Shown here piece by piece: positions 1 through 64,000 of a DNA stretch of 64,000 bases. The stretch is taken from assembly GCF_024171815.1 (NCBI RefSeq), contig NZ_JAMTCJ010000001.1:1302001-1366000 (forward strand), read 5' to 3'. Within the stretch, counting starts at the first letter, position 1, and each line of letters starts with the position of its first letter. The stretch comes from Williamsia maris (lineage in GTDB: Bacteria > Actinomycetota > Actinomycetes > Mycobacteriales > Mycobacteriaceae). Made by a program: the position numbers and the translations under genes. Below the pieces are notes generated by a model, which was given only the letters and a program-made list of their open reading frames with translations, had not been told where the DNA came from and did not search any database.

Positions 1-519
1 GAAGAAGTCGTCGGCGACCCCGAGCGCCGCCGCGAAGATCGTGGTCAGGGTCCGCGCGACCCGTGCGGCCGCGTCGAAGTAGGCCTGCACGCCCTCGGCG
101 AACCCGTTCACGTCCGGCCAGACGTTGATGCCGTAGTCGTCCTCGGAGAGGTCGAGTCCGGGGAACGACCGCCCCTCGACGCCTACGTTGAACGCCTCGA
201 AGAAGTCGTTCATGCGTGTGGCGGCCTCGACCCCGAGACTCAGACTGAGCGATTCACTCTTCGGCGGGCTGTAGCCGCGGTTGGCGCCGGTGACCCGATA
301 CGACTTGCGGACCTCCAGTGGCTGGGCGAAGAACCCGTCCATCGCCCGGGTCAAACCGTCGACGACGCCGTCATCGATGCCGTGGCCGCGGATCTGCATG
401 AAGCCGACGGTCCGGCAGGCCTCGTCCACCGCGGTCACCACGTCGGCGATCTCGACCGCCGAGCCACCGCGCACCACCGGCCCGATGTCGATCACCGGGA
501 CACGGAACGTTTCGGTCAT
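1..519 (-). CDS. 2-oxoglutarate/Fe(II) oxygenase, isopenicillin N synthase family (C-terminus beyond window)
   Basis: Reading leftward from an ATG at 519, an open frame of 173 codons runs off the window edge. It starts MTETFRVPVIDIGPVVRGG and continues with FMQIRGHGID and NRGYSPPKSES. This is the usual DIOX_N domain of the isopenicillin-N-synthase-like oxygenases (P-x-ID near the start, then GF-x-Q-x-x-GHG-type segment, then RGY-x-P). The catalytic jelly-roll with the HxD...H iron triad would lie outside the window, so activity cannot be judged. AGAGGTGAGAG just upstream is a good ribosome binding site. The gene follows marR in the same direction after about 90 bases and may be co-transcribed with it. 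Substrate unknown. Confidence 0.85.
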   Translation of the reverse strand, partial: MTETFRVPVIDIGPVVRGGSAVEIADVVTAVDEACRTVGFMQIRGHGIDDGVVDGLTRAMDGFFAQPLEVRKSYRVTGANRGYSPPKSESLSLSLGVEAATRMNDFFEAFNVGVEGRSFPGLDLSEDDYGINVWPDVNGFAEGVQAYFDAAARVARTLTTIFAAALGVADDFF

Positions 520-612
520 CTCTCACCTCTGATGCCCTGCGCCCTCGCGGGTTGCCGACGCCGCAGCCATTGTCGGACGACAGCGGCCCGTGCGCACCTC
601 GGAGAGCGGACC

Positions 613-1140
613 TCAGTCGACGCTGGTTGCCGCGTCAACCAATGGGGCGGACGGGCGCTTGCCCGCGACGGCAGCCGAGCGCGACATCTCGACCATGTGG
701 GCATGCATCTCGAGATAGGCGCTGCCGATCCGATCGACATCGCGCGGACTCAACACGTCGAAGACATTCGACCGCACCGCCGCGACATGGCCGGGGCTCG
801 CGGCGGCAAGCTTCGCCGCGCCCGCCTCGGTGAGTTCGGCCAGCGCACCACGTCGATCGTCCGGACAGGGCACCCGTCGCACCCACCCCGCCTCCACCAG
901 GCGATTGATCGCTCTGGTCACGCCACTCTTGGTCGCGGTCACCGCGTCAGCCAGGGGCCGCATCCGCATCTGATGATCCGGCGCCTCCGACAGCTGCACC
1001 AACAGTTCGTAGTCGGTCAGCGAGATGTCGGCGTCGCGGGCCAGCTGCTGGTCGAGGCGTTGCAGCAGCAAACGGGTGGCGTTGAGATATGCACGCCACG
1101 TGCGCTGCTCGTCCGCGCTGAGCCACTGAACCTGTTCCAT
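613..1140 (-). CDS. MarR family transcriptional regulator
   Basis: A 175-residue winged-helix regulator. The segment around residues 35-105 (DYELLVQLSEAPDHQMRM, then TKSGVTRAINRLVEAGWV, then PDDRRGALAELTEAG) is the MarR DNA-binding core with recognition helix and wing. An open frame continues upstream to 1233, but the extra residues overlap the putative operators, so MEQVQWLSADEQRTW at 1140 is the preferred start; MIDR at 1152 is possible. It is divergent from wrbA, with two copies of an operator-like repeat between them. That suggests it represses both itself and the WrbA/pirin genes, perhaps relieved by a quinone or oxidant (inference). Confidence 0.9.
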   Translation of the reverse strand: MEQVQWLSADEQRTWRAYLNATRLLLQRLDQQLARDADISLTDYELLVQLSEAPDHQMRMRPLADAVTATKSGVTRAINRLVEAGWVRRVPCPDDRRGALAELTEAGAAKLAAASPGHVAAVRSNVFDVLSPRDVDRIGSAYLEMHAHMVEMSRSAAVAGKRPSAPLVDAATSVD

Positions 1141-1162
1141 GCGGTCGATCATAGAGGAAATG

Positions 1163-1217
1163 GTTGACAACGCAACGACATCAGCTAGGGTCGTCAGTAG
1201 TTGATCGCGCAACGACA
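1163..1217. promoter_or_regulatory. Paired operator-like repeats between marR and wrbA
   Basis: Two 18-base direct repeats, GTTGACAACGCAACGACA (1163-1180) and GTTGATCGCGCAACGACA (1200-1217), agree at 15 of 18 positions and are 37 bases apart. Each holds the inverted repeat GTTG-N6-CAAC. The first overlaps a TTGACA (1164-1169) with TAGGGT 16 bases on (1186-1191), a plausible wrbA promoter. Position and symmetry suit MarR binding. Confidence 0.6.
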
Positions 1218-1250
1218 CGTGCGCGCACACCACGACGAAGGGTTGCCCCC

Positions 1251-1847
1251 ATGACCAAGCTCGCCATCCTCTACTACTCGGCCACCGGACACGGGACGGC
1301 CATGGCCGACCGGCTCAAGACCGCCGCCGAGGCGGCAGGCGCCGAGGTACGCGTCCGCCACATCGCCGAGACCACCGACCCGTCGGTGTTCGCCGAGAAC
1401 CCGGCCTGGACCGCCAACTACGAGGCGACCAAGGACCTGCCCGCCGCCACCGGTGACGACATCGTGTGGGCCGACGGCGTGATCCTCGGTTCGCCGACCC
1501 GCTTCGGCAACACCGCCGCGCCGTTCCAGGCGTTCGTCGACACCCTCGGCGGACTCTGGGCCCAGGGCAAGCTGGCCGACAAGGCCTACGCCGGGTTCAC
1601 CTCGAGCCAGACCGCGCACGGTGGCCAGGAGGCGACTCTGCTGGCGCTCTACACCTCGGTCATGCACTGGGGCGGCGTCGTGGTCGCCCCCGGCTACACC
1701 GACGGCATCAAGTTCGCCGACGGCAACCCCTACGGCGTCGGCCACGTGACCGGCGCGAACAACACCGACGAGCTGAACAGCGCCACCCTCGACGCGCTCG
1801 ATCACCTCGCGACCCGCGTCGTCACCGTCGCGGGCAAGCTGGCCTGA
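1251..1847 (+). CDS. wrbA: NAD(P)H:quinone oxidoreductase, WrbA type
   Basis: A 198-residue flavodoxin-fold protein, the usual WrbA length. MTKLAILYYSATGHGTAMA at the N-terminus carries the FMN phosphate-binding loop, and GSPTRFGNTAAPFQAF and GFTSSQTAHGGQE are further conserved WrbA segments. The family makes two-electron reductions of quinones with FMN and NAD(P)H in the cytosol. An in-frame extension begins at 1164, but GAAGG lies about 8 bases before the ATG at 1251 and the family begins there. It is divergent from marR and followed after 42 bases by a pirin gene, a common pairing in quinone and oxidant defence. Confidence 0.93.
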   Translation: MTKLAILYYSATGHGTAMADRLKTAAEAAGAEVRVRHIAETTDPSVFAENPAWTANYEATKDLPAATGDDIVWADGVILGSPTRFGNTAAPFQAFVDTLGGLWAQGKLADKAYAGFTSSQTAHGGQEATLLALYTSVMHWGGVVVAPGYTDGIKFADGNPYGVGHVTGANNTDELNSATLDALDHLATRVVTVAGKLA

Positions 1848-1889
1848 CCGGCCCTTCGTAGCACCCACCGCACTCGAGTCAGGTTCACC

Positions 1890-2675
1890 ATGAGCACAGC
1901 GATCGCACCCGAGCTCGACGTCCGGCGTTCCGATGATCGGGACAAGACCCGCATCGGGTGGCTGGACTCGAAACACTCGTTCTCGTTCGGGGGCAATTAC
2001 GATCCCGCGAACACCCACCACGGGGTGCTCATGGTGAACAACGACGACATCGTCACGCCCGGAATGGGATTCGACACCCATCCGCACCGTGACATGGAGA
2101 TCATCACCTGGGTGCTGCAGGGTGCGCTGGTACACCAGGACTCGATGGGGCACTCCGGGATCATCTACCCGGGCCTGGCCCAGCGGATGAGCGCGGGCAC
2201 CGGGATCCTGCACTCGGAGAAGAACGACTCGTGGCGCCTAGGTCCCGCCGACGGAGGTGACGGGGCGAAGCACGACAACCCCGTGCACTTCGTGCAGATG
2301 TGGGTCGTCCCGGACGAGGCCGGCATCACGCCGGGCTACGAGCAACTCGAGATCGACCACGAGTTGCTCGCCGGCGGGCTGGTCCCCGTCGCGTCGGGGA
2401 TGCCCGGGCACGCAGAGCATTCCGCCATCCGCATCAAGAACAAGTACGCGGCGATGCACGTCTCCCGCATGCAACCCGGCCAGTCGCCGATCACGCTGCC
2501 GGACGCACCGTTCCTGCACGTCTTCGTCGCGCGCGGGGAGGCGTCACTCGAGGGTGTCGGGGTCCTGCACGAGGGCGACGCAGTCCGCGTACGTGGCGGC
2601 GGCGGTCAGACGATGTCGACCACGGTCGGTGCCGAGGTCATCGTGTGGGAGATGCACGCGACGATCGCCGGCTGA
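1890..2675 (+). CDS. Pirin family protein
   Basis: A 261-residue bicupin. The N-terminal cupin has the pirin signature GFDTHPHRDMEIITWVLQG, where the histidines in THPHRD bind metal, followed by GTGILHSEKN with the remaining metal-binding His and Glu. The second cupin (about residues 170-255) lacks a metal site, as in other pirins. Some bacterial pirins act as quercetin dioxygenases and others as redox-linked regulators, so the role here is open. It lies 42 bases after wrbA on the same strand, probably in one operon, and ends 2 bases before the convergent deacetylase gene. Confidence 0.92.
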   Translation: MSTAIAPELDVRRSDDRDKTRIGWLDSKHSFSFGGNYDPANTHHGVLMVNNDDIVTPGMGFDTHPHRDMEIITWVLQGALVHQDSMGHSGIIYPGLAQRMSAGTGILHSEKNDSWRLGPADGGDGAKHDNPVHFVQMWVVPDEAGITPGYEQLEIDHELLAGGLVPVASGMPGHAEHSAIRIKNKYAAMHVSRMQPGQSPITLPDAPFLHVFVARGEASLEGVGVLHEGDAVRVRGGGGQTMSTTVGAEVIVWEMHATIAG

Positions 2676-2677
2676 CC

Positions 2678-3451
2678 CTACAGCGGCAGTGCGTCGAGCA
2701 TCGGCACGATGACACCGTCGGCCCGCCGGAACGACTCGATGCCGAACGCCTTCGCCAGTGCCTCGGTCGGCATCTCGAGAAACGGCCCGAAGTCGCCGAT
2801 CTGCGTCGCGTGGGCGACCATGGCAGCGCGCTTGACCTCGATCAGATCGCTCACGTCGACCTCCATGGTGATCTCTGACGCAGGCACACCGAACGTCTCG
2901 ATGTCCAGTGGCGAATCCTCGCCGTTCCATTGCGGATTGGACTCGACGAGTAGTCGGAACCGGTCGCGATTGACGACGTTCTCGAAGGTGTGTGGGGTGC
3001 CCGCGATCTCGGCTGCGCGTCGTCCCACGTGGTGCACCTGAATGTGGTCGGGATGTCCGTACCCGCCGTTGCTGTCGTAGAACGTCAGCACGTCGGCGTG
3101 CTCCTCGACCAGGATGTCGGCCAACCGCTGTGCGGCGTCCTCGACCGGCACGTTGGTGAAGGCCTCGGGGTTGTCGTTGTCGGACGTCCCCGCCATGCCG
3201 GAGTCGGGGTAGTCGAGCATCACCAGGCGATGCACGCCCAGGATCTCCGCCGAGTTCGACAACTCCATCCGGCGGCGCGACAGCAGCGATTCGCCTTCGG
3301 CGAGCAGGTCGTCCGGGAACTCACCGACCGCGCCGTCGGTGGCGGTCACCAACACCACGCGATGACCGGCGTCGGCCGCCCGGCGCATCGTGCCGCCGGT
3401 GCTGAACACCTCGTCGTCGGGATGGGCGTGAAAACACACGAGAACACTCAC
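2678..3451 (-). CDS. PIG-L/LmbE family deacetylase (MshB/Mca-like)
   Basis: A 257-residue zinc-dependent N-deacetylase-like protein. HAHPDDE at residues 8-14 and GHPDHIQVHH near residue 130 are the conserved zinc-binding and catalytic motifs. Relatives deacetylate GlcNAc-inositol in mycothiol synthesis (MshB), cleave mycothiol conjugates (Mca) or act on other amino sugars. This protein is somewhat shorter than MshB and Mca, so the substrate is undefined. It is convergent with pirin and lies downstream of, and in the same direction as, the MFS gene, separated by 66 bases. Confidence 0.88.
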   Translation of the reverse strand: MSVLVCFHAHPDDEVFSTGGTMRRAADAGHRVVLVTATDGAVGEFPDDLLAEGESLLSRRRMELSNSAEILGVHRLVMLDYPDSGMAGTSDNDNPEAFTNVPVEDAAQRLADILVEEHADVLTFYDSNGGYGHPDHIQVHHVGRRAAEIAGTPHTFENVVNRDRFRLLVESNPQWNGEDSPLDIETFGVPASEITMEVDVSDLIEVKRAAMVAHATQIGDFGPFLEMPTEALAKAFGIESFRRADGVIVPMLDALPL

Positions 3452-3517
3452 TGATTGCCTGTCGCTCGAAGTCCGGGCCCCGTCGGGCGAGATCTGAAGT
3501 CTAATGCTGCTCTGGCG

Positions 3518-4939
3518 TCACACGCCCGCCGCGGTGACGCCGGAGCGGGCCGCCGCGGTCGTACGCCGGTGGAGTGCGAACACCACCAGCCCACCCAGGG
3601 CCGAGATCAGGGCCGTCACAACGGCCGCGACATTCCACCCGGCGACGAGATCCTCGGCCGCGCTCCCCGGCCCGGGTCGGGCCGCGATCACGGCCACAAT
3701 CGTGACCCCGACGGCCGAACCGAGGTAGCGCGCGGTGTTGTTCGCGCCGCTGCCCATGCCGCCGCGTCCGGCGGGCACGCTGGCCACGGCCTCGCGGCCG
3801 AGGTTGGCGTTGACCATCCCCGTCGCGACCCCGGCGAACAGCAGACCGGGCAGGAACCGCACCCATCCGGAGTTCTCGTCGATGCCGGTCAGCGCCGCGA
3901 GTCCGATCGCGACACCGAGGAGGCCGACGGCGAGCTGGACCCGACCGGAGACACTCGCCGGGATCCGGCGTGCAAGCAGCGCGGTGACGACCGACGTCCC
4001 CGACCACGCGAAGAGCAACAGGGCCGAGCCGATCGCGGAGATGCCCAACGCTGCTCCGAGGAACCCGGCCATGTACGACATCAACGCGATCGCACCGGCA
4101 CCGATCGCGACCGCGGCCAGGGTGGCGGCACCAAAAGCCGGTGAGCGCAGCAGCGACAGATCGAGCATCGACGTCGCGCTGCGGGACTCGGTGACCACGA
4201 ACGCCGCGAGCAGCACCACCGACACCACGAACAGCACGATGACCACGGGCTGCGTCCACCCCTGCCTGCCCTCGACCAGTCCGGCGAGCAGTGTCGCGAT
4301 GCCGCCGGCGAACAGCAGCGCGCCGGGGAGGTCGAGTCCGCGCGGATGTTCCGAGCGCGACTCCGGCACGAGTCGCTCGGCGACGATCGCCAACAGGACC
4401 GATGCCGCCGCGAGGGCCCAGTACGCGTCGTGCCAGCTGTCGGCCTTCTCCAGCAGCGCCGAGAGCAGCGGGCCGATCGCGATGCCCGCGCCGACGCTGG
4501 CGCCCCAGACACCGCTGGCCGCGGCACGCTGCGGGCCCGGCGGGAAGGTGTGGGCGATGATCCCCAGGCTCGACGCGATGACCGCGGCGCCGCCCACGCC
4601 CACCACCACGCGGGTGAGCACGAACACCAGCACGTCCGGGACCAGCACCCCCACCACCGATCCGACGGCGATGACCAGGAGTCCGATGGCCAGCGTGCGG
4701 CGTCGACCGAAGTCGTCGGAGATCGTGCCCGCCGACAGCAGTGCCGCGGCGAGGCCGATGCTCATCGAGCTGAGGATCCAGGTGCGGCCGGAGACATCGG
4801 CGTCGAGCGCGGTCGCGGTGACGTTCAAGGTCGACAGCGGCGCGGTGAACGCGACCAGGACGAGCAGGGTGCCCAGGGCCGAGACCGTCAGGGTGGTGCG
4901 CGCCGAACCGACGGGTCCGGCGTCGGGCTGCGTCGTCAC
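3518..4939 (-). CDS. MFS transporter, DHA2-type drug:H+ antiporter
   Basis: A 473-residue membrane protein with about 14 hydrophobic segments. The loop after the second helix holds DDFGRRRTLAIG, a recognisable MFS motif A, and RTWILSSMSIGLAAALLSAGTI precedes it in two parts (WILSSMSIGL, AAALLSAGTI). Length and helix count fit the DHA2 drug-efflux group. The start codon overlaps the end of the upstream oxidoreductase gene by 4 bases, so the two are translationally coupled, and the TetR regulator lies divergently beyond. The substrate is unknown; the context suggests export of a compound that the TetR protein senses. Confidence 0.9.
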   Translation of the reverse strand: MTTQPDAGPVGSARTTLTVSALGTLLVLVAFTAPLSTLNVTATALDADVSGRTWILSSMSIGLAAALLSAGTISDDFGRRRTLAIGLLVIAVGSVVGVLVPDVLVFVLTRVVVGVGGAAVIASSLGIIAHTFPPGPQRAAASGVWGASVGAGIAIGPLLSALLEKADSWHDAYWALAAASVLLAIVAERLVPESRSEHPRGLDLPGALLFAGGIATLLAGLVEGRQGWTQPVVIVLFVVSVVLLAAFVVTESRSATSMLDLSLLRSPAFGAATLAAVAIGAGAIALMSYMAGFLGAALGISAIGSALLLFAWSGTSVVTALLARRIPASVSGRVQLAVGLLGVAIGLAALTGIDENSGWVRFLPGLLFAGVATGMVNANLGREAVASVPAGRGGMGSGANNTARYLGSAVGVTIVAVIAARPGPGSAAEDLVAGWNVAAVVTALISALGGLVVFALHRRTTAAARSGVTAAGV

Positions 4940-5928
4940 AGCTGGCCACCGATCGAGAAGAGGACCTTGCCGGTGCGATCGCGCCGCGCGGCGTGTGTCA
5001 GGGCCGCGTCGAAGTCGTCGAGGGGATAGGTCGCATCGATCGTCGCGTGCAGGGTCTCGTCGGCGACCAGGGCGGCCAGCTCGCGGTAGTGCTGTGCCAC
5101 CGTCTCCGGCGGCAGCGACTCCTGCCAGTGCTTGAGCCAGAACCCGCGGACGACGAGGCCGCGGAAGATCAGGTCGGGGATGTCGATGCTGACGGGCCGG
5201 CCGCCGCGCGAGCTGTAGCTGATGATGGTGCCGCCCAACGACATCCGCGACGCGAGCGCGGTCGTCGTCGGGCCGCCCACCCCGTCGATCAGCAGGTCGA
5301 TGGTGTCGCGGCCGAGCGCCGCTTTCACCTCGGCCGCGATGTCCGGTCCGTCGACGAGCACGACGTCGGCACCGGAATCACGTAGGGCCGTAACCGATTC
5401 GGGTCGGCGCACGATGTCGAGGAGTCGGAACCCGGCACGCCGCGCGAGCGCTCGGACGTACCCGGCGGTGGCCGACGTCGCCCCGGTCTGGGCGACCCAC
5501 GCACCGGGTTCGAGGTCGGTGAACCCGTGCAGCATCGCCCACGCGGTCATCGGGTTGATGCCGAGCATGGCGAGCTGCGCCGGATCGCCGTCGACCGCGA
5601 TGGCGGTGGTCGCGGCGATGACCGTCTGTTCGCGCCAGGTGGTGTCGGTGAGCGTGGGCAGGACGAGGACCTGCTCGCCGATCCGGCCGGCGTCCACGCC
5701 GGCACCGACCGCCACGATGCGCCCCACACCCTCCGCTCCGAGGATGGTCGGCAGCGTCGGGCGATAGCCGTAGTGCCCGGCGATGAGCAGCAGATCCGAC
5801 GGGTTGATCGGCGCGACGTCCATCGCGACCGCCACCTGACCGTCGTCGGGATCGGTGGCGGGGACGTCGACGAGCTCGATGTTCTCCGACGTGGCGGCGC
5901 CGTAGGTGGTCAGTTGCAACGCTTTCAT
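4936..5928 (-). CDS. Zinc-independent MDR oxidoreductase (quinone / 2-enoyl reductase-like)
   Basis: A 330-residue medium-chain dehydrogenase. The N-terminal GroES-like domain (MKALQLTTYGAATSENIEL, then PINPSDLLLIAGHYGY) lacks the zinc-binding residues of alcohol dehydrogenases. The Rossmann domain begins near residue 140 (GAWVAQTGATSATAGYVRAL), and GFWLKHWQES near residue 265 recalls mitochondrial-type enoyl reductases (MECR/ETR). It probably reduces an enone or enoyl substrate with NADPH. It is the first gene of a two-gene operon with the MFS pump and is divergent from tetR, whose probable operators lie just upstream. Confidence 0.87.
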   Translation of the reverse strand: MKALQLTTYGAATSENIELVDVPATDPDDGQVAVAMDVAPINPSDLLLIAGHYGYRPTLPTILGAEGVGRIVAVGAGVDAGRIGEQVLVLPTLTDTTWREQTVIAATTAIAVDGDPAQLAMLGINPMTAWAMLHGFTDLEPGAWVAQTGATSATAGYVRALARRAGFRLLDIVRRPESVTALRDSGADVVLVDGPDIAAEVKAALGRDTIDLLIDGVGGPTTTALASRMSLGGTIISYSSRGGRPVSIDIPDLIFRGLVVRGFWLKHWQESLPPETVAQHYRELAALVADETLHATIDATYPLDDFDAALTHAARRDRTGKVLFSIGGQL

Positions 5929-5954
5929 GGCGCGGTCCCGTCGTGAACATGCGC

Positions 5955-6007
5955 GATGACGACCGTCATCGATCTGGTCACGCTAGCAGACGATGACGAC
6001 TGTCATA
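5955..6007. promoter_or_regulatory. Paired palindromic operators between the MDR gene and tetR
   Basis: GATGACGACCGTCATC (5955-5970) and GATGACGACTGTCATA (5992-6007) are near-identical inverted repeats (GATGAC-N4-GTCATC) spaced 37 bases apart. The second overlaps the region where a -35 element would lie for tetR; TAGACT (6017-6022) is a possible tetR -10, only 6 bases before the ATG, which would make the transcript leaderless. Both sites fill the divergent promoter region and are probable TetR operators. Confidence 0.7.
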
Positions 6008-6028
6008 ATTCGTGGCTAGACTTCGAGC

Positions 6029-6610
6029 ATGTCCCCGATCGACCCACCCGAACCGCCCCGGGCGCGCATGGTCCGCAGTGCCGCGCGGATGATCCGCGAG
6101 CGCGGGGTCACCGGGGTCGGGTTGCGGCAGATCGCCGCGGACGCCGACGGTCCGCGCGGGTCGTTGCAGCGGTACTTCCCCGGCGGCAAGACCCAGGTGT
6201 TGCTCGAGGCGATCGACCTGGCGGTGGACGATTTCGCGGTCGGGACCCGCGCGGCCGCCGTCGAGGCGGAGACCCTGCCCGATGCCGTCCGGATGATCGT
6301 CTCGTCCTGGCGGGAGGTGTTGGTCGACAGCGACTTCTCCGTCGGCTGCCCGATCGCGTCGTTCGTGGTCGACGTGTCGTCGGTCGATCCGCTACGCGAG
6401 CGGGCCGATGAGCGGTTCACCCACTGGCGCAAGGGGATCGCGGCGATCTACCGCCGCTTCGGTTACGACCGCACGGCGGCGTGGGACGAGGCGATCCTGG
6501 TCATCTCGTCCCTCGAGGGGGCAGCGCTGGTCGCCCGCGCCGCACGCGACATCGAGGCGATCGACGCGGTCGAGAAACTCCTGATGGATCGCTTGACCTC
6601 AAGCGCTTGA
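6029..6610 (+). CDS. TetR/AcrR family transcriptional regulator
   Basis: A 193-residue regulator. Residues 14-60 (MVRSAARMIRERGVTGVG, then LRQIAADADGPRGSLQRYFP, then GGKTQVLLEA) form the TetR_N helix-turn-helix, with a ligand-binding C-terminal domain after it. SLQRYFPGGKTQ in place of the commoner SLYYHFPSKE is typical of an actinobacterial subgroup. It is divergent from the MDR/MFS operon with two palindromes between them, so it very likely represses that operon and itself. Its last codons lie inside the 20-base palindrome that serves the following merR promoter. Confidence 0.92.
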   Translation: MSPIDPPEPPRARMVRSAARMIRERGVTGVGLRQIAADADGPRGSLQRYFPGGKTQVLLEAIDLAVDDFAVGTRAAAVEAETLPDAVRMIVSSWREVLVDSDFSVGCPIASFVVDVSSVDPLRERADERFTHWRKGIAAIYRRFGYDRTAAWDEAILVISSLEGAALVARAARDIEAIDAVEKLLMDRLTSSA

Positions 6611-6623
6611 GGTCTGCTGTCAT
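6593..6623 (+). promoter_or_regulatory. MerR-type promoter with 20-bp palindrome in a 19-bp spacer
   Basis: TTGACC (6593-6598) and TGTCAT (6618-6623) are separated by 19 bases, the over-long spacer typical of MerR-activated promoters. The perfect palindrome GACCTCAAGCGCTTGAGGTC (6595-6614) sits almost entirely within the spacer and resembles SoxR/MerR boxes (CCTCAAG...CTTGAGG). Transcription would begin about at the merR ATG (6630), giving a leaderless message. The palindrome overlaps the tetR stop codon. Confidence 0.75.
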
Positions 6624-6629
6624 GGGGAC

Positions 6630-7070
6630 ATGACAATCTTGACCATCGGTGATGTGTCGCGGCAGAGCGGACTGAGCGAGCCGACCCTGCGGTACTACGA
6701 GGAGGTCGGGCTCATCGGCCCGATCACGCGCGATATGGGCAGCGGACACCGTCGCTACGACGAACACGACCTCGACGACGTCCAGATCCTCGCGTGTCTG
6801 CGGGGCATGGGCGTCGGGATCGAGGACATGCGCACCTACCAGGCGAACCGCGCGTTGGGACATGCTGCCGCCGGCGAGCAGCGCGATCTTCTCCTGCGGC
6901 ACGCGACCCGCGTCGAGCAGGAGATCGAGACGCTTCGCGTCCACCTCGACTATCTGCAGTTCAAGGCCGCGCTGTGGGATGCCCGCGATCGAGGGGACTC
7001 CGCCGACGAAGCCGAGGCCGCCTTGCGCGTCAACGCGATAACCCCGAAGCTGCAGGACGTGATCCGATGA
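6630..7070 (+). CDS. MerR family transcriptional regulator
   Basis: A 146-residue MerR protein. TIGDVSRQSGLSEPTLRYYEE at residues 5-25 (seen in halves TIGDVSRQSGL and SEPTLRYYEE) is the winged helix, GSGHRRYDEHDLDDVQIL is the wing region, and a dimerisation coiled coil follows at about residues 80-120. The end has no cysteine cluster, so it is not a SoxR or a thiol metal sensor; it more likely senses an organic ligand. The stop overlaps the SDR start by 4 bases. Its own promoter carries a MerR-type 19-base spacer palindrome, pointing to autoregulated activation of the merR-SDR operon. Confidence 0.92.
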   Translation: MTILTIGDVSRQSGLSEPTLRYYEEVGLIGPITRDMGSGHRRYDEHDLDDVQILACLRGMGVGIEDMRTYQANRALGHAAAGEQRDLLLRHATRVEQEIETLRVHLDYLQFKAALWDARDRGDSADEAEAALRVNAITPKLQDVIR

Positions 7071-8050
7071 GCAGGGTCCTCGTCACCGGGGCCTCGGGAT
7101 ACCTGGGCACTCGACTGATCGCCGACCTCCTCCACTCGGGCGTGCAGGTGCGCGGCACCCTGCGATCACGGGCCGCCGAGGCCGACGTACGCGCGGCCGT
7201 TCGCCGAGGTGGGGCCGACGATGCGGAGCTCGAACTCGTCGTCGCGAGCCTCACCCACGACGACGGTTGGGCAGCGGCCGCCGCCGGTGTCGACGGCGTG
7301 TATCACGTTGCATCGCCGATGATCCAGACATCAGAGGTCGACGAGGTCGTCATCCCCGCGCGGGACGGCACCCTCCGCGTACTCCACGCCGCGCGGGATG
7401 CCGCGGTGCCGCGCGTGGTGCTGACATCGTCATTCGCGGCGGTCGGCTACTCCCCCAAGCCCGTCCGCGACTACGACGAATCCGACTGGACCGACCCCAC
7501 CACGCCCGGACTCCCGGCCTACCCGTTGTCCAAGGCGGTGGCCGAACGCGCGGCCTGGGACTTCATCGACACCGAGGGCGCCGGAACCGAACTCGTGGTG
7601 ATCAACCCGACGTGGATCGCAGGTCCCACGCTGACCACGGCGGCGCGCTCGTCGCTGCAGCTGTTCGTCGCGATGCTCGAAGGTTCTATGGCGGCCGTCC
7701 CGAAGCAGTTGTTCGGAATCGCCGATGTCCGCGATGTGGCACAACTCCACATCGCCGCGATGTCGACGCCCGAGGCGGCAGGTCGGCGCTATCTCGCGCT
7801 CGCCGATGGACCGACCCTGAGCTTCCTCGATGTCGCCGGCGTTCTCCGTGACCGACTGGGCGCGCTCGGCGCTCGGGTCCCGACCCAGGAGATGCCGGGC
7901 GACGACCCCACGCCGTTGGTCATCCACAACGACAGGGCCAAGCGCGAACTCGGCTTCCGACCACGGCCGGCCGAGACGACCATCGTGGAGACAGCCGAGA
8001 GTGTGCGCGACCTCGAGATGGTGTCGTCAGAAGACCGCCGGCAACCGTGA
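7067..8050 (+). CDS. NAD-dependent epimerase/dehydratase, extended SDR (dihydroflavonol-reductase-like)
   Basis: A 327-residue extended short-chain dehydrogenase. VTGASGYLGTRLIADLL at the N-terminus is the TGxxGxxG nucleotide-binding loop, VYHVASP is the usual following segment, and TSSFAAVGY plus YPLSKAVAE give the catalytic Ser and YxxxK. The family reduces aldehydes or ketones on small substrates. The ATG at 7067 overlaps the merR stop by 4 bases (translational coupling). A longer frame from 6794 is a shadow of merR. It converges on the F420-type gene with a 4-base gap. Confidence 0.9.
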   Translation: MSRVLVTGASGYLGTRLIADLLHSGVQVRGTLRSRAAEADVRAAVRRGGADDAELELVVASLTHDDGWAAAAAGVDGVYHVASPMIQTSEVDEVVIPARDGTLRVLHAARDAAVPRVVLTSSFAAVGYSPKPVRDYDESDWTDPTTPGLPAYPLSKAVAERAAWDFIDTEGAGTELVVINPTWIAGPTLTTAARSSLQLFVAMLEGSMAAVPKQLFGIADVRDVAQLHIAAMSTPEAAGRRYLALADGPTLSFLDVAGVLRDRLGALGARVPTQEMPGDDPTPLVIHNDRAKRELGFRPRPAETTIVETAESVRDLEMVSSEDRRQP

Positions 8051-8054
8051 GCCG

Positions 8055-8405
8055 TCAGTTCGTGACCGGGTCGAGGGTGATGCTGATCGACATGCGGCCC
8101 TTGGGGTCGTACACGGTCACGGCGTGGCCGGGACTTGCGACACCGGCGATCTCGACCATCACACGGCCGCCGTCGCCATCGAAGTTGCGCCACCAGTTCT
8201 TCTTGTCCGGCATCAGCACCGCGACCGCGATGGTGTCGCCGTCGCGCTTGTAGGAGACCGGCAGGCTGAAGGACTTTCCGGACTTACGACCGGTGTAGGT
8301 GATGAGCGCCGTCGACTTGCCCAGGACCTTCTCGAGAACCGGCGCCTTCATCAGGGTCACGAACAACTTGTTCCAGACCGCAGCAGATTTCTGAAAGGTG
8401 TTCAT
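8055..8405 (-). CDS. Nitroreductase/quinone reductase family protein (deazaflavin F420-dependent type)
   Basis: A 116-residue split-barrel protein of the DDN/FDOR family. KSTALITYTGRKSGKSFSLP followed by VSYKRDGDTIAVAVLMPDKK and WWRNF is the characteristic core for binding deazaflavin F420. Members reduce quinones, nitroaromatics or other substrates with F420H2, a cofactor found in mycolata. GGAGG lies about 8 bases before the ATG at 8405; the longer frame to 8480 would run into tRNA-Thr and is not real. It stands alone, convergent with the SDR gene. Confidence 0.85.
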   Translation of the reverse strand: MNTFQKSAAVWNKLFVTLMKAPVLEKVLGKSTALITYTGRKSGKSFSLPVSYKRDGDTIAVAVLMPDKKNWWRNFDGDGGRVMVEIAGVASPGHAVTVYDPKGRMSISITLDPVTN

Positions 8406-8441
8406 GGGTCTGCCTCCGGGTCGTCGTCGTCCGGGTGGTGC

Positions 8442-8517
8442 TGGAGCCGCCTGCGAGAATCGAACTCGCGACCTTTTCATTACGAGTGAAGCGCTCTACC
8501 GACTGAGCTAAGGCGGC
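8442..8517 (-). tRNA. tRNA-Thr (anticodon CGT)
   Basis: The minus strand folds as a cloverleaf: acceptor GCCGCCT pairs with AGGCGGC, D-stem GCTC/GAGC, anticodon loop CTCGTAA (anticodon CGT), T-arm GCGAG-TTCGATT-CTCGC, discriminator T, and an encoded CCA at the 3' end. The anticodon stem is CTTCA/TGAAA with one weak closing pair. It reads the ACG threonine codon. A tRNA at this place beside holB is also seen in mycobacteria. Confidence 0.95.
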
Positions 8518-8581
8518 GTGCCGCCCGAAGGCAGCGTCGACCAGTCTATCGACCGGGCCGGTCCGGCCACAAACCGCCGTC

Positions 8582-9832
8582 TCAGTGACGCAGGGCGGTG
8601 GACACCTTGGCGACCATCGCGTCGACCGCGAAGCGGGGTTTGACGTTGTAGTCGAGCACCTCGCGGCACTCCAGAACCGCCTCGACGCACTGCAGCAGTT
8701 CCTCGGGCCGGGCGTAGCCGGCCATCTTCACCGTCTGATCCGCCATGTCGGGGTGCATCGACGCCACCGGCGAGGCGTACGACGCGACCAGCGCGTCGCG
8801 GAACAACGCCGCCAGGTCGACCAGGGCGCGGTCGAGGACGTCGCGCTTGAGGCGGGTCGTGCGCGACTTCTGTTGCTGTTCGAGGGCTTTGAGGACCCCG
8901 GCGGATCCGCGCATCGCACCGCCCGACCCCTTGCCGGTCCCGCCTGCACCGAGCGCGGTCCGCATCTCCTCGGTCTCGGCCTCGTCGAGCGGCGTGGCGA
9001 TCGCCTTGGCCACGGTCTCGGCCGACCGCACCAGGTCCTCGGCGGACGCGTACGCGGTCGTCTCGCGGGTCGCCGCGCGCGCCAACCCGAGAGCGCGCGT
9101 GCGCTGATCCCGCGCATCGGCGTCGGTGGCCAGCCGTCGGGCGCGCCCGACGTGTCCGCCGCACACCGACGCCGCCCAGCGGGCCATCTCCGGTTCGATC
9201 CCGTCGGCGATCAGCACCTCGGCGATCGAGACGACCGACGGCATCGTCAGCGGCACGTGCCTGCACCGCGACTTCAACGTCACCGAGATGTCCTCGGGGT
9301 CGATCGACGGCGCGCACAGCAGGATCACCGTCCGCGGTGGCGGCTCCTCCACGACCTTGAGCAGCGCGTTGGCGGCACCCTCACTGAGACGGTCGGCGTC
9401 CTCGATGACCACGATCTGCCAACGGCCGGTGCTCGGACGACGCGAGGCGATCTGGACCGTGTCGCGGATGAGCTTCACGCCGATGCTCAGGCCCTCGGGC
9501 ACGATCCGGCGCACATCGCCGTGTGTTCCCGCCATCACCGTCGTGCAGGCGTGGCAGTGGCCGCAGCCGATCTCCCCCGGTGTCTCGCACTGCAGGGCGG
9601 CGGCGAAGCACTGGGCGGCCACCGAGCGGCCGCTGCCGGGCGGGCCGGTGAACAGCCACGCGTGGGTCATCGAGTTGCGGGGGGCGACCACGTCGTCGTC
9701 GCCGAGCAACGACATCGCGCCCGTCGCGGCCTCGTGCAGACGCGTCGCGGCAGCGGTCGCCGAGCGCGCCGCACCGACGAGTTCGTCCACCACGGCCTGC
9801 TGACCGACCAGCCGATCGAATACCGACGTCAC
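8582..9832 (-). CDS. holB: DNA polymerase III subunit delta'
   Basis: A 416-residue clamp-loader AAA+ protein. VFDRLVGQQAVVDELVGAA begins the N-terminal region, WLFTGPPGSGRSVAAQCFA near residue 60 is the P-loop, and CETPGEIGCGHCHACTTV is the zinc-binding cluster between the P-loop and Walker B. EEPPPRTVILLCAPS and TLKSRCRHVPL are the sensor and SRC regions (here SRCRH). The start is GTG at 9832; the long open frame that continues to 11389 is antisense to the cyclase and has no other start nearby. The neighbours (tRNA-Thr, cyclase, topA) match the mycobacterial Rv3644c locus. Confidence 0.95.
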   Translation of the reverse strand: MTSVFDRLVGQQAVVDELVGAARSATAAATRLHEAATGAMSLLGDDDVVAPRNSMTHAWLFTGPPGSGRSVAAQCFAAALQCETPGEIGCGHCHACTTVMAGTHGDVRRIVPEGLSIGVKLIRDTVQIASRRPSTGRWQIVVIEDADRLSEGAANALLKVVEEPPPRTVILLCAPSIDPEDISVTLKSRCRHVPLTMPSVVSIAEVLIADGIEPEMARWAASVCGGHVGRARRLATDADARDQRTRALGLARAATRETTAYASAEDLVRSAETVAKAIATPLDEAETEEMRTALGAGGTGKGSGGAMRGSAGVLKALEQQQKSRTTRLKRDVLDRALVDLAALFRDALVASYASPVASMHPDMADQTVKMAGYARPEELLQCVEAVLECREVLDYNVKPRFAVDAMVAKVSTALRH

Positions 9833-9871
9833 GATGAGAAGGGTAACCGGGCCACCCGACAGCGCAGGACC

Positions 9872-11581
9872 ATGAGACCGGGGAACAACATATGGCTGGG
9901 CCAAACGGACCGCTACCGTATGAACGTGGTCCAGCGGCAGACGAGATACCAGCGGGTCGTGCACCTGTTGCGATGGCTCGCGCACACGCCGTGGCCGATC
10001 CTCGCCCTCGACCTGCTCCGGGCGAACGTCATCGGCGCCCTGTTCACCTTCGCGTTCCTGCGCTTCGGGATGCCGTACGAGTACACGGTCAAACTCGACG
10101 AGATCAGCACGGCGAACCAGGCGGTGTTCATCGCCTACCTCGTCCTCGCGATGGTCGTGGGCGCGTACATCAGCATCTGGCTCACGCTGCCGGTCCTCGT
10201 GTGGCACCGCCGGCGCAGTCGACTCGACAACGAGATGGCCCGCAACCGCGCACTGCGCCTGCCGGTCCTGCTGACCGGGGTGAACCTGGTCCTCTGGGCC
10301 GTGGGCGGCGTGGTGTTCGCCCTGCTCAACCTGCCGGCGTCGGGGACGACGGCCCTGATCGTCTACGTCGCCTCGGTCATCGGCGGCTTCGTCTCGTGCG
10401 CACTCGGCTACATGCAGTCCGAGAAAGTGCTGCGACCGATCACTGTCTCGGCGATGGCCAACGACCCCACGACCGCGGTCGCTCCCAGTGTGACCGTGCG
10501 CATCACCCTGTTCTGGTGCATCAGCGTCGTCGTGCCGCTGCTCGCGATGGTGGCCCTGGTCCTCGGGCAGCAGAACGGTCTCGTCAACACCGACGCCGAG
10601 GGCCTGCAGCGACCGCTGCTGTGGCTGGCGGTGGCGGCCCTGACGTTCGGCTTGATCGGTCTGGTCCGGCTCGTGAGCGCCATCGCCGACCCGATCACCC
10701 AGCTGCGGCGCGCCCAGCACCAGGTCCGCAACGGCAACTACAACACCTCGGTCCGCATCTACGACGGCAGCGACCTGGGCCTGCTGCAGGCCGGGTTCAA
10801 CGAGATGGTCGGCGACCTGCGCGAACGCGAGCAGCTGCGCAACCTGTTCGGCCGCTACGTCGGCGAGGACGTCGCCCGCCGCGCCATCGAGACCGGCACC
10901 GAGCTCGGCGGCGAGGAACGGTACGTCGGCGTGCTGTTCGTCGACATCGTCGGGTCGACGCGATTGGCCGTGAACCGGCCCCCACGCGAGGTCGTCGATC
11001 TGCTCAACGAATTCTTCCGGGTCGTCGTCGAGACCGTCGGACGCCACGGCGGTTTCGTCAACAAGTTCCAGGGTGACGCCGCCCTGGCCATCTTCGGGGC
11101 GCCGCTCGACCTCGACGACTTCGCAGGCCACACCCTCGCCGCGGCCCGCGAACTGCGGATCGAACTCGAGGCTGCCCTCGGTGAGACCGACGTGGGCATC
11201 GGGGTGTCGGCGGGCAAGGCCATCGCCGGACACATCGGGACCCAGCAGCGGCTGGAGTACACCGTGATCGGCGACCCGGTCAACGAGGCGGCGCGTCTGA
11301 CCGAGATGGCCAAGGACGAACCCACCCGAGTGCTCGGATCCGCCCGTGCGGTCTACCTCGCCTCCGACGAGGAGGCCGAGTGCTGGCACATCGGCGAGGG
11401 CGTCGAACTGCGCGGCCGCGGCATCGAGACCCGACTGGCCCGACCGAAGTTCGCGCTGGTGGTCGAGGAGGACGACCTCGTCAGCGATCCCTCCGACAGC
11501 GTCCCGGAGGGCCCCGTCGGCGCGTCACACACCGGTGGCGGCGACTCCGCCGATGACGACGAGGAGCGCTCGGCGGTCTGA
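9872..11581 (+). CDS. Membrane-bound class III adenylate cyclase with HAMP domain (Rv3645-like)
   Basis: A 569-residue protein. About six membrane segments occupy residues 30-275, a HAMP linker follows (ADPITQLRRAQHQVRNGNYN), then a class III cyclase domain from about residue 345. VLFVDIVGSTRLA and NKFQGDAALAIFGAP supply both metal-binding Asp residues and the ATP-specifying Lys; GDPVNEAARLTEMAK supplies the transition-state Asn and Arg, so the homodimer should be active. The C-terminal tail is acidic and low complexity. ATG at 9872 is chosen because AGGA precedes it; ATG 9920 is possible. It lies between divergent holB and convergent topA, as Rv3645 does. The Rv0805-like phosphodiesterase at 37.5 kb may degrade its product. 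Confidence 0.93.
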   Translation: MRPGNNIWLGQTDRYRMNVVQRQTRYQRVVHLLRWLAHTPWPILALDLLRANVIGALFTFAFLRFGMPYEYTVKLDEISTANQAVFIAYLVLAMVVGAYISIWLTLPVLVWHRRRSRLDNEMARNRALRLPVLLTGVNLVLWAVGGVVFALLNLPASGTTALIVYVASVIGGFVSCALGYMQSEKVLRPITVSAMANDPTTAVAPSVTVRITLFWCISVVVPLLAMVALVLGQQNGLVNTDAEGLQRPLLWLAVAALTFGLIGLVRLVSAIADPITQLRRAQHQVRNGNYNTSVRIYDGSDLGLLQAGFNEMVGDLREREQLRNLFGRYVGEDVARRAIETGTELGGEERYVGVLFVDIVGSTRLAVNRPPREVVDLLNEFFRVVVETVGRHGGFVNKFQGDAALAIFGAPLDLDDFAGHTLAAARELRIELEAALGETDVGIGVSAGKAIAGHIGTQQRLEYTVIGDPVNEAARLTEMAKDEPTRVLGSARAVYLASDEEAECWHIGEGVELRGRGIETRLARPKFALVVEEDDLVSDPSDSVPEGPVGASHTGGGDSADDDEERSAV

Positions 11582-11593
11582 CCGCCGAGCTCG

Positions 11594-14500
11594 CTACTCC
11601 GTCGTCTTCTTGGCCGGGGCCTTCTTCGCCGCGGTCTTCTTGGCCGCCGTCTTCTTCGCCGGGGCCTTCTTCGCCGCGGTCTTCTTCGCCGTCGTCTTCT
11701 TCGCCGCGGTCTTGGTTGCGGTCGACTTCTTGGCCGGGGCCTTCTTCGCCTTCTTCTTCACCGGGCCGCGTGCGCGGCGGTCGGCGAGGAGCTCCATCGC
11801 CCGCTCGTCGGTGATCGAGGCGACCTCGTCGTCCTTGCGCAGGCTGGCGTTGGTCTCACCGTCGGTCACGTACGGACCGAAGCGACCGTCCTTGATGACC
11901 ATCGGCTGCTCGCTGACCGAGTCCTTGCCGAGCTCACGCAGCGGCGGTGCCGCAGCCGCGCGACCGCGACGCTTGGGCTCGGAGTAGATCTTCAGCGCCT
12001 CCTCGAGCGTGATGCCGAAGATCTGGTCCTCGGCGCTCAGCGACCGGGAGTCGGTGCCCTTCTTCAGATACGGGCCATAGCGGCCGTTCTGCGCGGTGAT
12101 CTCCTCGCCGCTCTCCGGGTCGGCGCCGACGACCCGCGGCAGCGACAGCAGCATGAGCGCGTCCTCGAGCGTGATCGAGGCGATCTCCATCGACTTGAAC
12201 AGCGAACCCGTGCGCGGCTTGGGGCCGGCCTTCTTCGCGGCGGTCTTCTTGGTCGCCTTCTTGGCCGCGGTCTTCGTGGTCGCGCCGGCCTTCGTGGCCA
12301 CCGCGGTCCCACCGCTGCCCGACGACGACGCAGCCGCGCCGTCACCGTCGAGAGGTGTCGGACCGGGCGGAACCGTCAGTGCCGGAACCGATCCCCCGCC
12401 CTCGCCGTCGGAGTCACCCTTCGGCTCGTCCTCCTCGGGGTCCGGGAGGATCTCGGTGACGTAGGGCCCGAAACGGCCCTCCTTGGCCACGATCTCGTGC
12501 CCGGAGACCGGGTCGACACCGAGGGTGCGGCCCTCCTGCGGGGTGGCGAACAGGTGCTCGGCGACCTCGAGGGTGAGCTCGTCGGGGGTCATGTCGTCGG
12601 GCAGGTTCGCGCGCTGCGACTCCGGTTCGGCGTCGGGTGCGGCGACGTTGCGCTCGAGGTACGGGCCGAAGCGGCCGACGCGCACGTAGACCGGACGGCC
12701 CTCCGCGTCGTCGAACAGCTTGATCGAGTTGACCGACCGGGCGTCGATTTCCTCGAGGTTCACGCCGACGAGCTTCTTGAGCCCGCCGTGCGCGGCGATG
12801 TCGCTGCCCTGCCCGGCGGCGTCGCCGTCACTGGGGCTGCCCCCGTCCGGGAGCGGCGTCGCGCCGTCGGCGCCGTCGCCGAAGTAGAAGCGTGACAGCC
12901 AGTGGGTGCGGTTCTCCCGACCCGAGGCGATCTGGTCGAGGTCGTCCTCGAGCGATGCCGTGAAGTCGTAGTCCACCAGGCTGCCGAAGTAGGCCTCGAG
13001 CAGGCCGACCACGGCGAACGCGACCCACGACGGGACCAGTGCGCTGCCCTTCTTGTGGACGTAGCCGCGGTCCTGGATGGTGCCGATGATCGACGCGTAG
13101 GTCGACGGGCGCCCGATCCCCAACTCCTCGAGGATCTTCACCAGCGACGCCTCGGTGAAGCGGGCCGGCGGGTTGGTGGTGTGGCCGGCCGCGTCGAGAT
13201 CGGCGGCGGTCAGACGCTGACCCTCCACCAGGGTGGGCAGCCGGATCTCGTCGTTGTCGGCCTGGCCGCCCGCCTGCTCGTCGACGGTCTCGACGTAGGC
13301 GGACAGGAAGCCGGGGAACGTGATGGTGCGACCGGAGGCGGCGAACGTGCACACCTCACCCGAGCGCGCGGCGCCGGAGATCCGCAGGCTCATCGTGGTG
13401 CCGCGGGCGTCGGCCATCTGCGAGGCGACGGTGCGCTGCCAGATCAGCTCGTACAGACGGAACTCGTCGGACTGCAGCGCGGATGCGACCTGGCCGGGGG
13501 TGCGGAAGCTCTCGCCGGCCGGGCGGATCGCCTCGTGTGCCTCCTGGGCGTTCTTGACCTTGCGGGTGTACTGCCGCGGGGTCGGGTGCACGAAGTCGGC
13601 GCCGTAGAGGTCGCGGGCCTGGTTACGTGCCGCCGTGATCGCCGACTCCGACAGCGTCGTGGAGTCGGTACGCATGTAGGTGATGTAGCCGTTCTCGTAC
13701 AGCCGCTGCGCGATACGCATCGTCCGGTCCGAGGTGAAGCGCAGCTTGCGGCCGGCCTCCTGCTGCAGCGTCGACGTCATGAACGGTGCGTAGGGCTTGC
13801 GGGTGTACGGCTTCTCCTCGACCGAGGCGACGGTCAGGTCGGCGCCCTGCAGGCCGGCGGCCAGAGCCGTGGCCCGGGCCTCGTCGAGCACGACGATGCC
13901 GTCGGTCTTCTTCATCGAGCCGGTGGCGTCGAAGTCACGGCCCGAGGCGACACGGTCGGAGTCGACGTTGACGAGCTTGGCCTTGAAACGGCGCGGCGTG
14001 ACGTCCTCGCCGGCGTCGAGGGTGGCCTCGATGTCCCAGTACGACGCGGACACGAACGCCATGCGCTCACGTTCGCGCTCGACGATGATGCGGGTGGCCA
14101 CCGACTGCACGCGGCCCGCCGACAGCTTCGGCATGACCTTCTTCCACAGGACCGGCGACACCTCGTAGCCGTACAGGCGGTCGAGGATGCGACGGGTCTC
14201 CTGCGCGTCGACCAGGTCGACGTCGAGATCGCGGGGGCTGGCGGCGGCGGCCTGGATGGCCGACTGGGTGATCTCGTGGAACACCATGCGCTTGACGGGC
14301 ACGGTGGGTCGCAGCGTCTCGAGGAGATGCCAGGCGATGGCCTCACCCTCACGGTCACCGTCCGTCGCGAGGTAGAGCTCGTCGACGCCCTTCAGCAGCG
14401 ACTTGAGCTCGGTGACGGTCGACTTCTTGTCCGGGGAGACGACGTAGAGGGGCTCGAAGTTCTCGTCGACGTTGACGCCGAGTCGGGCCCAGGCCTGTCC

Positions 14501-14686
14501 CTTGTACTTGGCGGGGACATCGGCAGCGCCGCGCGGGAGGTCACGGATGTGGCCGCGCGAGGACTCCACGACATAGTTCGACCCCAGGTATCCGGCGATC
14601 TTGCGAGCCTTGGTCGGTGACTCGACGATCACCAGCCGGCGCACGTTCTCGCCCGATGTGGGGGACGCAGTGTCGCTATCAGCCAC
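11594..14686 (-). CDS. topA: DNA topoisomerase I (type IA)
   Basis: About 1030 residues. RRLVIVESPTKARKIAGYLG begins the TOPRIM domain, ATDGDREGEAIAWHLLE carries the DxD metal site, SAGRVQSVATRIIVERERER follows, and the active-site Tyr is in YITYMRTDSTTLSESAI. Several C-terminal Topo_C repeats (GRFGPYVT, NGRYGPYLKKG, DGRFGPYVTDGETNASLRKD) precede a lysine/alanine tail of repeated AAKKTAAKKAPAKK type (11.6-11.76 kb). It relaxes negative supercoils and is essential in mycobacteria. GTG at 14686 (VADSDT) matches the M. tuberculosis start (MADPKT); GTG at 14701 is an alternative. It converges on the cyclase with a 12-base gap. Confidence 0.97.
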   Translation of the reverse strand: MADSDTASPTSGENVRRLVIVESPTKARKIAGYLGSNYVVESSRGHIRDLPRGAADVPAKYKGQAWARLGVNVDENFEPLYVVSPDKKSTVTELKSLLKGVDELYLATDGDREGEAIAWHLLETLRPTVPVKRMVFHEITQSAIQAAAASPRDLDVDLVDAQETRRILDRLYGYEVSPVLWKKVMPKLSAGRVQSVATRIIVERERERMAFVSASYWDIEATLDAGEDVTPRRFKAKLVNVDSDRVASGRDFDATGSMKKTDGIVVLDEARATALAAGLQGADLTVASVEEKPYTRKPYAPFMTSTLQQEAGRKLRFTSDRTMRIAQRLYENGYITYMRTDSTTLSESAITAARNQARDLYGADFVHPTPRQYTRKVKNAQEAHEAIRPAGESFRTPGQVASALQSDEFRLYELIWQRTVASQMADARGTTMSLRISGAARSGEVCTFAASGRTITFPGFLSAYVETVDEQAGGQADNDEIRLPTLVEGQRLTAADLDAAGHTTNPPARFTEASLVKILEELGIGRPSTYASIIGTIQDRGYVHKKGSALVPSWVAFAVVGLLEAYFGSLVDYDFTASLEDDLDQIASGRENRTHWLSRFYFGDGADGATPLPDGGSPSDGDAAGQGSDIAAHGGLKKLVGVNLEEIDARSVNSIKLFDDAEGRPVYVRVGRFGPYLERNVAAPDAEPESQRANLPDDMTPDELTLEVAEHLFATPQEGRTLGVDPVSGHEIVAKEGRFGPYVTEILPDPEEDEPKGDSDGEGGGSVPALTVPPGPTPLDGDGAAASSSGSGGTAVATKAGATTKTAAKKATKKTAAKKAGPKPRTGSLFKSMEIASITLEDALMLLSLPRVVGADPESGEEITAQNGRYGPYLKKGTDSRSLSAEDQIFGITLEEALKIYSEPKRRGRAAAAPPLRELGKDSVSEQPMVIKDGRFGPYVTDGETNASLRKDDEVASITDERAMELLADRRARGPVKKKAKKAPAKKSTATKTAAKKTTAKKTAAKKAPAKKTAAKKTAAKKAPAKKTTE

Positions 14687-14919
14687 TGTCTGTGCCTGCA
14701 CCTTTCCTCGGCCCCATATATAAGGCCTCTGTGGTCGTCCGCAGCTGCTGCCACGTTCGCAGTACTCCGGCCTGTTCTACCCCATATAACAGCCTCTTGG
14801 CATAACGCTGTGTGACCGACCGGGGTCGATGACCGCGCGGCGCGGGTCCCGACGCCACTATGAGGCGGGATGAATGCCCAGCTCAGGGGGCCGATCGGCC
14901 GTGTCGTGGACAGACTGCG

Positions 14920-15498
14920 TCACAGTGTCGGCCAGAATGCGACGGCGTCGAGGTCGTCGGGCGGTGCGCCGATGTTCTCGACCAACCGCGACATCCGGCG
15001 TCGACCGGCGATCCGGAGCGCCGGACTGCTGCCACGGGTGCCCACCAGGGTGGGGGCGATGCCCGCCCGCATGAGCGCGGTGGCCAACGGTGAGTGGGTC
15101 TCGGGGGCGTGCGGGTCGAGGCCGAGCAGGTAGCGGTCCTCGTCGGGCCGACCGGCCGCGATCGTCCACAGACGCATCGCACGATTCGACGGGACCCAGT
15201 CGGCGGGCATGGTCTTGATCGCGCCCTTGAGCCAGGTCCGGTTGAGGGTGTCGAGGAGCTTGGAGGTCTCGGTGCGCGCCATCGCCGACCCCTCGTCGGA
15301 CGTCGCGACGTGGGCGCGGACGCCGCATCGATCGATCTCGGCGACGAGGGCATCGGCACGCCACTGCGCGTCGACGACGATGGACACACGGCTACCCGCG
15401 GGGGAGATCATCGACTGTCCGTGGGCCGCAAAGAGTCCCGACAGATCCTCGAGTGAGGGCTCGTCGGTCTCCGCGGAGAAAAAGGACAGTTGACCCAC
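14920..15498 (-). CDS. Conserved hypothetical protein (Rv3647c-like)
   Basis: A 192-residue protein without a recognisable catalytic domain: MGQLSFFSAETDEPSLEDL, then ISPAGSRVSIVVDAQWRADA, then LNRTWLKGAIKTMPADWVP. No signal peptide or membrane span is visible. It occupies the position of mycobacterial Rv3647c between topA and csp and is similar in length and start, so orthology is inferred from position and general appearance. The function is unknown. A GC-rich hairpin separates it from csp upstream. Confidence 0.8.
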   Translation of the reverse strand: MGQLSFFSAETDEPSLEDLSGLFAAHGQSMISPAGSRVSIVVDAQWRADALVAEIDRCGVRAHVATSDEGSAMARTETSKLLDTLNRTWLKGAIKTMPADWVPSNRAMRLWTIAAGRPDEDRYLLGLDPHAPETHSPLATALMRAGIAPTLVGTRGSSPALRIAGRRRMSRLVENIGAPPDDLDAVAFWPTL

Positions 15499-15526
15499 GG
15501 GGGCAGCTTACTCCGGGCATGAACAA

Positions 15527-15562
15527 CGCCCCCGGCGATCCGCTGCTGCGGGGCCGGGGGCG
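15527..15562 (-). terminator. GC-rich hairpin after csp
   Basis: CGCCCCCGGC (15527-15536) and GCCGGGGGCG (15553-15562) form a perfect 10-bp stem with a 16-base loop, 29 bases downstream of the csp stop. There is no U-tract, as is usual for actinobacterial terminators. Confidence 0.6.
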
Positions 15563-15590
15563 CTGTCGTGCAATCGTGAGGAAGAGCAGA

Positions 15591-15794
15591 TCAGACGGCG
15601 CGGACGCCGGTGGCCTGCGGGCCCTTCGTGCCCTGTCCCACCTCGAACTCCACCCGCTGGTTCTCTTCCAGAGTGCGGAAACCGGATCCCTGGATCTCGG
15701 AGTAGTGGACAAACACGTCGTCCGGTCCATCATCGGGCGCGATGAAGCCGAAGCCCTTTTCCGCGTTGAACCACTTCACAGTTCCCTGTGCCAT
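15591..15794 (-). CDS. cspA: Cold-shock domain protein
   Basis: A 67-residue OB-fold protein: [20 protein letters not shown] contains RNP1 (KGFGFI) and [11 protein letters not shown] contains RNP2. It is a single-stranded nucleic-acid-binding RNA chaperone. AAGGATTCAAGCTG precedes the ATG. A leader or promoter region of up to about 300 bases lies between it and the divergent helicase gene, and long leaders are common for csp genes. The position matches mycobacterial Rv3648c (cspA). Confidence 0.95.
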
Positions 15795-16100
15795 CAGCTT
15801 GAATCCTTTACATACTCACCGGAAGCGACACGGTGTGTCACCGCGCCGGGCCCGTTCCGACCGCCATACCGACTGGCGACGTTTGCGGACCAGCCGCGCA
15901 CTAACCTTCAGTACCACGCTCGCAACACGTTTTCGGAGGGACGATCGATGAAGGAAAGCTCCCCGAAAGCTGCGACCAACGACAGTCAATCATGTTCGCG
16001 ATCCTTCCGATAGTCGAGAAGTCAAACTGAACAAAACACCGTCAGATTTCAACGAATCGACACGAAGCGGTAATGCCAGAACGCAGATGAAGGACCGACG
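15795..16100. other. Divergent promoter region of csp and the helicase gene
   Basis: 306 bases without a credible gene. It must hold the csp promoter and leader (minus) and the helicase promoter (plus). It is visibly more AT-rich than its surroundings near 15.96-16.09 kb. No clear hairpin or operator was found. Confidence 0.4.
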
Positions 16101-18419
16101 ATGACGCCCGAAGAGTCCTACGGCGAGCAGCTGTTGGCGCGCTCGCTGGCGGGTGTCGAGCCGTCGTTGTCACCTGTCACATATCAGACCGTGATCGGTT
16201 CTCAGACAGCACAGTTCGGCGAATGGCCGGACTGGGCGCCTGCGGGTGTCGTCGACGCCTTCACCGAGGCCGGGGTGCGCCGACCGTGGACCCATCAGGT
16301 GGCCGCCGCGCAGGAGGCGCACGCCGGTCGGCACGTCGTCGTCGCGACGGGCACGGCGTCGGGCAAGTCCCTCGCCTACCAGTTGCCGATCCTCAGCGAG
16401 CTCACCGCCGACAACCACGCCACCGCGCTGTACCTTTCTCCCACAAAGGCATTGGGCGCCGACCAGATCCGGTCGTTGGTGTCGCTGCTGGCCGGGCGAC
16501 GCGAGTTCTCCCATATCGCGCCCTGCGCATACGACGGCGACACCGAGCCGGAGATCCGACAGTGGGCGCGGGAACACTCGCGGTGGATCTTCACCAACCC
16601 CGACATGCTCCACCTCGGGATCCTCAGTTCACCCGCCCGGTGGCGACACTTCTTCCGCCATCTGCGCTACATCGTCATCGACGAATGTCACCACTATCGC
16701 GGGGTTTTCGGTTCCCACACCGCGCTGGTCGTCCAGCGCGCGCTGCGGGTGGCCCGAGCGGGCGGGGCAGACCCGACCGTCATCGCCGCCAGTGCCACCG
16801 CCGGCGAACCCGGCCTGGCACTCGAGCGTCTGATCGGTCGGCCCTGCACCGCCATCACCGCCGACGGGTCCCCGCACGGCGAACGCACCGTGGCGCTGTG
16901 GGAGCCGGGCTTCACCCCCGGCGTCACCGGCGAGCAGGGGGCGCCGGTGCGCCGTGCCGCAGGCACCGAGGCCGCGCGCATCATGGCCGACCTCGTCATC
17001 GAGGGCGCGCGGACGCTGTGCTTCGTGCGCAGTCGTGTCGGCGCCGAGGTCGCCGCCCGCTCCACCCGGCAGATCCTCGCCGCGGTGGACCCCGACCTCG
17101 TCGACCGGGTCGCGGCCTACCGCGCCGGATATCTGGCCGACGATCGACGCAGGCTCGAGGCGGCCCTGTCCGACGGTGAGTTGCTCGGGGTGGCAACGAC
17201 CAACGCCCTCGAACTCGGGGTCGACATCGCCGGGCTCGACGCCGTGATCGTCGCCGGATACCCGGGCACCGTCGCGTCGTTCTGGCAACAGGCGGGGCGG
17301 GCGGGCCGTCGCGGCGCCGGGTCGTTGGTGGTGATGATCGCGCGTGACGACCCCCTCGACACCTATCTCGTGCACCATCCCGAGGCGTTGCTGTCGCGGC
17401 CGGTCGAGGTCAGCGTCACCGACCCCACCAACCCGTACGTCCTCGGGCCGCATCTGCTGTGCGCCGCGGCGGAGCTGCCGCTGACCGAGGCCGATGTCGA
17501 GGCGTTCGACGCGCAGGCGCTCGTCGACGACCTGACCACCCAGGGGCTGCTGCGGCGCCGGCTCGCCGGCTGGTACGTCGCGGCGGGCCTGGACCCGCAC
17601 GGCGACATCGACATCCGCGGTGGCATCGGCGGTCAGGTGATGATCGTCGACGCCACGACGTCGCAACTGCTCGGCACCGTCGACACCGGTCGGGCCATGT
17701 CGACCGTGCACGCGGGCGCGGTCCATCTGCACCAGGGGCGCTCCTACGTCGTCGACGAGCTCGACCTCGACAACGGGCTCGCGCTCACGCACCCCGAGGA
17801 CCCCGACTGGACGACCTCGGCGCGACAGTCGACGGCGATGGACATCACCGCGACGACCGACGAACGGCGTCACGCCGCACTGACGGTCGCGCTGGTCGAT
17901 GTCGACGTGACCCACCAGGTCATCGGATACATGCGGACGCTGCTGTCCGGTGAGGTGCTCGACGTCGTCGAGTTGGACATGCCCGCACAGACTCTGAGCA
18001 CCCGGTCGGTGATGTACACGATCACCCCGGAGGCGCTCGAGGCCGTCGGGGTGTCGGTGAGCCGGTTCCCCGGCGCGCTGCACGCGGCCGAACACGCGGC
18101 CATCGGTCTACTACCGCTGATCGCGACGTGCGACCGCTGGGACATCGGCGGCCTGTCGACCAACCTGCATCCCGACACCGGGTTGCCGACGGTGTTCGTC
18201 TACGACGGCTACCCCGGAGGCGCCGGCTTCGCCGCCCGCGGATTCTCCGCGTTCGAGACGTGGATCCGCGCCACACGCGACGCGGTGACCGACTGCCGAT
18301 GCGAGACGGGCTGCCCGTCGTGCGTGCAATCACCCAAGTGCGGCAACGGAAACGAACCACTCGACAAGGCAGGTGCCATCGCAGTCCTCGACCTGATCCT
18401 GCGTGAGGTCCACGGGTAG
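16101..18419 (+). CDS. DEAD/DEAH-box helicase with DUF1998 domain (MrfA/YprA type, Rv3649-like)
   Basis: A 772-residue superfamily 2 helicase. HQVAAAQEAHAGRHVVVATG and TASGKSLAYQLP form motif I, YLSPTKALGADQ motif Ia, IVIDECHHYRG the DEAH-type motif II, ASATAGEP motif III, TTNALELGVDIAGLDAVIVA and QQAGRAGRRGAGSL motifs V and VI. The C-terminal DUF1998 region ends with a cysteine cluster, DCRCETGCPSCVQSPKCGN, a probable zinc site as in B. subtilis MrfA, a 3'-5' helicase used in mitomycin repair. It corresponds in position to Rv3649. A decayed second copy of its last 50 codons lies at 35.6-35.8 kb, marking rearrangement at this gene's 3' end. Confidence 0.93.
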   Translation: MTPEESYGEQLLARSLAGVEPSLSPVTYQTVIGSQTAQFGEWPDWAPAGVVDAFTEAGVRRPWTHQVAAAQEAHAGRHVVVATGTASGKSLAYQLPILSELTADNHATALYLSPTKALGADQIRSLVSLLAGRREFSHIAPCAYDGDTEPEIRQWAREHSRWIFTNPDMLHLGILSSPARWRHFFRHLRYIVIDECHHYRGVFGSHTALVVQRALRVARAGGADPTVIAASATAGEPGLALERLIGRPCTAITADGSPHGERTVALWEPGFTPGVTGEQGAPVRRAAGTEAARIMADLVIEGARTLCFVRSRVGAEVAARSTRQILAAVDPDLVDRVAAYRAGYLADDRRRLEAALSDGELLGVATTNALELGVDIAGLDAVIVAGYPGTVASFWQQAGRAGRRGAGSLVVMIARDDPLDTYLVHHPEALLSRPVEVSVTDPTNPYVLGPHLLCAAAELPLTEADVEAFDAQALVDDLTTQGLLRRRLAGWYVAAGLDPHGDIDIRGGIGGQVMIVDATTSQLLGTVDTGRAMSTVHAGAVHLHQGRSYVVDELDLDNGLALTHPEDPDWTTSARQSTAMDITATTDERRHAALTVALVDVDVTHQVIGYMRTLLSGEVLDVVELDMPAQTLSTRSVMYTITPEALEAVGVSVSRFPGALHAAEHAAIGLLPLIATCDRWDIGGLSTNLHPDTGLPTVFVYDGYPGGAGFAARGFSAFETWIRATRDAVTDCRCETGCPSCVQSPKCGNGNEPLDKAGAIAVLDLILREVHG

Positions 18420-18468
18420 ACGTTCACCGAATCGTCGACAGCGGACACCCGACCGACGCCATGTTCGA

Positions 18469-18494
18469 TACAACTAATGCTTGTCGCGCCACAA
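18469..18494 (+). promoter_or_regulatory. Island motif copy E upstream of the DUF5313-eno-gpm operon
   Basis: TACAA-CTAATGC-TTGTCGCGCCACAA: a half site, 7 bases, then TTGT-N6-ACAA type repeats. It has the same layout and the same gene-sense orientation as the motif copies upstream of the TDT, DUF302 and PSD-like genes. The start of the first gene is about 80 bases downstream. Candidate LysR-type operator. Confidence 0.55.
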
Positions 18495-18573
18495 CGACTC
18501 CTCTGTTCCCGATGTCCGGCCGTGAGCGCATCCTGTGTTCACAGAGCATTCTCCAAACGATGGAGTCGAGAAC

Positions 18574-19020
18574 ATGAGCGCACAATCGGTCCGCCCCGGT
18601 CTTGTCGAATGGCTCGGCTATGTCGTCGGCCGCACACTGCCGGTCGAGTACAACGATTGGGTGAGAAACGATCTCACCGGGCGACATGCGGCCGCGAGAC
18701 ACATTCTTCGCAACGAGCTCGTCTTCTCGCCGTTCTTCGTCGCAGCGCTCTTTCTTCCCGGGCCGTGGATTTTGCGGCTGTCGACCTTGGCGCTCGGATT
18801 CATCCTGGGAACCTTCTACACCGTCGCGTACATGAAGCCGCAGCGCGAAGGGCGTCTCCTCGCGCACGGGTTACCCGCAGATCTGTTGACCGCGCACGAG
18901 GCAACTCGTCATGACCAGCAGCGCCGCAGCTTCGAGCACGAGTACCGAAGCGGGGCCGCCGATCTGTCTGGTTCACGACTGCAGCCGACCCCCAGGTCGC
19001 CCGAGCCTCGTTTCATGTGA
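18574..19020 (+). CDS. DUF5313 family membrane protein
   Basis: A 148-residue protein of the actinobacterial DUF5313 type: RPGLVEWLGYVVGRTLPVEY, NDWVRNDLTGRHAAARHILR, then two adjacent membrane segments (residues about 52-90, FSPFFVAALFLPGPWILRLS and TLALGFILGTFYTVAYM). The function is unknown. The ATG at 18574 has GGAG about 10 bases upstream; an in-frame ATG at 18535 is less likely. It leads the operon with enolase and phosphoglycerate mutase (next start 12 bases after the stop) and is the first gene of the accessory island. Confidence 0.8.
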   Translation: MSAQSVRPGLVEWLGYVVGRTLPVEYNDWVRNDLTGRHAAARHILRNELVFSPFFVAALFLPGPWILRLSTLALGFILGTFYTVAYMKPQREGRLLAHGLPADLLTAHEATRHDQQRRSFEHEYRSGAADLSGSRLQPTPRSPEPRFM

Positions 19021-19031
19021 ACGGAGATCCC

Positions 19032-20309
19032 ATGCAGATCAGAAGAGTTGTGGCCATCCAGGTTCTGGATTCACGGGGGAATCCCACCATCCGGGTGAGC
19101 TTGACCGATGATGGTGGCCGCGAATTCGTCGCCGGTGTGCCTGCCGGTGCGTCCACGGGCACGCGCGAAGCGAAGGAGCTGCGTGACGGAGATCCGAATC
19201 GCTTCGGTGGGAGGGGGGTGTCGCGTGCCGTGGAGCACGTGAACGACGAGATCGCCGAGCTGGTCACAGCACAGGCGTGGACACGCCTCGCCGATCTGGA
19301 CGACGCGTTGCGGTCGCTGGACGGCACGACGGACAAATCCCGGCTCGGGGCGAATGCGATCGTCGGAGTGTCGATGGCCGCGGCCCGCGCATTCGCCCAC
19401 GACAGGAGGGAGCCGCTCTACCGCTATCTCTCATCATTGACGAGAACCGCACTGCGACTGCCGGTTCCGCATTTCAATGTGCTCAATGGCGGCGCGCATG
19501 CGGCCAACGCACTCGATTTTCAGGAGTTCATGATCGCTCCCATCGGCGCACCGTGTTACGCCGAGGCGTTGCGGTGGGGAGCCGAGGTGTATGCGTCACT
19601 GCGGTCCGAACTGCGCCGGGTTGGTCTGACGAGCGGACTGGGTGACGAAGGTGGCTTCGCCCCCGACATCGCCGATCCCCGACGAGCTTGTGAGTTGCTC
19701 GTCGCAGCGATCGGAAACACGGGATTGAACGCCGGTTCTGAGGGCGTCGCGCTCGCGATCGATCCCGCTGCGAACGGGTTCTTCGACGGATCCTCGTATT
19801 CGCTGGACGGGAAGGAGATGAGTCCGTCGGCACTGGTTGAGTTCTATCGCGGTCTCATCGACGAGTTCCCGGTGTGGTCCTTGGAAGACGGGTGCGCCGA
19901 AGGTGACGACGAGGGGTGGCAGCTGCTGACCCGAGAGCTGGGTGACGTGGTCCAGTTGGTGGGCGACGACATCTTCGTGACCGACCCAGAGACGATCCGA
20001 GCCGCTGCCGACGCCGATCTCGCGAACGCCGCTCTCATCAAGGTCAACCAGATCGGGACGGTGTCGGAGACCCTCGACGCGTTGTCAGTGTGCCGTGAGC
20101 GCGGGTACGCGGCCATGATCAGCCACCGGTCGGGAGAGACCCCGGACTCCTTCATCGCAGATCTGGCCGTTGGAAGCGGTTGCGGCCAAATCAAATCCGG
20201 TGCACCAGCGCGCGGCGAGAGAGTCGCGAAGTACAACCGTCTGCTGGAGATCGCAGCGCAGGAGAACGACGTACCCTATGGTCTCGCCGTACTGCGGGTT
20301 GATCGGTGA
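19032..20309 (+). CDS. eno: Enolase, accessory paralogue
   Basis: A 425-residue phosphopyruvate hydratase that interconverts 2-phosphoglycerate and phosphoenolpyruvate. VLDSRGNPTIRV and GASTGTREAKELRDGD hold the mobile loop; NGGAHAANALDFQEFMI, GLGDEGGFAP, LAIDPAANGFFD, LEDGCAEGDDEGW, GDDIFVTDP, IKVNQIGT and GQIKSGAPARGERVAKYN retain the catalytic Glu, Lys and metal-binding Asp/Glu residues. The commonly seen AASEF is AANGF here. GGAG precedes the ATG at 19032. It sits outside the usual ftsB-linked enolase locus, in an island with fluoride exporters. As fluoride inhibits enolase, a spare or fluoride-tolerant enolase is a plausible role (inference). Its stop overlaps the gpm start. Confidence 0.93.
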   Translation: MQIRRVVAIQVLDSRGNPTIRVSLTDDGGREFVAGVPAGASTGTREAKELRDGDPNRFGGRGVSRAVEHVNDEIAELVTAQAWTRLADLDDALRSLDGTTDKSRLGANAIVGVSMAAARAFAHDRREPLYRYLSSLTRTALRLPVPHFNVLNGGAHAANALDFQEFMIAPIGAPCYAEALRWGAEVYASLRSELRRVGLTSGLGDEGGFAPDIADPRRACELLVAAIGNTGLNAGSEGVALAIDPAANGFFDGSSYSLDGKEMSPSALVEFYRGLIDEFPVWSLEDGCAEGDDEGWQLLTRELGDVVQLVGDDIFVTDPETIRAAADADLANAALIKVNQIGTVSETLDALSVCRERGYAAMISHRSGETPDSFIADLAVGSGCGQIKSGAPARGERVAKYNRLLEIAAQENDVPYGLAVLRVDR

Positions 20310-21031
20310 CCGAAGGCCGCTTGGTGATCGTGCGCCACGGTGAGAGCGTCACCAACGCGGCGAGGGTGTTCACCGGGTGGCTCGATGTCGAGCTGACGAT
20401 GCGGGGCCGTTCTGAGGCCACCCGTGTCGGGCAGACCTTGGCCGAGACCGACTGCATCCCAGACATCATGCACACATCGACCCTCTCGCGATCGCAAGAG
20501 TCGGCGCGCCTGATCTGCGAGGCGCTGCCTCGATCACTCGACGCGCACATCACCGCGCATCGGTCGCTGGATGAGCGGCACTACGGGGCGTTCACCGGGC
20601 GCGACAAAAGCGACGTTCTAGGTGCTGTTGGCCCCGAATTCTTCGACGAAGCGCGAAATTCACTCATCGTGCCCCCACCACCGCTGTCCGGCAACGATCT
20701 GGCACGCCTGAGGAATTCGAGGTGGCCATCGAGCCGCCTGTCGCTGACCGGGATCCTGACGGAGTCCCTCGGTGACGTTGTTCTCCGCGTCTCCAGATTC
20801 TGGCAGGAAACGTTGTCGAGTGAACTGGGGGCGGGCGCAACGGTGCTCGTCGTGGCGCACGGAAATTCACTGAGGGCGCTCTTGGTGGTCATCGAGCATC
20901 TGTCGCAGTCGGAATTGGCGGCGCGCCGTCTGGGAACGGGTGAGCCGCTGCTCTATCGCTTCGGCCACAACTTCTCGCCCACCGTGCACGGCGGCGAAAC
21001 CATGAAGCCCCCACCAACAGAGCAGGTCTAG
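20306..21031 (+). CDS. gpmA: 2,3-bisphosphoglycerate-dependent phosphoglycerate mutase-like protein
   Basis: A 241-residue histidine phosphatase superfamily protein. LVIVRHGESVTNAARVFTGW carries the catalytic RHGE, TLSRSQESARLI and DERHYGAFTGRDK the substrate residues, and VVAHGNSLRALLVVIEHLS the second His. The arrangement matches dPGM, which interconverts 3- and 2-phosphoglycerate, although the middle (residues 110-150) is divergent and has no PLxxSL motif in the usual place. The GTG start overlaps the enolase stop by 4 bases, so the two consecutive glycolytic steps are coupled. It converges with the histidine phosphatase gene, overlapping by 4 bases. Confidence 0.88.
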   Translation: MTEGRLVIVRHGESVTNAARVFTGWLDVELTMRGRSEATRVGQTLAETDCIPDIMHTSTLSRSQESARLICEALPRSLDAHITAHRSLDERHYGAFTGRDKSDVLGAVGPEFFDEARNSLIVPPPPLSGNDLARLRNSRWPSSRLSLTGILTESLGDVVLRVSRFWQETLSSELGAGATVLVVAHGNSLRALLVVIEHLSQSELAARRLGTGEPLLYRFGHNFSPTVHGGETMKPPPTEQV

Positions 21032-21588
21032 GAATCGACCTTCCAATTCATCGCTTGCACCGACCACCGATTGCCATCCTCGGAGATGAGGTGGCATGAC
21101 CCGGGGGCGATGGTCTCGTCGATCGTGCCTCCGATGATCGACTCGAGGATGGGTCGTAACACCGCGTCATGACTGACGAGGACCACCGGTCCGCTGGTCG
21201 CGGTCTGCGCTGCGTCGACGACGGCGGGCCAGACGCGCTCGAACACATCGGATTGCGGCTCGACTCCAGGGGCGGCATCAACGCGTCCGAACAGTCTGAT
21301 CACCTCAGTGCGCAGCTCACCGGTCCATTCGCCGTAATCACGATCGTTGAGCCGAGCGTCGACGTGATGGGCGATGGCGGCGGCGTCGGCGATGATCGTC
21401 GCTGTGCGCACCGCTCGCTCCAGCGGACTCGACCACACCACGTGAGGGTTCAGGCGAGCGATGTCGGCTGCCACCGCCTTCGCCTGATCGATACCGATGC
21501 TGTCGAGTTCGGGATCGGCGAGACCTCGAAGCCGGTCCTCGGCATTGAGCACGGTGCGACCGTGCCGGACGAGAATGATCCGGCTCAT
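21028..21588 (-). CDS. Histidine phosphatase family protein
   Basis: A 186-residue phosphoglycerate-mutase-like phosphatase: SRIILVRHGRTVLNAEDRLR has the RHG motif, WSSPLERAVRTATIIADA, NDRDYGEWTGEL, and LVSHDAVLRPILESIIGG has the second catalytic His. It lacks the residues of a true mutase and is closer to cofactor-independent or broad phosphatases (CobC/PhoE-like). The ATG at 21588 overlaps the end of the usp gene by 4 bases. It is the last gene of the riboswitch-headed crcB-crcB-usp operon. The substrate is unknown, perhaps a phosphorylated glycolytic intermediate. Confidence 0.85.
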   Translation of the reverse strand: MSRIILVRHGRTVLNAEDRLRGLADPELDSIGIDQAKAVAADIARLNPHVVWSSPLERAVRTATIIADAAAIAHHVDARLNDRDYGEWTGELRTEVIRLFGRVDAAPGVEPQSDVFERVWPAVVDAAQTATSGPVVLVSHDAVLRPILESIIGGTIDETIAPGSCHLISEDGNRWSVQAMNWKVDS

Positions 21589-22103
21589 CGGTGGGCCTCG
21601 TCGGTGTCGCGCGGTACGACGAGTATCGGCATGTCGTGTCGTCCGATCAATCCGTGTGCCACCGACGGTTCGCCGAGAGATTCGAGGAAGGACCGTAGAC
21701 CGCTGTGCGGTGATCCGACGACAACCATCAGGGAGTCGTTGTCGTGGGCGACGGAGAGGAGAAGACGCGCGGGGTCTCCGTGCGCGCAGTGATACGTCCA
21801 GCCGGCGTCGACGTCGCGGAGTGCCGCTACCGCGTCGTGGGCTTGAGAATCGAGGGTGCGTCGGATCTCGTCCTCCCAGTCCGCCGAATCCGGGTCGACC
21901 GGCAGGTCGTCGATGTCGACGATGTGAACGACGTGTAGGTGGGCGGCGAGGCGCCGCGCGAGATCGACCGCGAAGGTGAGCGCTGACCCGCTCGCCGATT
22001 CGTGATCCCACCCGACGACGAGTGAGGTGGTTGCGGCGCGAGCGTCCGTTGTGCTCGACATGGTGCGATGACGTTCGATGTCGAGTTCGGGATCGTTGTC
22101 CAT
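21585..22103 (-). CDS. Universal stress protein (UspA) domain protein
   Basis: A 172-residue single Usp domain: TTSLVVGWDHESASGSALTF at the start, then LHVVHIVDI, and MVVVGSPHSGLRSFLESLGE with IGRHDMPILVVP at the end. The GSPHSGxxxxxxxGS-like ATP-binding loop is altered (GSPHSGLRSFLESLGEPS), so nucleotide binding is uncertain. AGGA lies about 8 bases before the ATG at 22103; MSSTTDAR at 22061 is another possible start. It is between crcB and the phosphatase gene in one operon. Usp genes are among those reported to be controlled by fluoride riboswitches. Confidence 0.85.
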   Translation of the reverse strand: MDNDPELDIERHRTMSSTTDARAATTSLVVGWDHESASGSALTFAVDLARRLAAHLHVVHIVDIDDLPVDPDSADWEDEIRRTLDSQAHDAVAALRDVDAGWTYHCAHGDPARLLLSVAHDNDSLMVVVGSPHSGLRSFLESLGEPSVAHGLIGRHDMPILVVPRDTDEAHR

Positions 22104-22147
22104 GAGATGGTCCTGCCGTTGTAGTGGGATGTGGCGTAGTTGACAGT

Positions 22148-22516
22148 TCAGAGTGCGGAGGTCAGGAGGAGTCCCAGAGCGCATGCGGCAACCGACGCTC
22201 CGAGTGTGCCGAGGATGTTGACGGCCGCAGCAAGATGCGCCCGCTGCTGGATGAGTCGGACGCTTTCGAAGCTCGCTGTGCTGAAAGTGGTGTAACCGCC
22301 GCAGAATCCCGTCCCGAGGACCGTTTGCCACCCGGGTGCTGCACCGTGGAAGAGCGCTGCGCCGGCCAGACCCCCGAGGAAAAAGGAACCCGAGACGTTG
22401 ATCGCGATGGTCGCCCACGGGACAGTGCTCTTCCATCGGGATTTGACCTCTGCATCGACCACGAACCGGCACACCGCGCCGATCGCCCCTGCGATGATCG
22501 TCAGCATCAGTGTCAT
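22148..22516 (-). CDS. crcB: Fluoride channel Fluc/CrcB, second subunit
   Basis: A 122-residue protein with four membrane segments. VPWATIAINVSGSFFLGGLA carries the conserved Asn of the channel (family GTLxVN-x-x-G) and GTGFCGGYTTFSTASFESVR is the GF(C)GGxTTFSTF signature with the central Na+ site and Phe-box region. Fluc channels let fluoride leave the cell as dual-topology dimers; paired genes make heterodimers. The ATG overlaps the first crcB stop by 4 bases. It lies in the operon under the fluoride riboswitch at 23.03-23.09 kb. Confidence 0.93.
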   Translation of the reverse strand: MTLMLTIIAGAIGAVCRFVVDAEVKSRWKSTVPWATIAINVSGSFFLGGLAGAALFHGAAPGWQTVLGTGFCGGYTTFSTASFESVRLIQQRAHLAAAVNILGTLGASVAACALGLLLTSAL

Positions 22517-23007
22517 CGGTCGCCATCCGCTGTACGTCGCAGAGACGCGGCTGCGGTGATGCCGACCCAAGCGGCGATGATGCCACCGACCACACTCGCC
22601 GCGGCATATCCGGCTGCCAATCCCGCTGCACCATCGCGGACGAGGAGTGACGCCTCGAGAGCCAGGGTGCTGTAAGTGGTGAATGCGCCGCATACGCCGG
22701 TGCCCACGAGCACCCTGGTTCGGCGGCGCCATCCAGAGTCGGGACCCAGACGGGCGAGCGCCTCGAGGAGCCCGCCCAGAACGGCCGCTCCGGCGAGGTT
22801 GATCACGAATGTGCCGGTCGGCCACCCGGTGCCATCGTGGGGCAGCAAGAGTTCGATGCCGTACCGTGCCGCTGTTCCCGCTGCTCCCCCGAGTAGAACC
22901 AGGCCGAGCGCTTCCGGATGCAAGTGGAACGGGACTCCCGCGCGACCGCCGGAGTCGGGGTCGATCGGCAGCTTGTCGAGGTCTCGTCGCCTGTCACCGG
23001 AACGCAT
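22513..23007 (-). CDS. crcB: Fluoride channel Fluc/CrcB, first subunit
   Basis: About 164 residues: a charged N-terminal tail (RSGDRRRDLDKLPIDPDSGG), then four membrane segments. GGAAGTAARYGIELLLPHDG, GTFVINLAGAAVLGGLLEAL and GTGVCGAFTTYSTLALEASL are the CrcB signatures. ATG 23007 is preferred because GGGTGG precedes it; the upstream ATG at 23028 directly touches the riboswitch and has no binding site. The gene pairs with the next one as a heterodimeric fluoride channel. It is the first gene downstream of the riboswitch. Confidence 0.92.
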   Translation of the reverse strand: MRSGDRRRDLDKLPIDPDSGGRAGVPFHLHPEALGLVLLGGAAGTAARYGIELLLPHDGTGWPTGTFVINLAGAAVLGGLLEALARLGPDSGWRRRTRVLVGTGVCGAFTTYSTLALEASLLVRDGAAGLAAGYAAASVVGGIIAAWVGITAAASLRRTADGDR

Positions 23008-23029
23008 GCGCCCACCCATCATCGACATG

Positions 23030-23090
23030 GGTAGGAACCATCAGCCGTGTGGCGGTTCGAGCAGATGCTCCGGCGGGATCCATCACCGTG
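23030..23090 (-). promoter_or_regulatory. Fluoride riboswitch (crcB motif)
   Basis: On the minus strand the region reads GGTGATGGATCCCGCC, an optional small hairpin (GAGCATCTGCTC), then GAACCGCCACACGGCTG, then ATGGTTCCTACC. This follows the known aptamer layout GGxGAUGxxxxCCGCC ... AxCxGCC-loop-GGCUGAUGxxxxCUAC, as in the Thermotoga petrophila structure. P1 forms from GGATCC with GGTTCC (one mismatch), P3 from GCC/GGC, and the pseudoknot from the 5' GGTG with CGCC. It ends at the crcB start region, so it probably controls translation or early termination. TAGGCT at 23097-23102 is a possible -10 element. Confidence 0.9.
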
Positions 23091-23099
23091 TTCGTCAGC

Positions 23100-23411
23100 C
23101 TAGCGTGTGCGGGTCGATCGGCGAATCGGGCCGTAAGCACTGAGGTACTTCGCTCGTCGCGCGCGAACGACATCACGACGCAGCGCCGGATCGCGGGACA
23201 CGCTCAGATCCATCCTCAGGAGCGCGTACGCCGAGCCGAACAGCACAAGGGTGATCACCGCCATCACGATCCAGAAGATGACTTCGCCGCCGGCAAGCGC
23301 CACGAGGGTCACGCCGCCGGTTGCTGTGCCTGCCATCACCATCGTCGCCGCAGCCCACATGGCCGGTGTGGTTCGCCGTTCGCGGCGCAGTCGTCGTTGA
23401 ATGTCGTTCAT
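23100..23411 (-). CDS. Small two-helix membrane protein, unknown function
   Basis: A 103-residue protein with an arginine-rich start (NDIQRRLRRERRTTPAMWAA) and two membrane segments (residues about 18-40 and 45-68), then a basic tail. AAGGAG lies 6 bases before the ATG at 23411, which decides the start over longer alternatives at 23456 and 23417. It follows the TDT transporter gene by 48 bases in the same direction and may be an accessory subunit. Its stop codon overlaps the probable -10 of the crcB operon. No family is recognised. Confidence 0.7.
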   Translation of the reverse strand: MNDIQRRLRRERRTTPAMWAAATMVMAGTATGGVTLVALAGGEVIFWIVMAVITLVLFGSAYALLRMDLSVSRDPALRRDVVRARRAKYLSAYGPIRRSTRTR

Positions 23412-23459
23412 CGTCATCTCCTTGGAAGAGAAATCGGTGTTCTCGTCGCTGCTCACCGA

Positions 23460-24635
23460 TCAGGCGGGGAGGAAGACCTTGCCGCTGATGGTGCCGCGAA
23501 GGGTGTGGGTGGCGACCGTGGCCCAGGCGGTCAGCAGCACGACGTAGAGGCCGACGGCCATCGCGTGGATGACCGAGATGCCGGCTGCGGTGCCCAGTGC
23601 GGTGGCACCGGTGACACAGGTTCCCACCGGGAAGGTGAAGCTCCACCAGGTGAGTGAGAAGCTCAGCCCGCGCCGTGCGGCGTGGATGGTCAGCATGGTG
23701 GCGAGGGCGAACATCAGGATGCCGAATCCGCCCATCGCGAAGCCGTATGCGATGCCGAAGATGTGGAGTCCGGTCGCGATGACGGCCTGCTTGCCGACGA
23801 ACACCGTCGCGGCGTGGGTGCCGAGCAGGTTCGTGGCGGTGATGGACTGGCCGATCATGCCCAGGGTGATCCACACAGTGGGTGCGGCCTGCACGGCGGG
23901 CATGCCGCCGTGGACCAGGCGCGAGTAGATCATCGTCATGGTGATCATCCCGAGGAACAGGCTCAGTCCGAACATGGCATAGCAGGCGGCGATGAGCGCG
24001 AGCCGCGACTGCCCGGCCGCGACGTGATCGAGCAACAGTGCGCCGGTCGACGCAGACACCATCGGAGGCACGATGGGCATCAACCACGCGGGTAACGCCA
24101 TGGCGGTGTCGTGATCGTGAGCGGTGATCATCCGGTACGGAATCCACAGACTGGTGGCCAGACCGGTCAGTGTTCCCGCGGTCCACAGGACTGCGTCGAT
24201 CCACACCGCGGCGCTCGAGCCGATGAGCGCAGGTCCCAACGTGATCGCGCCGGCGCCCACGGTGAGCATCGCCATCGGCGGTGCACCGTAGAACTGCGAC
24301 ATCACCGGGTGTGCGGCGTGGGCACGGGCGTGACCGCGGTGCAGCGTCCAGTGCGCAGCGAAGGCGACTGTCAGCGCGACCAACGCGGTCGACGCGATGA
24401 GCCACACCACGGTCGCGAAGGTGTGCAGGCCAGTGAACTGCAGGGGCAGGGTGGCGGCCGCGTTCGCGACGATGCCTGTTCCCATCACCGAGGCGTACCA
24501 GTTGGGGGTGATGTGCTCGAGCATCTGGCCGGGGCGACCCAGGTGCCCGAACACGACCGGAGCGCGACGATGCGACTCCGACCGGTCCGCCGGGCGCGCG
24601 ACGGTTGACGAGGTGAGGTTCACGGTGGTGGACAT
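23460..24635 (-). CDS. TDT family transporter (tellurite-resistance/dicarboxylate; SLAC1/Ssu1 fold)
   Basis: A 391-residue protein with about ten membrane segments. ITPNWYASVMGTGIVANAAA near residue 40 is the TDT signature, and WSFTFPVGTCVTGATALG near residue 330 carries a conserved pore Phe region. The family includes TehA, malate permease and the fungal sulfite exporter Ssu1, so this is probably an anion channel or exporter. Given the sulfite-oxidase-family gene nearby, sulfite is one candidate. ATG 24635 begins the conserved protein; the extension to 24713 overlaps the regulatory motif. The motif copy A lies 47 bases upstream, suggesting control by the island LysR. Confidence 0.88.
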   Translation of the reverse strand: MSTTVNLTSSTVARPADRSESHRRAPVVFGHLGRPGQMLEHITPNWYASVMGTGIVANAAATLPLQFTGLHTFATVVWLIASTALVALTVAFAAHWTLHRGHARAHAAHPVMSQFYGAPPMAMLTVGAGAITLGPALIGSSAAVWIDAVLWTAGTLTGLATSLWIPYRMITAHDHDTAMALPAWLMPIVPPMVSASTGALLLDHVAAGQSRLALIAACYAMFGLSLFLGMITMTMIYSRLVHGGMPAVQAAPTVWITLGMIGQSITATNLLGTHAATVFVGKQAVIATGLHIFGIAYGFAMGGFGILMFALATMLTIHAARRGLSFSLTWWSFTFPVGTCVTGATALGTAAGISVIHAMAVGLYVVLLTAWATVATHTLRGTISGKVFLPA

Positions 24636-24682
24636 ACATCGATTCTCGGCGGATGGAACGTGCGACACCAGAGAGTGCTGAC

Positions 24683-24708
24683 TTGTGGGGCCACAAACTG
24701 CATTTGTG
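24683..24708 (-). promoter_or_regulatory. Island motif copy A upstream of the TDT gene
   Basis: In gene sense: CACAA-ATGCAGT-TTGTGGCCCCACAA, made of CACAA-N7-TTGTG and the perfect palindrome TTGTGG-CC-CCACAA. It ends 47 bases before the TDT start. It has the same layout and orientation as the copies at 18469, 25879 and 32041. The N7-spaced inverted repeat is typical of LysR-type boxes. Confidence 0.65.
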
Positions 24709-24723
24709 TCCACACGCGCGTAA

Positions 24724-24767
24724 ATCGACCAGTGCAGAAGCGTCCGGGCGCTTCTGCACTGGTCGAT
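24724..24767 (-). terminator. Perfect 19-bp hairpin after the DUF302 lipoprotein gene
   Basis: ATCGACCAGTGCAGAAGCG (24724-24742) pairs perfectly with CGCTTCTGCACTGGTCGAT (24749-24767) around a 6-base loop. It lies 28 bases downstream of the lipoprotein stop and before the TDT promoter, so it insulates the two units. Confidence 0.8.
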
Positions 24768-24794
24768 GGGAACTCGTGACGGGAGGCGGTGCAG

Positions 24795-25784
24795 TCAGTT
24801 TCCCGTTCCGGCTGCCGCACTCGTGAAGGTCGACGTGGCGGTGTCGACCATGGCGAGCACGGGGCTCGTCGACGGTATGGAGTGACGAGCGGCCAGGCCG
24901 CGGTAGTCCGGGTGCGCGACATGGACCACGCCGTCGGCGTCCTGCCAGGCCGAGTAGCGGACGGGGAGATCGATCCCCATGGTCTGCTGCTGCGACAGCA
25001 GCGCGGTCGACACAGTGGGATTTCCGACGAGGATCGTCATCGTGGGCCGCAGCGCGACCCCCACGCTCTGCCCCGCCGCTGCGAGATCCACGGTGGCAAC
25101 CGTGGGCAGTTGCTTGGCTGTGAACGCGGCGGCGTATCGCGCGATCGACTCCGTGACCGACGCGTTGCTTACCTTCTCGACCAGATACGGAACCGACGTC
25201 GATGTGACGCTGCCGCCCGCCGCGGCCGATGTCGAGCCCGTTGCCGCGGAGGTGATGGCCGCCGATCCGGTCCGCAGTGCGTCGAGTTGTCCCGAGCTGA
25301 CCGCCAGCCCGGCGCGTTGCGCGATGTAATCGGCCGAATTGTAGGCGACGAACACCGTGCCACCCGCTGCCTGCCAGACGAGGTACTTCTGCGGCAGATC
25401 GATCGCCGTCCGTTGATCGGCCGCCACCACCGGGGCGACCGCGCTTGGATTTCCTCCGATCACGACTGTCGTCGGCCGCAGTTGCTTGCCGATCTTGCTC
25501 GCCAACGCTGCGAAGTCGACCGTGGCGGTGACGGTTCCCTTGTCTGAGATGCGCTGCCGCAGCGCGCTGACCGTGTCACTGAAGGAATGTCTGCTGACGT
25601 AGACGATGAGTCCCGATTCCTGGGGGGCCGCGTCGCGCGCGGTGGTGTTGGCCGATGTCGACGCGGATGTCGCCGCCGTCGACGACGTGGCCGTGTTCGT
25701 CGATGAGGTCGAGCAGGCGGCGAGAAGAACAATGGACGCGGTGGCGACCGTTGCGGTCATAGCGCGCAGAGGACCGGATTTCAT
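24795..25784 (-). CDS. Lipoprotein with two DUF302 domains
   Basis: A 329-residue exported protein. The signal peptide ends at the lipobox LLAACS (Cys near residue 24), followed by a Ser/Thr/Ala linker. Two DUF302-type domains follow: residues about 58-150 (TVSALRQRISDKGTVTATVD; LRPTTVVIGGNPSAVAPVVA; QKYLVWQAAGGTVFVAYNSA) and about 200-315 (LRPTMTILVGNPTVSTALLS; VRYSAWQDADGVVHVAHPDY). DUF302 proteins are common beside metal and anion stress genes, but their function is unknown. Motif copy C lies about 95 bases upstream and a perfect hairpin terminator follows. The duplicated domain in one lipoprotein is unusual. Confidence 0.87.
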   Translation of the reverse strand: MKSGPLRAMTATVATASIVLLAACSTSSTNTATSSTAATSASTSANTTARDAAPQESGLIVYVSRHSFSDTVSALRQRISDKGTVTATVDFAALASKIGKQLRPTTVVIGGNPSAVAPVVAADQRTAIDLPQKYLVWQAAGGTVFVAYNSADYIAQRAGLAVSSGQLDALRTGSAAITSAATGSTSAAAGGSVTSTSVPYLVEKVSNASVTESIARYAAAFTAKQLPTVATVDLAAAGQSVGVALRPTMTILVGNPTVSTALLSQQQTMGIDLPVRYSAWQDADGVVHVAHPDYRGLAARHSIPSTSPVLAMVDTATSTFTSAAAGTGN

Positions 25785-25878
25785 GAAGGGTGTTCCTGAC
25801 GTCAGGTGGGAGCCATCGAGTCGATGGCCTGACGGTCAGTGTCAGGTGACGACAGACCCCTCAGCTACGGGCAGCTGC

Positions 25879-25904
25879 TTGTGACCTCACAAATTGGCGT
25901 TGTC
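25879..25904 (-). promoter_or_regulatory. Island motif copy C upstream of the DUF302 lipoprotein
   Basis: In gene sense: GACAA-CGCCAAT-TTGTGAGGTCACAA, with the perfect palindrome TTGTGA-GG-TCACAA at the gene-proximal end. It lies 94 bases before the lipoprotein ATG, in the same orientation as copies A, B and E. Confidence 0.6.
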
Positions 25905-25928
25905 GCACGCGAGAGACGGCCAACCTGA

Positions 25929-26126
25929 TCAGTCTGTGTCAGAGAGGGTTCCGTGGGGTCGTCGCCTAAAGAACTGCTTCCACCAACGCCTTGGTGCGTA
26001 GCGAAATAACCGGTAGTCGTCGCGGCCACCCTCGGCGAAGCGCCAGAGGTTGAGCATCACGACGGGACCCCCGGGATCCTCGGCGAGAAAGCGCTTCAGG
26101 CCGACACCGCGGGGATCAATGGCCAT
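25929..26126 (-). pseudogene. Truncated DUF1330-family remnant
   Basis: MAIDPRGVGLKRFLAEDPGG and PVVMLNLWRFAEGGRDDYRL resemble the N-terminal part of DUF1330 proteins (DPGGPVVMLNLxRF). After about 40 residues the sequence turns basic and stops at residue 65, well short of the family's usual length of about 95-130. The start overlaps the end of the permease gene by 11 bases. It is best read as a gene decayed by truncation; a short expressed peptide cannot be excluded. Confidence 0.5.
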
Positions 26127-27273
26127 GCTGGGAGCCTTCCATACTCGGAGCGCCGCCCATCATCGACAACATCCCACGCCCGCCACTGCGGAAGAATCTC
26201 ACGACGAGGCCGACGGCGAGGATGACGGCGACGATGTTCAGCCATGTGGTGTAGTTCCAACTGATCCCGGCGTCGGGGAGATGGGCGTCGGCACGACTCG
26301 GCGCCAGTCCCGTCGGCGTGAAGAGGAGTTCGACCACGTATCCCGCGACGACCATGGCGACGTAGAAGGTCCCCGCGATCATCATGGTCATGCGCCAGCC
26401 GTAGTACTTCCGATAGATGTTGAGGATGGGCAGGATCAGCAAATCGGCGAAGACGAACGCGATCACCCCACCGAAGCTGATCCCACCCGTCCACAGAACC
26501 ACGGCGAGTGGCACATTGCCGACCGAGCAGACAAAGCTGATCACCGCGACGATGGGACCGATCAAGGGTCCCCAGATCGCTGCGAGCACGGGGTGTCCTT
26601 CCAGGAACAATCCCTGCCAGAAGCTGTCGGGGACCCAGGCTCCGACTGCGCCGGCGATGAGGAGTCCGATCACCAGGTCTTTCCAGATGGCCGCCCATTC
26701 CATCACGAACACGTGACTGACCGAGGTCGCGGCCTCGCGCGACGCCAACCGGCGTAGGAACCCGCCCTTGCGCCGTACCGACATGTCCATGGCCGCATGG
26801 CCTTCCATCGAGCCGGACAGGCCCTTGTCGGCCTGCTCCGCCGCATCTCGGATCAGCTTCGTCGTCAGGAGCCTGCGGAACAGCAATGCGACGATGACGA
26901 TGATCACCGGCCCGCCGATGAATTCGGCCGCCGTGAATTGCCACCCCATCAACAGGAGCAGGATCACCCCGAGCTCGATCACCATGTTGGTCGACGCGAT
27001 CTGAAAGGTCATGGCGGCGGTGAAATTCGCCCCCTTGCGGAAGAGTGAGCGCGCAAGTGCCACCGCTGCGTACGAACAGGACGACGATGCGATGCCGAAA
27101 CCGGTCGCGGTGGCGAGGGATCGAGGGCTGTCGTCGCCGAGGAGCCGCACCATGGTTCCGCGGCGGACGACCGCCTGCACGACGGCCGAGAGGAGGAATC
27201 CCAGAACCAGCGCCCAGAGGATCTCCCAGGTCATCGAGCCGGTCAGGCGTAGAGCATGTTCTATGGCGTTCAT
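26116..27273 (-). CDS. Predicted permease, DUF318/ArsP-like family
   Basis: A 385-residue protein with about nine membrane segments. GFGIASSSCSYAAVALARSL, FRKGANFTAAMTFQIASTNM and VISFVCSVGNVPLAVVLWTG are the hallmark motifs of the DUF318 (PF03773) permeases, with the conserved Cys residues in SSSCSYAA and FVCSVGN. Relatives export organoarsenicals (ArsP) or have unknown roles, and many are copper- or metal-linked. The C-terminal tail is His/Met-rich (SMMGGAPSMEGSQHGH). It begins 18 bases after the multicopper oxidase stop and is probably part of the copper-responsive operon. Confidence 0.88.
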   Translation of the reverse strand: MNAIEHALRLTGSMTWEILWALVLGFLLSAVVQAVVRRGTMVRLLGDDSPRSLATATGFGIASSSCSYAAVALARSLFRKGANFTAAMTFQIASTNMVIELGVILLLLMGWQFTAAEFIGGPVIIVIVALLFRRLLTTKLIRDAAEQADKGLSGSMEGHAAMDMSVRRKGGFLRRLASREAATSVSHVFVMEWAAIWKDLVIGLLIAGAVGAWVPDSFWQGLFLEGHPVLAAIWGPLIGPIVAVISFVCSVGNVPLAVVLWTGGISFGGVIAFVFADLLILPILNIYRKYYGWRMTMMIAGTFYVAMVVAGYVVELLFTPTGLAPSRADAHLPDAGISWNYTTWLNIVAVILAVGLVVRFFRSGGRGMLSMMGGAPSMEGSQHGH

Positions 27274-27291
27274 ATCAGATCCTGTTCGTGG

Positions 27292-28797
27292 TCAGATTCG
27301 GTAGTCAAGGCGGGTCATCATTCCGGCGTCCTGGTGATAAGCATTGTGGCAGTGCAGCATCCACTGTCCAGGGTTGTCGGCGACGAGATCGACGACGACG
27401 CGTTCGCCCGGACGTACGGCTACGGTGTCCTTGCGCGGGCCAGGGGTGCCGTCGGGTCGTCGAACCTGAAATGTGTGGCCGTGCAGATGCATCGGGTGCC
27501 ACATCGTCGTGGTGTTGGTGAAAGTGAGGCTGGCCCGTTGGCCCTGGGTGATCATGATGGGTTCCATCTGCTCGTAGACCCGCCCGTTGATGGTCCACTG
27601 GTACTTGCTCATGGTGCCCGCGAGTATCGCTTGCAGTGCGGCGTCCTCGCGGCCGGTGGGCAATGTGACGTCGTCGGTGGCGACGAAGGTGTCGACGGTA
27701 CCGACGAATCCGTCCAACTCGGCAGGACGAACGTTCACCGCGGGTGTGGCCCCCGCGCCGGTGCGCAGCAGCGCGCGAGCGGTGCCGGTCTTCCCCTCTG
27801 GAGACGCCACCAGAGGGAATACCCCGTCTTTCACCGTGACGAGCACGTCGTAGCGTTCGGACATCCCGATCAGGAGCGCGTCGACGTCAGTCGGTGTCAC
27901 CGGGAAACCGTCGGTGTGGGTCACGGTCATCCGGTGCCCACCCAGTGCGACACGGAAGGCGGTGTCCGCACCGGCGTTGATGATGCGGATACGAATTCGT
28001 TGTCCCGGCGCAGCAGTGAATGTCGTCGGCGCGTTGGCGATTCGCCCGTTGACCAGGTAGAGCGGGTAGGCGACGTCTCCGGCGTCGCCACCGAGGAGAG
28101 CGCTCGTGCCGACCCCACTCGTTGAGCCTCCCGACATGCCGCCCATGGACATGCCGCCCTTCTGAAGCGACGTGAGGATGTCTCGGGGACTGTTCCCGAC
28201 ACCGTCGGTCCAGTCGTCGAGAACCACGATCCATTCCTTGTCGTGATCGTGCGGCTCACGAGGGTCGTCGATGATGATCGGAGCGTAGAGGCCGAAGTCA
28301 CTCTGCAATCCGACGTGCGGATGCGCCCAATATGTTCCGGAGTCCGGTACCGAGAAGCGGTAGGTGAAGGCGTCGCCTGCGGCGATGTCCGGAGTCGCCG
28401 GTGCCGCTCCGTCCATGTCATTGCGCAATGCGATTCCGTGCCAGTGCACCGATGTCGCGTCGGTCAGTGCGTTGCGCGTGGTGATCGACAATTCGTCGCC
28501 GACGTTGGCGCGGATGACCGAGCCCGGAATGGTGTCGCCGTATGCGTAGGTGTTCACAACCGGGCCGCCGAGATCGATGTCGGTTCGCCGCGGATCGAGG
28601 GTGTACGAGACCGTCCGTCCGGTGTGCGGTCGTCGGGCCTCGGCGGCATCGATCGCACTCTTGTTGACCCGGTGTGCGTCGACCGGACTGACCGCACGCG
28701 TGCCGCACGCGGCGGCGGCGGCGGTGAGGCCCATGGCCGCAGCTCCCAGAAAGGTTCGCCGACTGACCGGACGCGTGGTGATGTTCGAGGTGTTCAT
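27292..28797 (-). CDS. mmcO: Multicopper oxidase, MmcO-like
   Basis: A 501-residue exported oxidase. RRTFLGAAAMGLTAAAAACG is a Tat signal ending in a possible lipobox (AAC). Three cupredoxin domains carry all four copper motifs: HWHG, HPHVG (YWAHPHVG), HPMHLHGH and HCHNAYHQDAGMM with the type 1 copper ligands. A Met/Gly-rich loop GGMSMGGMSGGSTSG near residue 220 may bind Cu(I). It probably oxidises Cu(I) to Cu(II) outside the membrane, as MmcO does in M. tuberculosis. It lies between the LpqS-like gene and the permease, downstream of a CsoR/RicR-type operator. Confidence 0.93.
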   Translation of the reverse strand: MNTSNITTRPVSRRTFLGAAAMGLTAAAAACGTRAVSPVDAHRVNKSAIDAAEARRPHTGRTVSYTLDPRRTDIDLGGPVVNTYAYGDTIPGSVIRANVGDELSITTRNALTDATSVHWHGIALRNDMDGAAPATPDIAAGDAFTYRFSVPDSGTYWAHPHVGLQSDFGLYAPIIIDDPREPHDHDKEWIVVLDDWTDGVGNSPRDILTSLQKGGMSMGGMSGGSTSGVGTSALLGGDAGDVAYPLYLVNGRIANAPTTFTAAPGQRIRIRIINAGADTAFRVALGGHRMTVTHTDGFPVTPTDVDALLIGMSERYDVLVTVKDGVFPLVASPEGKTGTARALLRTGAGATPAVNVRPAELDGFVGTVDTFVATDDVTLPTGREDAALQAILAGTMSKYQWTINGRVYEQMEPIMITQGQRASLTFTNTTTMWHPMHLHGHTFQVRRPDGTPGPRKDTVAVRPGERVVVDLVADNPGQWMLHCHNAYHQDAGMMTRLDYRI

Positions 28798-28898
28798 GAA
28801 GTCTCTCCAGATGATGAGTGCGCGCAGCGGCTGATGTCGCAGCGCAGGCCGGCCTGGTGGGCGGTGTCGTCGAACAGACGACGTGCCGCAGGCGTCAC

Positions 28899-29357
28899 TC
28901 AGATCTGTAGAACACTCTTGTCGTGGAGAATTGTCACGCCGGTCGTCGGAGGGCTACGCGAGCTGTGCGTTCGTCGCGAGGACGGAGGCGTCACCTCATC
29001 GGCCGGAAGTGCGCGTGTGGCGAGGACGGCCGGGTCGTGGTGGTCGACAGCCGCGCCCGTGGGGATCGCCAGGTCGACCGTCGAATGGTTCGAGCAGTGG
29101 GCGGTGGGTGCCGAAGCTGTCTCGTGATGCGCGCGGCGCACACTCGGTACGGCAGTGGCCGCCGACTCCGCCTGATGGGACGCGGCGAGGGCGACCGCGC
29201 CCTCCGGTTGCTGCGCTGACGTGCCGTCGACGCAGAAACACAGTCGGATCGTCGCGAGTACGGCGAGCACGACCATGACATAGAAGGTCGCGACGATCGG
29301 TCGCCGCGTGCCACGAGGCAATACCCCTGTGCCCGTTGCGGCGGTCCCGATCTGCAT
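28899..29357 (-). CDS. LpqS-like small exported protein
   Basis: A 152-residue protein with one membrane or signal segment (RPIVATFYVMVVLAVLATIR, then LCFCVDG) and a His-containing extracytoplasmic part (HHETASAPTAHCSNHS, AVDHHDPAV). It ends in TGVTILHDKSVLQI, similar in position to the C-terminal segment of mycobacterial LpqS, which is encoded next to mmcO in the RicR regulon. Overall similarity is weak, so the name rests mainly on context and architecture. The start lies 14 bases downstream of a copper-type operator; TATAGA between them is a possible -10. Confidence 0.6.
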   Translation of the reverse strand: MQIGTAATGTGVLPRGTRRPIVATFYVMVVLAVLATIRLCFCVDGTSAQQPEGAVALAASHQAESAATAVPSVRRAHHETASAPTAHCSNHSTVDLAIPTGAAVDHHDPAVLATRALPADEVTPPSSRRTHSSRSPPTTGVTILHDKSVLQI

Positions 29358-29370
29358 GCCATCGAATCTA

Positions 29371-29385
29371 TACCCCTATGGGGTA
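29371..29385 (-). promoter_or_regulatory. CsoR/RicR-type copper operator
   Basis: TACCCC-TAT-GGGGTA is a 15-base inverted repeat of the kind bound by Cu(I) sensors of the CsoR/RicR family (TACCC...GGGTA). In gene sense it is followed by TATAGA, a likely -10, so bound repressor would block the promoter of the lpqS-mmcO-permease operon. Confidence 0.75.
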
Positions 29386-29465
29386 CCCGTCGAGTCCTCG
29401 GCGGTGCGGCGCCTCGCGTCCGACCACGGGTGGCGACGTCCAGGCGAAGCATCTGCGCGGCCGCG

Positions 29466-30386
29466 TCAGCTTCGTGACGCCGCCACGTGCCCGACGAGAT
29501 CCCGGATCGCCCCGGCAGGGGGAGTCCGGCCGCCCATCCACACGGCTCTCAGGTCACGGCGGAGACCGATGCCGTCGGTGGCGACGGCCACGAGCCGACC
29601 GAGTGTGAGGTCGTCGGCCACCGACAGGCGACTCAGAACTGCCGGGCCGGCGTTTGCCAAGACAGCGGATCGGACGCCCGAGGCAGTGGTCATCTCCATC
29701 GCGGGCGCAGCCTGCGGATGGGTGGGACCGAGCGCCAGACGCATCGCGTAGGACAGAAAGTCGCGTGTCCCCGATCCTGTTTCGCGGGTGACCAGCGACG
29801 TCGTGCTCAACTCCTCGGCCGTCACCGGACGCGTTCGCTTCGCCCACGGGTGCGCCCGCGCGACGACGACGACGAGTTCGTCGTGGTCGACGATGCGGCT
29901 GCGCACTCCCTTCGGTGTTCCCGGACTCTCGACGAAGCCGAGATCTACGTCTCCGTCGCGTACGGCGGCGATCGCCTGCTCGCTGTTGGATGCCACCAGC
30001 GTCACCTCCGGGGGCGCAACGCCGAGCCGGATCGACTCGGCTCGCTGCGACATCAACCACCGAGGTAGGAGCTGTTCGGCGATCGTCAGGCTCGCCGCGA
30101 CCCGAAGGTGCGCGCGTGCGTCCGTGCGGAGCGAGGCCAACCCGGAATCGAGGCGGTGAGCGGTGTCGAGAAGTCCGTCGGCCCACTCCGCCACGACGCG
30201 ACCGGCGGGGGTGAGGGTGGAACCACGGCTGGTTCGAATGACCATCTGGACTCCGGTCTGCGCCTCCATCGAGCGGATGCGAGCAGAGACGGCCTGCTGT
30301 GTCAGATTCAGCTGATGTGCAGCAGCGGTGAGACTGCCGCCGGCAGCGACAGCAGTGAGAACCTCGAAGGCGGTCAGATCCGGCAT
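29466..30386 (-). CDS. LysR family transcriptional regulator
   Basis: About 306 residues. DLTAFEVLTAVAAGGSLTAA and AHQLNLTQQAVSARIRSMEA form the winged helix-turn-helix; the substrate-binding domain follows from about residue 90 (LRVAASLTIAEQLLPRWLMS; LGFVESPGT; VTRETGSGTRDFLSYAMRLA). The last resembles CysB/CbbR-like anion sensors. Start MPDLTAF at 30386 is preferred; MSYGAI at 30422 is possible. A partial copy of the island motif lies just upstream at 30426-30444, fitting autoregulation. It is the likely regulator of the shared motif sites in this island; its ligand is unknown. Confidence 0.9.
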   Translation of the reverse strand: MPDLTAFEVLTAVAAGGSLTAAAHQLNLTQQAVSARIRSMEAQTGVQMVIRTSRGSTLTPAGRVVAEWADGLLDTAHRLDSGLASLRTDARAHLRVAASLTIAEQLLPRWLMSQRAESIRLGVAPPEVTLVASNSEQAIAAVRDGDVDLGFVESPGTPKGVRSRIVDHDELVVVVARAHPWAKRTRPVTAEELSTTSLVTRETGSGTRDFLSYAMRLALGPTHPQAAPAMEMTTASGVRSAVLANAGPAVLSRLSVADDLTLGRLVAVATDGIGLRRDLRAVWMGGRTPPAGAIRDLVGHVAASRS

Positions 30387-30425
30387 GCGTGAACTCAGGG
30401 CCACGATCGCACCATAGCTCATCGT

Positions 30426-30444
30426 CCACAACCACGGATTGTGG
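30426..30444 (-). promoter_or_regulatory. Island motif copy D (partial) upstream of lysR
   Basis: In gene sense CCACAA-TCCGTGG-TTGTGG, an inverted repeat with 7-base spacing as in copies A, B, C and E but without the third CACAA arm. It abuts the lysR start, as expected for LysR autoregulation. Confidence 0.55.
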
Positions 30445-30523
30445 CGGTCCGGCAGTACGGAGCGCCGCGATCAACCCGAGTCGGACGGGGTGGCCTCCTG
30501 AGATGTTCGGGCGAGTCAGAGTG

Positions 30524-31789
30524 TCAGGACAGCTGTGGGCGGGGTGCGGCGGTGGCGAGGTGGGAGTTCACACGGACCAGCGGAGCGTGCGGGTCGTTGG
30601 TCTGCGGGACGGACTGCAGGGCGAACTCGTTGATAGCGCCCGGCCGGAAAACGAGGCAGTGTGTCGACCCGCCGAACTGGAAGTAGCCCAGCTCGTCGCC
30701 CTTTCCGATGTGTGCCCCGGGGCGGACGTCGTCGGAGATCAGACACGAGGACACCTCCGACATCCCGATGGCCACGAACGCCATCCGCCCGATCACCGGG
30801 TTGTCGGCGTCGATGACGATGATCGCCCGCGCCGAGACGTGCGCGAGGTACGACTGGGAGTGGGTCGGCTGCAGCGCGTCGCCTTGGCCGTCGGCTTCGG
30901 AGAAGTAGGTGCCGTCGACGAGTCGTGTGCTCACGATGGTGCCCGCGACCGGGCTGTGCCAGCGGTGGTAGTTGAAAGCACTGAGGAACGCCTGGTAGAC
31001 GGTCCCGCCGTCGAACGCGTCCACCGACGGGTCGTTGTCGAGCAGATCGGCGAGCGAGTACGGCTGCCCCTTGACCCAGAACGATTCACGCAGTGAGACA
31101 TCGGTACTGATGCGGTAGGGCGTGGACTCACACGCACTGACGATGACGGAGTCGTCGTCGGGGGCGGCGACGGGACGCGCTCCGGGCGTGAAGGTCCGGG
31201 TGAAGAAATCGTTCCATGACGAGAAACCCGCATGCTCGTCATCGGGGTTGTGTTCGAACTCATCGAACCCGATCTTGTCGCGCGCCTCCTGACAGAGCCA
31301 GCCCGAGGGAGAGTCGTCGAGGACGTACCGCGAACCGGGGCTGCTCAGGAACTCGCACCAGGCCGTCAAGATCTTCTTCAGCATGGCGTTCACGCGGGGG
31401 TCGCGGAACGCGGAATGTCCCGCGGCGGTTCCCATCGACCAATCGAGAATCGCGCCGAGAGGTGTGACGACGGAGTTGGGACCGTATTCAGGTGCGACGG
31501 TGAGGACCTCGTCGATCAGACGCAACAACTGGGGGAGATCCTGTACGTGTCGGTCGCGGTAGGTCCTGCCCGTCGGGACCTGCTCGATCATCTTCTCCAG
31601 GTACATACGGACCACCGGATCCGCGTCGATCAGCTCCTGAAACTCGACGATGACCGGGTGTACCACGCGGCCATCGGTCGACTCGGCCTTCTCGCGGTGC
31701 CCCCGCAACCACTGCTCGAGGTCGTCCTGCTCAGCGGGGAGCCAGCCACCCTGGCGGCGGGAATCGGAATGCGACTTGTCTACGGTCAT
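30524..31789 (-). CDS. Phosphatidylserine decarboxylase-related enzyme (PsiD-like architecture)
   Basis: A 421-residue protein. The N-terminal 170 residues (WLPAEQDDLEQWLRGHREKA; TYRDRHVQDLPQLLRLIDEV; FRDPRVNAMLKKILTAWCEF) are the PSD-associated domain found in PsiD and fungal relatives; the C-terminal half (SSWNDFFTRTFTPGARPV; YHRWHSPVAGTIVSTRLVDG; GDELGYFQFGGSTHCLVFRP) is a PSD domain. FGGST corresponds to the LGST/GGSS self-cleavage site whose Ser becomes the pyruvoyl group. It lacks a membrane anchor, so a soluble amino-acid decarboxylase is likelier than membrane PSD. It stands alone on its strand, with motif copy B about 250 bases upstream. Confidence 0.85.
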   Translation of the reverse strand: MTVDKSHSDSRRQGGWLPAEQDDLEQWLRGHREKAESTDGRVVHPVIVEFQELIDADPVVRMYLEKMIEQVPTGRTYRDRHVQDLPQLLRLIDEVLTVAPEYGPNSVVTPLGAILDWSMGTAAGHSAFRDPRVNAMLKKILTAWCEFLSSPGSRYVLDDSPSGWLCQEARDKIGFDEFEHNPDDEHAGFSSWNDFFTRTFTPGARPVAAPDDDSVIVSACESTPYRISTDVSLRESFWVKGQPYSLADLLDNDPSVDAFDGGTVYQAFLSAFNYHRWHSPVAGTIVSTRLVDGTYFSEADGQGDALQPTHSQSYLAHVSARAIIVIDADNPVIGRMAFVAIGMSEVSSCLISDDVRPGAHIGKGDELGYFQFGGSTHCLVFRPGAINEFALQSVPQTNDPHAPLVRVNSHLATAAPRPQLS

Positions 31790-32056
31790 AATGCGACGCT
31801 ACACCAGAACTTCGACATGTGTTGCAGCACAATGATACTGAGAACATTCTGAGGATGTGCGGCATGGAACCGTCCTGCTGCCCCAGTTCGGGGTGATGTG
31901 CCCGAACACGCGCGGGCGGCACTGCGAGGCCGAATCGACGCGGTGCGTCGAATGCCGGGTCCGCAGGGTGTGGAAGCGAGTGACGGTGCTCGTTCATCGA
32001 GTCTCGGCGCGAACCATCAGCAGGGGTAGAGGGAGCAACGTTGTGGGGCTACAAGC
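31790..32056. other. Upstream region of the PSD-like gene
   Basis: 267 bases with no convincing gene; an 88-codon frame on the minus strand (31731-31997) has no recognisable features and overlaps the PSD start. The region is less GC-rich near 31.80-31.86 kb, where the promoter should lie. Motif copy B overlaps its right edge. Confidence 0.4.
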
Positions 32057-32067
32057 TCACGTTGTGG
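32041..32067 (-). promoter_or_regulatory. Island motif copy B upstream of the PSD-like gene
   Basis: In gene sense CCACAA-CGTGAGC-TTGTAGCCCCACAA, with the same three-arm layout and orientation as copies A, C and E. It overlaps the stop codon of the sulfite-oxidase-family gene and lies about 250 bases before the PSD-like start, further than the other copies. Confidence 0.55.
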
Positions 32068-33160
32068 TCTGGTCTCGGTCTCGGTGCAGTGTGAGTCGCC
32101 CCCAGGAGTTGTTCACGTAGCCCTTCGGGTTCCACAGCTCGGCGGCCGAGGCGGGCTGTGTCGCGGCCGCGTCGTCCCAGGCGCGGGCACACAACTCCAC
32201 GGCGGGAGCGTCGAGGGGGACGACTGCCGACCAGCGGCGCCATGCCCAGGGTCCCTGCGGCTGTGCCAAGTCCGCTTCCATCCACGTCGCCCCCTGGTCG
32301 GTCGACACCTGTACCCGCGAGATGCCCCGTTCGTCTCCGGCGAAGGCGTACCCGCCTACCAGGACCTCGGCGGCGTCGATCGGTGTGGCCGGGTCTGGGT
32401 AGAGGAAGTCGCAGTTGAGGGCAACTGACGACAGGGAGATGCCGTCGCCGGGTCCGGCTGTGTCGGGGTCGGCGTCGACGGGCAGCACCCGGTAGGCGAC
32501 TCGTTGAAACCAATTGTCCGATGGGCTTTCTCGTACTGTGATGCTGTCGACCCACTTGACCGAGCGGGCGCCGATGTAGCCGGGTACGACCACGCGCATC
32601 GGACCGCCATGCAGCCGTGGGAGGGGTTGCCCGTTCATTGCCCAGGCGAGCATGGTCCCCGGCGACATCGCCTTGCTCAGCTCGATCGAGCTGCCGTACC
32701 GCTGCGGTGGTGTTGCCAGATCGGAGACATCGGGACCGATGAATTCAACGTGGTCTGTGCTGTTGTCGGCGACATCGCAGGCGCGGAGTAGATCGGCGAG
32801 CGCCACGCCGCTCCACCGCGCGGTTGATGTCGCGCACTGCGTCCACGGATCTTCGCCGGGGATGTCGCGTACCGCGATGAGCCCGGCGCGTCGGTTGCCT
32901 GCGCACTGCAGCGTCGCGACGGTGGACACCTCATCGAATTCGTGACGGATCTCGTCCAAGGAAAATGTGCGGGTCGCTCCGCGGCCGTTCGACACGGTCA
33001 GTCGCCACTGCGCTGGATCGATGTCCGGGATGGGGCCGTGATTGCGGCTGTAAAACGTGTCGTGGGCCGTCAGCGACTCCGCGGCCAGCGCGGCCGGTGA
33101 CGGTTCGGCGTTGTAGGGATCGACCTCGTGTACACGGGTGTCGGCTCGTTTGTTCCACAT
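32057..33160 (-). CDS. Sulfite oxidase family molybdopterin enzyme
   Basis: A 367-residue protein with the plant-type sulfite oxidase layout: a molybdopterin domain (FYSRNHGPIPDIDPAQWRLT; ATLQCAGNRR with the Mo-binding Cys; RLHGGPMRVVVPGYIGARSV; KWVDSITV) and a C-terminal Mo-co dimerisation domain (GGYAFAGDERGISRVQVSTD; ELWNPKGYVNNSWGRL). No signal peptide and no haem domain are visible, so it is probably cytosolic. Sulfite is the classic substrate, but related enzymes act on others. GAGGAG lies close to the ATG. It is followed by the PSD-like gene and preceded by the ClC channel gene on the same strand. Confidence 0.9.
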   Translation of the reverse strand: MWNKRADTRVHEVDPYNAEPSPAALAAESLTAHDTFYSRNHGPIPDIDPAQWRLTVSNGRGATRTFSLDEIRHEFDEVSTVATLQCAGNRRAGLIAVRDIPGEDPWTQCATSTARWSGVALADLLRACDVADNSTDHVEFIGPDVSDLATPPQRYGSSIELSKAMSPGTMLAWAMNGQPLPRLHGGPMRVVVPGYIGARSVKWVDSITVRESPSDNWFQRVAYRVLPVDADPDTAGPGDGISLSSVALNCDFLYPDPATPIDAAEVLVGGYAFAGDERGISRVQVSTDQGATWMEADLAQPQGPWAWRRWSAVVPLDAPAVELCARAWDDAAATQPASAAELWNPKGYVNNSWGRLTLHRDRDQTTT

Positions 33161-33254
33161 GGTTCTCCTCGGCGATCACGAGGAACCCGCGTCGTCTGCA
33201 CGAGTTCGGGATGTGGTCCAGGGTTGCACATCGCACGCGGCGCTGTGGTCTGTC

Positions 33255-34610
33255 TCAGGCCGAGGACAGCCGAGCGGTGTAGATCGAGTAGCCGTCGATC
33301 CACCGGGTGATGGCGGTGGCGATGACGGTGGCGACCATCATCGGCACCATCAACCCGAAACCGCTGTGGGTGAGTTCGAGCACCAACACGAGTGCCGCGA
33401 GCGGGGCCTGCATCCCGGCGCCGATCATGGCGGCCGCACCGATGAGCGCATAGGCCCCGATGGGACTCCCCGGCCATACCTGGCTCCATGCGATGCCGAG
33501 CGCGGCGCCGAGGACCGCGCCGGTGCTCATCACCGGGGTGAAGAGACCGCCGGACGCCCCTGCACCCAGGCAGAGTGCGGTGACGAGAGGTTTGAGCACC
33601 GCCAGCGCCGCCAACAACCCGATGCTGCCCACGCCCACAAACGCGTCGTGGGCCATCCCTTTGCCGTTGCCGTACAGCTGTGGAAAGGCCACAGCGACAC
33701 CGGCGAGCACAGCGAACGCGATCATCGGCGCGATGAGAACCCAGCGGCCCCGCGCCTGATGGTGCGAGACCCATCCGATGACGCGTATGTATCCAGCAGC
33801 GACGATCCCGACGATCGGCCCGAGGACTGCGGCCCACACCAGCAGTCGGAGGTCGAACCGGTACTCGGGGATGTCGAGGTACGTGGCGTGTTCGGGGAGG
33901 TACACCCAGGCCACGGCCGTTGCGGTCGCGGCGCACGCCAGGGCCGGCAACACCAGTGGCAGCGCCACCGCGCCCATCAGCACCTCGGCGGCGAACAGGG
34001 CACCGCCGAGCGGCACGTTGTACACCGCCGCCAGCCCGGCACCGCCGCCACACGCGACGAGCAGCCGCTGCTGCGCCGCCGACATCCCGGCCCACTCCGC
34101 CGCGACGCTGCCCGACACCGCGCCCATCAACTTCGGCGCGGCCTCGCGCCCGAGCGACGCACCGAGACCGATCACGATCTCCGACAACACAGACGTACCG
34201 AGACTCCGTCGGAACGACAGGCGGCCCTCGCCGGTCCACAGGACCTCGTCGGCCTCGGATTTCCGGCCGGGGGTGAAGCGCCGCAACAGGAACCACCCGA
34301 CGCCGGCGATCACGCCACCGATCAGCAACGGGGTCACGCGGCGCCACCCGTCGGCGGCGGCGACCGCGGCCGAGAACCCCTGACCGTCGCTGCTCACTCC
34401 GAACGCGGCATGCTCGACGGTGAACAGGATGAGCATGAGCAGTACACCGAAGAAGCCGGTGACGATTCCGGTCACGATGACCAGAGCCCAGAACCTCGCG
34501 GTGAGGTGTGCCTCGCCGTCACCTGTCGCGTTGGGTTGCAACATCGCGCCGCGGCCCGACGGAAGGCGCTTCTTCAGCAGCGGGGTGGGGATGCGCTCGC
34601 GGTCGGTCAA
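33255..34610 (-). CDS. ClC family chloride channel/antiporter
   Basis: A 451-residue protein with ClC topology. IGLGASLGREAAPKLMGAVS contains the gating Glu in the GREx(G/A)P-like motif, GAGASGGLFTPVMSTGAVLG is the conserved GxxGGxFxP segment, and IGAAAMIGAGMQAPLAALVL is the late signature. The usual GSGIP selectivity motif with its central Ser is absent; the equivalent stretch reads EADEVLWTGEGRL. This marks a divergent subgroup whose anion preference cannot be read off. The start is TTG at 34610, without a clear binding site; ATG at 34544 is possible. It lies in an island rich in anion-handling genes. Confidence 0.88.
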   Translation of the reverse strand: MTDRERIPTPLLKKRLPSGRGAMLQPNATGDGEAHLTARFWALVIVTGIVTGFFGVLLMLILFTVEHAAFGVSSDGQGFSAAVAAADGWRRVTPLLIGGVIAGVGWFLLRRFTPGRKSEADEVLWTGEGRLSFRRSLGTSVLSEIVIGLGASLGREAAPKLMGAVSGSVAAEWAGMSAAQQRLLVACGGGAGLAAVYNVPLGGALFAAEVLMGAVALPLVLPALACAATATAVAWVYLPEHATYLDIPEYRFDLRLLVWAAVLGPIVGIVAAGYIRVIGWVSHHQARGRWVLIAPMIAFAVLAGVAVAFPQLYGNGKGMAHDAFVGVGSIGLLAALAVLKPLVTALCLGAGASGGLFTPVMSTGAVLGAALGIAWSQVWPGSPIGAYALIGAAAMIGAGMQAPLAALVLVLELTHSGFGLMVPMMVATVIATAITRWIDGYSIYTARLSSA

Positions 34611-34695
34611 CGACGGTGCCGATGGCTCATGGCTTCATCCTCGGATACGACCGACCGCGATGTCGACCATCGCAGAATCGACGAGGGAGTACGCC

Positions 34696-35301
34696 ATGGT
34701 CATCGCGGCCAAATCGGAGCGCATTCGCGCTGCTCATGTTGAACCGCTCAATGCGCTTGTCGACACATGGCGCGGCCAAGCGCCGGAACAGCTCGTCCCG
34801 TGGTTCGACCCCGACGACGGAGGCGTCGATGCGCGGGTGCTCATCCTCATGGAGTCGCCGGCACCGAGCACGGTGCGAGCAGGGGGTACCGGGTTCTGTT
34901 CGGAGGACAACCCGGATCGCAGCAACGAGTTGCTGTCGCGTCTGCGCGCGGCGGCGGGCGTGCCACGGTCGGCCTGCCTGAAGTGGAATGTCGTGCCGTG
35001 GGCGGTGCTCGACGCCGCCGGCCATCCGACGTCGCCGTCGGCCGGCGACCTTCGCGCGGCCGCGGTGTATCTCGACGAACTCCTCGTGGTGGCATCCCGT
35101 ATCGAGGTCGTGATCACCCTTGGCCGGCCGGCGATGCTCGGCTTCATGAACCAGACGTCGCGGAGTCGACAACCTCTACGCCGTGTTGTCGCCGCGCCGC
35201 ATCCGTCGCAGCGCAACGCCGGGGCGCGAGCGGAGTCGATCGCCCGCATCGAGAACGCCTTCGCGTCGGTGGCGGCGTTCCTGAGGGAATCAGCAAAATG
35301 A
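34696..35301 (+). CDS. Uracil-DNA glycosylase superfamily protein
   Basis: A 201-residue protein: VDARVLILMESPAPSTVRAG, then GTGFCSEDNPDRSNELLSRL, KWNVVPWA and APHPSQRNAGARAESIARIE. The pattern of an early acidic motif, a central NxxPW-type motif and a late HPS motif is that of the UDG fold (compare GxDPG, N, HPS). It belongs to an atypical actinobacterial subfamily and lacks the four cysteines of family 4 enzymes, so whether it removes uracil is unknown. GAGGGAG lies about 7 bases before the ATG at 34696; ATG 34660 is an alternative. It is the last intact gene before the tadE/helicase scar. Confidence 0.75.
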   Translation: MVIAAKSERIRAAHVEPLNALVDTWRGQAPEQLVPWFDPDDGGVDARVLILMESPAPSTVRAGGTGFCSEDNPDRSNELLSRLRAAAGVPRSACLKWNVVPWAVLDAAGHPTSPSAGDLRAAAVYLDELLVVASRIEVVITLGRPAMLGFMNQTSRSRQPLRRVVAAPHPSQRNAGARAESIARIENAFASVAAFLRESAK

Positions 35302-35330
35302 CGACCGATAGTTCGATCGAACACCTGTTC

Positions 35331-35615
35331 AGGTCGACGCCCGGCAACAGCGCGAGTTCGGCCTGAACCGTCGCCACCAACCGATCTCCCTCGACCCGGA
35401 TCGAGATGTTGGCACCGCTCGGCGCCTCCGAGCGTCCCGCGCTCACCGCGCGTGCCGAGTCACCCTGCGCAGCGACATAGTCAGCCTCACGCACCGCGTC
35501 GACACAGCGGACATGCGTTCCCACGGCGAGCACCGCGCCCCCCGATTTGGGTCGACACGATGGCCGCGATCGCGAACGCAGCCTCGACCGAGACCATTCT
35601 TCGATCGTCGCCGAA
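35331..35615 (-). pseudogene. Decayed second copy of tadE
   Basis: This segment aligns along its length with the intact tadE (38991-39275): GDDRRMVSVEAAFAIAAIVS, then HVRCVDAVREADYVAAQGDS, then VEGDRLVATVQAELALLPGV match WGDERGMVSVEAAFAIAA, HVRCVDAARETARVAAQGDS and SDADRVVVTVHAELALLPGV. A net loss of 5 bases near 35.54 kb shifts the frame, and the copy has no stop of its own, running into flanking DNA. It is directly followed on the plus strand by a decayed helicase 3' end, an order opposite to the intact genes. Confidence 0.85.
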
Positions 35616-35620
35616 TCGGC

Positions 35621-35803
35621 GAGTCGCGGATCGCCACACGTGACGCGGTGACCGACTGCCGATGCGAGACCTGCAGCCCGTCGTGTGTGCAGTCACCCAA
35701 GTGCGGCAAAGGAAACGAGCCGCTGGACAAATCCGGAGCGATCGCCGTGCTCGACCTCATCCTCCGGGAGCTTGCCCAAGGCCCACAGAATTCATCGAAT
35801 CGT
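35621..35803 (+). pseudogene. Decayed second copy of the helicase 3' end
   Basis: Encodes ATRDAVTDCRCETCSPSCVQ and SPKCGKGNEPLDKSGAIAVL plus DLILREL, nearly the same as the last 50 residues of the helicase at 18.27-18.42 kb. The stop codon TAG of the intact gene aligns with CAG here, and similarity continues about 25 bases beyond it (TTCATCGAATCGTC against TTCACCGAATCGTC), so non-coding flank was copied too. No start or helicase motifs are present. It is a duplication scar at the right edge of the accessory island. Confidence 0.88.
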
Positions 35804-35973
35804 CAGGTCAGCGCCCTGTGCAGTACACTCGGGGCCATACGCATTGGCTGAAACCCCGGGTTCTGCGTCACCTGGGAAGGATCGCCATCACATCGTCACC
35901 GCCGTCTCGTGAGCTCTACCTCGTTCCGCCGAATGCCTCGGCCGCACAGCGCAAGCACGCCACCGAACGTCCG

Positions 35974-37506
35974 GTGACCCCACGACTGCGGGACCGCACC
36001 GACATCGTCGAGTTCCACGGCAGGCACGCGTTGCGCAACACCACCACGACGCCTCGTCAGGCGATGGTCGCCGACCTGCTGTTCATCCGGGACGCGCTCG
36101 ACTCCGCAGGCATCGGATACCTGCTGGTCCGCGGCAACGACCTGCGGCCCGTCCTCGCCGTCGACTGGCACGTGCGTACCGAACTGCGGGCCGCGCTCGT
36201 CTCCGCATGCGAGCGGGAACCGTTCTACGTCAAGGCGATGGACGTCAAGAGCAGCCGCCCGACACTGGTCGCCGACGGCAAGCTCTCCGAGGACGACGAC
36301 GCCCGCGTCCTACGGCTCTATCGTCCGCGCTTCGAACCGACCAGCGGGCTGCACTACGGCGCGTCGACCGCGGTGCAGATCGAACTGTGGTCGATGTCGG
36401 ACGAGGTGATGGTGTTGCCGGTCGAGAACTCGCTGACCCGCAACACCATTCGTGCCGACGAGGTCGTGCGCGGCACGGTCGAGCGGTTCGGTGTGACCTG
36501 GCCGACGATCGAGAACATGTTCGACGATCACGCCTCCGACATCTCCTTCGACATCGACATCGTCTTCTCCTGGGTCGACGGGTCGTCGGCGGAGTTCCAG
36601 GCCCAGCGCGCCAAGCGCATGAAGAACTACGTGGTCGGGTCGGGCGACGACTCGGCCGCACGGTTCCGCCAGATCGACGAACTCAAGTACGCGCTGCGTT
36701 CGGTGCACATGTACGCCCCGTGGATCCGTCGCATCTTCGTCGCGACCGACTCCCCACGCCCGGCGTGGCTGGCCGACGACCCCCGGGTCACGTTCGTCCC
36801 CAGCGAGGAGTTCTTCGCCGACACCTCGGTGTTGCCCACCCACAACTCGCAGGCCGTCGAATCGCAGTTGCACCGGATCCCGGGCCTTTCCGAACACTTC
36901 CTCTACTCCAACGACGACATGTTCTTCGCCCGACCGGTCCAGCCCGAGATGTTCTTCTCCCCGGGCGGCATCAGCATGTTCATCGAGGGTCCCGTACGCA
37001 TCGGGCTCGGCGTGAACGACAACGAGCGCAGCGGTTTCGAGAACGCCGCACGGGTCAACCGACGAGTCCTCAAGCAGCGCTTCGGATCTGTGACCACCCG
37101 ACACCTCGAGCACGTCGCGACGCCGTTGCGCAAGAGCGTGATGTCGGAGATGGAGGTCGAGTTCCCCGAAGAGTTCACCGCCACCGCGGCCAGCGCGTTC
37201 CGGGCCAGCGAGAACATCTCGGTCACCAACTCGCTGTACCACTACTACGCCCTGCGCACGGGCCAGGCCGTGGTCCAACGCGGAGCCAAGGTCCGCTACA
37301 TCGACACCACGTCGACGGCCGGTCTGCGGTCGATGGACAAGCTGCTGCCCAAACGGGCCGTGGACTTCTTCTGCCTCAACGACGGCAGCTTCCCCGAGGT
37401 CGACCTCGAGGTCCGGACCGACCGGGTCACCCGGTTCCTCGACCGGTACTTCCCGATCGCCGCGGAGTGGGAGACACCGGCCTCGGCGTCCCCCATCACG
37501 CGCTAG
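35974..37506 (+). CDS. Stealth family sugar-phosphate transferase (CpsY-like)
   Basis: About 510 residues with all Stealth conserved regions: DIDIVFSWVDGSSAEFQAQR (CR1), RFRQIDELKYALRSVHMYAP and WIRRIFVATDS (CR2), LSEHFLYSNDDMFFARPV, then NSLYHYYALRTGQAV (CR3) and FFCLNDGSFPE (CR4). The family transfers sugar 1-phosphates to make phosphodiester-linked capsular glycans; it resembles M. tuberculosis CpsY. GTG at 35974 is a conservative start. CpsY-like proteins extend further upstream, and here GGGAAGG (35874-35880) lies 6 bases before an in-frame ATC at 35887, a possible non-canonical start. The helicase scar ends shortly upstream. It converges with the phosphodiesterase gene by a 4-base overlap. 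Confidence 0.9.
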   Translation: MTPRLRDRTDIVEFHGRHALRNTTTTPRQAMVADLLFIRDALDSAGIGYLLVRGNDLRPVLAVDWHVRTELRAALVSACEREPFYVKAMDVKSSRPTLVADGKLSEDDDARVLRLYRPRFEPTSGLHYGASTAVQIELWSMSDEVMVLPVENSLTRNTIRADEVVRGTVERFGVTWPTIENMFDDHASDISFDIDIVFSWVDGSSAEFQAQRAKRMKNYVVGSGDDSAARFRQIDELKYALRSVHMYAPWIRRIFVATDSPRPAWLADDPRVTFVPSEEFFADTSVLPTHNSQAVESQLHRIPGLSEHFLYSNDDMFFARPVQPEMFFSPGGISMFIEGPVRIGLGVNDNERSGFENAARVNRRVLKQRFGSVTTRHLEHVATPLRKSVMSEMEVEFPEEFTATAASAFRASENISVTNSLYHYYALRTGQAVVQRGAKVRYIDTTSTAGLRSMDKLLPKRAVDFFCLNDGSFPEVDLEVRTDRVTRFLDRYFPIAAEWETPASASPITR

Positions 37507-38408
37507 ACCGAACGGCTCCCGGCCCGCGAACTCTCCCGGATCGTGACCCCGTGCGTGGCGAGCCGACGCGCGGCCTCGTCGGCGTCGACACCCTCACCCA
37601 CGGTGGAGTGACCGCGCATGGGGACGACCGAGCAGACGACGGTCTCGTCGTAGACGTAGACGAGGTTGTGCGCCTGGGCCCCGTCGCGTCCCCGCACCGC
37701 CCCGGCGGGCACCGCCAGGTCCTGGGTGTAGCTGGTCGCCGAGACCACCGACACCGGGATGCCCGCGAACGTCGCCGTCGACGAGTAGTGCAGGTGTCCC
37801 GAGAGGATCTGCCGGATGTCGCTGCCGCGCACCACATCCGCGAGCTTGTGCTGATCGAGTAGTTCCACCAGCGTCGACAGGTCGAGGACCGCCGGGATCG
37901 GCGGGTGATGCATCACCAGGATGCTGCCGTACTCCGCGGGTGTCGCGAGCACGTCGGCCAACCACGCCAGCTGGGCGTCGGTCACCTCACCGTGGTGATA
38001 GCCGGGAACGGTGGTGTCGAGACTGATGATCCGCAGTCCGTCGATGTCGTGGACCTCGTCGACCGACTCGCTGGACGGCTCCTGGTCGAGCAGGTGGGCG
38101 CGGAACTGTGCCCGGTCGTCGTGGTTGCCCATGGCCCAGATCACCGTCGCACCGAGTTCGGCCGCCAGTGGTTCGACCAGTGCCCGGAGGTCGTCGTAGG
38201 CGGAGGCCTCGCCCCGGTCGGTCAGGTCGCCGCTGAAGACCAGGGCGTCGGGACGCGCCTTGGACGCCTGGACGTCGCCGAGGATCTGCCGCAAGCGCAG
38301 CCCGCTGTCCACGTCGCCGTAGAGGATGCCCTCGCCGACGAGATGGGTGTCGCTGAGGTGGAGGATGCAGAAATCGGGCCGCGCATATTCGGCCATTCGG
38401 GCCTTCAT
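37503..38408 (-). CDS. cpdA: Metallophosphoesterase, Rv0805/CpdA-like cyclic nucleotide phosphodiesterase
   Basis: A 301-residue class III phosphodiesterase. The five metal-binding blocks are all present: HLSDTHL, FSGDLTDRGEASAYDDLRAL, WAMGNHDDRAQFRAHLLDQE, LVMHHPPIP and ILSGHLHYSSTATFAGIPV. Sequence and length match mycobacterial Rv0805, which hydrolyses 2',3'- and 3',5'-cyclic nucleotides. It may act on cAMP made by the cyclase at 9.9-11.6 kb (inference). Start at 38408; ATG 38396 is an alternative with AAGG upstream. It converges on the Stealth gene. Confidence 0.9.
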   Translation of the reverse strand: MKARMAEYARPDFCILHLSDTHLVGEGILYGDVDSGLRLRQILGDVQASKARPDALVFSGDLTDRGEASAYDDLRALVEPLAAELGATVIWAMGNHDDRAQFRAHLLDQEPSSESVDEVHDIDGLRIISLDTTVPGYHHGEVTDAQLAWLADVLATPAEYGSILVMHHPPIPAVLDLSTLVELLDQHKLADVVRGSDIRQILSGHLHYSSTATFAGIPVSVVSATSYTQDLAVPAGAVRGRDGAQAHNLVYVYDETVVCSVVPMRGHSTVGEGVDADEAARRLATHGVTIRESSRAGSRSV

Positions 38409-38558
38409 CTGGTCTCGCTTCCGCCGACCGCTCGTCGCGGGCCGTGCGTGGGGCTGCGCGAAACCCGGGGCCGGGCATCCGTCGTGTTCACCCTAGACAA
38501 CCTCGGACGCGGATCGGGTCGGCGCGGGGTCGGGTGGTGTCGCGCGGCAGCGGGCGTC

Positions 38559-38942
38559 TCACTCGGCCGGCCCGGCCCGCGCGATGGCGCGCGCCTGCCG
38601 GACGCCGAACGGCCCGAGGTCGACATCCGTCGTCGCCAGGACGACGACGTCCTCACCGTCGGTGCGGCATCGGGCGATCGTCACCGATGAGGTGGCGGCG
38701 ATCGTCCGCGCGGCTCCGCACGGATCGTCCAGCGCCAGCATCGCCCGTTGGGCGGCGGCGAGGGCGGCGAGATCGGCCACCGACTGAGCCCGGTGTCGCG
38801 CCACGACCGCCGAACCGACGAACACCACCGCGACCACCAGGCTGACGAGTCCGACGATCACCCACGCACCGAACACCGTGGCCACACCGCGTTCGTCGGA
38901 CGCGACCCGCGTGCACCATTGTCGCGGTGGTCGGGGCGTCAT
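38559..38942 (-). CDS. Rv3654c-family TadE/TadG-like pilus protein
   Basis: A 127-residue protein: DERGVATVFGAWVIVGLVSL with VVAVVFVGSAVVARHRAQSV is the N-terminal membrane segment of TadG/TadE-like pseudopilins, followed by ADLAALAAAQRAM and a short extracytoplasmic part with two Cys (DPCGAART, IARCRTDG) that may form a disulfide. It overlaps the tadE stop by 4 bases and is the last gene of the pilus operon half on this strand. Confidence 0.85.
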   Translation of the reverse strand: MTPRPPRQWCTRVASDERGVATVFGAWVIVGLVSLVVAVVFVGSAVVARHRAQSVADLAALAAAQRAMLALDDPCGAARTIAATSSVTIARCRTDGEDVVVLATTDVDLGPFGVRQARAIARAGPAE

Positions 38943-39292
38943 GAGCCGGCCGGCGCCACCGGCTCCATCGCCGCCACGGCGGTTGCACCGAGGTCGACAC
39001 CCGGCAGCAGCGCGAGTTCCGCGTGAACGGTCACGACCACCCGATCGGCGTCGGACCGGATGCCGATGTCTGCGCCGCCGGGGGCCACCGAACGTCCCAC
39101 GGTCATCGCCCGGGCCGAATCGCCCTGCGCGGCCACACGCGCCGTCTCGCGCGCCGCATCGACACAGCGGACATGGACACTCACGCCCAGCACCGCGCCG
39201 ATCCCCAGAATCAACACCGAGACGATCGCCGCGATGGCGAACGCCGCCTCCACCGACACCATGCCGCGCTCATCGCCCCACGAACGGACCAC
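38939..39292 (-). CDS. tadE: TadE family type IVb pilus minor pilin
   Basis: About 117 residues: DERGMVSVEAAFAIAAIVSV with LILGIGAVLGVSV is the TadE pilin-like N-terminus with the conserved Glu, then HVRCVDAARETARVAAQGDS and a beta-rich end (VHAELALLPGVDL). GTG at 39292 is taken as the start since homology in the decayed copy reaches WGDERG; ATG 39262 and a longer form from 39397 are possible. It belongs to the Flp/Tad pilus system together with the genes at 41.2-45.1 kb, from which two glycosyltransferase genes separate it. A decayed copy lies at 35.33-35.62 kb. Confidence 0.87.
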   Translation of the reverse strand: MVRSWGDERGMVSVEAAFAIAAIVSVLILGIGAVLGVSVHVRCVDAARETARVAAQGDSARAMTVGRSVAPGGADIGIRSDADRVVVTVHAELALLPGVDLGATAVAAMEPVAPAGS

Positions 39293-39425
39293 CGTCCAGC
39301 CCCGCCAACCGCCCTGCGCGTCCCCGATCACCCGGTTTCGACGCGCGCCCGGCGCCCGCGGTTCCACTCGACCGAACGATCGACACGGGTCGCCCATGGC
39401 CGTCAGACCGTGTTTACTCGTACGC

Positions 39426-40229
39426 ATGGGTAACGCCGAGGGACCCGCAGTGGCCGTGATCGTACCGATGTACAACGAGAAACACCTGGTCCTGGACACG
39501 CTGCGCGCTCTGGAGGCCCAGCGTTTCGATCAGCCGGTCCACCGCGACGTGCTCGGCGGATTCCGTGTCATCCTCGTCGACAACAACAGCACCGACGACA
39601 CCGCGACGATCGTGAGCGACTTCATATTGGCCGGCACAACGGTCCCGTTCGAGATGATCACGGAACGCGAGAAGGGGACCGGGTCCGCCGCCGACGCCGG
39701 CGCGCGTCGTGCCATCGAGCTCGGTGCGACCTACATCGCCCGTACCGACGCCGACACCCTCCCCGCCCCCGACTGGCTCGCGTCGATCACCGCTCCACTG
39801 CTCAGCGGCAAGCGTCTCGTGGGCGGTCGGGTCCGGGCGCGCAGCGGTGACGGGATGCAGTCGACGGTGTTCAACGCCGTCGGGCGGCTCTGGCGCGTCG
39901 GGCATCTCGTCGAGTGGGTCCGCACCCGCAACCACGACCCGGACAAGCGCCGCAGTTTCGCCGTCGTCGGCAACAACCTCGCCATCGACGCCGAGATGTA
40001 CGAGAAGTCCGGCGGCTTCCCCCGCACGTCGATCGAGGAGGCCGACGAGGACCAGGTGCTCCAGCAGCGCGTCCGCGCCATCACGGGCGGTGACGGAATC
40101 GCGTTGGCGCCCAACGCGATCGTCTACACATCACTGCGACGTCTCGACGAGTACGGCACCCAGGGCTTCGTGTCCTGGTACGCATCGTCCGATCGCACTG
40201 CCACAGAACAGAACACCGACATTCGCTGA
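39426..40229 (+). CDS. Glycosyltransferase family 2 (first of tandem pair)
   Basis: A 267-residue GT-A enzyme. VAVIVPMYNEKHLVLDTLRA and VILVDNNSTDDTATIV form the nucleotide-sugar site, and YIARTDADTLPAPDWL holds the DxD metal motif. RSFAVVGNNLAIDAEMYEKS and DQVLQQRVRAITG complete the catalytic part. No membrane span is seen. It is about half identical by eye to the next gene, which ends in a similar SLRRLxxxGxxxFVxWY tail, so the two are tandem paralogues. Both run against the pilus genes that surround them. A role in modifying a cell-surface glycan or the pilus is possible but unproven. Confidence 0.88.
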   Translation: MGNAEGPAVAVIVPMYNEKHLVLDTLRALEAQRFDQPVHRDVLGGFRVILVDNNSTDDTATIVSDFILAGTTVPFEMITEREKGTGSAADAGARRAIELGATYIARTDADTLPAPDWLASITAPLLSGKRLVGGRVRARSGDGMQSTVFNAVGRLWRVGHLVEWVRTRNHDPDKRRSFAVVGNNLAIDAEMYEKSGGFPRTSIEEADEDQVLQQRVRAITGGDGIALAPNAIVYTSLRRLDEYGTQGFVSWYASSDRTATEQNTDIR

Positions 40230-40274
40230 CGCACAACGGACGATCCACCGAGGAACGCGAGGAGTGACACCACG

Positions 40275-41093
40275 ATGCCAACCGAACAACTCAGCAGGAC
40301 CGACAAGCCGACCGTCGCAGTGATCGTCGCGGCGTACAACGAGGAGAAGTTCATCCTCGACACGTTGCGGGCACTCGACAAGCAGCGCTGGGACGACGTC
40401 ATCCACCGCGATGTGCTCGGGAGCCCCCGGGTCATCGTGGTCGACAACAACAGCACCGACCGGACCGCGGACATTGTGGCCGAGCACATCCAGTCGCACC
40501 CGCGGTTCCCCGTCGAGCTGATCACCGAGAAGCAGAAGGGCCTCGGGTACGCGATCGACACCGCGGCCCGACACGCCATCGACACCGGGGCGACGCTGGT
40601 CGCGCGAACGGACGCCGACACCATCCCGGACACCGAATGGCTCTCCCAGCTGATCCGGCCGTTGCTCGACGGCAAACGCCTGGTCGGTGGTCGGCTGCGT
40701 GCGCGCACCGACGAGGGCTTCACCAACGTCGTGTTCAACGCGATCGGTGTCGCCTGGCGGCTCGGGCACGGTGTGGAGTGGTGGCGGACCCGCAAGGAAC
40801 CCGACGCCCTCCGACGCAGCTTTGCGGTGTGCGGGCCGAACCTGGCCTTCGACGCCGACATCTACCGCGAGAGCGGCGGTTTCCCGCGGGTGTCGATGGA
40901 CGACGCAGACGAGGACATCATCCTGCAGCGCCGGGTCCGCGCCATCACCGGTTCGGCCGGGATCGGGCTGGCGCAGAAGGCAGTCGTCTACATCTCGCTG
41001 CGCCGACTGCACGCGTTCGGCATCAAGGACTTCGTGACCTGGTACAGCACCAAGGACCGCGACACCACCGGCAAGCAGGTCGACGTCCGCTGA
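40275..41093 (+). CDS. Glycosyltransferase family 2 (second of tandem pair)
   Basis: A 272-residue GT-A enzyme: VAVIVAAYNEEKFILDTLRA, VIVVDNNSTDRTADIVAEHI, VARTDADTIPDTEWLSQLIR (DxD) and RSFAVCGPNLAFDADIYRES. It is a close paralogue of the gene 45 bases upstream and has the same C-terminal pattern (SLRRLHAFGIKDFVTWYSTK). AGGAG lies about 13 bases ahead of the ATG. The pair probably arose by tandem duplication and may act in sequence on one glycan. Confidence 0.88.
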   Translation: MPTEQLSRTDKPTVAVIVAAYNEEKFILDTLRALDKQRWDDVIHRDVLGSPRVIVVDNNSTDRTADIVAEHIQSHPRFPVELITEKQKGLGYAIDTAARHAIDTGATLVARTDADTIPDTEWLSQLIRPLLDGKRLVGGRLRARTDEGFTNVVFNAIGVAWRLGHGVEWWRTRKEPDALRRSFAVCGPNLAFDADIYRESGGFPRVSMDDADEDIILQRRVRAITGSAGIGLAQKAVVYISLRRLHAFGIKDFVTWYSTKDRDTTGKQVDVR

Positions 41094-41157
41094 CGACGCT
41101 CGGGCGAGACCGGTTCCGGGACAGCGCAACCGCCCGGCCGGTCTCGACCCGCGGCCG

Positions 41158-41364
41158 TCAGCTCACCGTGGTGTTCAACGCCTTGGTGATGATGCCCGTC
41201 AACGCCGAGACGATGTTGTCGCCGGTGACCACCGTGTAGAGAATGGCCCCGAACGCCGCCGCGGCAATCGTCCCGATCGCGTACTCGGCCGTGGACATCC
41301 CCTCGTCGTCGGTCACGACGATCATCACCCGTGTCTGCAGATCCTGGATCACCCTGTTCACCAT
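41158..41364 (-). CDS. Flp/DUF4244-type pilin
   Basis: A 68-residue protein: a charged leader (MVNRVIQDLQTRVMIVVTDD), then EGMSTAEYAIGTIAAAAFGA and ILYTVVTGDNIVSALTGIIT. EGMSTAEYAIG with the conserved Glu and Tyr is the processing and assembly region of Flp-type major pilins, here in the DUF4244 form found in actinobacteria (Rv3656c-like). AAGGGGGAG is 5 bases before the ATG at 41364. It is the only gene between tadC and the glycosyltransferases and probably encodes the major pilus subunit. Confidence 0.88.
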   Translation of the reverse strand: MVNRVIQDLQTRVMIVVTDDEGMSTAEYAIGTIAAAAFGAILYTVVTGDNIVSALTGIITKALNTTVS

Positions 41365-41416
41365 CATGTCTCCCCCTTGTGCCCGCGACGGCGTGTTCCG
41401 TCGCGAAGTTCTTCTC

Positions 41417-42013
41417 TCACAGCAGTCCGCCGTCGAGGACGTTGCCCGCCAACCCGATGACCACCGGGACGATGCCGAGGCAGACGAACGCGGGCAGGAA
41501 GCACAGTCCGAGCGGTCCGGAGATCGCCACCCCCGCGCGTTCGGCGGCCGCCGCCGCGTTGTCCTGTGCCGCTGCGCGTTCGGTCTCGGCCAGCTCCCGT
41601 AGTCCTCTAACCGGCGACGAACCCGCCCGCGCAGACCTCCGGGCCATCGCACTCAACGACACCGACGACGCCGGCGCATCCGTCGGCACCTCCCAGGCGT
41701 GCGCCGGATCGGCACCCAGCCCCAGCAGCTCCGCGGCCCGACGCAGCGTCCGCGCCATGGCGTCCGGTGCCGAGTGGGACACGACCTCGGCCGCGGTGGC
41801 GACCGGCATCCCCGAGCGCAGGCACACCGCGAACAGGTCGTAGCCGGCCGCGTTGGCGAACGGATCGTCGCGGTCCTTCGTGACCCCAAGCCAGCGCGCC
41901 TCCCGGACGATCTCGGGTGGCGGCGCAATCCGATACAGCCGCCACTGCGGCGCCGGGATGATCCACAGGCCGATCAGCGCGCACACACCGGCCACCACCC
42001 ACACGCCGCTCAC
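41417..42013 (-). CDS. tadC: Type II secretion F family protein, TadC-like
   Basis: A 198-residue membrane protein: a first membrane segment (GVWVVAGVCALIGLWII), a cytoplasmic T2SSF-type middle with PFANAAGYDLFAVCLRSGMP and SRAGSSPVRGLRELAETERA-like sequence, and a last membrane segment (GPLGLCFLPAFVCLGIVPVV). It forms the inner-membrane platform for pilus assembly with TadB. The GTG at 42013 overlaps the tadB stop by 4 bases. At under 200 residues it is shorter than proteobacterial TadC, as is typical in mycolata. Confidence 0.87.
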   Translation of the reverse strand: MSGVWVVAGVCALIGLWIIPAPQWRLYRIAPPPEIVREARWLGVTKDRDDPFANAAGYDLFAVCLRSGMPVATAAEVVSHSAPDAMARTLRRAAELLGLGADPAHAWEVPTDAPASSVSLSAMARRSARAGSSPVRGLRELAETERAAAQDNAAAAAERAGVAISGPLGLCFLPAFVCLGIVPVVIGLAGNVLDGGLL

Positions 42014-42822
42014 GGCCGCATCACCTTCGCGGTGATGCGTTCGGTCCACCAGAGGCCCGTGGCCACCAGTGCGGTGCCGACGACGAGCAGCGCACCACCG
42101 AGGCCCCCGCCGAACAGGATCGCCAGCGGCCGAGCGCCCATCGCCTGACCGAGACCGATCCCGAGGAGCGGCAACAGGGCCAGGACGGTCGCGGTGGCAC
42201 GAGCACCCGCCAACGCGGCTCGTGTGCGCTCGGCGAACCGGCGCCGGGCCACGAGATCGTCACGCACGGCGCTGAGCAGGTCGGCCATCGGCAGCCCGTG
42301 TCGCTCGGCCGTCCGCCAGGCGACGGCCACTCGATCCCAGGACGACTGATGGGTCACAGTGGCGCCCTCGATGCCCTCCGCGACGTCGCCACCCAGTTCC
42401 GCCCGGCCGGCCATCTGCGTCAGCACCCCGGCGACCGCGGCTGACTCCCCGACCCCTCCGCGGGACACGTCGTCGGCCGCCTGCCGACATGCACGGGCCG
42501 GGTGGGCGCCCACCGACAACTCCGCGATCATCACCGCGACCGCATCCAGCAGGAGACCCAGCCCGGCATCGAGCTCGGCGGTTCTGCGTTGCAACGCCAT
42601 CCGATGGTGAACGGTCACCGCCGCGATGCCCGCGGCGATCGTCGCCGCCGGTCCGACCACGACGAAGACCACCGCACAGGCTCCCGCGGCGACGAGCACC
42701 GGCGCACCCGGCAGACCGCGGCGGCGACCGACCCCTCCCGCCAGGGTCCGCAGGCGCGCCGTCGGCCGGGCCCGGGGCCACAGGAGGAGCATCGCGGCCA
42801 CCCCGGCCAACAGCGGACTCAT
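42010..42822 (-). CDS. tadB: Type II secretion F family protein, TadB-like
   Basis: A 270-residue membrane protein: two N-terminal membrane segments (LLAGVAAMLLLWP; VLVAAGACAVVFVVVGPAAT), the T2SSF domain (LLDAVAVMIAELSVGAHPAR; WDRVAVAWRTAERHGLPMAD) and two C-terminal segments. With TadC it makes the membrane platform worked by the TadA ATPase. It overlaps tadA and tadC by 4 bases on each side, a tightly coupled operon. Confidence 0.87.
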   Translation of the reverse strand: MSPLLAGVAAMLLLWPRARPTARLRTLAGGVGRRRGLPGAPVLVAAGACAVVFVVVGPAATIAAGIAAVTVHHRMALQRRTAELDAGLGLLLDAVAVMIAELSVGAHPARACRQAADDVSRGGVGESAAVAGVLTQMAGRAELGGDVAEGIEGATVTHQSSWDRVAVAWRTAERHGLPMADLLSAVRDDLVARRRFAERTRAALAGARATATVLALLPLLGIGLGQAMGARPLAILFGGGLGGALLVVGTALVATGLWWTERITAKVMRP

Positions 42823-44015
42823 CTCGACCCCGTCCGCGGTGTCCGGGACCCGACGAGCCGGTCGAGGTCCGTACGGGCATCGGTGAAGCCGTTGTCACGC
42901 AACCACACCGGCTCGATCCGCACCAGACCGTCCGCGCCGCGCGTCACCAGGCCGATCTCGGACACCCCGCGGCGCCCAGCGGCGTCGCGCGCGACGCCGA
43001 TGACTACGTGGACCGCGGCCGCGAGCTGACTGTGCAGAGCAGCCCGGTCCATGCCACCGAGGGCGGCGAGTGCCTCCATGCGGGCGGGCACCTCGGTCGT
43101 CGAGTTCGCGTGCAACGTCCCCGCGCATCCCTCGTGCCCGGTGTTCAGCGCGGTCAGCAGATCGACCACCTCGGCGCCCCGCACCTCGCCGACGACGATC
43201 CGATCGGGTCGCATCCGCAACGCCTGCCGGACCAGGTCCCGGACCGCGACCGCTCCGACGCCCTCGACGTTCGCGGTCCGCGCGACGAGTCGCACGACAT
43301 GCGGATGATCGGGTGCGAGCTCCACCGCGTCCTCGACGCACAGAATCCGTTCGGCGGGGTCCACCCGACCCAACATCGCGCTGAGCATCGTCGTCTTGCC
43401 TGCACCGGTGCCACCGACGATGAGGAAGGCCAGGCGCGCATCGATCACCGACGCCACCGTCCCGGCGATCTCCGACGGGATCGCTCCACGCTCGACCAAT
43501 GCGTCGAGATGCTGTGTGGCCGGTCGGAGAACCCGCAGGGACAGACACGTGCCGTCGACACTGATCGGCGGGATCACCGCGTGTAGTCGGACGCTGTAGC
43601 CGCGCCGACCGACGTTGCTCAGCTGGCCGTCGACCCATGGCGCGGCGTCGTCGAGTCGTTTGCCTGCCCCCAGCGCGAGGCGGACGGCCAGGCGACGCAC
43701 CGCCGCGTCGTCGGTGAAGCGGACGTCGCTGCGGCGCAGCCCGATCCCGCGATCGACCCAGACCTGATCGGGACCGACGACCAGGATGTCGGCGACGTCG
43801 GGATCGGCGAGCAACTCCTCCAGACGTCCGGCCCCGACGAGTTCGGTCTGCAGGAACCGCAGAGCCTCGAGCAGGTCGGTGTCGCCGAGCACTCCCCCGG
43901 ACTCGGCCCGGATCGCGTCGGCCATCACCTGCGGCGTGGGGTCCGCGGACTCCGATGCCAACCGTTCGCGGACACGGACCAACAGATCCGCACGCTGATC
44001 GGTCAGCCCGGTCAT
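42819..44015 (-). CDS. tadA: Pilus assembly ATPase TadA (CpaF family)
   Basis: A 398-residue secretion ATPase. The N-terminal domain has ELVGAGRLEELLADPDVADI and LVVGPDQVWVDRG; the RecA-like domain has the P-loop IVGGTGAGKTTMLSAMLG, an Asp box (ILCVEDAVELAPDHPHVVRL), Walker B (DRIVVGEVRGAEVVDLLTAL) and a His box (GHEGCAGTLHANS). It powers assembly of Flp-type pili at the membrane. ATG 44015 overlaps the ssd stop by 4 bases; the frame continues to 44282 without good support. Confidence 0.93.
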   Translation of the reverse strand: MTGLTDQRADLLVRVRERLASESADPTPQVMADAIRAESGGVLGDTDLLEALRFLQTELVGAGRLEELLADPDVADILVVGPDQVWVDRGIGLRRSDVRFTDDAAVRRLAVRLALGAGKRLDDAAPWVDGQLSNVGRRGYSVRLHAVIPPISVDGTCLSLRVLRPATQHLDALVERGAIPSEIAGTVASVIDARLAFLIVGGTGAGKTTMLSAMLGRVDPAERILCVEDAVELAPDHPHVVRLVARTANVEGVGAVAVRDLVRQALRMRPDRIVVGEVRGAEVVDLLTALNTGHEGCAGTLHANSTTEVPARMEALAALGGMDRAALHSQLAAAVHVVIGVARDAAGRRGVSEIGLVTRGADGLVRIEPVWLRDNGFTDARTDLDRLVGSRTPRTGSR

Positions 44016-45076
44016 GCGACGTAGCCCGCGGCGTCGGTGAGCCGGTCGAGGACGCGATCGGCCGTGCGCGAGAGCGCAGATCGTGGCCGCAGCGACAACG
44101 CCCCCGATTCGAGAGCGGCGACGAGTCCTCGTTCCGACCGCATGCCGGCGATCAGCGGGAGTCCGGCCGCGTCGGCGATGTGGTGCGCCGACAGTCCACC
44201 CGGCGCGGGGCCGCGGACCACGCACCCGACCCGTTCGGTGCGGGCGGCCATGCGCGCCGACATCTCCCGGGTGGCCGCACACCCGTGGACGGTGGCCGAG
44301 GTGATCACCACGACGAGGTCCACCGACTCGACCACCGCGTCGACGAGCGACGTCGCGCGACGCGGCAGATCGACCACGACGATGTCACCGTTCTCGCGGC
44401 CGGCATCGATCACCGTCGTCACCGCGTCCATCCCCACCGGCCGCACGTCCCCACGCCTCGGGCACAACACGGCCAGATCCGTCCCCACCCGCGGCAACGC
44501 CGCGTGCAGACTGTCGGCGAACACGTGCCCGCTCTCGAGGGTCAGGTCAGGCCACCGCAGCCCGGATGTGTCCTCGATCCCGAGCAGGAGGTCGACGCCG
44601 CCGCCGAGTTCGTCGACGTCGAGCAGCAGCGTCGTCCCCGCGAACTCTCCGGCCGCGCGCATCGCGACAGCGGCGGCGAGCACCGACGCCCCCGCTCCGC
44701 CGTGACCACCGAGGCACGCGACCACCGCCCCGGCCGGGCTGCGCGGCGCCCGCAGTCGACTCAAGGCCCCGACCACGTCGTGTTCCTGCTCGGGCAGGAG
44801 GTACCCGTCGTGCGCACCCAAGGTCAGCGCCGACCGCCACAGCTGTGGATCGACCTCGCCGGAACCGACTACGAGGACACCGCCGCGACGCGGCCACCCG
44901 AGCCCGGCGAGATCTGACGCCGCCCGGGCGTCGACGACCACCGCCAGGCAGTCCGACCACGCCCGACGGCAGGTGTCCGGCTCCGCGGTGACCACCTGAT
45001 AGCCGGCCGCGGCGGCGCAGCGGGCCACATCGTCGGCGAGGTCGTCGCCCACCATGACCAGTACGTGATCGCTCAT
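44012..45076 (-). CDS. ssd: Septum-site-determining-like / CpaE-TadZ family ATPase (Ssd, Rv3660c-like)
   Basis: A 354-residue protein. The first 120 residues form a receiver-like domain (VLVMVGDDLADDVARCAAAA), followed by a MinD/ParA-type domain with a deviant Walker A (ACLGGHGGAGASVLAAAVAM), LLDVDELGGGVDLLLG and DIVVVDLPRRATSLVDAVVE. The loop has no GK(T/S), so ATP hydrolysis is doubtful, as noted for Ssd-type proteins. TadZ/CpaE relatives place the pilus machine in the cell; Rv3660c has been linked to septum regulation. First gene of the tad operon. Confidence 0.88.
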   Translation of the reverse strand: MSDHVLVMVGDDLADDVARCAAAAGYQVVTAEPDTCRRAWSDCLAVVVDARAASDLAGLGWPRRGGVLVVGSGEVDPQLWRSALTLGAHDGYLLPEQEHDVVGALSRLRAPRSPAGAVVACLGGHGGAGASVLAAAVAMRAAGEFAGTTLLLDVDELGGGVDLLLGIEDTSGLRWPDLTLESGHVFADSLHAALPRVGTDLAVLCPRRGDVRPVGMDAVTTVIDAGRENGDIVVVDLPRRATSLVDAVVESVDLVVVITSATVHGCAATREMSARMAARTERVGCVVRGPAPGGLSAHHIADAAGLPLIAGMRSERGLVAALESGALSLRPRSALSRTADRVLDRLTDAAGYVA

Positions 45077-45249
45077 GGGGTCGATGGTGCTCGGGCGATG
45101 TCACCGTCGACCGTGCAACGGGCACCCGATCCCCGCATTCTGCGACTCGGAGAACAACTGTGCACAAATAGGCTGAATGCGCGCGAAACCACAGGTCAGT
45201 GAATGCGGTTATTGCGATCAGCGTGCGCAGAATGGGGACGGACGAAAAG

Positions 45250-45350
45250 GTCCGGAAATGGGGACGACCCCGGCCAGGGGGGGAGGAGGCCAGGGTCGTC
45301 GCGTTTCAGCCCCGGGGGGTCGGGCTGAAAGCCCCGGATGAACCGGGTAA
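45250..45350 (-). ncRNA. 6C small RNA (B11/MTS2822-like)
   Basis: On the minus strand two hairpins occur in a row: TTTCAGCCC-GACCCCCCG-GGGCTGAAA (45330-45304, 9-bp stem, six C in the loop) and GACGACCCTGGCC-TCCTCCCCCCCT-GGCCGGGGTCGTC (45300-45263, seven C in the loop). Two stem-loops each with at least six loop cytosines define the 6C RNA family of actinobacteria. TATAGT (45361-45356) is a good -10 some 10 bases before the RNA. Its place between ssd and the HAD gene matches B11 of M. tuberculosis, a regulator with C-rich loops that pair with G-rich ribosome binding sites. Confidence 0.88.
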
Positions 45351-45505
45351 CCATGACTATACACACGGTCCCCGGGATGATTGCAAGTTCAACCATGTTG
45401 TTACCCGCGGGTAGTTTATGGCGGCTGACCTCACGGTTTGGTGTCGGAGCCCGGACGTCTGTCCGAGCCGACCCGCCCGCCGAGCCCCCGACGTAGGCTG
45501 ATGCC

Positions 45506-46357
45506 GTGACGACCTCGCCACCGGGTTCACCCACGGGTGCCCGGAGTGCTCAGAGACCCGAAACTCCCGTAGCCGCATTCTTCGATCTCGATAAAACGAT
45601 TATCGCCAAGTCGAGCACCCTGGCATTCTCACGACCCTTTTTCGACGAGGGCTTGATCAACCGGCGCTCGGTGCTGAAATCGAGTTACGCACAGTTTCTG
45701 TTCCTGCTGACCGCGGCCGATGCGGACCAGGTCGAGCGACTCCGCAAGCACGTGACGCAGATGTGCGCGGGATGGGACGTCGACCAGGTGCGCACGATCG
45801 TGGCCGAGACCCTGCACGACATCGTCGACCCGCTGGTCTTCGCCGAGGCGGCCGAGCTCATCGCCGGCCATCGTGCACGCGGACACGACGTGGTGATCGT
45901 GTCGGCGTCGGGCAGCGAGATCGTCGAGCCGATCGGCGGGATGCTCGGCGTCGACACCTCGGTGGCGAGCCGTATGCAGGTGGTCGACGGCAAATACTCC
46001 GGCGAGGTCGAGTTCTACTGCTACGGCGAGGGCAAACGGACCGCCATCCGTGAGATCGCCGCCGAGCGCGGGTACGACCTGGCGTTGTGCTTCGCGTACT
46101 CGGATTCGATCACCGATCTGCCGATGCTGGAGGTCGTCGGCCATCCGACCGCGGTCAACCCCGACCGCGCGCTGCGCAAGGCCGCGGCCGCCAACGGCTG
46201 GCCGGTCCTGTCGTTCAACCGCCCCGTCTCCCTGCCTGAACGGCTCCCCGGCGCGCCGTCGCGCACGACGGTGACCGGCGCAGCAGCCGTCGGCGTGGGC
46301 GCAGTGGTGGCCGGCGGCATCACCTACGCGATCGTGCACCGCACCCGGGGTCGTTGA
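45506..46357 (+). CDS. HAD-IB family phosphatase (Rv3661-like)
   Basis: A 283-residue SerB-like hydrolase. AAFFDLDKTIIAKSSTLAFS holds the nucleophile motif DLDKT, VVIVSASGSEIVEPIGGMLG motif II, YGEGKRTAIREIAAERG motif III Lys, and CFAYSDSITDLPMLEVVGHP motif IV. A C-terminal hydrophobic stretch (AAAVGVGAVVAGGITYAIVH) may anchor it to the membrane. Relatives dephosphorylate small metabolites or lysolipids (CicA/PlsC-linked HAD-IB). It lies between two small RNA genes, as Rv3661 does. Confidence 0.9.
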   Translation: MTTSPPGSPTGARSAQRPETPVAAFFDLDKTIIAKSSTLAFSRPFFDEGLINRRSVLKSSYAQFLFLLTAADADQVERLRKHVTQMCAGWDVDQVRTIVAETLHDIVDPLVFAEAAELIAGHRARGHDVVIVSASGSEIVEPIGGMLGVDTSVASRMQVVDGKYSGEVEFYCYGEGKRTAIREIAAERGYDLALCFAYSDSITDLPMLEVVGHPTAVNPDRALRKAAAANGWPVLSFNRPVSLPERLPGAPSRTTVTGAAAVGVGAVVAGGITYAIVHRTRGR

Positions 46358-46453
46358 CCCTTTCGGGGCTGTCACGCAAAGGTTTTCGACTGACCACCGA
46401 ATCGTTGCCGTTCACCTCTTGATGTGACCGATGTCACGGTGTACAAAGAGAAC

Positions 46454-46750
46454 TACGGAAGTACGAACGGCAAAGGCCACCTCGGAAGAGAAGGAGTGGC
46501 CCCCCGGACGGGCACTTCCCAGCACGGACACCGAGCACCCACGCGGAGCACGCCGCGAGAGGCACAAGTGTTGCGGGCCTGCGACATTGCGGAAGTGACG
46601 AGAGCGTCGGACCTTGGGTGGGACGGCGCGTTCATCACAACGCGACCAATCGCCGAGGCCACCCACGCAACCCACTCAGCACGCTTGGTAACCAGTGATC
46701 CGTGCTCGGCGGGCGGCCTGATGATCTCCGCGATCATCGGCCGCCCGCAT
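46454..46750 (+). ncRNA. Ms1-like small RNA (MTS2823-type)
   Basis: This 425-base gap has no credible gene. It has a promoter, TTGATG (46419-46424), 17 bases, TACAAA (46442-46447), predicting a start near 46454, and ends in a strong hairpin: GCGGGCGGCC-T-GATGATC (46709-46726) paired with GATCATCGGCCGCCCGC (46732-46748) around a 5-base loop. The RNA would be about 297 bases. In mycobacteria the abundant RNA-polymerase-binding RNA Ms1/MTS2823 (about 300 bases) lies at the same place between Rv3661 and Rv3662c. GGCCAC/GTGGCC near 46.47-46.50 kb gives an internal stem. The identity is inferred from position, size and signals. Confidence 0.72.
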
Positions 46751-46783
46751 TTATGTGTCCACCGGCGTCGAGGTCGGCGTGAT

Positions 46784-47533
46784 TCAGCGACGAGCGTCGG
46801 CGATCGACCGGGCCTCGGTCGCCCCCGCGGTCAGCGCGGCACAATGCAGGGTCAACCATTCACGAACCCCGTCACCGGTTCCGCTACCGAAGCCGATTGC
46901 GGCCGTACGATATTCGTCGATCCGGCGCAGCCAGGTCACCTCCGGCACTCCGAGACTGTGTGGATCGAGTCCGGTCGACGCCGCGACCAGTCGCGCGGCG
47001 GCGCGGGCGACCACGCCGTTGCCGGTGGTGAACGGGGCGAGGGTCAGCAACTCCCCGTGGACGACGCCCGCGAGTACCGGCGCCGCGACCGAGGTACCGC
47101 CGGTGACGAGCTGCGCGAGCATGTCGAGACGCTGGGAGACGTCCGGGTCGGTCCGCGGGCGGCCGAGGGTGTCGGGATCGGTGACCAGGTCGGCCGCGAC
47201 CAACAGGTGCAGTCGGGCGAGCGCCTGCAACGGCGCCCGCGTCCACACCGAGACGAGCTGATCCAGCGAATCACCGGTCAGGGCCAACGCGACCCGCATG
47301 GCGCCGCCGAGCACCGGGTCCTCGACGTCCTCGTCCCGCCGCAGCGAGCCGGCCACGCCCTCGATGCCCGCCGAGGAGTGCGCGGTTCGCCACGAGGCCT
47401 CGGTCGAGGTGTCCAACCATCCACGCATGTTGACCGGATGCCGGTGCACCGAGCTCAGCGCGTCACGCGCCTCGTCCGCGGCGGCGGCGACGCCGGGCAG
47501 GTCCAACAGCGGTGCGAGCGGATCGGTGGTCAC
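46784..47533 (-). CDS. Fic-fold protein with degenerate active site (Rv3662c-like)
   Basis: A 249-residue protein. VHGELLTLAPFTTGNGVVAR with AAARLVAASTGLDP matches the Fic motif HPFx(D/E)GN(G/K)R in place and context, but the catalytic His is Ala (APF) and the anchor residues are changed. GIEGVAGSLRRDEDVEDPVL upstream may correspond to the inhibitory-helix region. An AMP-transfer role is therefore unlikely, and binding or regulation is possible. The position matches Rv3662c, sometimes labelled an oxidoreductase without clear support. It lies between the Ms1-like RNA and the Dpp operon. Confidence 0.75.
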   Translation of the reverse strand: MTTDPLAPLLDLPGVAAAADEARDALSSVHRHPVNMRGWLDTSTEASWRTAHSSAGIEGVAGSLRRDEDVEDPVLGGAMRVALALTGDSLDQLVSVWTRAPLQALARLHLLVAADLVTDPDTLGRPRTDPDVSQRLDMLAQLVTGGTSVAAPVLAGVVHGELLTLAPFTTGNGVVARAAARLVAASTGLDPHSLGVPEVTWLRRIDEYRTAAIGFGSGTGDGVREWLTLHCAALTAGATEARSIADARR

Positions 47534-47580
47534 AAGCGATCAGCGTAGTGGTCGGCGCATCCGCGGCCGGTCCGCCGGCA

Positions 47581-49260
47581 CTACGTCGTGACGATGGACG
47601 CCCCGGGAATCGCGTCGAGCAGCTTGCGCGTGTAGTCCTGCGACGGGTTGTCGAACACCGCGTCGGTCGTGGACTGTTCGACGACCTTGCCCTGCTCCAT
47701 GACCACCACGTTGTCGGCGATCTGCTTGACGACGGCCAGGTCATGGGTGATGAACAGGTACGTCAGGCCCAGCTCGCCCTGCAGGTCGTTCAGCAGACCG
47801 AGGATCTGCGCCTGGACCAGCACGTCGAGCGCCGAGACCGCCTCGTCGCAGATGATCAGCTCGGGATCGAGCGCCAACGCGCGCGCGATGGCCACACGCT
47901 GTCGCTGGCCGCCGGACAACTCGTTGGGAAAGCGCTTCATCACCGACGACGGCAGCGCCACCTTGTCCAGCAGATCCCGGACACGGGCCTCGCGCTCCTT
48001 CGACGACCCGATGCCGTGGATCCGCAGCGGCTCCTCGATGACCCGGTAGATCGAGAACAGCGGATCGATCGACCCATACGGGTTCTGGAAGATGGGCTGC
48101 ACCCGTCGCCGGAACGCCAGGGCGCGCTTGCCCTTGAAGCTCGTGACGTCGTCACCGTCGAAGGTCACCGACCCGCTGGTCGGAGGGAGCAACGCCAGGA
48201 CCATCTGTGCGACGGTGGATTTGCCCGAACCGGACTCGCCGACGATCGCGGTGGTGGTGCCGCGGCGGATGGAGAACGAGACGTCGTCGACCGCGGTCAG
48301 CGTCTTCGATTTCCACGGCGCGCTGCCGCGGATGGGGAAGACCTTGGTGAGCTTGTCGACCACGAGGACCGTCGGGTCGGCCGCGACCGGCTTGATCTCG
48401 TCAGCGACGTCGACCGCCTGCTCCACGATCTCCGCGCGAGCGGCCTTGGCCGTCAAGCGCTTCGACGCCAGCGACGGGGCCGAGGCCACGAGACGCTTGG
48501 TGTACTCGTGCTGCGGGTCGCGCAGGATCTCGCGCGCCGGACCGGACTCGACGACCTTGCCGCGGTACATGACCACGAGGTGCGACGCGCGCTCGGCGGC
48601 GAGACCGAGATCGTGGGTGATCAGCAGGACCGACGTGCCCAGTTCCTTGGTCAGACCCTCGAGATGGTCGAGGATCTGCCGCTGCACCGTGACGTCGAGT
48701 GCGGAGGTGGGCTCGTCGGCGACGAGCAGCTTCGGCCGGCACGCGAGGCCGATGGCGATCAGCGCGCGCTGGCGCATACCGCCGGAGAACTCGTGGGGGT
48801 ACTGGTTCATCCGCGACTCGGCGTCGCGCATACCGGCCTCGGTCAGCAGCTCCGCCGCGCGCTTCTTGGCCGCGGCCCCCTTGGCGACGTTGTTGGCCTC
48901 GAGTGCCTCACGGACCTGGAAGCCGATTTTCCACAACGGGTTCAGGTTCGACATCGGGTCCTGCGGCACCAGGCCGATCTCAGACCCCCGCAGGGCGTCG
49001 ATGTCCTTCTTCGACGCGGTGGTCAGCTCCTGGCCGTCGAAGCTGATGCTGCCCGAGGTGACGTGCCCGGTGCCCGGCAGTAGGTTGAGCACCGCGTTGG
49101 CGGTGGTCGTCTTGCCGGATCCGGACTCGCCCACGATCGCGACGGTCTGGCCGGGATAGATCGTCAGGCTGACGCCGGAGACCGCTTCGGTGTCGCCGAA
49201 GGAGACCGCGAGGTCGGTGACCTTCAGCAGTGGTGTGGCGTCGGTGTTCTGTTCGCTCAT
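47581..49260 (-). CDS. dppD: Dipeptide ABC transporter ATP-binding protein, two fused ATPase domains (DppD)
   Basis: A 559-residue fusion of two ABC ATPases. The first has AIVGESGSGKTTTANAVLNL, SGGMRQRALIAIGLA and LLVADEPTSALD; the second (from about residue 300) has AIVGESGSGKSTVAQMVLAL, LSGGQRQRVAIARALA and LIICDEAVSALD. Together they replace the separate DppD and DppF of other bacteria, as in Rv3663c. They energise uptake of oligopeptides through DppB/DppC. The ATG at 49260 overlaps dppC by 4 bases; the open frame beyond is a shadow. Confidence 0.95.
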   Translation of the reverse strand: MSEQNTDATPLLKVTDLAVSFGDTEAVSGVSLTIYPGQTVAIVGESGSGKTTTANAVLNLLPGTGHVTSGSISFDGQELTTASKKDIDALRGSEIGLVPQDPMSNLNPLWKIGFQVREALEANNVAKGAAAKKRAAELLTEAGMRDAESRMNQYPHEFSGGMRQRALIAIGLACRPKLLVADEPTSALDVTVQRQILDHLEGLTKELGTSVLLITHDLGLAAERASHLVVMYRGKVVESGPAREILRDPQHEYTKRLVASAPSLASKRLTAKAARAEIVEQAVDVADEIKPVAADPTVLVVDKLTKVFPIRGSAPWKSKTLTAVDDVSFSIRRGTTTAIVGESGSGKSTVAQMVLALLPPTSGSVTFDGDDVTSFKGKRALAFRRRVQPIFQNPYGSIDPLFSIYRVIEEPLRIHGIGSSKEREARVRDLLDKVALPSSVMKRFPNELSGGQRQRVAIARALALDPELIICDEAVSALDVLVQAQILGLLNDLQGELGLTYLFITHDLAVVKQIADNVVVMEQGKVVEQSTTDAVFDNPSQDYTRKLLDAIPGASIVTT

Positions 49261-50222
49261 CGGGTGCGCGCCTTGGGGTCGAGGGCGTCGCGCAACGCGT
49301 CGCCCATCATCATGAAGCTGAGCACCGTCAGGGCCAGCCCCACAGCGGGATAGAGCAGGATCGGGTTGCCCGAGCGGAGCAGGCTCTGCCCCGCCGAGAT
49401 GTCGATCCCCCAGGACACGCTGGTGGCCGGCAGTCCGATGCCGAGATACGACAGCGTCGCCTCGGTCACGATGAACACACCCAGGGAGATGGTGCTCGTG
49501 ACGATGACCGGGCCGAGCGCGTTGGGGATCACGTGGTTGAACAGCGTGCGCACCCGCGACGAGCCCAATGCCTGTGAGGCGGTGATGAACTCGTTGTTGC
49601 GGATCGAGATGGTCGCACCGCGGGCGATACGGGCTATCTGTGGCCAGCCGAAGACCGCGAGGATCGTGACGACGGTCCAGACGCTGCGGGTGGTGAACAT
49701 CTGCATGATCACGATCGCGGCCAGGATCAGCGGCAGCGCGAAGAAGATGTCGGTCAGACGCGAGATGATCACATCGAGCCACCCGCCGAAGAACCCGGCG
49801 AACACGCCGAGCAGACCACCGACGACGAACGCGATGAGCGTGGTGCAGACGCCCACGACCACCGACGCACGTGCGCCGTACATGGTGCGGGAGTAAATGT
49901 CACAGCCCTGCAGGTCGGTACCGAACCAGTGGGCACCGCTGGGCTTGAGGAGGCTGTCGGCGCCGATGCACTGACGGGGGTCCTGGTGCGCGAACAGCCC
50001 GGGGAACAGACACACCAGGATGACGAACAGGATCATCACCGCGGAGATGATGAACAGCGGGCGGCGACGCAGGTTGCGCCAGGCGCCCTTCCAGAAGCCC
50101 GCCGAGGCGGTCGAGTCGTCGACCGTGTCGACGGCGAGCACCTCGGTGGCGTCCGGGCCGGCGACGAACCGAGCCTGGCCGGCGCGCGCGCCGATGGGCA
50201 TTTCCGGGGTGGGGTCAGGCAT
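49257..50222 (-). CDS. dppC: Peptide ABC transporter permease DppC
   Basis: A 321-residue protein with an N-terminal OppC-type segment (GAWRNLRRRPLFIISAVMIL) and a binding-protein-dependent transport domain with six membrane segments. The EAA loop is ITASQALGSSRVRTLFNHVI followed by PNALGPVIV. It forms the membrane channel with DppB. It overlaps dppB by 8 bases and dppD by 4. Confidence 0.94.
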   Translation of the reverse strand: MPDPTPEMPIGARAGQARFVAGPDATEVLAVDTVDDSTASAGFWKGAWRNLRRRPLFIISAVMILFVILVCLFPGLFAHQDPRQCIGADSLLKPSGAHWFGTDLQGCDIYSRTMYGARASVVVGVCTTLIAFVVGGLLGVFAGFFGGWLDVIISRLTDIFFALPLILAAIVIMQMFTTRSVWTVVTILAVFGWPQIARIARGATISIRNNEFITASQALGSSRVRTLFNHVIPNALGPVIVTSTISLGVFIVTEATLSYLGIGLPATSVSWGIDISAGQSLLRSGNPILLYPAVGLALTVLSFMMMGDALRDALDPKARTR

Positions 50223-51141
50223 AACGGATCCTCGGATCGATGACGGCGTAGAGGAGATCGACCGCCAGGTTTGCGATGAGGTAGATCAGGACCAGCACCG
50301 TGACGATGGATACCACCGTCGGCGCCTCGCCGATCTGCACACTGCGGAACACGGTCTGGCCGATCCCGTTGATGTTGAAGATCCCCTCGGTGACGACGGC
50401 ACCGGCCATCAGAGCGCCGAGGTCGGCGCCCAGGAAGGTGACGACGGGGATCAGCGAGTTGCGCAGGATGTGGACGGTGACGACACGCGGACGCCCCAGT
50501 CCCTTCGCGGTCGCGGTACGTACGTGGTCGGCGGTGGCGTTCTCGGCGACCGATGAACGCGTCAGCCGCAGCACGTAGGCAAAAGACCCGGACGCCAGCA
50601 CAATCGCAGGCAGCACCAGATTCGAGATCCCGTCGTTGCCGCCCACCGTCACCGGCGCGAGGCCCCACTTGACGCCGATCACGAACTGCGCGATGAAGCC
50701 GATCACGAAGATCGGGATGGCGATCACGATGAGGCTGATGACCAGGACACTGCTGTCGAACCAGCCGCCCTTGCGCATACCGGCGATGACACCGAACACG
50801 ATGCCGAACACGGCCTCGAAGATCAGCGCCATGACGGCGAGGCGGATCGTCACCGGGAAGGCCTGCTGCATCACATCGAGCACCGGACGCCCCGAGAACG
50901 ACGTCCCGAAGTCGAAGGTGAAGATGCCCTTGAGGTACAGCCAGTACTGGGTGAAGAAGTTGTCGTTGAGGTGGTACTGCTCGCGGATCTGATTACGCAC
51001 CGCCTCGGTGAGCGGACGTCCACCGCCAAGCGCCGCGGTGGGGTCACCGGGCAGCTTGTAGACCATGAAGTAGAGGAGCAGCGTCGCACCGAAGAACACC
51101 GGGATCAGCTGCAGGATCCGACGGATGGTGTACCAGACCAT
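50215..51141 (-). CDS. dppB: Peptide ABC transporter permease DppB
   Basis: A 308-residue protein with six membrane segments. It begins MVWYTIRRILQLIPVFFGAT and LLYFMVYKLPGDP, the usual DppB/OppB N-terminus, and has the EAA loop TATAKGLGRPRVVTVHILRN with SLIPVVTFLGADLG. It pairs with DppC. It is separated from the upstream dppA by 84 bases that contain a strong hairpin, which probably lowers permease expression relative to the binding protein. Confidence 0.94.
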   Translation of the reverse strand: MVWYTIRRILQLIPVFFGATLLLYFMVYKLPGDPTAALGGGRPLTEAVRNQIREQYHLNDNFFTQYWLYLKGIFTFDFGTSFSGRPVLDVMQQAFPVTIRLAVMALIFEAVFGIVFGVIAGMRKGGWFDSSVLVISLIVIAIPIFVIGFIAQFVIGVKWGLAPVTVGGNDGISNLVLPAIVLASGSFAYVLRLTRSSVAENATADHVRTATAKGLGRPRVVTVHILRNSLIPVVTFLGADLGALMAGAVVTEGIFNINGIGQTVFRSVQIGEAPTVVSIVTVLVLIYLIANLAVDLLYAVIDPRIRYA

Positions 51142-51173
51142 GATTGGTCACTTTCTCTCAGCGCAGCCATCGG

Positions 51174-51211
51174 CCCCGCGCCCCTCCGACACTGGGCCGG
51201 AGGGGACGGGG
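51174..51211 (-). terminator. Intercistronic hairpin between dppA and dppB
   Basis: CCCCTCCG (51181-51188) pairs with CGGAGGGG (51198-51205), extended after a bulge by CCCCG (51174-51178) with CGGGG (51207-51211). Such hairpins after binding-protein genes commonly act as attenuators or message stabilisers, so the binding protein is made in excess. Confidence 0.65.
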
Positions 51212-51225
51212 TCGAAGGACAGGGA

Positions 51226-52824
51226 CTACTTGGTGATGTTCTCGTAATCCGGCAGACCCGACCACGTGATGGACGCCTTCACACCGGTGTTGACGCCGGC
51301 GTTGTTGACGTAGTCCCACATGGGAATTGCGGGCAGGTCGTTGAGCAGGATCTGCTGCGCCTCCCCGACGACCTTGTACGACGCCTCGGCGCTGGTCTGG
51401 CTCTCGGCCTCACGGACCTTGGCGTCGAACGTGGGGTTGCTGTAACCGGCGTCGTTCGAGCCGCCGCCGGTCACGAAGATCGGCTCGAGGAACTCGAGCA
51501 TCGACGGGTAGTCACCCTGCCAGCCGGCACGGAACGCGGTCTGGATCGTCTTGTCGTTGATCTGCTGCCGCAGCTGCGAGAACGTCGGGATACCTGCACC
51601 CTCGGCGTCGATCTTCAGCGTGTTCTTGATGCTGTTGGCTGCCGCATCGGTCCACTCCTTGTGTCCACCGTCGTAATTGGTGCTGATGACGAACTTTCCC
51701 GACCACGGCGAGATGGCGTTGGCCTGGTTCCAGAGCGCGACGGCCTTGGTGGGGTTGTACTCGAGGTTCGACTCCCCCGGCAGGTTGCCGTCGAAGCCGG
51801 GCAGCGAGGAGGCGGTGAAGTCCTTCGACGGGTTACGTGATCCCTGGAAGATGTTCGTGGTGATCTGCTTGCGGTCGATCGCCATGGAGATCGCCTGACG
51901 CCGCAGCACACCTTCCTGACCACCGAAGTGCGCGAGGCGCTCGGGGATGGTGATGGTCTGGTTCTGTGCGGTGGCCTTGTCGATCGCACGATCTCCCAGG
52001 TCCTGCTTGTACGTACGCAGGGCGCTCGTCGGAATCGTGTCCAGCACGTCGAGGTTGCCCGACTGCAGGTCGGCGTAGCCGGTGTCGAGGCTGGTGTAGA
52101 ACACGAACGAGATGCCCTTGTTCTGCGCCTTGTTCTCACCCGGGTAGTCCGGGTTCGGCACGATGTCGGCCTTGACGTTGTGCTGCCAGGTCTGCAGCTT
52201 GTACGGGCCGTTGCCGACCGGGTTCTCACCGAAGGCCTTGATGTCCTTGAACGCGACATCGGGCAGCGGCTTGAAGGGGGTGAACCCCAGACCCAGCTTG
52301 AAGTCGATCGCGGGCTGCTTGAGCGCCACGGTGAAGGTGTAGTCGTCGACGACCTTGAGGCCGGACATCGTCTTCACGGTCGGGTTCTCCGACGAGACCT
52401 CGTCGTATCCCGCGATCGGCGCGAAGAAACTCTGCTGCTTCTGCGCGTTCGGGGTGTACGCGCCGAAGTTCCAGGCGTCGACGAAGTTGTGCGCCTTCAC
52501 CTCGGTGCCGTCGGTGAACTTCCAGCCCTTTTTGATGGTGATCGTGTAGTTCTTGTTGTCGGTCGTGTCGAGCTTGTCGACCATCGCCGGCTTCGGGTTG
52601 CCGTCGGCGTCGTAGTAGTACAGGCCGGTGAACAGGCGGTCGACGATGCGTCCGCCGCCGTTCTCGTTCGTGGTGGTCGTGATCAGACCCGTCTCGGGCT
52701 CGGATCCGTTGACCCGGATCAGGCTGCTGTCCGAACTCGATCCACCACATGCTGCGAGCACGCCCGCACTGATCACCAGTGCACCGGCCATCGCCGCGAT
52801 TCTCTTCAATCTCACCGCTGTCAT
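51226..52824 (-). CDS. dppA: Peptide-binding lipoprotein DppA (SBP family 5)
   Basis: A 532-residue exported protein. MTAVRLKRIAAMAGALVISA followed by GVLAACGG is a lipoprotein signal with lipobox LAAC. The mature part is a type 5 solute-binding protein (SEPETGLITTTTNENGGGRI; VDRLFTGLYYYDADGNPKPA; YTITIKKGWKFTDGTEVKAH; AISMAIDRKQITTNIFQGSR). It captures peptides, and haem in M. tuberculosis DppA, for DppBCD. It is the first and most distal gene of the operon, with an inverted repeat just upstream. Confidence 0.94.
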   Translation of the reverse strand: MTAVRLKRIAAMAGALVISAGVLAACGGSSSDSSLIRVNGSEPETGLITTTTNENGGGRIVDRLFTGLYYYDADGNPKPAMVDKLDTTDNKNYTITIKKGWKFTDGTEVKAHNFVDAWNFGAYTPNAQKQQSFFAPIAGYDEVSSENPTVKTMSGLKVVDDYTFTVALKQPAIDFKLGLGFTPFKPLPDVAFKDIKAFGENPVGNGPYKLQTWQHNVKADIVPNPDYPGENKAQNKGISFVFYTSLDTGYADLQSGNLDVLDTIPTSALRTYKQDLGDRAIDKATAQNQTITIPERLAHFGGQEGVLRRQAISMAIDRKQITTNIFQGSRNPSKDFTASSLPGFDGNLPGESNLEYNPTKAVALWNQANAISPWSGKFVISTNYDGGHKEWTDAAANSIKNTLKIDAEGAGIPTFSQLRQQINDKTIQTAFRAGWQGDYPSMLEFLEPIFVTGGGSNDAGYSNPTFDAKVREAESQTSAEASYKVVGEAQQILLNDLPAIPMWDYVNNAGVNTGVKASITWSGLPDYENITK

Positions 52825-53260
52825 TCCTTCTCATCGACGTCGTTCGACGCTCGGGATTACCGGCGTCGAACGTTGTGTGACCTCAAACCCACCCCGCGAA
52901 CGGAGGTCCGAAACACCTCGGCAACATTTCGTGAATGTCGCTAAACGGCGCTCGGACCTTCGAGGACATTACCCACCTCACCCGGCCCCGTCTCGCTGAG
53001 TGGGAAATTCGTTGACTCCTACACGTAACGATTGGTAGGAATTGCGACCTTTCGGACAGACATGTCGCTGCAACGGGAATCCAACGTGACTACGCTCACG
53101 ATGGGACGGCCGCGACATCCGATCACTGTGGGTACATCCACGCGTGGCGTGCGCCGTGCCGCCGACAATGATGAGCGGTGCGCGACCCGTACCGAACTGA
53201 ATCTCTGCCGCTCGGGCCTCACCCGCGACGAGCGGCCCCAGAAAGGGTGATTGATCCACC
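52825..53260. other. Divergent promoter region of dppA and acs
   Basis: 436 bases without a credible gene. The inverted repeat CGTTCGACGC (52841-52850) / GCGTCGAACG (52863-52872), 12-base loop, lies 17 bases upstream of dppA and could be an operator or a leader hairpin. The AT-richer stretch 52.93-53.05 kb probably holds the promoters. AAAGGGTGA precedes the acs start. Confidence 0.45.
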
Positions 53261-55234
53261 ATGTCGAGTGCCACAGGGCAGTCCACGCAGGGCTCGCAGG
53301 ACGACATTCCATCGGCCTACCCCCCGCCCCCGGAGTTCGCGGAGAACGCGGTCGCCAAGGCCGATCTCTACGACGAGGCCGAGCAGGACCGGCTCGCGTA
53401 CTGGGCCAAAGAGGCCCGTCGCCTGCAGTGGGACACCGACTTCACCGACACCCTCGACTGGACCGACGCGCCGTTCGCGAAGTGGTTCGTCGGCGGCAAG
53501 CTCAACGTGGCCGCCAACTGCGTCGACCGCCACGTCGACGCGGGCAACGGCGACCGTGTCGCCATCCACTGGGTGGGCGAGCCCGGCGACACCCGCGACA
53601 TCACCTACTCCGACCTGTTGACCGAGGTCAGCCGCGCCGCGAACTACTTCACATCACTCGGCCTCGTGGCCGGTGACCGGGTCGCGGTCTACATGCCGAT
53701 GGTCCCCGAGGCCATCGTGACGATCCTGGCGTGTGCACGTCTGGGCCTGCCGCACTCGGTAGTGTTCGCCGGGTTCTCCGCGGGCGCACTGCGTTCGCGC
53801 GTCGACGACGCCGAGGCGAAGCTCGTCGTGACCACCGACGGACAGTTCCGTCGCGGTCAGCCCGCCCCGCTCAAGGAGGCCGTCGACTCGGCCCTCGGCA
53901 CCGGTGACGACGCCGCGAAGTCGGTCGAGAAGGTCCTCGTCGTCCGGCGCACCGGCCACGACCCCGACCTCACCTGGGTCGAGGGCCGCGACGTGTGGTG
54001 GCACGAGACGGTGGCGAACGAATCCGACTCCCATGCCTACGAGTCGTTCGATGCCGAGCACCCGCTGTTCCTGCTGTACACCTCGGGGACCACGGGCAAG
54101 CCGAAGGGCATCCTGCACACCTCCGGCGGCTACCTGACCCAGGTCAGCTCGACGTTCCACAACGTCTTCGATCACCGGCCCGAGTCCGACGTGTTCTGGT
54201 GCGGCGCCGACATCGGCTGGGTCACCGGCCACAGCTACCTCGTCTACGGGCCGCTCTCCAACGGCGCCACCGAGATCATCTACGAGGGCACCCCGAACTC
54301 CCCCAATGAGCACCGACACTTCGAGATCATCGAGAAGTACGGCGTCACAACGTATTACATCGCACCCACGCTGATCCGCACGTTCATGAAGTGGGGTCGC
54401 GAGATCCCCGACGCCCACGACCTGTCGTCACTGCGTCTGCTCGGCAGTGTCGGTGAGCCGATCAACCCCGAGGCGTGGCGCTGGTACCGCGAGGTCCTCG
54501 GCGCGAACTCGGCACCGATCGTCGACACGTGGTGGCAGACCGAGACCGGCGGGATGATGGTGTCGCCGTTGCCCGGTGTCACGGCCACCAAGCCCGGTTC
54601 GGCCATGAAGCCGCTGCCCGGCATCAGCGCCAAGATCGTCGACGACGACGCCAACGAGGTCGCCCAGGGCGAGCAGGGATACCTCGTCATCGACAAGCCG
54701 TGGCCCGCGATGCTGCGCGGCATCTGGCGGGACAACGACCGCTACAAGGAGACCTATTGGTCGCGGTTCGCGGCGCAGGGCTGGTACTTCGCCGGTGACG
54801 GCGCGCGCTACGACTCCGACGGCGCCCTGTGGGTCCTCGGCCGCATCGACGACGTCATGAACATCTCCGGTCACCGCATCTCCACCTCCGAGGTGGAGTC
54901 GGCATTGGTCAACCACCACGGGGTGGCCGAGGCCGCGGTGATCGGTGCCGCCGACGAGACCACCGGGCAGGGCATCGTCGCGTTCGTCATCCTGCGCGGC
55001 AGCACCGTCGACACCGGCGACGCGCTGATCAAGGAGCTCAAAGACCAGGTGTCAAAGGACATCTCGCCGATCGCCAAGCCGCGTGAGATCTACGTCGTGC
55101 CGGAACTGCCCAAGACCCGCAGCGGTAAGATCATGCGACGACTGCTCAAGGACGTGGCCGAGGGACGCGAGCTCGGGGACACCTCGACCCTCGTCGACCC
55201 GACTGTCTTCGAGAACATCCGCAAGAAGAAGTAG
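53261..55234 (+). CDS. acs: Acetyl-CoA synthetase
   Basis: A 657-residue AMP-forming enzyme. FLLYTSGTTGKPKGILHTSG is the P-loop, TWWQTETGGMMVSPLPG motif A5, GWYFAGDGARYDSDGALWVL and GRIDDVMNISGHRISTSEVE the hinge, and LPKTRSGKIMRRLLKDVAEG contains the Lys that acetylation silences. It makes acetyl-CoA from acetate. The position upstream of the cyclophilin-fold lipoprotein and after the dpp genes matches Rv3667. A strong hairpin follows directly. Confidence 0.97.
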   Translation: MSSATGQSTQGSQDDIPSAYPPPPEFAENAVAKADLYDEAEQDRLAYWAKEARRLQWDTDFTDTLDWTDAPFAKWFVGGKLNVAANCVDRHVDAGNGDRVAIHWVGEPGDTRDITYSDLLTEVSRAANYFTSLGLVAGDRVAVYMPMVPEAIVTILACARLGLPHSVVFAGFSAGALRSRVDDAEAKLVVTTDGQFRRGQPAPLKEAVDSALGTGDDAAKSVEKVLVVRRTGHDPDLTWVEGRDVWWHETVANESDSHAYESFDAEHPLFLLYTSGTTGKPKGILHTSGGYLTQVSSTFHNVFDHRPESDVFWCGADIGWVTGHSYLVYGPLSNGATEIIYEGTPNSPNEHRHFEIIEKYGVTTYYIAPTLIRTFMKWGREIPDAHDLSSLRLLGSVGEPINPEAWRWYREVLGANSAPIVDTWWQTETGGMMVSPLPGVTATKPGSAMKPLPGISAKIVDDDANEVAQGEQGYLVIDKPWPAMLRGIWRDNDRYKETYWSRFAAQGWYFAGDGARYDSDGALWVLGRIDDVMNISGHRISTSEVESALVNHHGVAEAAVIGAADETTGQGIVAFVILRGSTVDTGDALIKELKDQVSKDISPIAKPREIYVVPELPKTRSGKIMRRLLKDVAEGRELGDTSTLVDPTVFENIRKKK

Positions 55235-55241
55235 TGGCACG

Positions 55242-55277
55242 GAGCTCGGCTGCTGACGTGGTTCAGCAGTCGAGCTC
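55242..55277. terminator. Bidirectional hairpin between acs and the lipoprotein gene
   Basis: GAGCTCGGCTGCTGA (55242-55256) pairs with TCAGCAGTCGAGCTC (55263-55277) around a 6-base loop, 15 positions with one G-T wobble. It begins 7 bases after the acs stop and contains the stop codon of the convergent gene. Confidence 0.75.
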
Positions 55278-55778
55278 GACGGTCACGGTGACCGCGCCGG
55301 TGTCCGCGGCCACGACACCGTCGGTGTCGGTGAACCGCCCGAGATCGGCGATACCGGGGAAGTACCCGACGTCGCCGTAGTACAGGACGAGCACCCGGTC
55401 GGGGGCGTAGTAGCCCAGCGTTCCCGGTCCGGGGTCGGCACCGGCGGGCATGCCGGTCATCGGCAGCGCCGGGATCTCCGCGGTCTTCTCGACACGGCCG
55501 TAGTCGGTGGCGTCCGCCGTGATCGGCAGCCGGTCACGCAGCGCACGCGCCGCGGGGCTCGCATTGAGCGACCCCGTCAGCGCTGTCGCTCCGAAGCGGA
55601 TGCGGATCGGGGTGGTGGATGCGTCTGCGTTCGTGCATGTTCGAGGTGTGCCGGCGGCGGGCGTCGACGTGCTCGGGCTCGTCGGGTCGGGTTGCGCGAC
55701 GTCGGATCCAGATCCGGACGCGCACGCGCCGACCGCGAACACAGCGGCAAGAACGGCGGCAGATCCGTTGGCCCGCAG
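55263..55778 (-). CDS. Cyclophilin-like-fold lipoprotein
   Basis: About 171 residues. A short signal sequence (AAVLAAVFAVGACASGSGSD) with lipobox VGAC is followed by a Pro/Ser/Thr linker and a cyclophilin-like domain: IRIRFGATALTGSLNASPAA, RALRDRLPI, LGYYAPDRVLVLYYGDVGYF and PGIADLGRFTD. The function of this family is unknown. No ATG, GTG or TTG lies in the right place in frame; CTG at 55778, just after the upstream SDR stop, is the closest candidate, so the start is uncertain. It converges on acs. Confidence 0.7.
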   Translation of the reverse strand: MRANGSAAVLAAVFAVGACASGSGSDVAQPDPTSPSTSTPAAGTPRTCTNADASTTPIRIRFGATALTGSLNASPAARALRDRLPITADATDYGRVEKTAEIPALPMTGMPAGADPGPGTLGYYAPDRVLVLYYGDVGYFPGIADLGRFTDTDGVVAADTGAVTVTVELDC

Positions 55779-55780
55779 GC

Positions 55781-56548
55781 CTACAGCCCCACGGTCTGGC
55801 CGCCGTCGACCACCATCGCGTGCCCGATGGTGAAGGCAGCGAGCGGCGAACACAGCCAGAGCACCGCGGAGGCGATCTCCTCGGGCCTGCCCATACGGCC
55901 GATGGGCTCCTGGGCGATGACCCGCGCCCGTCCCTCCGGGGTGCCGCCGGAGAACCGGTCCATCATGGGGGTGTCGATGATGCCCGGGCAGATCGCGTTG
56001 ATCCGCACCCCCCGATCGGCGTAGTCGAGTGCGGCGGACTTCGTCATCCCCAGCATCCCGTGTTTGGCTGCGGCATAGGCGCTCTGACCACGGATCCCGA
56101 TCACCCCGGCGCCCGAGGCGGTGTTGACGATCGCGCCGCGACCGTTCGCGAGCATCAGAGGGATCTCGTGCTTCATGGACAGGAACGTGCCGCGGAGGTC
56201 CACGTCGATGACACGGTCGAAGTCGGCGGCGGTGATGTCGGCCAGGGCGGTCACCGGCTGCTCGACACCGGCGTTGTTGAACGCGATGTCGAGGCGACCG
56301 AACTCGTCGACGGTCGCCCTGAGTGCGCTCGCGATCGATTCGGCGTCGGTCACGTCGCAGTACACCGACAGGGCCCGTCCGCCCGCACCACGAACAAGGT
56401 CGGCCGTCTCCTCCGTCGACCCGTCGTCGACGCCGGTGCACACCACCGATGCCCCCTGTTCGGCGAACGCGACGGCCGTCGCCCGACCGATACCGGTACC
56501 GGCGCCGGTGATGAACACGACGCGGTCTGAGAACTGATGATCTGTCAT
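55781..56548 (-). CDS. Classical short-chain dehydrogenase/reductase
   Basis: A 255-residue Rossmann enzyme: [20 protein letters not shown] is the TGxxxGIG loop, NNAGVEQPV the NNAG motif, [20 protein letters not shown] contains catalytic Ser and YxxxK, and [13 protein letters not shown] the substrate loop. The substrate is unknown. It is divergent from an XRE/MmyB-type regulator, a common pairing in actinobacteria, which probably represses it. Confidence 0.9.
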
Positions 56549-56648
56549 GTCCCCACCACAGCACCGGATGCGCGCGTGCGGGAGTCCTCCTCGATGGAGG
56601 CACGCACAGGGACCCCCACCACCGCGGATCCCCGACTACCGTCGCAGT

Positions 56649-57542
56649 GTGGGCGTCGACAACAAGGCGGAGGTACGGGATTTCCTGACCTCGCGCCGAG
56701 CCAAGCTCTCGCCCGAGGTGGTCGGGCTCCCCGCCGGGACGAACCGTCGGGTCGCCGGACTGCGTCGCAGTGAGGTGGCCGTGCTGGCCGGGGTCAGCGT
56801 GGAGTACTACACACGCCTGGAACGGGGCTCGATCAGCGGCGCATCCCCGGAGATCCTCGACGCACTGGCGCGTGCGCTGCTCCTCGACGACGCCGAACGC
56901 GCCCACCTGTTCGACCTCGCCCACGCGGCCAGTCCGGTCGCCCGCCCGCCCCGGCGACGCACCACGACGTCGTGGAAGGCGCACGAGAGCCTGCAGTGGA
57001 CGCTGGACGCGATCACCGCCGGACCGGCGTTCGTCCGCAACGGACGCATGGACGTCCTCGCGGTCAACCCGCTCGCGCGAGCCTTCTACGACGAGGTGTT
57101 CGACATGCCGGGGCAGCTGCCGAACATCGCGCGCTACACCTTCCTCGACGAGCGGGCCGCCATCTTCTACCCGGACTGGGACCTGTTCGCCGAGGTCACG
57201 GTGTCGATCCTCCGCACCGAGGCAGCCCGCGACCCGCACAACAAGGAACTACACGACCTCATCGGTGAACTGTCCACCCGCAGTGACGATTTCCGTCGGC
57301 AGTGGGGCAGGCACGATGTCCGCCACCACGGCACCGGCTCCAAGAGCTTCCACCACCGGGTGGTCGGCGAGATGACCCTGGCCTACGAGGGCCTCGAGAT
57401 GGCCGCCGAACCCGGACTCACCCTGACCATCTATGCGGCTGCCCCGGGATCGTCGTCGGAGCAGGCGCTACGTCTCTTGTCCTCGTGGGCGGCAACCGAA
57501 TTCGCCGGCGAGACCGAACAGCGGGCCGCGCACCGCGACTGA
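56649..57542 (+). CDS. XRE family regulator with MmyB-like ligand domain
   Basis: A 297-residue regulator. DFLTSRRAKLSPEVVGLPAG, TNRRVAGLRRSEVAVLAGVS and VEYYTRLERG form the helix-turn-helix; the C-terminal domain (AFVRNGRMDVLAVNPLARAF; DWDLFAEVTVSILRTEAARD; SKSFHHRVVGEMTLAYEGLE) is the MmyB-type ligand-binding domain, thought to bind fatty acids. GTG 56649 fits the family; the frame upstream to 56547 is antisense to the SDR start. It is divergent from the SDR gene and convergent with the merR gene (2-base gap). Confidence 0.9.
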   Translation: MGVDNKAEVRDFLTSRRAKLSPEVVGLPAGTNRRVAGLRRSEVAVLAGVSVEYYTRLERGSISGASPEILDALARALLLDDAERAHLFDLAHAASPVARPPRRRTTTSWKAHESLQWTLDAITAGPAFVRNGRMDVLAVNPLARAFYDEVFDMPGQLPNIARYTFLDERAAIFYPDWDLFAEVTVSILRTEAARDPHNKELHDLIGELSTRSDDFRRQWGRHDVRHHGTGSKSFHHRVVGEMTLAYEGLEMAAEPGLTLTIYAAAPGSSSEQALRLLSSWAATEFAGETEQRAAHRD

Positions 57543-57544
57543 TC

Positions 57545-57961
57545 TCAGCGTCCGTCCCGGTCAGGGGCGAACTCGGACAGCTGGGCGGTCAGCTCGCGCG
57601 CGTAATCGAGCTGGGTGCTCAACTTCTCGCACGCCTGCGTCGCCCGGGTGTGACATCCGGCGAGATAGTCGGTCGCCGCGGCTTTCTCGGTGGCCGTGGC
57701 GTCCGGATCGTCGAGCGCCGCGAGTGATTCGAGCAGCGACCGCATCTCGTCGAGCGTGAAGCCCAGCGGCTTCATCCGGCGGATCGCGAGGAGTCGGTCG
57801 ATGTCATCGGCGGTGTAGAGCCGGAAGCCGCCGGCCGATCGCGCCGACGGCACGACGAGCCCCACCTCGTCGTAGTGCCGGATCGTCTTGATCGACAGCG
57901 CGGTTCGCTCGGCCACCTCGCCGATCTGCAGATGCGCCCCGGTGTTGTCAGTGTCCGGCAC
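57545..57961 (-). CDS. MerR family transcriptional regulator
   Basis: A 138-residue MerR protein: LQIGEVAERTALSIKTIRHY, DEVGLVVPSARSAGGFRLYT and ADDIDRLLAIRRMKPLGFTL are the DNA-binding part; a coiled coil follows. One Cys (AGCHTRATQACEKL holds two) lies in the helix rather than in a metal loop, so a metal-sensing role is not evident. The start overlaps the sulP stop by 14 bases in the same direction, so it is translated with the transporter and probably controls it. Confidence 0.9.
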   Translation of the reverse strand: MPDTDNTGAHLQIGEVAERTALSIKTIRHYDEVGLVVPSARSAGGFRLYTADDIDRLLAIRRMKPLGFTLDEMRSLLESLAALDDPDATATEKAAATDYLAGCHTRATQACEKLSTQLDYARELTAQLSEFAPDRDGR

Positions 57962-59456
57962 CGAGTTGTCCGCTCAAGAGGTCGTGGCGCTCGGCGCTGT
58001 GGTCATCGAGACCGATGATGCTGACCGTCTTGCCCTTTGCCGCATATTTACCGGTGATCGCATCGAGGGTGGCGACGGTGGAGGCATCCCACACGTGGGC
58101 GTCACTGAGGTCGATCACCACGTTCTCGGGATCGCCGACATAGTCGAACTGGTAGATCAGATCGTTGCTGGAGGCGAAGAACAGCTCGCCCCGCACGGCG
58201 TAGACACGGGTGTCCTCATCGGGATGCGCGATGTCGACGACTTCGGTCATGTGAGCGACACGACGTGCGAAAAGCACCATGGCGGTCAGCGTTCCGGCAC
58301 CGACCCCGTAGGCGAGGTTCCCGGTGGGAACCGTCACCGCGACGGTCGCGAGCATCACCAGCGTCTCGCTCTTGGGCATCCGATTCAACGTCGACGGCGT
58401 GATGCTGTGCCAGTCGAACGTGCCGACGGAGACCATGACCATCACCGCGACCAGCGCCGCCATCGGGATCAGCGCCACGATGTCGCCGAGCCCGACCACC
58501 AGGATCAACAGGAACACCCCGGCGAGGAACGTCGAGATCCGGGTACGCGCACCGGACACCTTCACGTTGATCATCGTCTGACCGATCATCGCGCACCCGC
58601 CCAGACCGCCGAAGAAGCCGGTCACGATGTTCGCGATGCCCTGTCCGGTGCTCTCACGGGTCTTGTCGGAATGGGTGTCGGTGATGTCGTCGACGAACTT
58701 GGCCGTCATCAGCGATTCGAGCAGCCCGACGATCGCCATGGTCAGTGCGTACGGCGCGATGATCGACAGCGTGTGCCAGGTGTACGGCACATCCGGGATG
58801 AGGAAGGACGGCAGGTTCGACGGCAGCTTCCCCTCGTCACCCACGTTGGGAACGTTGTTCCAGCCGAACACGATCGTCGCGCCGGTGAGCAGCACGATGG
58901 CGACCAACGGCGCCGGGACGACCGAACTCACCCGGGGGAGGAACACCATGATCGCGATACCGACGGCGACCAGCGGGTACACCAGCCACGGGACGCCGAT
59001 GAGGTGGGTGAGCTGCGAGATGAAGATCAGGATCGCGAGAGCGTTGACGAATCCGACCATCACGCTGCGCGGGATGAAGCGCATCAGCTTGGCCACACCG
59101 AGCAGAGACAACACGATCTGCAGGATCCCGGCCAGGATCACCGCCGCGATCAAGTAGTCGAGACCGTGGTCCTTGACCAACGGCGCGACGACGAGGGCGA
59201 CCGCGCCGGTCGCCGCGGAGATCATCGCCGGGCGTCCACCGACGATCGCGATGGTCACCGCCATGGTGAACGACGCGAACAGGCCGATCTTCGGATCGAC
59301 GCCGGCGATGATCGAGAACGAGATCGCCTCCGGGATCAGCGCGAGCGCGACGACGAGTCCGGCGAGCACCTCTGTCCGGAGTCGGGCGGGCGAGCGCAGT
59401 GCCAGGCGGACCGACTGTTCCTGCGCCGGGGTGACCGGCTTCGCGGACGATGTCAT
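57948..59456 (-). CDS. SulP family inorganic anion transporter with STAS domain
   Basis: A 502-residue protein with 10-12 membrane segments and a C-terminal STAS domain (from about residue 400: VYAVRGELFFASSNDLIYQF; VVIDLSDAHVWDASTVATLD). VALALIPEAISFSIIAGVDP and KIGLFASF are the SulP signature. It carries sulfate, bicarbonate or a similar anion. The downstream merR gene overlaps it. It is a single transporter without carbonic anhydrase fusion; the anion is unknown. Confidence 0.92.
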   Translation of the reverse strand: MTSSAKPVTPAQEQSVRLALRSPARLRTEVLAGLVVALALIPEAISFSIIAGVDPKIGLFASFTMAVTIAIVGGRPAMISAATGAVALVVAPLVKDHGLDYLIAAVILAGILQIVLSLLGVAKLMRFIPRSVMVGFVNALAILIFISQLTHLIGVPWLVYPLVAVGIAIMVFLPRVSSVVPAPLVAIVLLTGATIVFGWNNVPNVGDEGKLPSNLPSFLIPDVPYTWHTLSIIAPYALTMAIVGLLESLMTAKFVDDITDTHSDKTRESTGQGIANIVTGFFGGLGGCAMIGQTMINVKVSGARTRISTFLAGVFLLILVVGLGDIVALIPMAALVAVMVMVSVGTFDWHSITPSTLNRMPKSETLVMLATVAVTVPTGNLAYGVGAGTLTAMVLFARRVAHMTEVVDIAHPDEDTRVYAVRGELFFASSNDLIYQFDYVGDPENVVIDLSDAHVWDASTVATLDAITGKYAAKGKTVSIIGLDDHSAERHDLLSGQLGAGH

Positions 59457-59670
59457 TGCAGGAACCCTACCCTCCCCGGAGGGGAGAGTTGACCACGTCG
59501 CCTCGGCGTCAAGAACCCGTTAAGGTTGTCCACGGTGCGCCGGGAAGTCTGGTCGGCAACAGTTTTGTCGACCCACGACCCCGAAGGATCTGCTCATAAA
59601 CGCCCCGAAGATCTCCCCGCCGTCGCCCACCGAGTTCGTCCGCTACCTACGGACCGAGACGTTCGGCGGG

Positions 59671-60798
59671 ATGGTCCTGCTCGCCGCGGCCGCCGTCGCC
59701 TTGCTCTGGGCGAACTCCCCCTGGTCCGACGCCTACCTCTCACTGCGCGACGCACACGTGGGCACCGACGTCCTGGGCCTCGACCTCACCGTCGGACACT
59801 GGGCGCAGGAGGGGCTGCTCGCGGTGTTCTTCTTCGTCGCCGGCCTCGAACTCAAACGCGAGATCGTGCTCGGCGAGCTGTCCGCGTTCAAACAGGCCAT
59901 CCTCCCGGTGGTTGCTGCGGTCGGCGGCGTCGTCATCCCGATCCTCATCTGTCTCGCGATCGGCTGGGGCACAACGGGAATCGAGAAGGCCTGGGCCATC
60001 CCGGCAGCCACCGACATCGCCTTCGCGTTGGGAGTCCTGGCGCTGGTGGGTTCCCGGGTCCCGTCGGGGGCGCGGGTGTTCCTGCTCGCGCTCGCCGTCG
60101 TCGACGACCTCATCGCCATCGCCATCATCGCCGCGGTGTTCACCGACAGCCTCGATCTGGTGGCGCTCGCGATCGGCGCCGCGGCGATGGTGGCCTACTG
60201 GTTCTGCCAGCGCCGCAGGATCACCAGCCCCCTGGTCTACGTACCACTGGCCGTCATCACCTGGGTCGCCGTTTACAACGCAGGCATCCACGCCACGATC
60301 GCGGGCGTCGCCCTGGGCCTGCTCACGCGCGTACGTCCCGACCCCGGCGAGGAATGCGCTCCCGGTGCGCGACTCGAGCATCGGCTCCAACCGATATCGG
60401 CGGCGATCTGCGTCCCGCTGTTCGCGTTGTTCGCCGCCGGCGTCCCGCTGAACGCGTCCATCGTCGGCGACCTCTTCGGCGACCGCATCGCGATCGGGAT
60501 CATGGTCGGTCTCATCGTCGGCAAGACCATCGGGATCTTCGGCGCCAGTTGGGTGCTCATCCGACTCGGCCTGGCCAGCCGACCGGACGGCTTCTTCACC
60601 AGAGACCTTCTGGCCGTGGCCATCCTGGGCGGCATCGGCTTCACCGTCAGCCTGCTCATCGCCGACCTCGCCCTGTCGCCCGCACAGGCCGAACTCGCCA
60701 AGGCCGCAGTCCTGCTCAGCTCGCTGGTCGCATCACTGCTCGGCGCGGCCGCGCTGATCCGACGCGGCCGCGTGCACAGCCGACTGCTCGACGACTAG
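59671..60798 (+). CDS. nhaA: Na+/H+ antiporter NhaA
   Basis: At least 375 residues with the NhaA fold. GLLAVFFFVAGLELKREIVL and GELSAFKQAILPVVAAVGGV are the family signatures; AIPAATDIAFALGVLALVGS and LLALAVVDDLIAIAIIAAVF hold the paired Asp residues essential for ion exchange, and GIGFTVSLLIADLA the C-terminal motif. ATG 59671 is the first standard start, but it cuts the first helix: the frame reads TEFVRYLRTETFGG just upstream, matching other NhaA proteins. GAAGGA at 59583-59588 lies 7 bases before an in-frame ATA at 59596, a possible real start. It ends in a shared hairpin with the SRPBCC gene. Confidence 0.92.
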   Translation: MVLLAAAAVALLWANSPWSDAYLSLRDAHVGTDVLGLDLTVGHWAQEGLLAVFFFVAGLELKREIVLGELSAFKQAILPVVAAVGGVVIPILICLAIGWGTTGIEKAWAIPAATDIAFALGVLALVGSRVPSGARVFLLALAVVDDLIAIAIIAAVFTDSLDLVALAIGAAAMVAYWFCQRRRITSPLVYVPLAVITWVAVYNAGIHATIAGVALGLLTRVRPDPGEECAPGARLEHRLQPISAAICVPLFALFAAGVPLNASIVGDLFGDRIAIGIMVGLIVGKTIGIFGASWVLIRLGLASRPDGFFTRDLLAVAILGGIGFTVSLLIADLALSPAQAELAKAAVLLSSLVASLLGAAALIRRGRVHSRLLDD

Positions 60799-60825
60799 GC
60801 GACATCACCACCAGGCCGGTCGCCT
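60797..60825. terminator. Bidirectional hairpin between nhaA and the SRPBCC gene
   Basis: AGGCGAC (60797-60803) pairs with GTCGCCT (60819-60825) around a 15-base loop. It overlaps the nhaA stop codon and touches the convergent stop. Confidence 0.5.
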
Positions 60826-61328
60826 CAGGAGAGGTCGGCGAAGTGCTTGACGGTGTCGGTGCGCAGCGTCGACAGCAGCGGTGCGGCCGCCGCCGAGGTC
60901 CCGGGCAGCCTGGCCGCCGGACCCGCGAGCTCGATGGCGAAGGCCCACGTGAGCCGGCTGCCGTGCTCGGCGGGGACGATCTCGGTCATCTCCCCGAACC
61001 GTCGCAGGCTCGGGACGTTGGACTCCACGACGCGAAAAGCGTTGCGGTAGCGGCCCGCTCCCGGATCCTCGGTCCAGTCGAAGAAGTACTCCGACAGGTG
61101 CAGGCCGCCGGGGGCCAGGACAGCAGAGCGGGTGGTCCCGACACCGTAGGGGGCATCGGAGGTGAAGGTGATCTTCTTGATCAGCCGGCACCAGTCGAGG
61201 GTGTTCTGCCTGCTGAACTCGGCCCACGCGCCCGCCGGGGAGATGGGCAGGTCGACGCTGAACCGGTAGGCGATCGGGGCGGAGTCGAAGAAGTCCAGTT
61301 CGAACGGTTCCAGGGTGTGGGTGGCCAT
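60825..61328 (-). CDS. SRPBCC (START-like) family protein
   Basis: A 167-residue protein with the helix-grip pattern: FSVDLPISPAGAWAEFSRQN, VGTTRSAVLAPGGLHLSEYF, GEMTEIVPAEHGSRLTWAFA and a C-terminal amphipathic helix. The family binds hydrophobic ligands such as lipids or polyketides. It is a single gene convergent with nhaA; ligand unknown. Confidence 0.85.
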   Translation of the reverse strand: MATHTLEPFELDFFDSAPIAYRFSVDLPISPAGAWAEFSRQNTLDWCRLIKKITFTSDAPYGVGTTRSAVLAPGGLHLSEYFFDWTEDPGAGRYRNAFRVVESNVPSLRRFGEMTEIVPAEHGSRLTWAFAIELAGPAARLPGTSAAAAPLLSTLRTDTVKHFADLS

Positions 61329-61372
61329 CGCGCACGCTCCTCGGTGATCAGACGGTCGGGTCGGTGCCGAGC

Positions 61373-62602
61373 CTAGTGCTCAGAGGTCGCGACAACGCGG
61401 GGTCGCAGGACCACGTAGACGACGATCCCGACGACCAACGCCCAGAACGCGGAGCCGATCCCGACGAACGCCGTGCCCGACGCGGCCACCACGAAGGTCG
61501 CGACGGCCGCCGTCCGGTGCTGCGTCGACCCGCCGTCGGAGCCCACCGCGGCCGCGATCGCCGACCCCAGCGTGGCCAGCAGCGCCACCCCGGCCACGGC
61601 CTGCACCACCCCGGCGGGCGCGAGGACGACGAGCGTGGCCATCGCGGCCGAGGCGGCCCCGAGCACGAGGTAGCTGACACCGCCCGCGACCGCGGCGACC
61701 CATCGGCGCCCCCGATCGGGGTCGGCCTGGGGACCTGCGGCCAGCGCGGCGCTGATCGCCGCCAGGTTCATCACGTGCCCACCGAACCCGGCGCCGAGCA
61801 CCGTCCCGAGACCGGTCACCGACATCGACGCCCGCCACGGCACCCGGTATCCGAACGAGGTCATGATCGCGACCCCTGGGACGTTCTGCGCGGCCATCGT
61901 CACGATGTAGAGCGGGATGGCCAGGCCGGTCACGGCCTGGAACGTCCAGTGCGGCATGGTCCAGACCGGTTGCGGCACCAGCGACGCGGCGTCGACGTGC
62001 GAGCCCGCCCGGATCACCTCGACCACGATGACCACCGCGGCGACACCGAACGCGCCCGGCACCGCCCACCGCGGGGCCCACCGCAGCAGCACCAACCAGC
62101 TGAGCAGGATCGGCGCGATCACGGCCGGGTCGTGGGCCAGCGCGGTCACCGGTGCCAGACACAGCGGGAGCAGGACCCCGGCCAGCATCGCCTGGGCGAC
62201 CGGCATCGGGATCCGCCCGATGAGGTCCGACAGTCCCGACCACAGGCCGGTGATCACGATCAGCACTCCGACGACGACGAAGGCACCGACCGCGGCGGGC
62301 CAGCCACCGGCCACCACCCCCGTCGTCGCCAGCAGCGCGGCGCCTGGCGTGGACCACGCCAGGACCACCGGGATCCGGTGTCGTAGCGACAGCACGATCA
62401 TCCCGACGGCCTGCAGCAGGCAGACCGCGAGCAGCCCGGACGCGGCCTGCGCCGGTGATGCACCCACCGCGCGCAGACCGGCGAGCACCACGGTGAAGGA
62501 ACTGGTGAAGCCGACGACGGCCGAGACGACCCCCGCGCCGATCGGTACGGACAGACCGACCCGGTCGACGGTGTCGACGTCATCGGGCGGGTTGTCGGGC
62601 AC
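61373..62602 (-). CDS. benE: Benzoate/H+ symporter family protein (BenE)
   Basis: A 409-residue protein with about 12 membrane segments: VVGFTSSFTVVLAGLRAVGA, IPVVLAWSTPGAALLATTGV, MAAQNVPGVAIMTSFGYRVP and GTVLGAGFGGHVMNLAAISA are typical of BenE. It probably imports an aromatic carboxylate. It is divergent from an XRE-cupin regulator with a nested palindrome between them. Confidence 0.9.
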   Translation of the reverse strand: MPDNPPDDVDTVDRVGLSVPIGAGVVSAVVGFTSSFTVVLAGLRAVGASPAQAASGLLAVCLLQAVGMIVLSLRHRIPVVLAWSTPGAALLATTGVVAGGWPAAVGAFVVVGVLIVITGLWSGLSDLIGRIPMPVAQAMLAGVLLPLCLAPVTALAHDPAVIAPILLSWLVLLRWAPRWAVPGAFGVAAVVIVVEVIRAGSHVDAASLVPQPVWTMPHWTFQAVTGLAIPLYIVTMAAQNVPGVAIMTSFGYRVPWRASMSVTGLGTVLGAGFGGHVMNLAAISAALAAGPQADPDRGRRWVAAVAGGVSYLVLGAASAAMATLVVLAPAGVVQAVAGVALLATLGSAIAAAVGSDGGSTQHRTAAVATFVVAASGTAFVGIGSAFWALVVGIVVYVVLRPRVVATSEH

Positions 62603-62649
62603 GGCACACCTTCTACTCGGGCGGTTTCGTCCACCGCGGCCCGATGGTC

Positions 62650-62681
62650 GTTCCGCAAACAGAACGTTCTGGATACGGAAC
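62650..62681. promoter_or_regulatory. Nested palindrome between benE and its regulator
   Basis: GTTCCG-CAAA-CAGAACGTTCTG-GATA-CGGAAC: a perfect 12-base palindrome (62660-62671) flanked symmetrically at 4 bases by GTTCCG and CGGAAC, which also pair. The 32-base dyad lies 48 bases from benE and 20 from the regulator start and is a strong operator candidate. Confidence 0.7.
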
Positions 62682-62701
62682 GTAGCACGTAGGCTCGGGC
62701 C

Positions 62702-63241
62702 ATGGCAGCGGGTTCGGCGTCGGTCGAGATCGGGCGACGCGTCCGTGCGCTGCGGGCCGAGCGCGGCCTGAGCCTGTCCGAGCTCGCCCGCAGATCATCC
62801 GTCGGCAAGGGGTCGCTGTCGGAGATCGAGACCGGGCAGCGCAACCCGACCATCGAGACGCTCTACGCGCTGTGCGCCCCGCTCGGAGTGGCGATGTCCG
62901 CGCTGATCGGAACCCTGCAGGTCCGCACCAGCAGCGGCGGGATGGTGTCGACGACGCTCGACGTGCGCGAGCTGCCGGACTCGACCGTCGAGGTGTTCCG
63001 ATTGCAGTACGAGGCCGGGGCCGACCACACCTCCCCCGCCCACGTCGCCGGTGTCACCGAACATCTGACCGTGGTCGCCGGTCGTCTTCTGGTCGGCCCG
63101 GTCGACGCCCTGCGGACCGTCGGTGCGGGCGAGTCGACGAGCTGGGAGAGCGACCGGCCGCATCGATACAGCGCGACCGAGGGTGCCGCCGAGGCGGTCG
63201 TCGTCATAGTCACGCCCCGGCATGGCACGATGAGCGCGTAG
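62702..63241 (+). CDS. XRE-cupin transcriptional regulator
   Basis: A 179-residue protein: EIGRRVRALRAERGLSLSEL, ARRSSVGKGSLSEIETGQRN and PTIETLYALCAPLGV form the helix-turn-helix, followed by a cupin domain (VFRLQYEAGADHTSPAHVAG; VTEHLTVVAGRLLVG; RYSATEG). Such proteins usually control a neighbouring transporter or catabolic gene in response to a small ligand. It is divergent from benE with a 32-base dyad between. The holin-like gene follows after 21 bases on the same strand. Confidence 0.9.
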   Translation: MAAGSASVEIGRRVRALRAERGLSLSELARRSSVGKGSLSEIETGQRNPTIETLYALCAPLGVAMSALIGTLQVRTSSGGMVSTTLDVRELPDSTVEVFRLQYEAGADHTSPAHVAGVTEHLTVVAGRLLVGPVDALRTVGAGESTSWESDRPHRYSATEGAAEAVVVIVTPRHGTMSA

Positions 63242-63262
63242 ACCGACAATGGAGGAGCAGCT

Positions 63263-63763
63263 GTGAGCCTGGACGACCGTGCCCGCGGAGATGTGGGCCG
63301 AAACGTTTCTGCCATCCCGCTGAGTGACCCCCACGCGCCCGCCGAGCAGTCCGTCGGCGGACTCGTCAAGGACGCGACGACCCACATGTCGACCCTGTTC
63401 CGGTCGGAGCTCGAGCTCGCGAAGACCGAGATCGTCGGCGAGGCCAAGAAGGCCGGCATCAGTGCGGCCCTGTTCATCGTCGCCGGTGCGATCGCGCTGT
63501 ACGCCAGTTTCTTTTTCTTCTTCTTCCTCGCCGAACTGCTCGACGAATGGCTGCCGCGGTGGGCCGCGTTCGGGATCGTCTTCCTGATCCTGCTGGTCAT
63601 CGCCATCGTCGCGGGCATCGTCGGCTTCGTCATCGTCAAGCGCATCCGTGGCCCGAAGAAGACCATCGACTCGGTCAAGGCCGTCCCGTCGGTGCTCCCC
63701 GGATCCGGCAAGGGCGCCCCGGCCGACCTCCCCGGCGGCCTGGGTTCGGCGCCACGCGGTTGA
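63263..63763 (+). CDS. Phage-holin-superfamily/DUF1469-type membrane protein (Rv3669-like)
   Basis: A 166-residue protein: VGGLVKDATTHMSTLFRSEL and ELAKTEIVGEAKKAGISAAL form an amphipathic helix, then two membrane segments (residues about 72-98 with a FFFFFF run, and 104-128). The family (PF07332) has no phage role here and occurs widely in actinobacteria. GGAGGAG lies just before the GTG at 63263. The position before an EphE-like hydrolase matches Rv3669. Confidence 0.87.
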   Translation: MSLDDRARGDVGRNVSAIPLSDPHAPAEQSVGGLVKDATTHMSTLFRSELELAKTEIVGEAKKAGISAALFIVAGAIALYASFFFFFFLAELLDEWLPRWAAFGIVFLILLVIAIVAGIVGFVIVKRIRGPKKTIDSVKAVPSVLPGSGKGAPADLPGGLGSAPRG

Positions 63764-63775
63764 TCCGCCTCCGCT

Positions 63776-64000
63776 GTGCCGGCGCCTGACCCGTCATCGG
63801 TACGGATCGAGGGACCCTGGACCCATCTCGATGTCCGGGCCAACGGGATCCGGTTCCACGCCGTCGAATGCGGTGACGGTCGCATCGACCGACCCCTGGT
63901 GTTGCTGCTGCACGGGTTCGGCGAGTTCTGGTGGAGTTGGCGGCACCAGCTCGAGTCGCTGACCGCGCAGGGGTACCGCGCCGTCGCCCTCGATCTGCGT
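63776..64000 (+). CDS. Alpha/beta hydrolase, EphE-like (N-terminus only)
   Basis: A frame from GTG at 63776 runs to the window edge: 75 codons, beginning PAPDPSSVRIEGPWTHLDVR and continuing LVLLLHGFGEFWWSWRHQLE with YRAVALDLR. HGFGE is the oxyanion-hole motif of alpha/beta hydrolases, and WWSWRHQL is typical of epoxide-hydrolase-like members. The nucleophile lies beyond the window. It follows the holin-like gene by 12 bases, as Rv3670 (ephE) follows Rv3669. Confidence 0.85.
   Translation, partial: MPAPDPSSVRIEGPWTHLDVRANGIRFHAVECGDGRIDRPLVLLLHGFGEFWWSWRHQLESLTAQGYRAVALDLR

Follow-up and report, generated by a model that had tools for sequence, protein, structure and literature searches.

Two LysR-type regulators and one fluoride operon are the closest described systems to the locus analyzed here. 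YeiE, from the Gram-negatives Salmonella and Cronobacter, binds sulfite and controls yeiH (PMC12880088), while FinR of Pseudomonas aeruginosa controls fprA via three alternating half-sites; the FinR operator reads TATCCA-N5-TGGATA-N5-TATCCA, with 11-bp steps, and its first palindrome alone is needed for binding (PMC5302815). In E. cloacae FRM, a single riboswitch-controlled operon holds a fluoride riboswitch, crcB, usp, eno and a gpm-type mutase (PMC5533749). With regard to sulfur control in related bacteria, according to a 2011 review, no counterparts of CysB and Cbl were then known from mycobacteria (PMC3141025), and a 2021 study on Rhodococcus IGTS8 reports no homologue of known global sulfur regulators and names an Rrf2-type candidate (PMC8557817). 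Our literature search for work joining 'TDT family', LysR and sulfite found none.

We analyzed a 64,000-nucleotide stretch of Williamsia maris DNA (the window) carrying an accessory island that can be compared with each of these systems. As in FinR, the candidate operators of the island contain three alternating half-sites; unlike FinR, the half-site is ACAA/TTGT, the steps are 11 and 10 bp and the targets differ, the likeness being one of operator layout. Like YeiE, the island regulator belongs to the LysR family, has relatives paired with a transporter and carries two paired half-sites at the beginning of its gene, and YeiE is its best NCBIfam match (147.5 bits) and among its best PDB sequence relatives; unlike YeiE, it falls below the equivalog cut-off of 480 bits, the usual partner is TDT/SLAC1 and not YeiH, and the candidate operator has another sequence. 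The island shares with the E. cloacae FRM operon all five components named above but, unlike that operon, its riboswitch precedes crcB-crcB-usp-phosphatase, and eno-gpm is placed on the opposite strand behind a LysR box, i.e., operator 1 (PMC5533749). We consider it likely that the boxes are operators of a LysR activator of the YeiE/FinR kind, and that an actinobacterial sulfite-type regulon has been joined to a fluoride-resistance island.

Gene content and edges of the island

The fluoride riboswitch is located before the PF02537 crcB genes, as is characteristic of a fluoride island, and was also found in three other Williamsia genomes (G002, G003 and G004). This riboswitch and the crcB pair, which identify the island, are absent from an earlier account of the window made from its letters alone (hereafter the sequence-only reading). 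The other enolase gene of the genome is at C1:318992. The SorA-like protein scored 188 bits against the SorA model (cut-off 600), and for the CLC protein family membership alone is supported, so that fluoride specificity is not claimed. No sequence-related solved structure was found for the TDT transporter at E 0.001, and a Pfam scan of 17 island proteins gave no pyrophosphatase match. On its right side, the island ends at a copy of a helicase 3' end, and match coordinates revealed an uninterrupted (empty) island site in genome G005 (contig C53).

Table 1. Positions of genes, candidate operators and predicted promoter elements in the window
Feature	Position	Strand	Evidence
Operator 1 (candidate, three half-sites), before DUF5313-eno-gpm	18470..18494	+	exact match
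DUF5313 gene	18574..19020	+	PF17240, 6.8e-25
Spare enolase	19032..20309	+	TIGR01060, 493 bits (cut-off 300)
Phosphoglycerate mutase, putative spare	20306..21031	+	TIGR01258, 171 bits (cut-off 81.7)
Histidine phosphatase	21028..21588	-	PF00300, 4.8e-37
Universal stress protein (USP)	21585..22061	-	PF00582, 1.1e-17
CrcB, second copy	22148..22516	-	PF02537
CrcB ORF, first copy; true start later than 23028	22513..23028	-	PF02537
Fluoride riboswitch	23025..23096	-	RF01734, 41.7 bits
TDT/SLAC1-family anion transporter	23460..24635	-	PF03595, 1.4e-75
Predicted -10 (GAGAAT), TDT promoter	24642..24647	-	family alignment
Predicted -35 (TCTGGT), TDT promoter	24667..24672	-	columns 35-40 of family alignment
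Operator 2 (candidate), before TDT gene	24683..24707	-	exact match
Two-domain DUF302 protein (lipoprotein)	24795..25784	-	PF03625, two stretches
Operator 3 (candidate), before DUF302 lipoprotein	25879..25903	-	exact match
LysR-type regulator, YeiE-like, start codon uncertain	29466..30422	-	PF00126/PF03466
Two-half-site operator (candidate), CCACAA-N7-TTGTGG, at lysR start	30426..30444	-	sequence
PSD-like decarboxylase	30524..31789	-	PF12588 + PF02666
Relic of TDT promoter and N-terminus, upstream of PSD	31883..32065	-	blastn
Operator 4 (candidate), before PSD, in SorA-PSD gap	32041..32065	-	exact match
Molybdopterin sulfite-dehydrogenase-like protein (SorA-like)	32057..33160	-	PF00174/PF03404
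CLC-family anion channel/transporter	33255..34610	-	PF00654, 9.6e-74
Copy of helicase 3' end (18254-18407), right island edge	35620..35770	+	blastn, 84% over 154 columns

The sequence-only reading had placed the PSD-like gene in the proposed regulon. A box is indeed present before this gene; however, it belongs to the relic, which matched the TDT region of G004 in blastn (69% over 167 columns, E=2e-12), with a second short match extending to query position 183. As this promoter originally belonged to a TDT copy that has since decayed, LysR control of PSD may be secondary.

The island LysR is the sole LysR of the island, as the same reading had stated (of the 19 LysR helix-turn-helix matches of the genome, one falls within the window), and carries both the helix-turn-helix (PF00126) and the substrate domain (PF03466). 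Because its score is below the equivalog cut-off, it was not filed as YeiE itself. Single-sequence search of the PDB gave 68 bits for an unnamed LysR (8sbf) and 66 for YeiE (8sbh), and the profile search gave 130 for 8sbf, 109 for the Rubisco operon regulator 5y2v, 107 for 8sbh and 90 for 7erp. The SxT, NS and RExGSGTR stretches are common to the island LysR and YeiE, and the CbbR-type 5y2v has part of them too. Judged by sequence likeness, the nearest characterised relatives of the island LysR probably include YeiE.

Candidate operators and their promoter geometry

The exact 25-mer ACAA-N7-TTGT-N6-ACAA occurs four times within the window, each copy reading towards its named gene. These are the four commonly oriented sites that the sequence-only reading had reported, with 1-2 extra flanking bases; the partial fifth copy that it placed at the lysR start was also found, with two half-sites and no third. 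The literal LysR form T-N11-A is not present, as the repeat reads C-N11-G in those alignment columns.

The 4.93-Mb genome contains 5 exact copies of the pattern as compared to 2 of the reversed pattern, which served as control; the fifth copy is located on contig C2, between LysR2 and TDT2. For four boxes in 13.6 kb, Poisson P is ~4e-11 at the reversed-control rate, and a chance origin of the four island sites was ruled out by this value together with the genome count. Since LysR2 shares the box, either of the two regulators may act at the island boxes. A search for TTGTG/CACAA with up to 3 mismatches yielded 80 matches in the same genome vs 429 for the reversed control; weak matches elsewhere thus represent no signal, because they are fewer than in the control. 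Elsewhere, the genome holds one single-mismatch box (C1:1187923), which is unconvincing, lies before no evident target and was left out as a site; no wider regulon was thus found in this genome.

Alignment of boxes from the family revealed a conserved promoter 3' of the box, with a -35 of TCTACC and a -10 of nAnnnT. The center of ACAA-N7-TTGT is 65 bp before the predicted start and the third half-site is at about -50; a 15-bp inverted repeat near -65, which is the usual position for LysR activators, with an activation half-site by the -35 is the layout of a LysR operator, the start being a predicted one. Both promoter elements, which were unspecified in the box search, were present at 46 of 63 boxes with tagged neighbors as compared to 0.25% of background positions, a test that is partly circular as it used largely the same sites as the consensus. 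Sites dropped from the consensus by hand were mostly those without a regulon neighbor, and also L045 and L061 (before LysR), L065 was kept despite no recognised neighbor, and sites at least 70% alike were thinned (from 76 to 52). Within the island, the TDT start codon (24635) coincides with the predicted transcription start, i.e., the transcript would be leaderless. Operator 4 has a -35 of TCTACC (32025-32030) and a -10 of GAGACT (32000-32005), both on the minus strand and in register; operator 3 has its -10 in register and a poor -35, and operator 1 has neither element in register.

Distribution of the box in Williamsia, the family and plasmids

Within the genus, G002 and G003 have counterparts of all four boxes (before DUF5313, TDT and DUF302 and in the SorA-PSD gap), and G004 has those of the DUF5313 and TDT boxes. 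The DUF5313 box is exact in all three genomes, with spacers that differ in G002 and G004. At the lysR start, CACAA-N7-TTGTGG is kept in G002 while its flanks drift, and a complete three-part box, reading away from lysR, is also found there; autoregulation of lysR via its own two-half site is possible.

Among 401 genomes of the family, 135 exact boxes were found vs 120 for the reversed control (hand-summed), and raw abundance was ruled out as evidence; as the bare pattern is barely more common than the control, the family-wide evidence is the position of the box. Forty-one of these boxes precede a listed TDT/SLAC1 domain match by 103-172 bp, measured to where the match starts, all 41 in the same orientation; of the 150 best TDT matches, 41 carry the exact box. 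When 111 distinct boxes were read with their flanks, 76 were beside regulon-type genes and 35 were not. TDT genes are the most frequent neighbors of the box across the family, but boxes also precede genes for SorA-like proteins, NIR_SIR reductases, transhydrogenase (PntA) and flavin oxidoreductases. The NIR_SIR proteins best match ferredoxin-nitrite reductase, under every cut-off, and may be sulfite reductases of the mycobacterial kind; some boxed Pyr_redox_2 proteins, for which Pfam itself gives only that name, are presumably FprA / ferredoxin-NADP reductases, again of the mycobacterial kind.

LysR relatives with at least 50% identity are present in 43 genomes, of which 31 contain an exact box and 12 do not, as compared to 69 of the 358 others with a box (P = 5e-12; Fisher's exact test, kinship not corrected). 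Moreover, a box is located within 20 kb of 24 of the 44 close LysR copies. Pairing of LysR and TDT was observed in the family, whereas the two genes of the island are not neighbors. The motif was also seen on plasmids (five of 29 records read), with the exact box in LysR-TDT gaps on one Arthrobacter and one Cryobacterium plasmid, and ACAA-N7-TTGT in three gaps between LysR and a 'putative sulfate exporter' (PF03601, confirmed for one of the three). Overall, these data support one putative LysR-type regulon across the island, as the sequence-only reading had proposed: good matches elsewhere in the genome are few (one further exact copy), the sites are conserved in relatives and the box tracks the LysR clade; the box, however, is not specific to the island.

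Proposed regulation and alternative explanations

The main recognition site of the activator would be ACAA-N7-TTGT, centered near -65, and the third half-site ACAA (~-50) would be the activation half-site beside a weak -35 (TCTACC). Bound to its effector, presumably sulfite or a close derivative, LysR would aid RNA polymerase in starting transcription of TDT, DUF302 and DUF5313-eno-gpm, as well as from the former TDT promoter that now precedes PSD, and lysR itself may be regulated through the two-half site. Sulfite would be expelled by TDT and oxidised by the SorA-like enzyme, making sulfite a candidate specific substrate for these TDT/SLAC1 transporters. The riboswitch stands ahead of the two crcB genes and those for USP and the phosphatase, while enolase, the step sensitive to fluoride, lies with the mutase behind the LysR box; in Williamsia this suggests a fluoride-resistance gene set divided between a riboswitch and the transcription factor of another anion response. 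Among the sites read outside Williamsia, no box had eno or gpm beside it. Box, LysR and a promoter template with defined -35 and -10 provide a testable regulon in many genera. A wider interpretation, to which we give less than even credence, is that the sulfite-type regulon annexed the fluoride island, such that a single anion (sulfite, or SO2 arriving together with HF) pre-induces the spare enolase and mutase while the riboswitch handles export, giving an island in which two sensors deal with two toxic anions, and that the same box represents a sulfur-stress regulon across Actinomycetota.

A function of the TDT site alone, with the remaining sites being chance or fossils, seems unlikely to us: operator 4 is a decayed TDT promoter and the promoters of operators 1 and 3 are imperfect, but exact boxes precede DUF5313 in G002 and G004 despite their differing spacers, the box, -35 and -10 of operator 4 are intact in G000 and G002 whereas the TDT remnant beyond them is interrupted by a 25-bp gap in G002 and ends early, and clustering of four sites by chance has the very small probability given above. 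It is still less probable that a different transcription factor acts on the box and LysR genes are merely frequent neighbors. No divergent LysR was found within 320 bp at 23 of the 40 boxed TDT genes read, and the outer palindrome TTGTG-N4-CACAA would fit other dimeric regulators; conversely, the box is located between LysR and target genes in several genera as well as on plasmids, with LysR-type geometry, and some other LysR-TDT gaps hold an altered repeat at the equivalent position, e.g., ACAG-N7-CTGT (among 20 hand-picked comparison regions, nearly all with LysR close to TDT). In genus g9, each of 14 genomes that have a box upstream of TDT also has one such LysR (43-45% identical) located elsewhere, with a two-half box near its start in 1 of the 14. 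A CRP/GlxR- or Rex-like reading of the outer palindrome was also considered, but the N7 repeat, the asymmetry of the third half-site and the presence of LysR neighbors are in better agreement with a LysR operator, and it was dropped.

Real LysR operators responding to another ligand (fluoride, another anion or a metabolite), with LysR as a second arm of fluoride resistance, are a rather improbable alternative, though one with several points in its favor. LysR effector pockets diverge easily, and a fluoride riboswitch, a crcB pair and a CLC gene are all present in the island that holds the Williamsia boxes; enolase and mutase genes are also found within the E. cloacae FRM fluoride operon (PMC5533749). 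A sulfite-type ligand is favored by the genes that accompany the box and this LysR type outside Williamsia, i.e., TDT, SorA-like, NIR_SIR and PntA, and YeiH-family genes on plasmids. In addition, tblastn of 2-6 kb (two of 10 kb) around the non-Williamsia family boxes read found no crcB or eno homologue. Moreover, no island protein other than LysR and TDT was detected by tblastn in the 19 kb locus of Williamsia CHRR-6 (G006), where an 86%-identical LysR is located alongside TDT.

The three-part box in Williamsia maris and its genus

The predicted operators were searched as the exact pattern ACAA-N7-TTGT-N6-ACAA (three half-sites; hereafter the box), with the reversed pattern as control. All four same-orientation sites proposed by the sequence-only reading, i.e., those before DUF5313-eno-gpm, the gene for a TDT/SLAC1-family anion transporter (TDT), the DUF302 lipoprotein gene and the PSD-like gene (sites 1 to 4, respectively), were exact copies, each oriented towards its own gene, and the partial fifth copy proposed at the lysR start was also present. 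At the rate of the reversed control, which matched twice in the W. maris genome, four copies in 13.6 kb have a Poisson probability of about 4 × 10-11. When this genome (4.93 Mb, five contigs) was checked for stray matches, one exact copy was found outside the window, located between a second TDT gene and a divergent gene for a second LysR (LysR2; 44% identity to the YeiE-like island LysR). Relaxed matching gained no signal in this genome (80 matches versus 429 in the control).

Features in the window
Feature	Position	Strand	Description
Site 1	18470-18494	+	exact box
Site 2	24683-24707	-	exact box
Site 3	25879-25903	-	exact box
Site 4	32041-32065	-	exact box
lysR-start site	30426-30444		CCACAA-N7-TTGTGG adjoining lysR start; no third half-site
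Helicase 3' end copies	18254-18407 and 35620-35770		at both island edges; 84% over 154 columns
TDT relic	31883-32065		remnant of TDT promoter and N-terminus in the SorA-PSD gap
DUF302 protein	24795-25784
6C RNA	45259-45334	-	outside island

The exact box was present in six of eight genomes of the genus (W. maris included), and the expectation that the sites would be conserved in relatives was borne out: the boxes before DUF5313-eno-gpm and before TDT are kept in three other genomes (G002, G003 and G004), and the DUF302 box and the box between PSD and the gene for SorA-like, a molybdopterin sulfite-dehydrogenase-like protein, in G002 and G003. For site 1, the boxes in G002 and G004 have different spacers and surroundings, a comparison that rests on exact matches because the multiple alignment misplaces the G004 row. 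In G002, site 4 preserves its half-sites and both promoter elements (-35 and -10), and the lysR-start site preserves both half-sites although its surroundings drift. Site 3, with a mean column identity of 98% across three genomes, is too alike to inform on conservation.

Position of the box and the promoter behind it

A scan of 401 genomes from this family gave 135 occurrences of the exact pattern (in 100 genomes) and 120 of the reversed control; because the control is nearly as frequent, abundance proves nothing and position is what counts. For 41 of the 135 boxes, a listed TDT domain match followed at a distance of 103-172 bp, and these 41 boxes were all oriented alike. TDT was found in 286 of the 401 genomes; among the best 150 TDT matches listed, 41 had an exact box and 109 did not. 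In a census of 111 distinct sites read with their flanks, with neighbour genes assigned by protein family scans, the box preceded TDT at 40 sites, DUF5313, PntA and an FAD oxidoreductase at 4 each, DUF302, PSD, SorA-like, an NIR_SIR reductase and a Pyr_redox_2 protein at 3 each (one of the last also adjoins a LysR), and a LysR at 2; 7 boxes stood beside LysR alone and 35 had none of these neighbours. We take the Pyr_redox_2 proteins at the three boxed sites to be FprA. In relatives, the genes next to the box are of sulfite type or serve redox reactions.

Alignment of 52 non-redundant boxes (first box base as column 0) gave a promoter consensus, with two conserved elements beyond the box that the search had left unspecified, i.e., TCTACC in columns 35-40 and nAnnnT in columns 60-65, 19 bp apart. 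If the A and T of nAnnnT are set as -11 and -7, the predicted start falls on column 72; the recognition repeat then lies at -65, and the third half-site at about -50. Of 63 boxes whose neighbours were tagged, 46 had both elements, as did 13 of 48 untagged boxes (12 of these 13 being pntA, NIR_SIR, Pyr_redox_2 and FAD-oxidoreductase sites), counts that overlap with the data behind the consensus; among background positions, 624 of 251,712 had both. The TDT reading frame starts exactly 47 nt past the box in twelve boxed cases, as it does in the window (24635); given the predicted start, the mRNA of these genes would thus be leaderless. Of the sites in the window, 2 and 4 carry both elements, 3 the -10 only, and 1 neither in register.

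The 276 bp ahead of PSD align with the TDT promoter and N-terminus of G004 (E = 2 × 10-12), where the gene order is SorA-box-TDT. Judged by this alignment, site 4 is a TDT promoter relic: of the TDT copy nothing but its start survives, together with box and promoter, and the promoter now leads into PSD, about 200 bp downstream.

Association of the box with one type of LysR

Relatives of the island LysR (≥50% identity) were found in 43 of the 401 family genomes. The exact box occurred in 31 of these 43 as compared to 69 of the 358 others (P = 5 × 10-12; Fisher's exact test, which ignores kinship), and within 20 kb of 24 of the 44 LysR copies. Against this link, 23 of the 40 boxed TDT genes lack a divergent LysR within 320 bp, in 14 genomes of another genus the LysR is located elsewhere, and the box could equally well be bound by LysR2.

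Of 29 plasmid records with a LysR relative, five were examined: the gaps between LysR and TDT in Arthrobacter sp. FB24 and Cryobacterium arcticum hold the exact box, and in Rhodococcus pyridinivorans, Kocuria rosea and Arthrobacter agilis, where the LysR shares its gap with a putative sulfate exporter, that gap holds ACAA-N7-TTGT; PF03601 was confirmed for one of these three exporters, that of R. pyridinivorans. The same LysR type lies beside a putative sulfate (YeiH-family) exporter on the Rhodococcus, Kocuria and Arthrobacter plasmids (loci L149, L151 and L152). Exporters have apparently been swapped under one kind of LysR regulator on plasmids.

Twenty further regions without the exact box (19 before TDT, one beside LysR) were picked by hand; 13 of them held an exact ACAA-N7-TTGT, and 10 held the three-part box at ≤2 mismatches (for the latter, 200 shuffles: mean 0.015 per 20, maximum 1). 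TDT upstream regions of loci L162, L164 and L166-L169 have altered repeats (ACAG-N7-CTGT, ATAACC...GGTTGG, AGAACCATTCT) in the same place as the box, ahead of a CTACC-like sequence, perhaps reflecting co-evolution of regulator and box.

The fluoride island and comparable systems

In the island, a fluoride riboswitch precedes two crcB genes, a universal stress protein gene and a histidine-phosphatase gene; further genes encode CLC, the SorA-like enzyme and an enolase additional to the one encoded at position 318992 of contig C1. The riboswitch was also found in G002, G003 and G004 and not in six other loci scanned. The insertion point lies at the 3' end of a gene encoding a helicase. In G005, the helicase (98% identical) is followed directly by the window's right flank, i.e., the site is uninterrupted; it is likewise uninterrupted in G002, where helicase and right flank are neighbours and the island lies >50 kb away. 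We infer mobility of the island as a single unit.

In the E. cloacae FRM island, a single riboswitch operon comprises ppaC, uspA, eno, gpmA and crcB (PMC5533749), whereas eno-gpm of the Williamsia island is placed behind a LysR box; enolase is among the main fluoride targets (PMC11139923); YeiE binds sulfite, represses itself without sulfite and controls yeiH (PMC12880088); and FinR controls fprA through a site with three alternating half-sites, TATCCA-N5-TGGATA-N5-TATCCA, the first two of which are essential in vitro (PMC5302815), a design close to that of the box. In our reading, a fluoride-resistance set and an actinobacterial LysR regulon of the sulfite type have been brought together, with sulfite as the probable ligand of this LysR type and TDT as a putative sulfite exporter. 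In the open-access literature, as far as its accessible text goes, we found no description of an ACAA-N7-TTGT-N6-ACAA operator, of a sulfite regulon in Actinomycetota that pairs LysR with TDT, or of a LysR in fluoride resistance. Sulfite-sensing LysR regulators are known as a kind; by that measure, what is new is the operator, the pairing with TDT and the connection to fluoride.

Against NF002454, which NCBIfam names fluoride efflux transporter CrcB, the DUF302 protein gives a match below cut-off to the C-terminal half of the model (116 bits; cut-off 312), a hint that DUF302 and fluoride go together. The 6C RNA was matched by RF01066 (74 bits).
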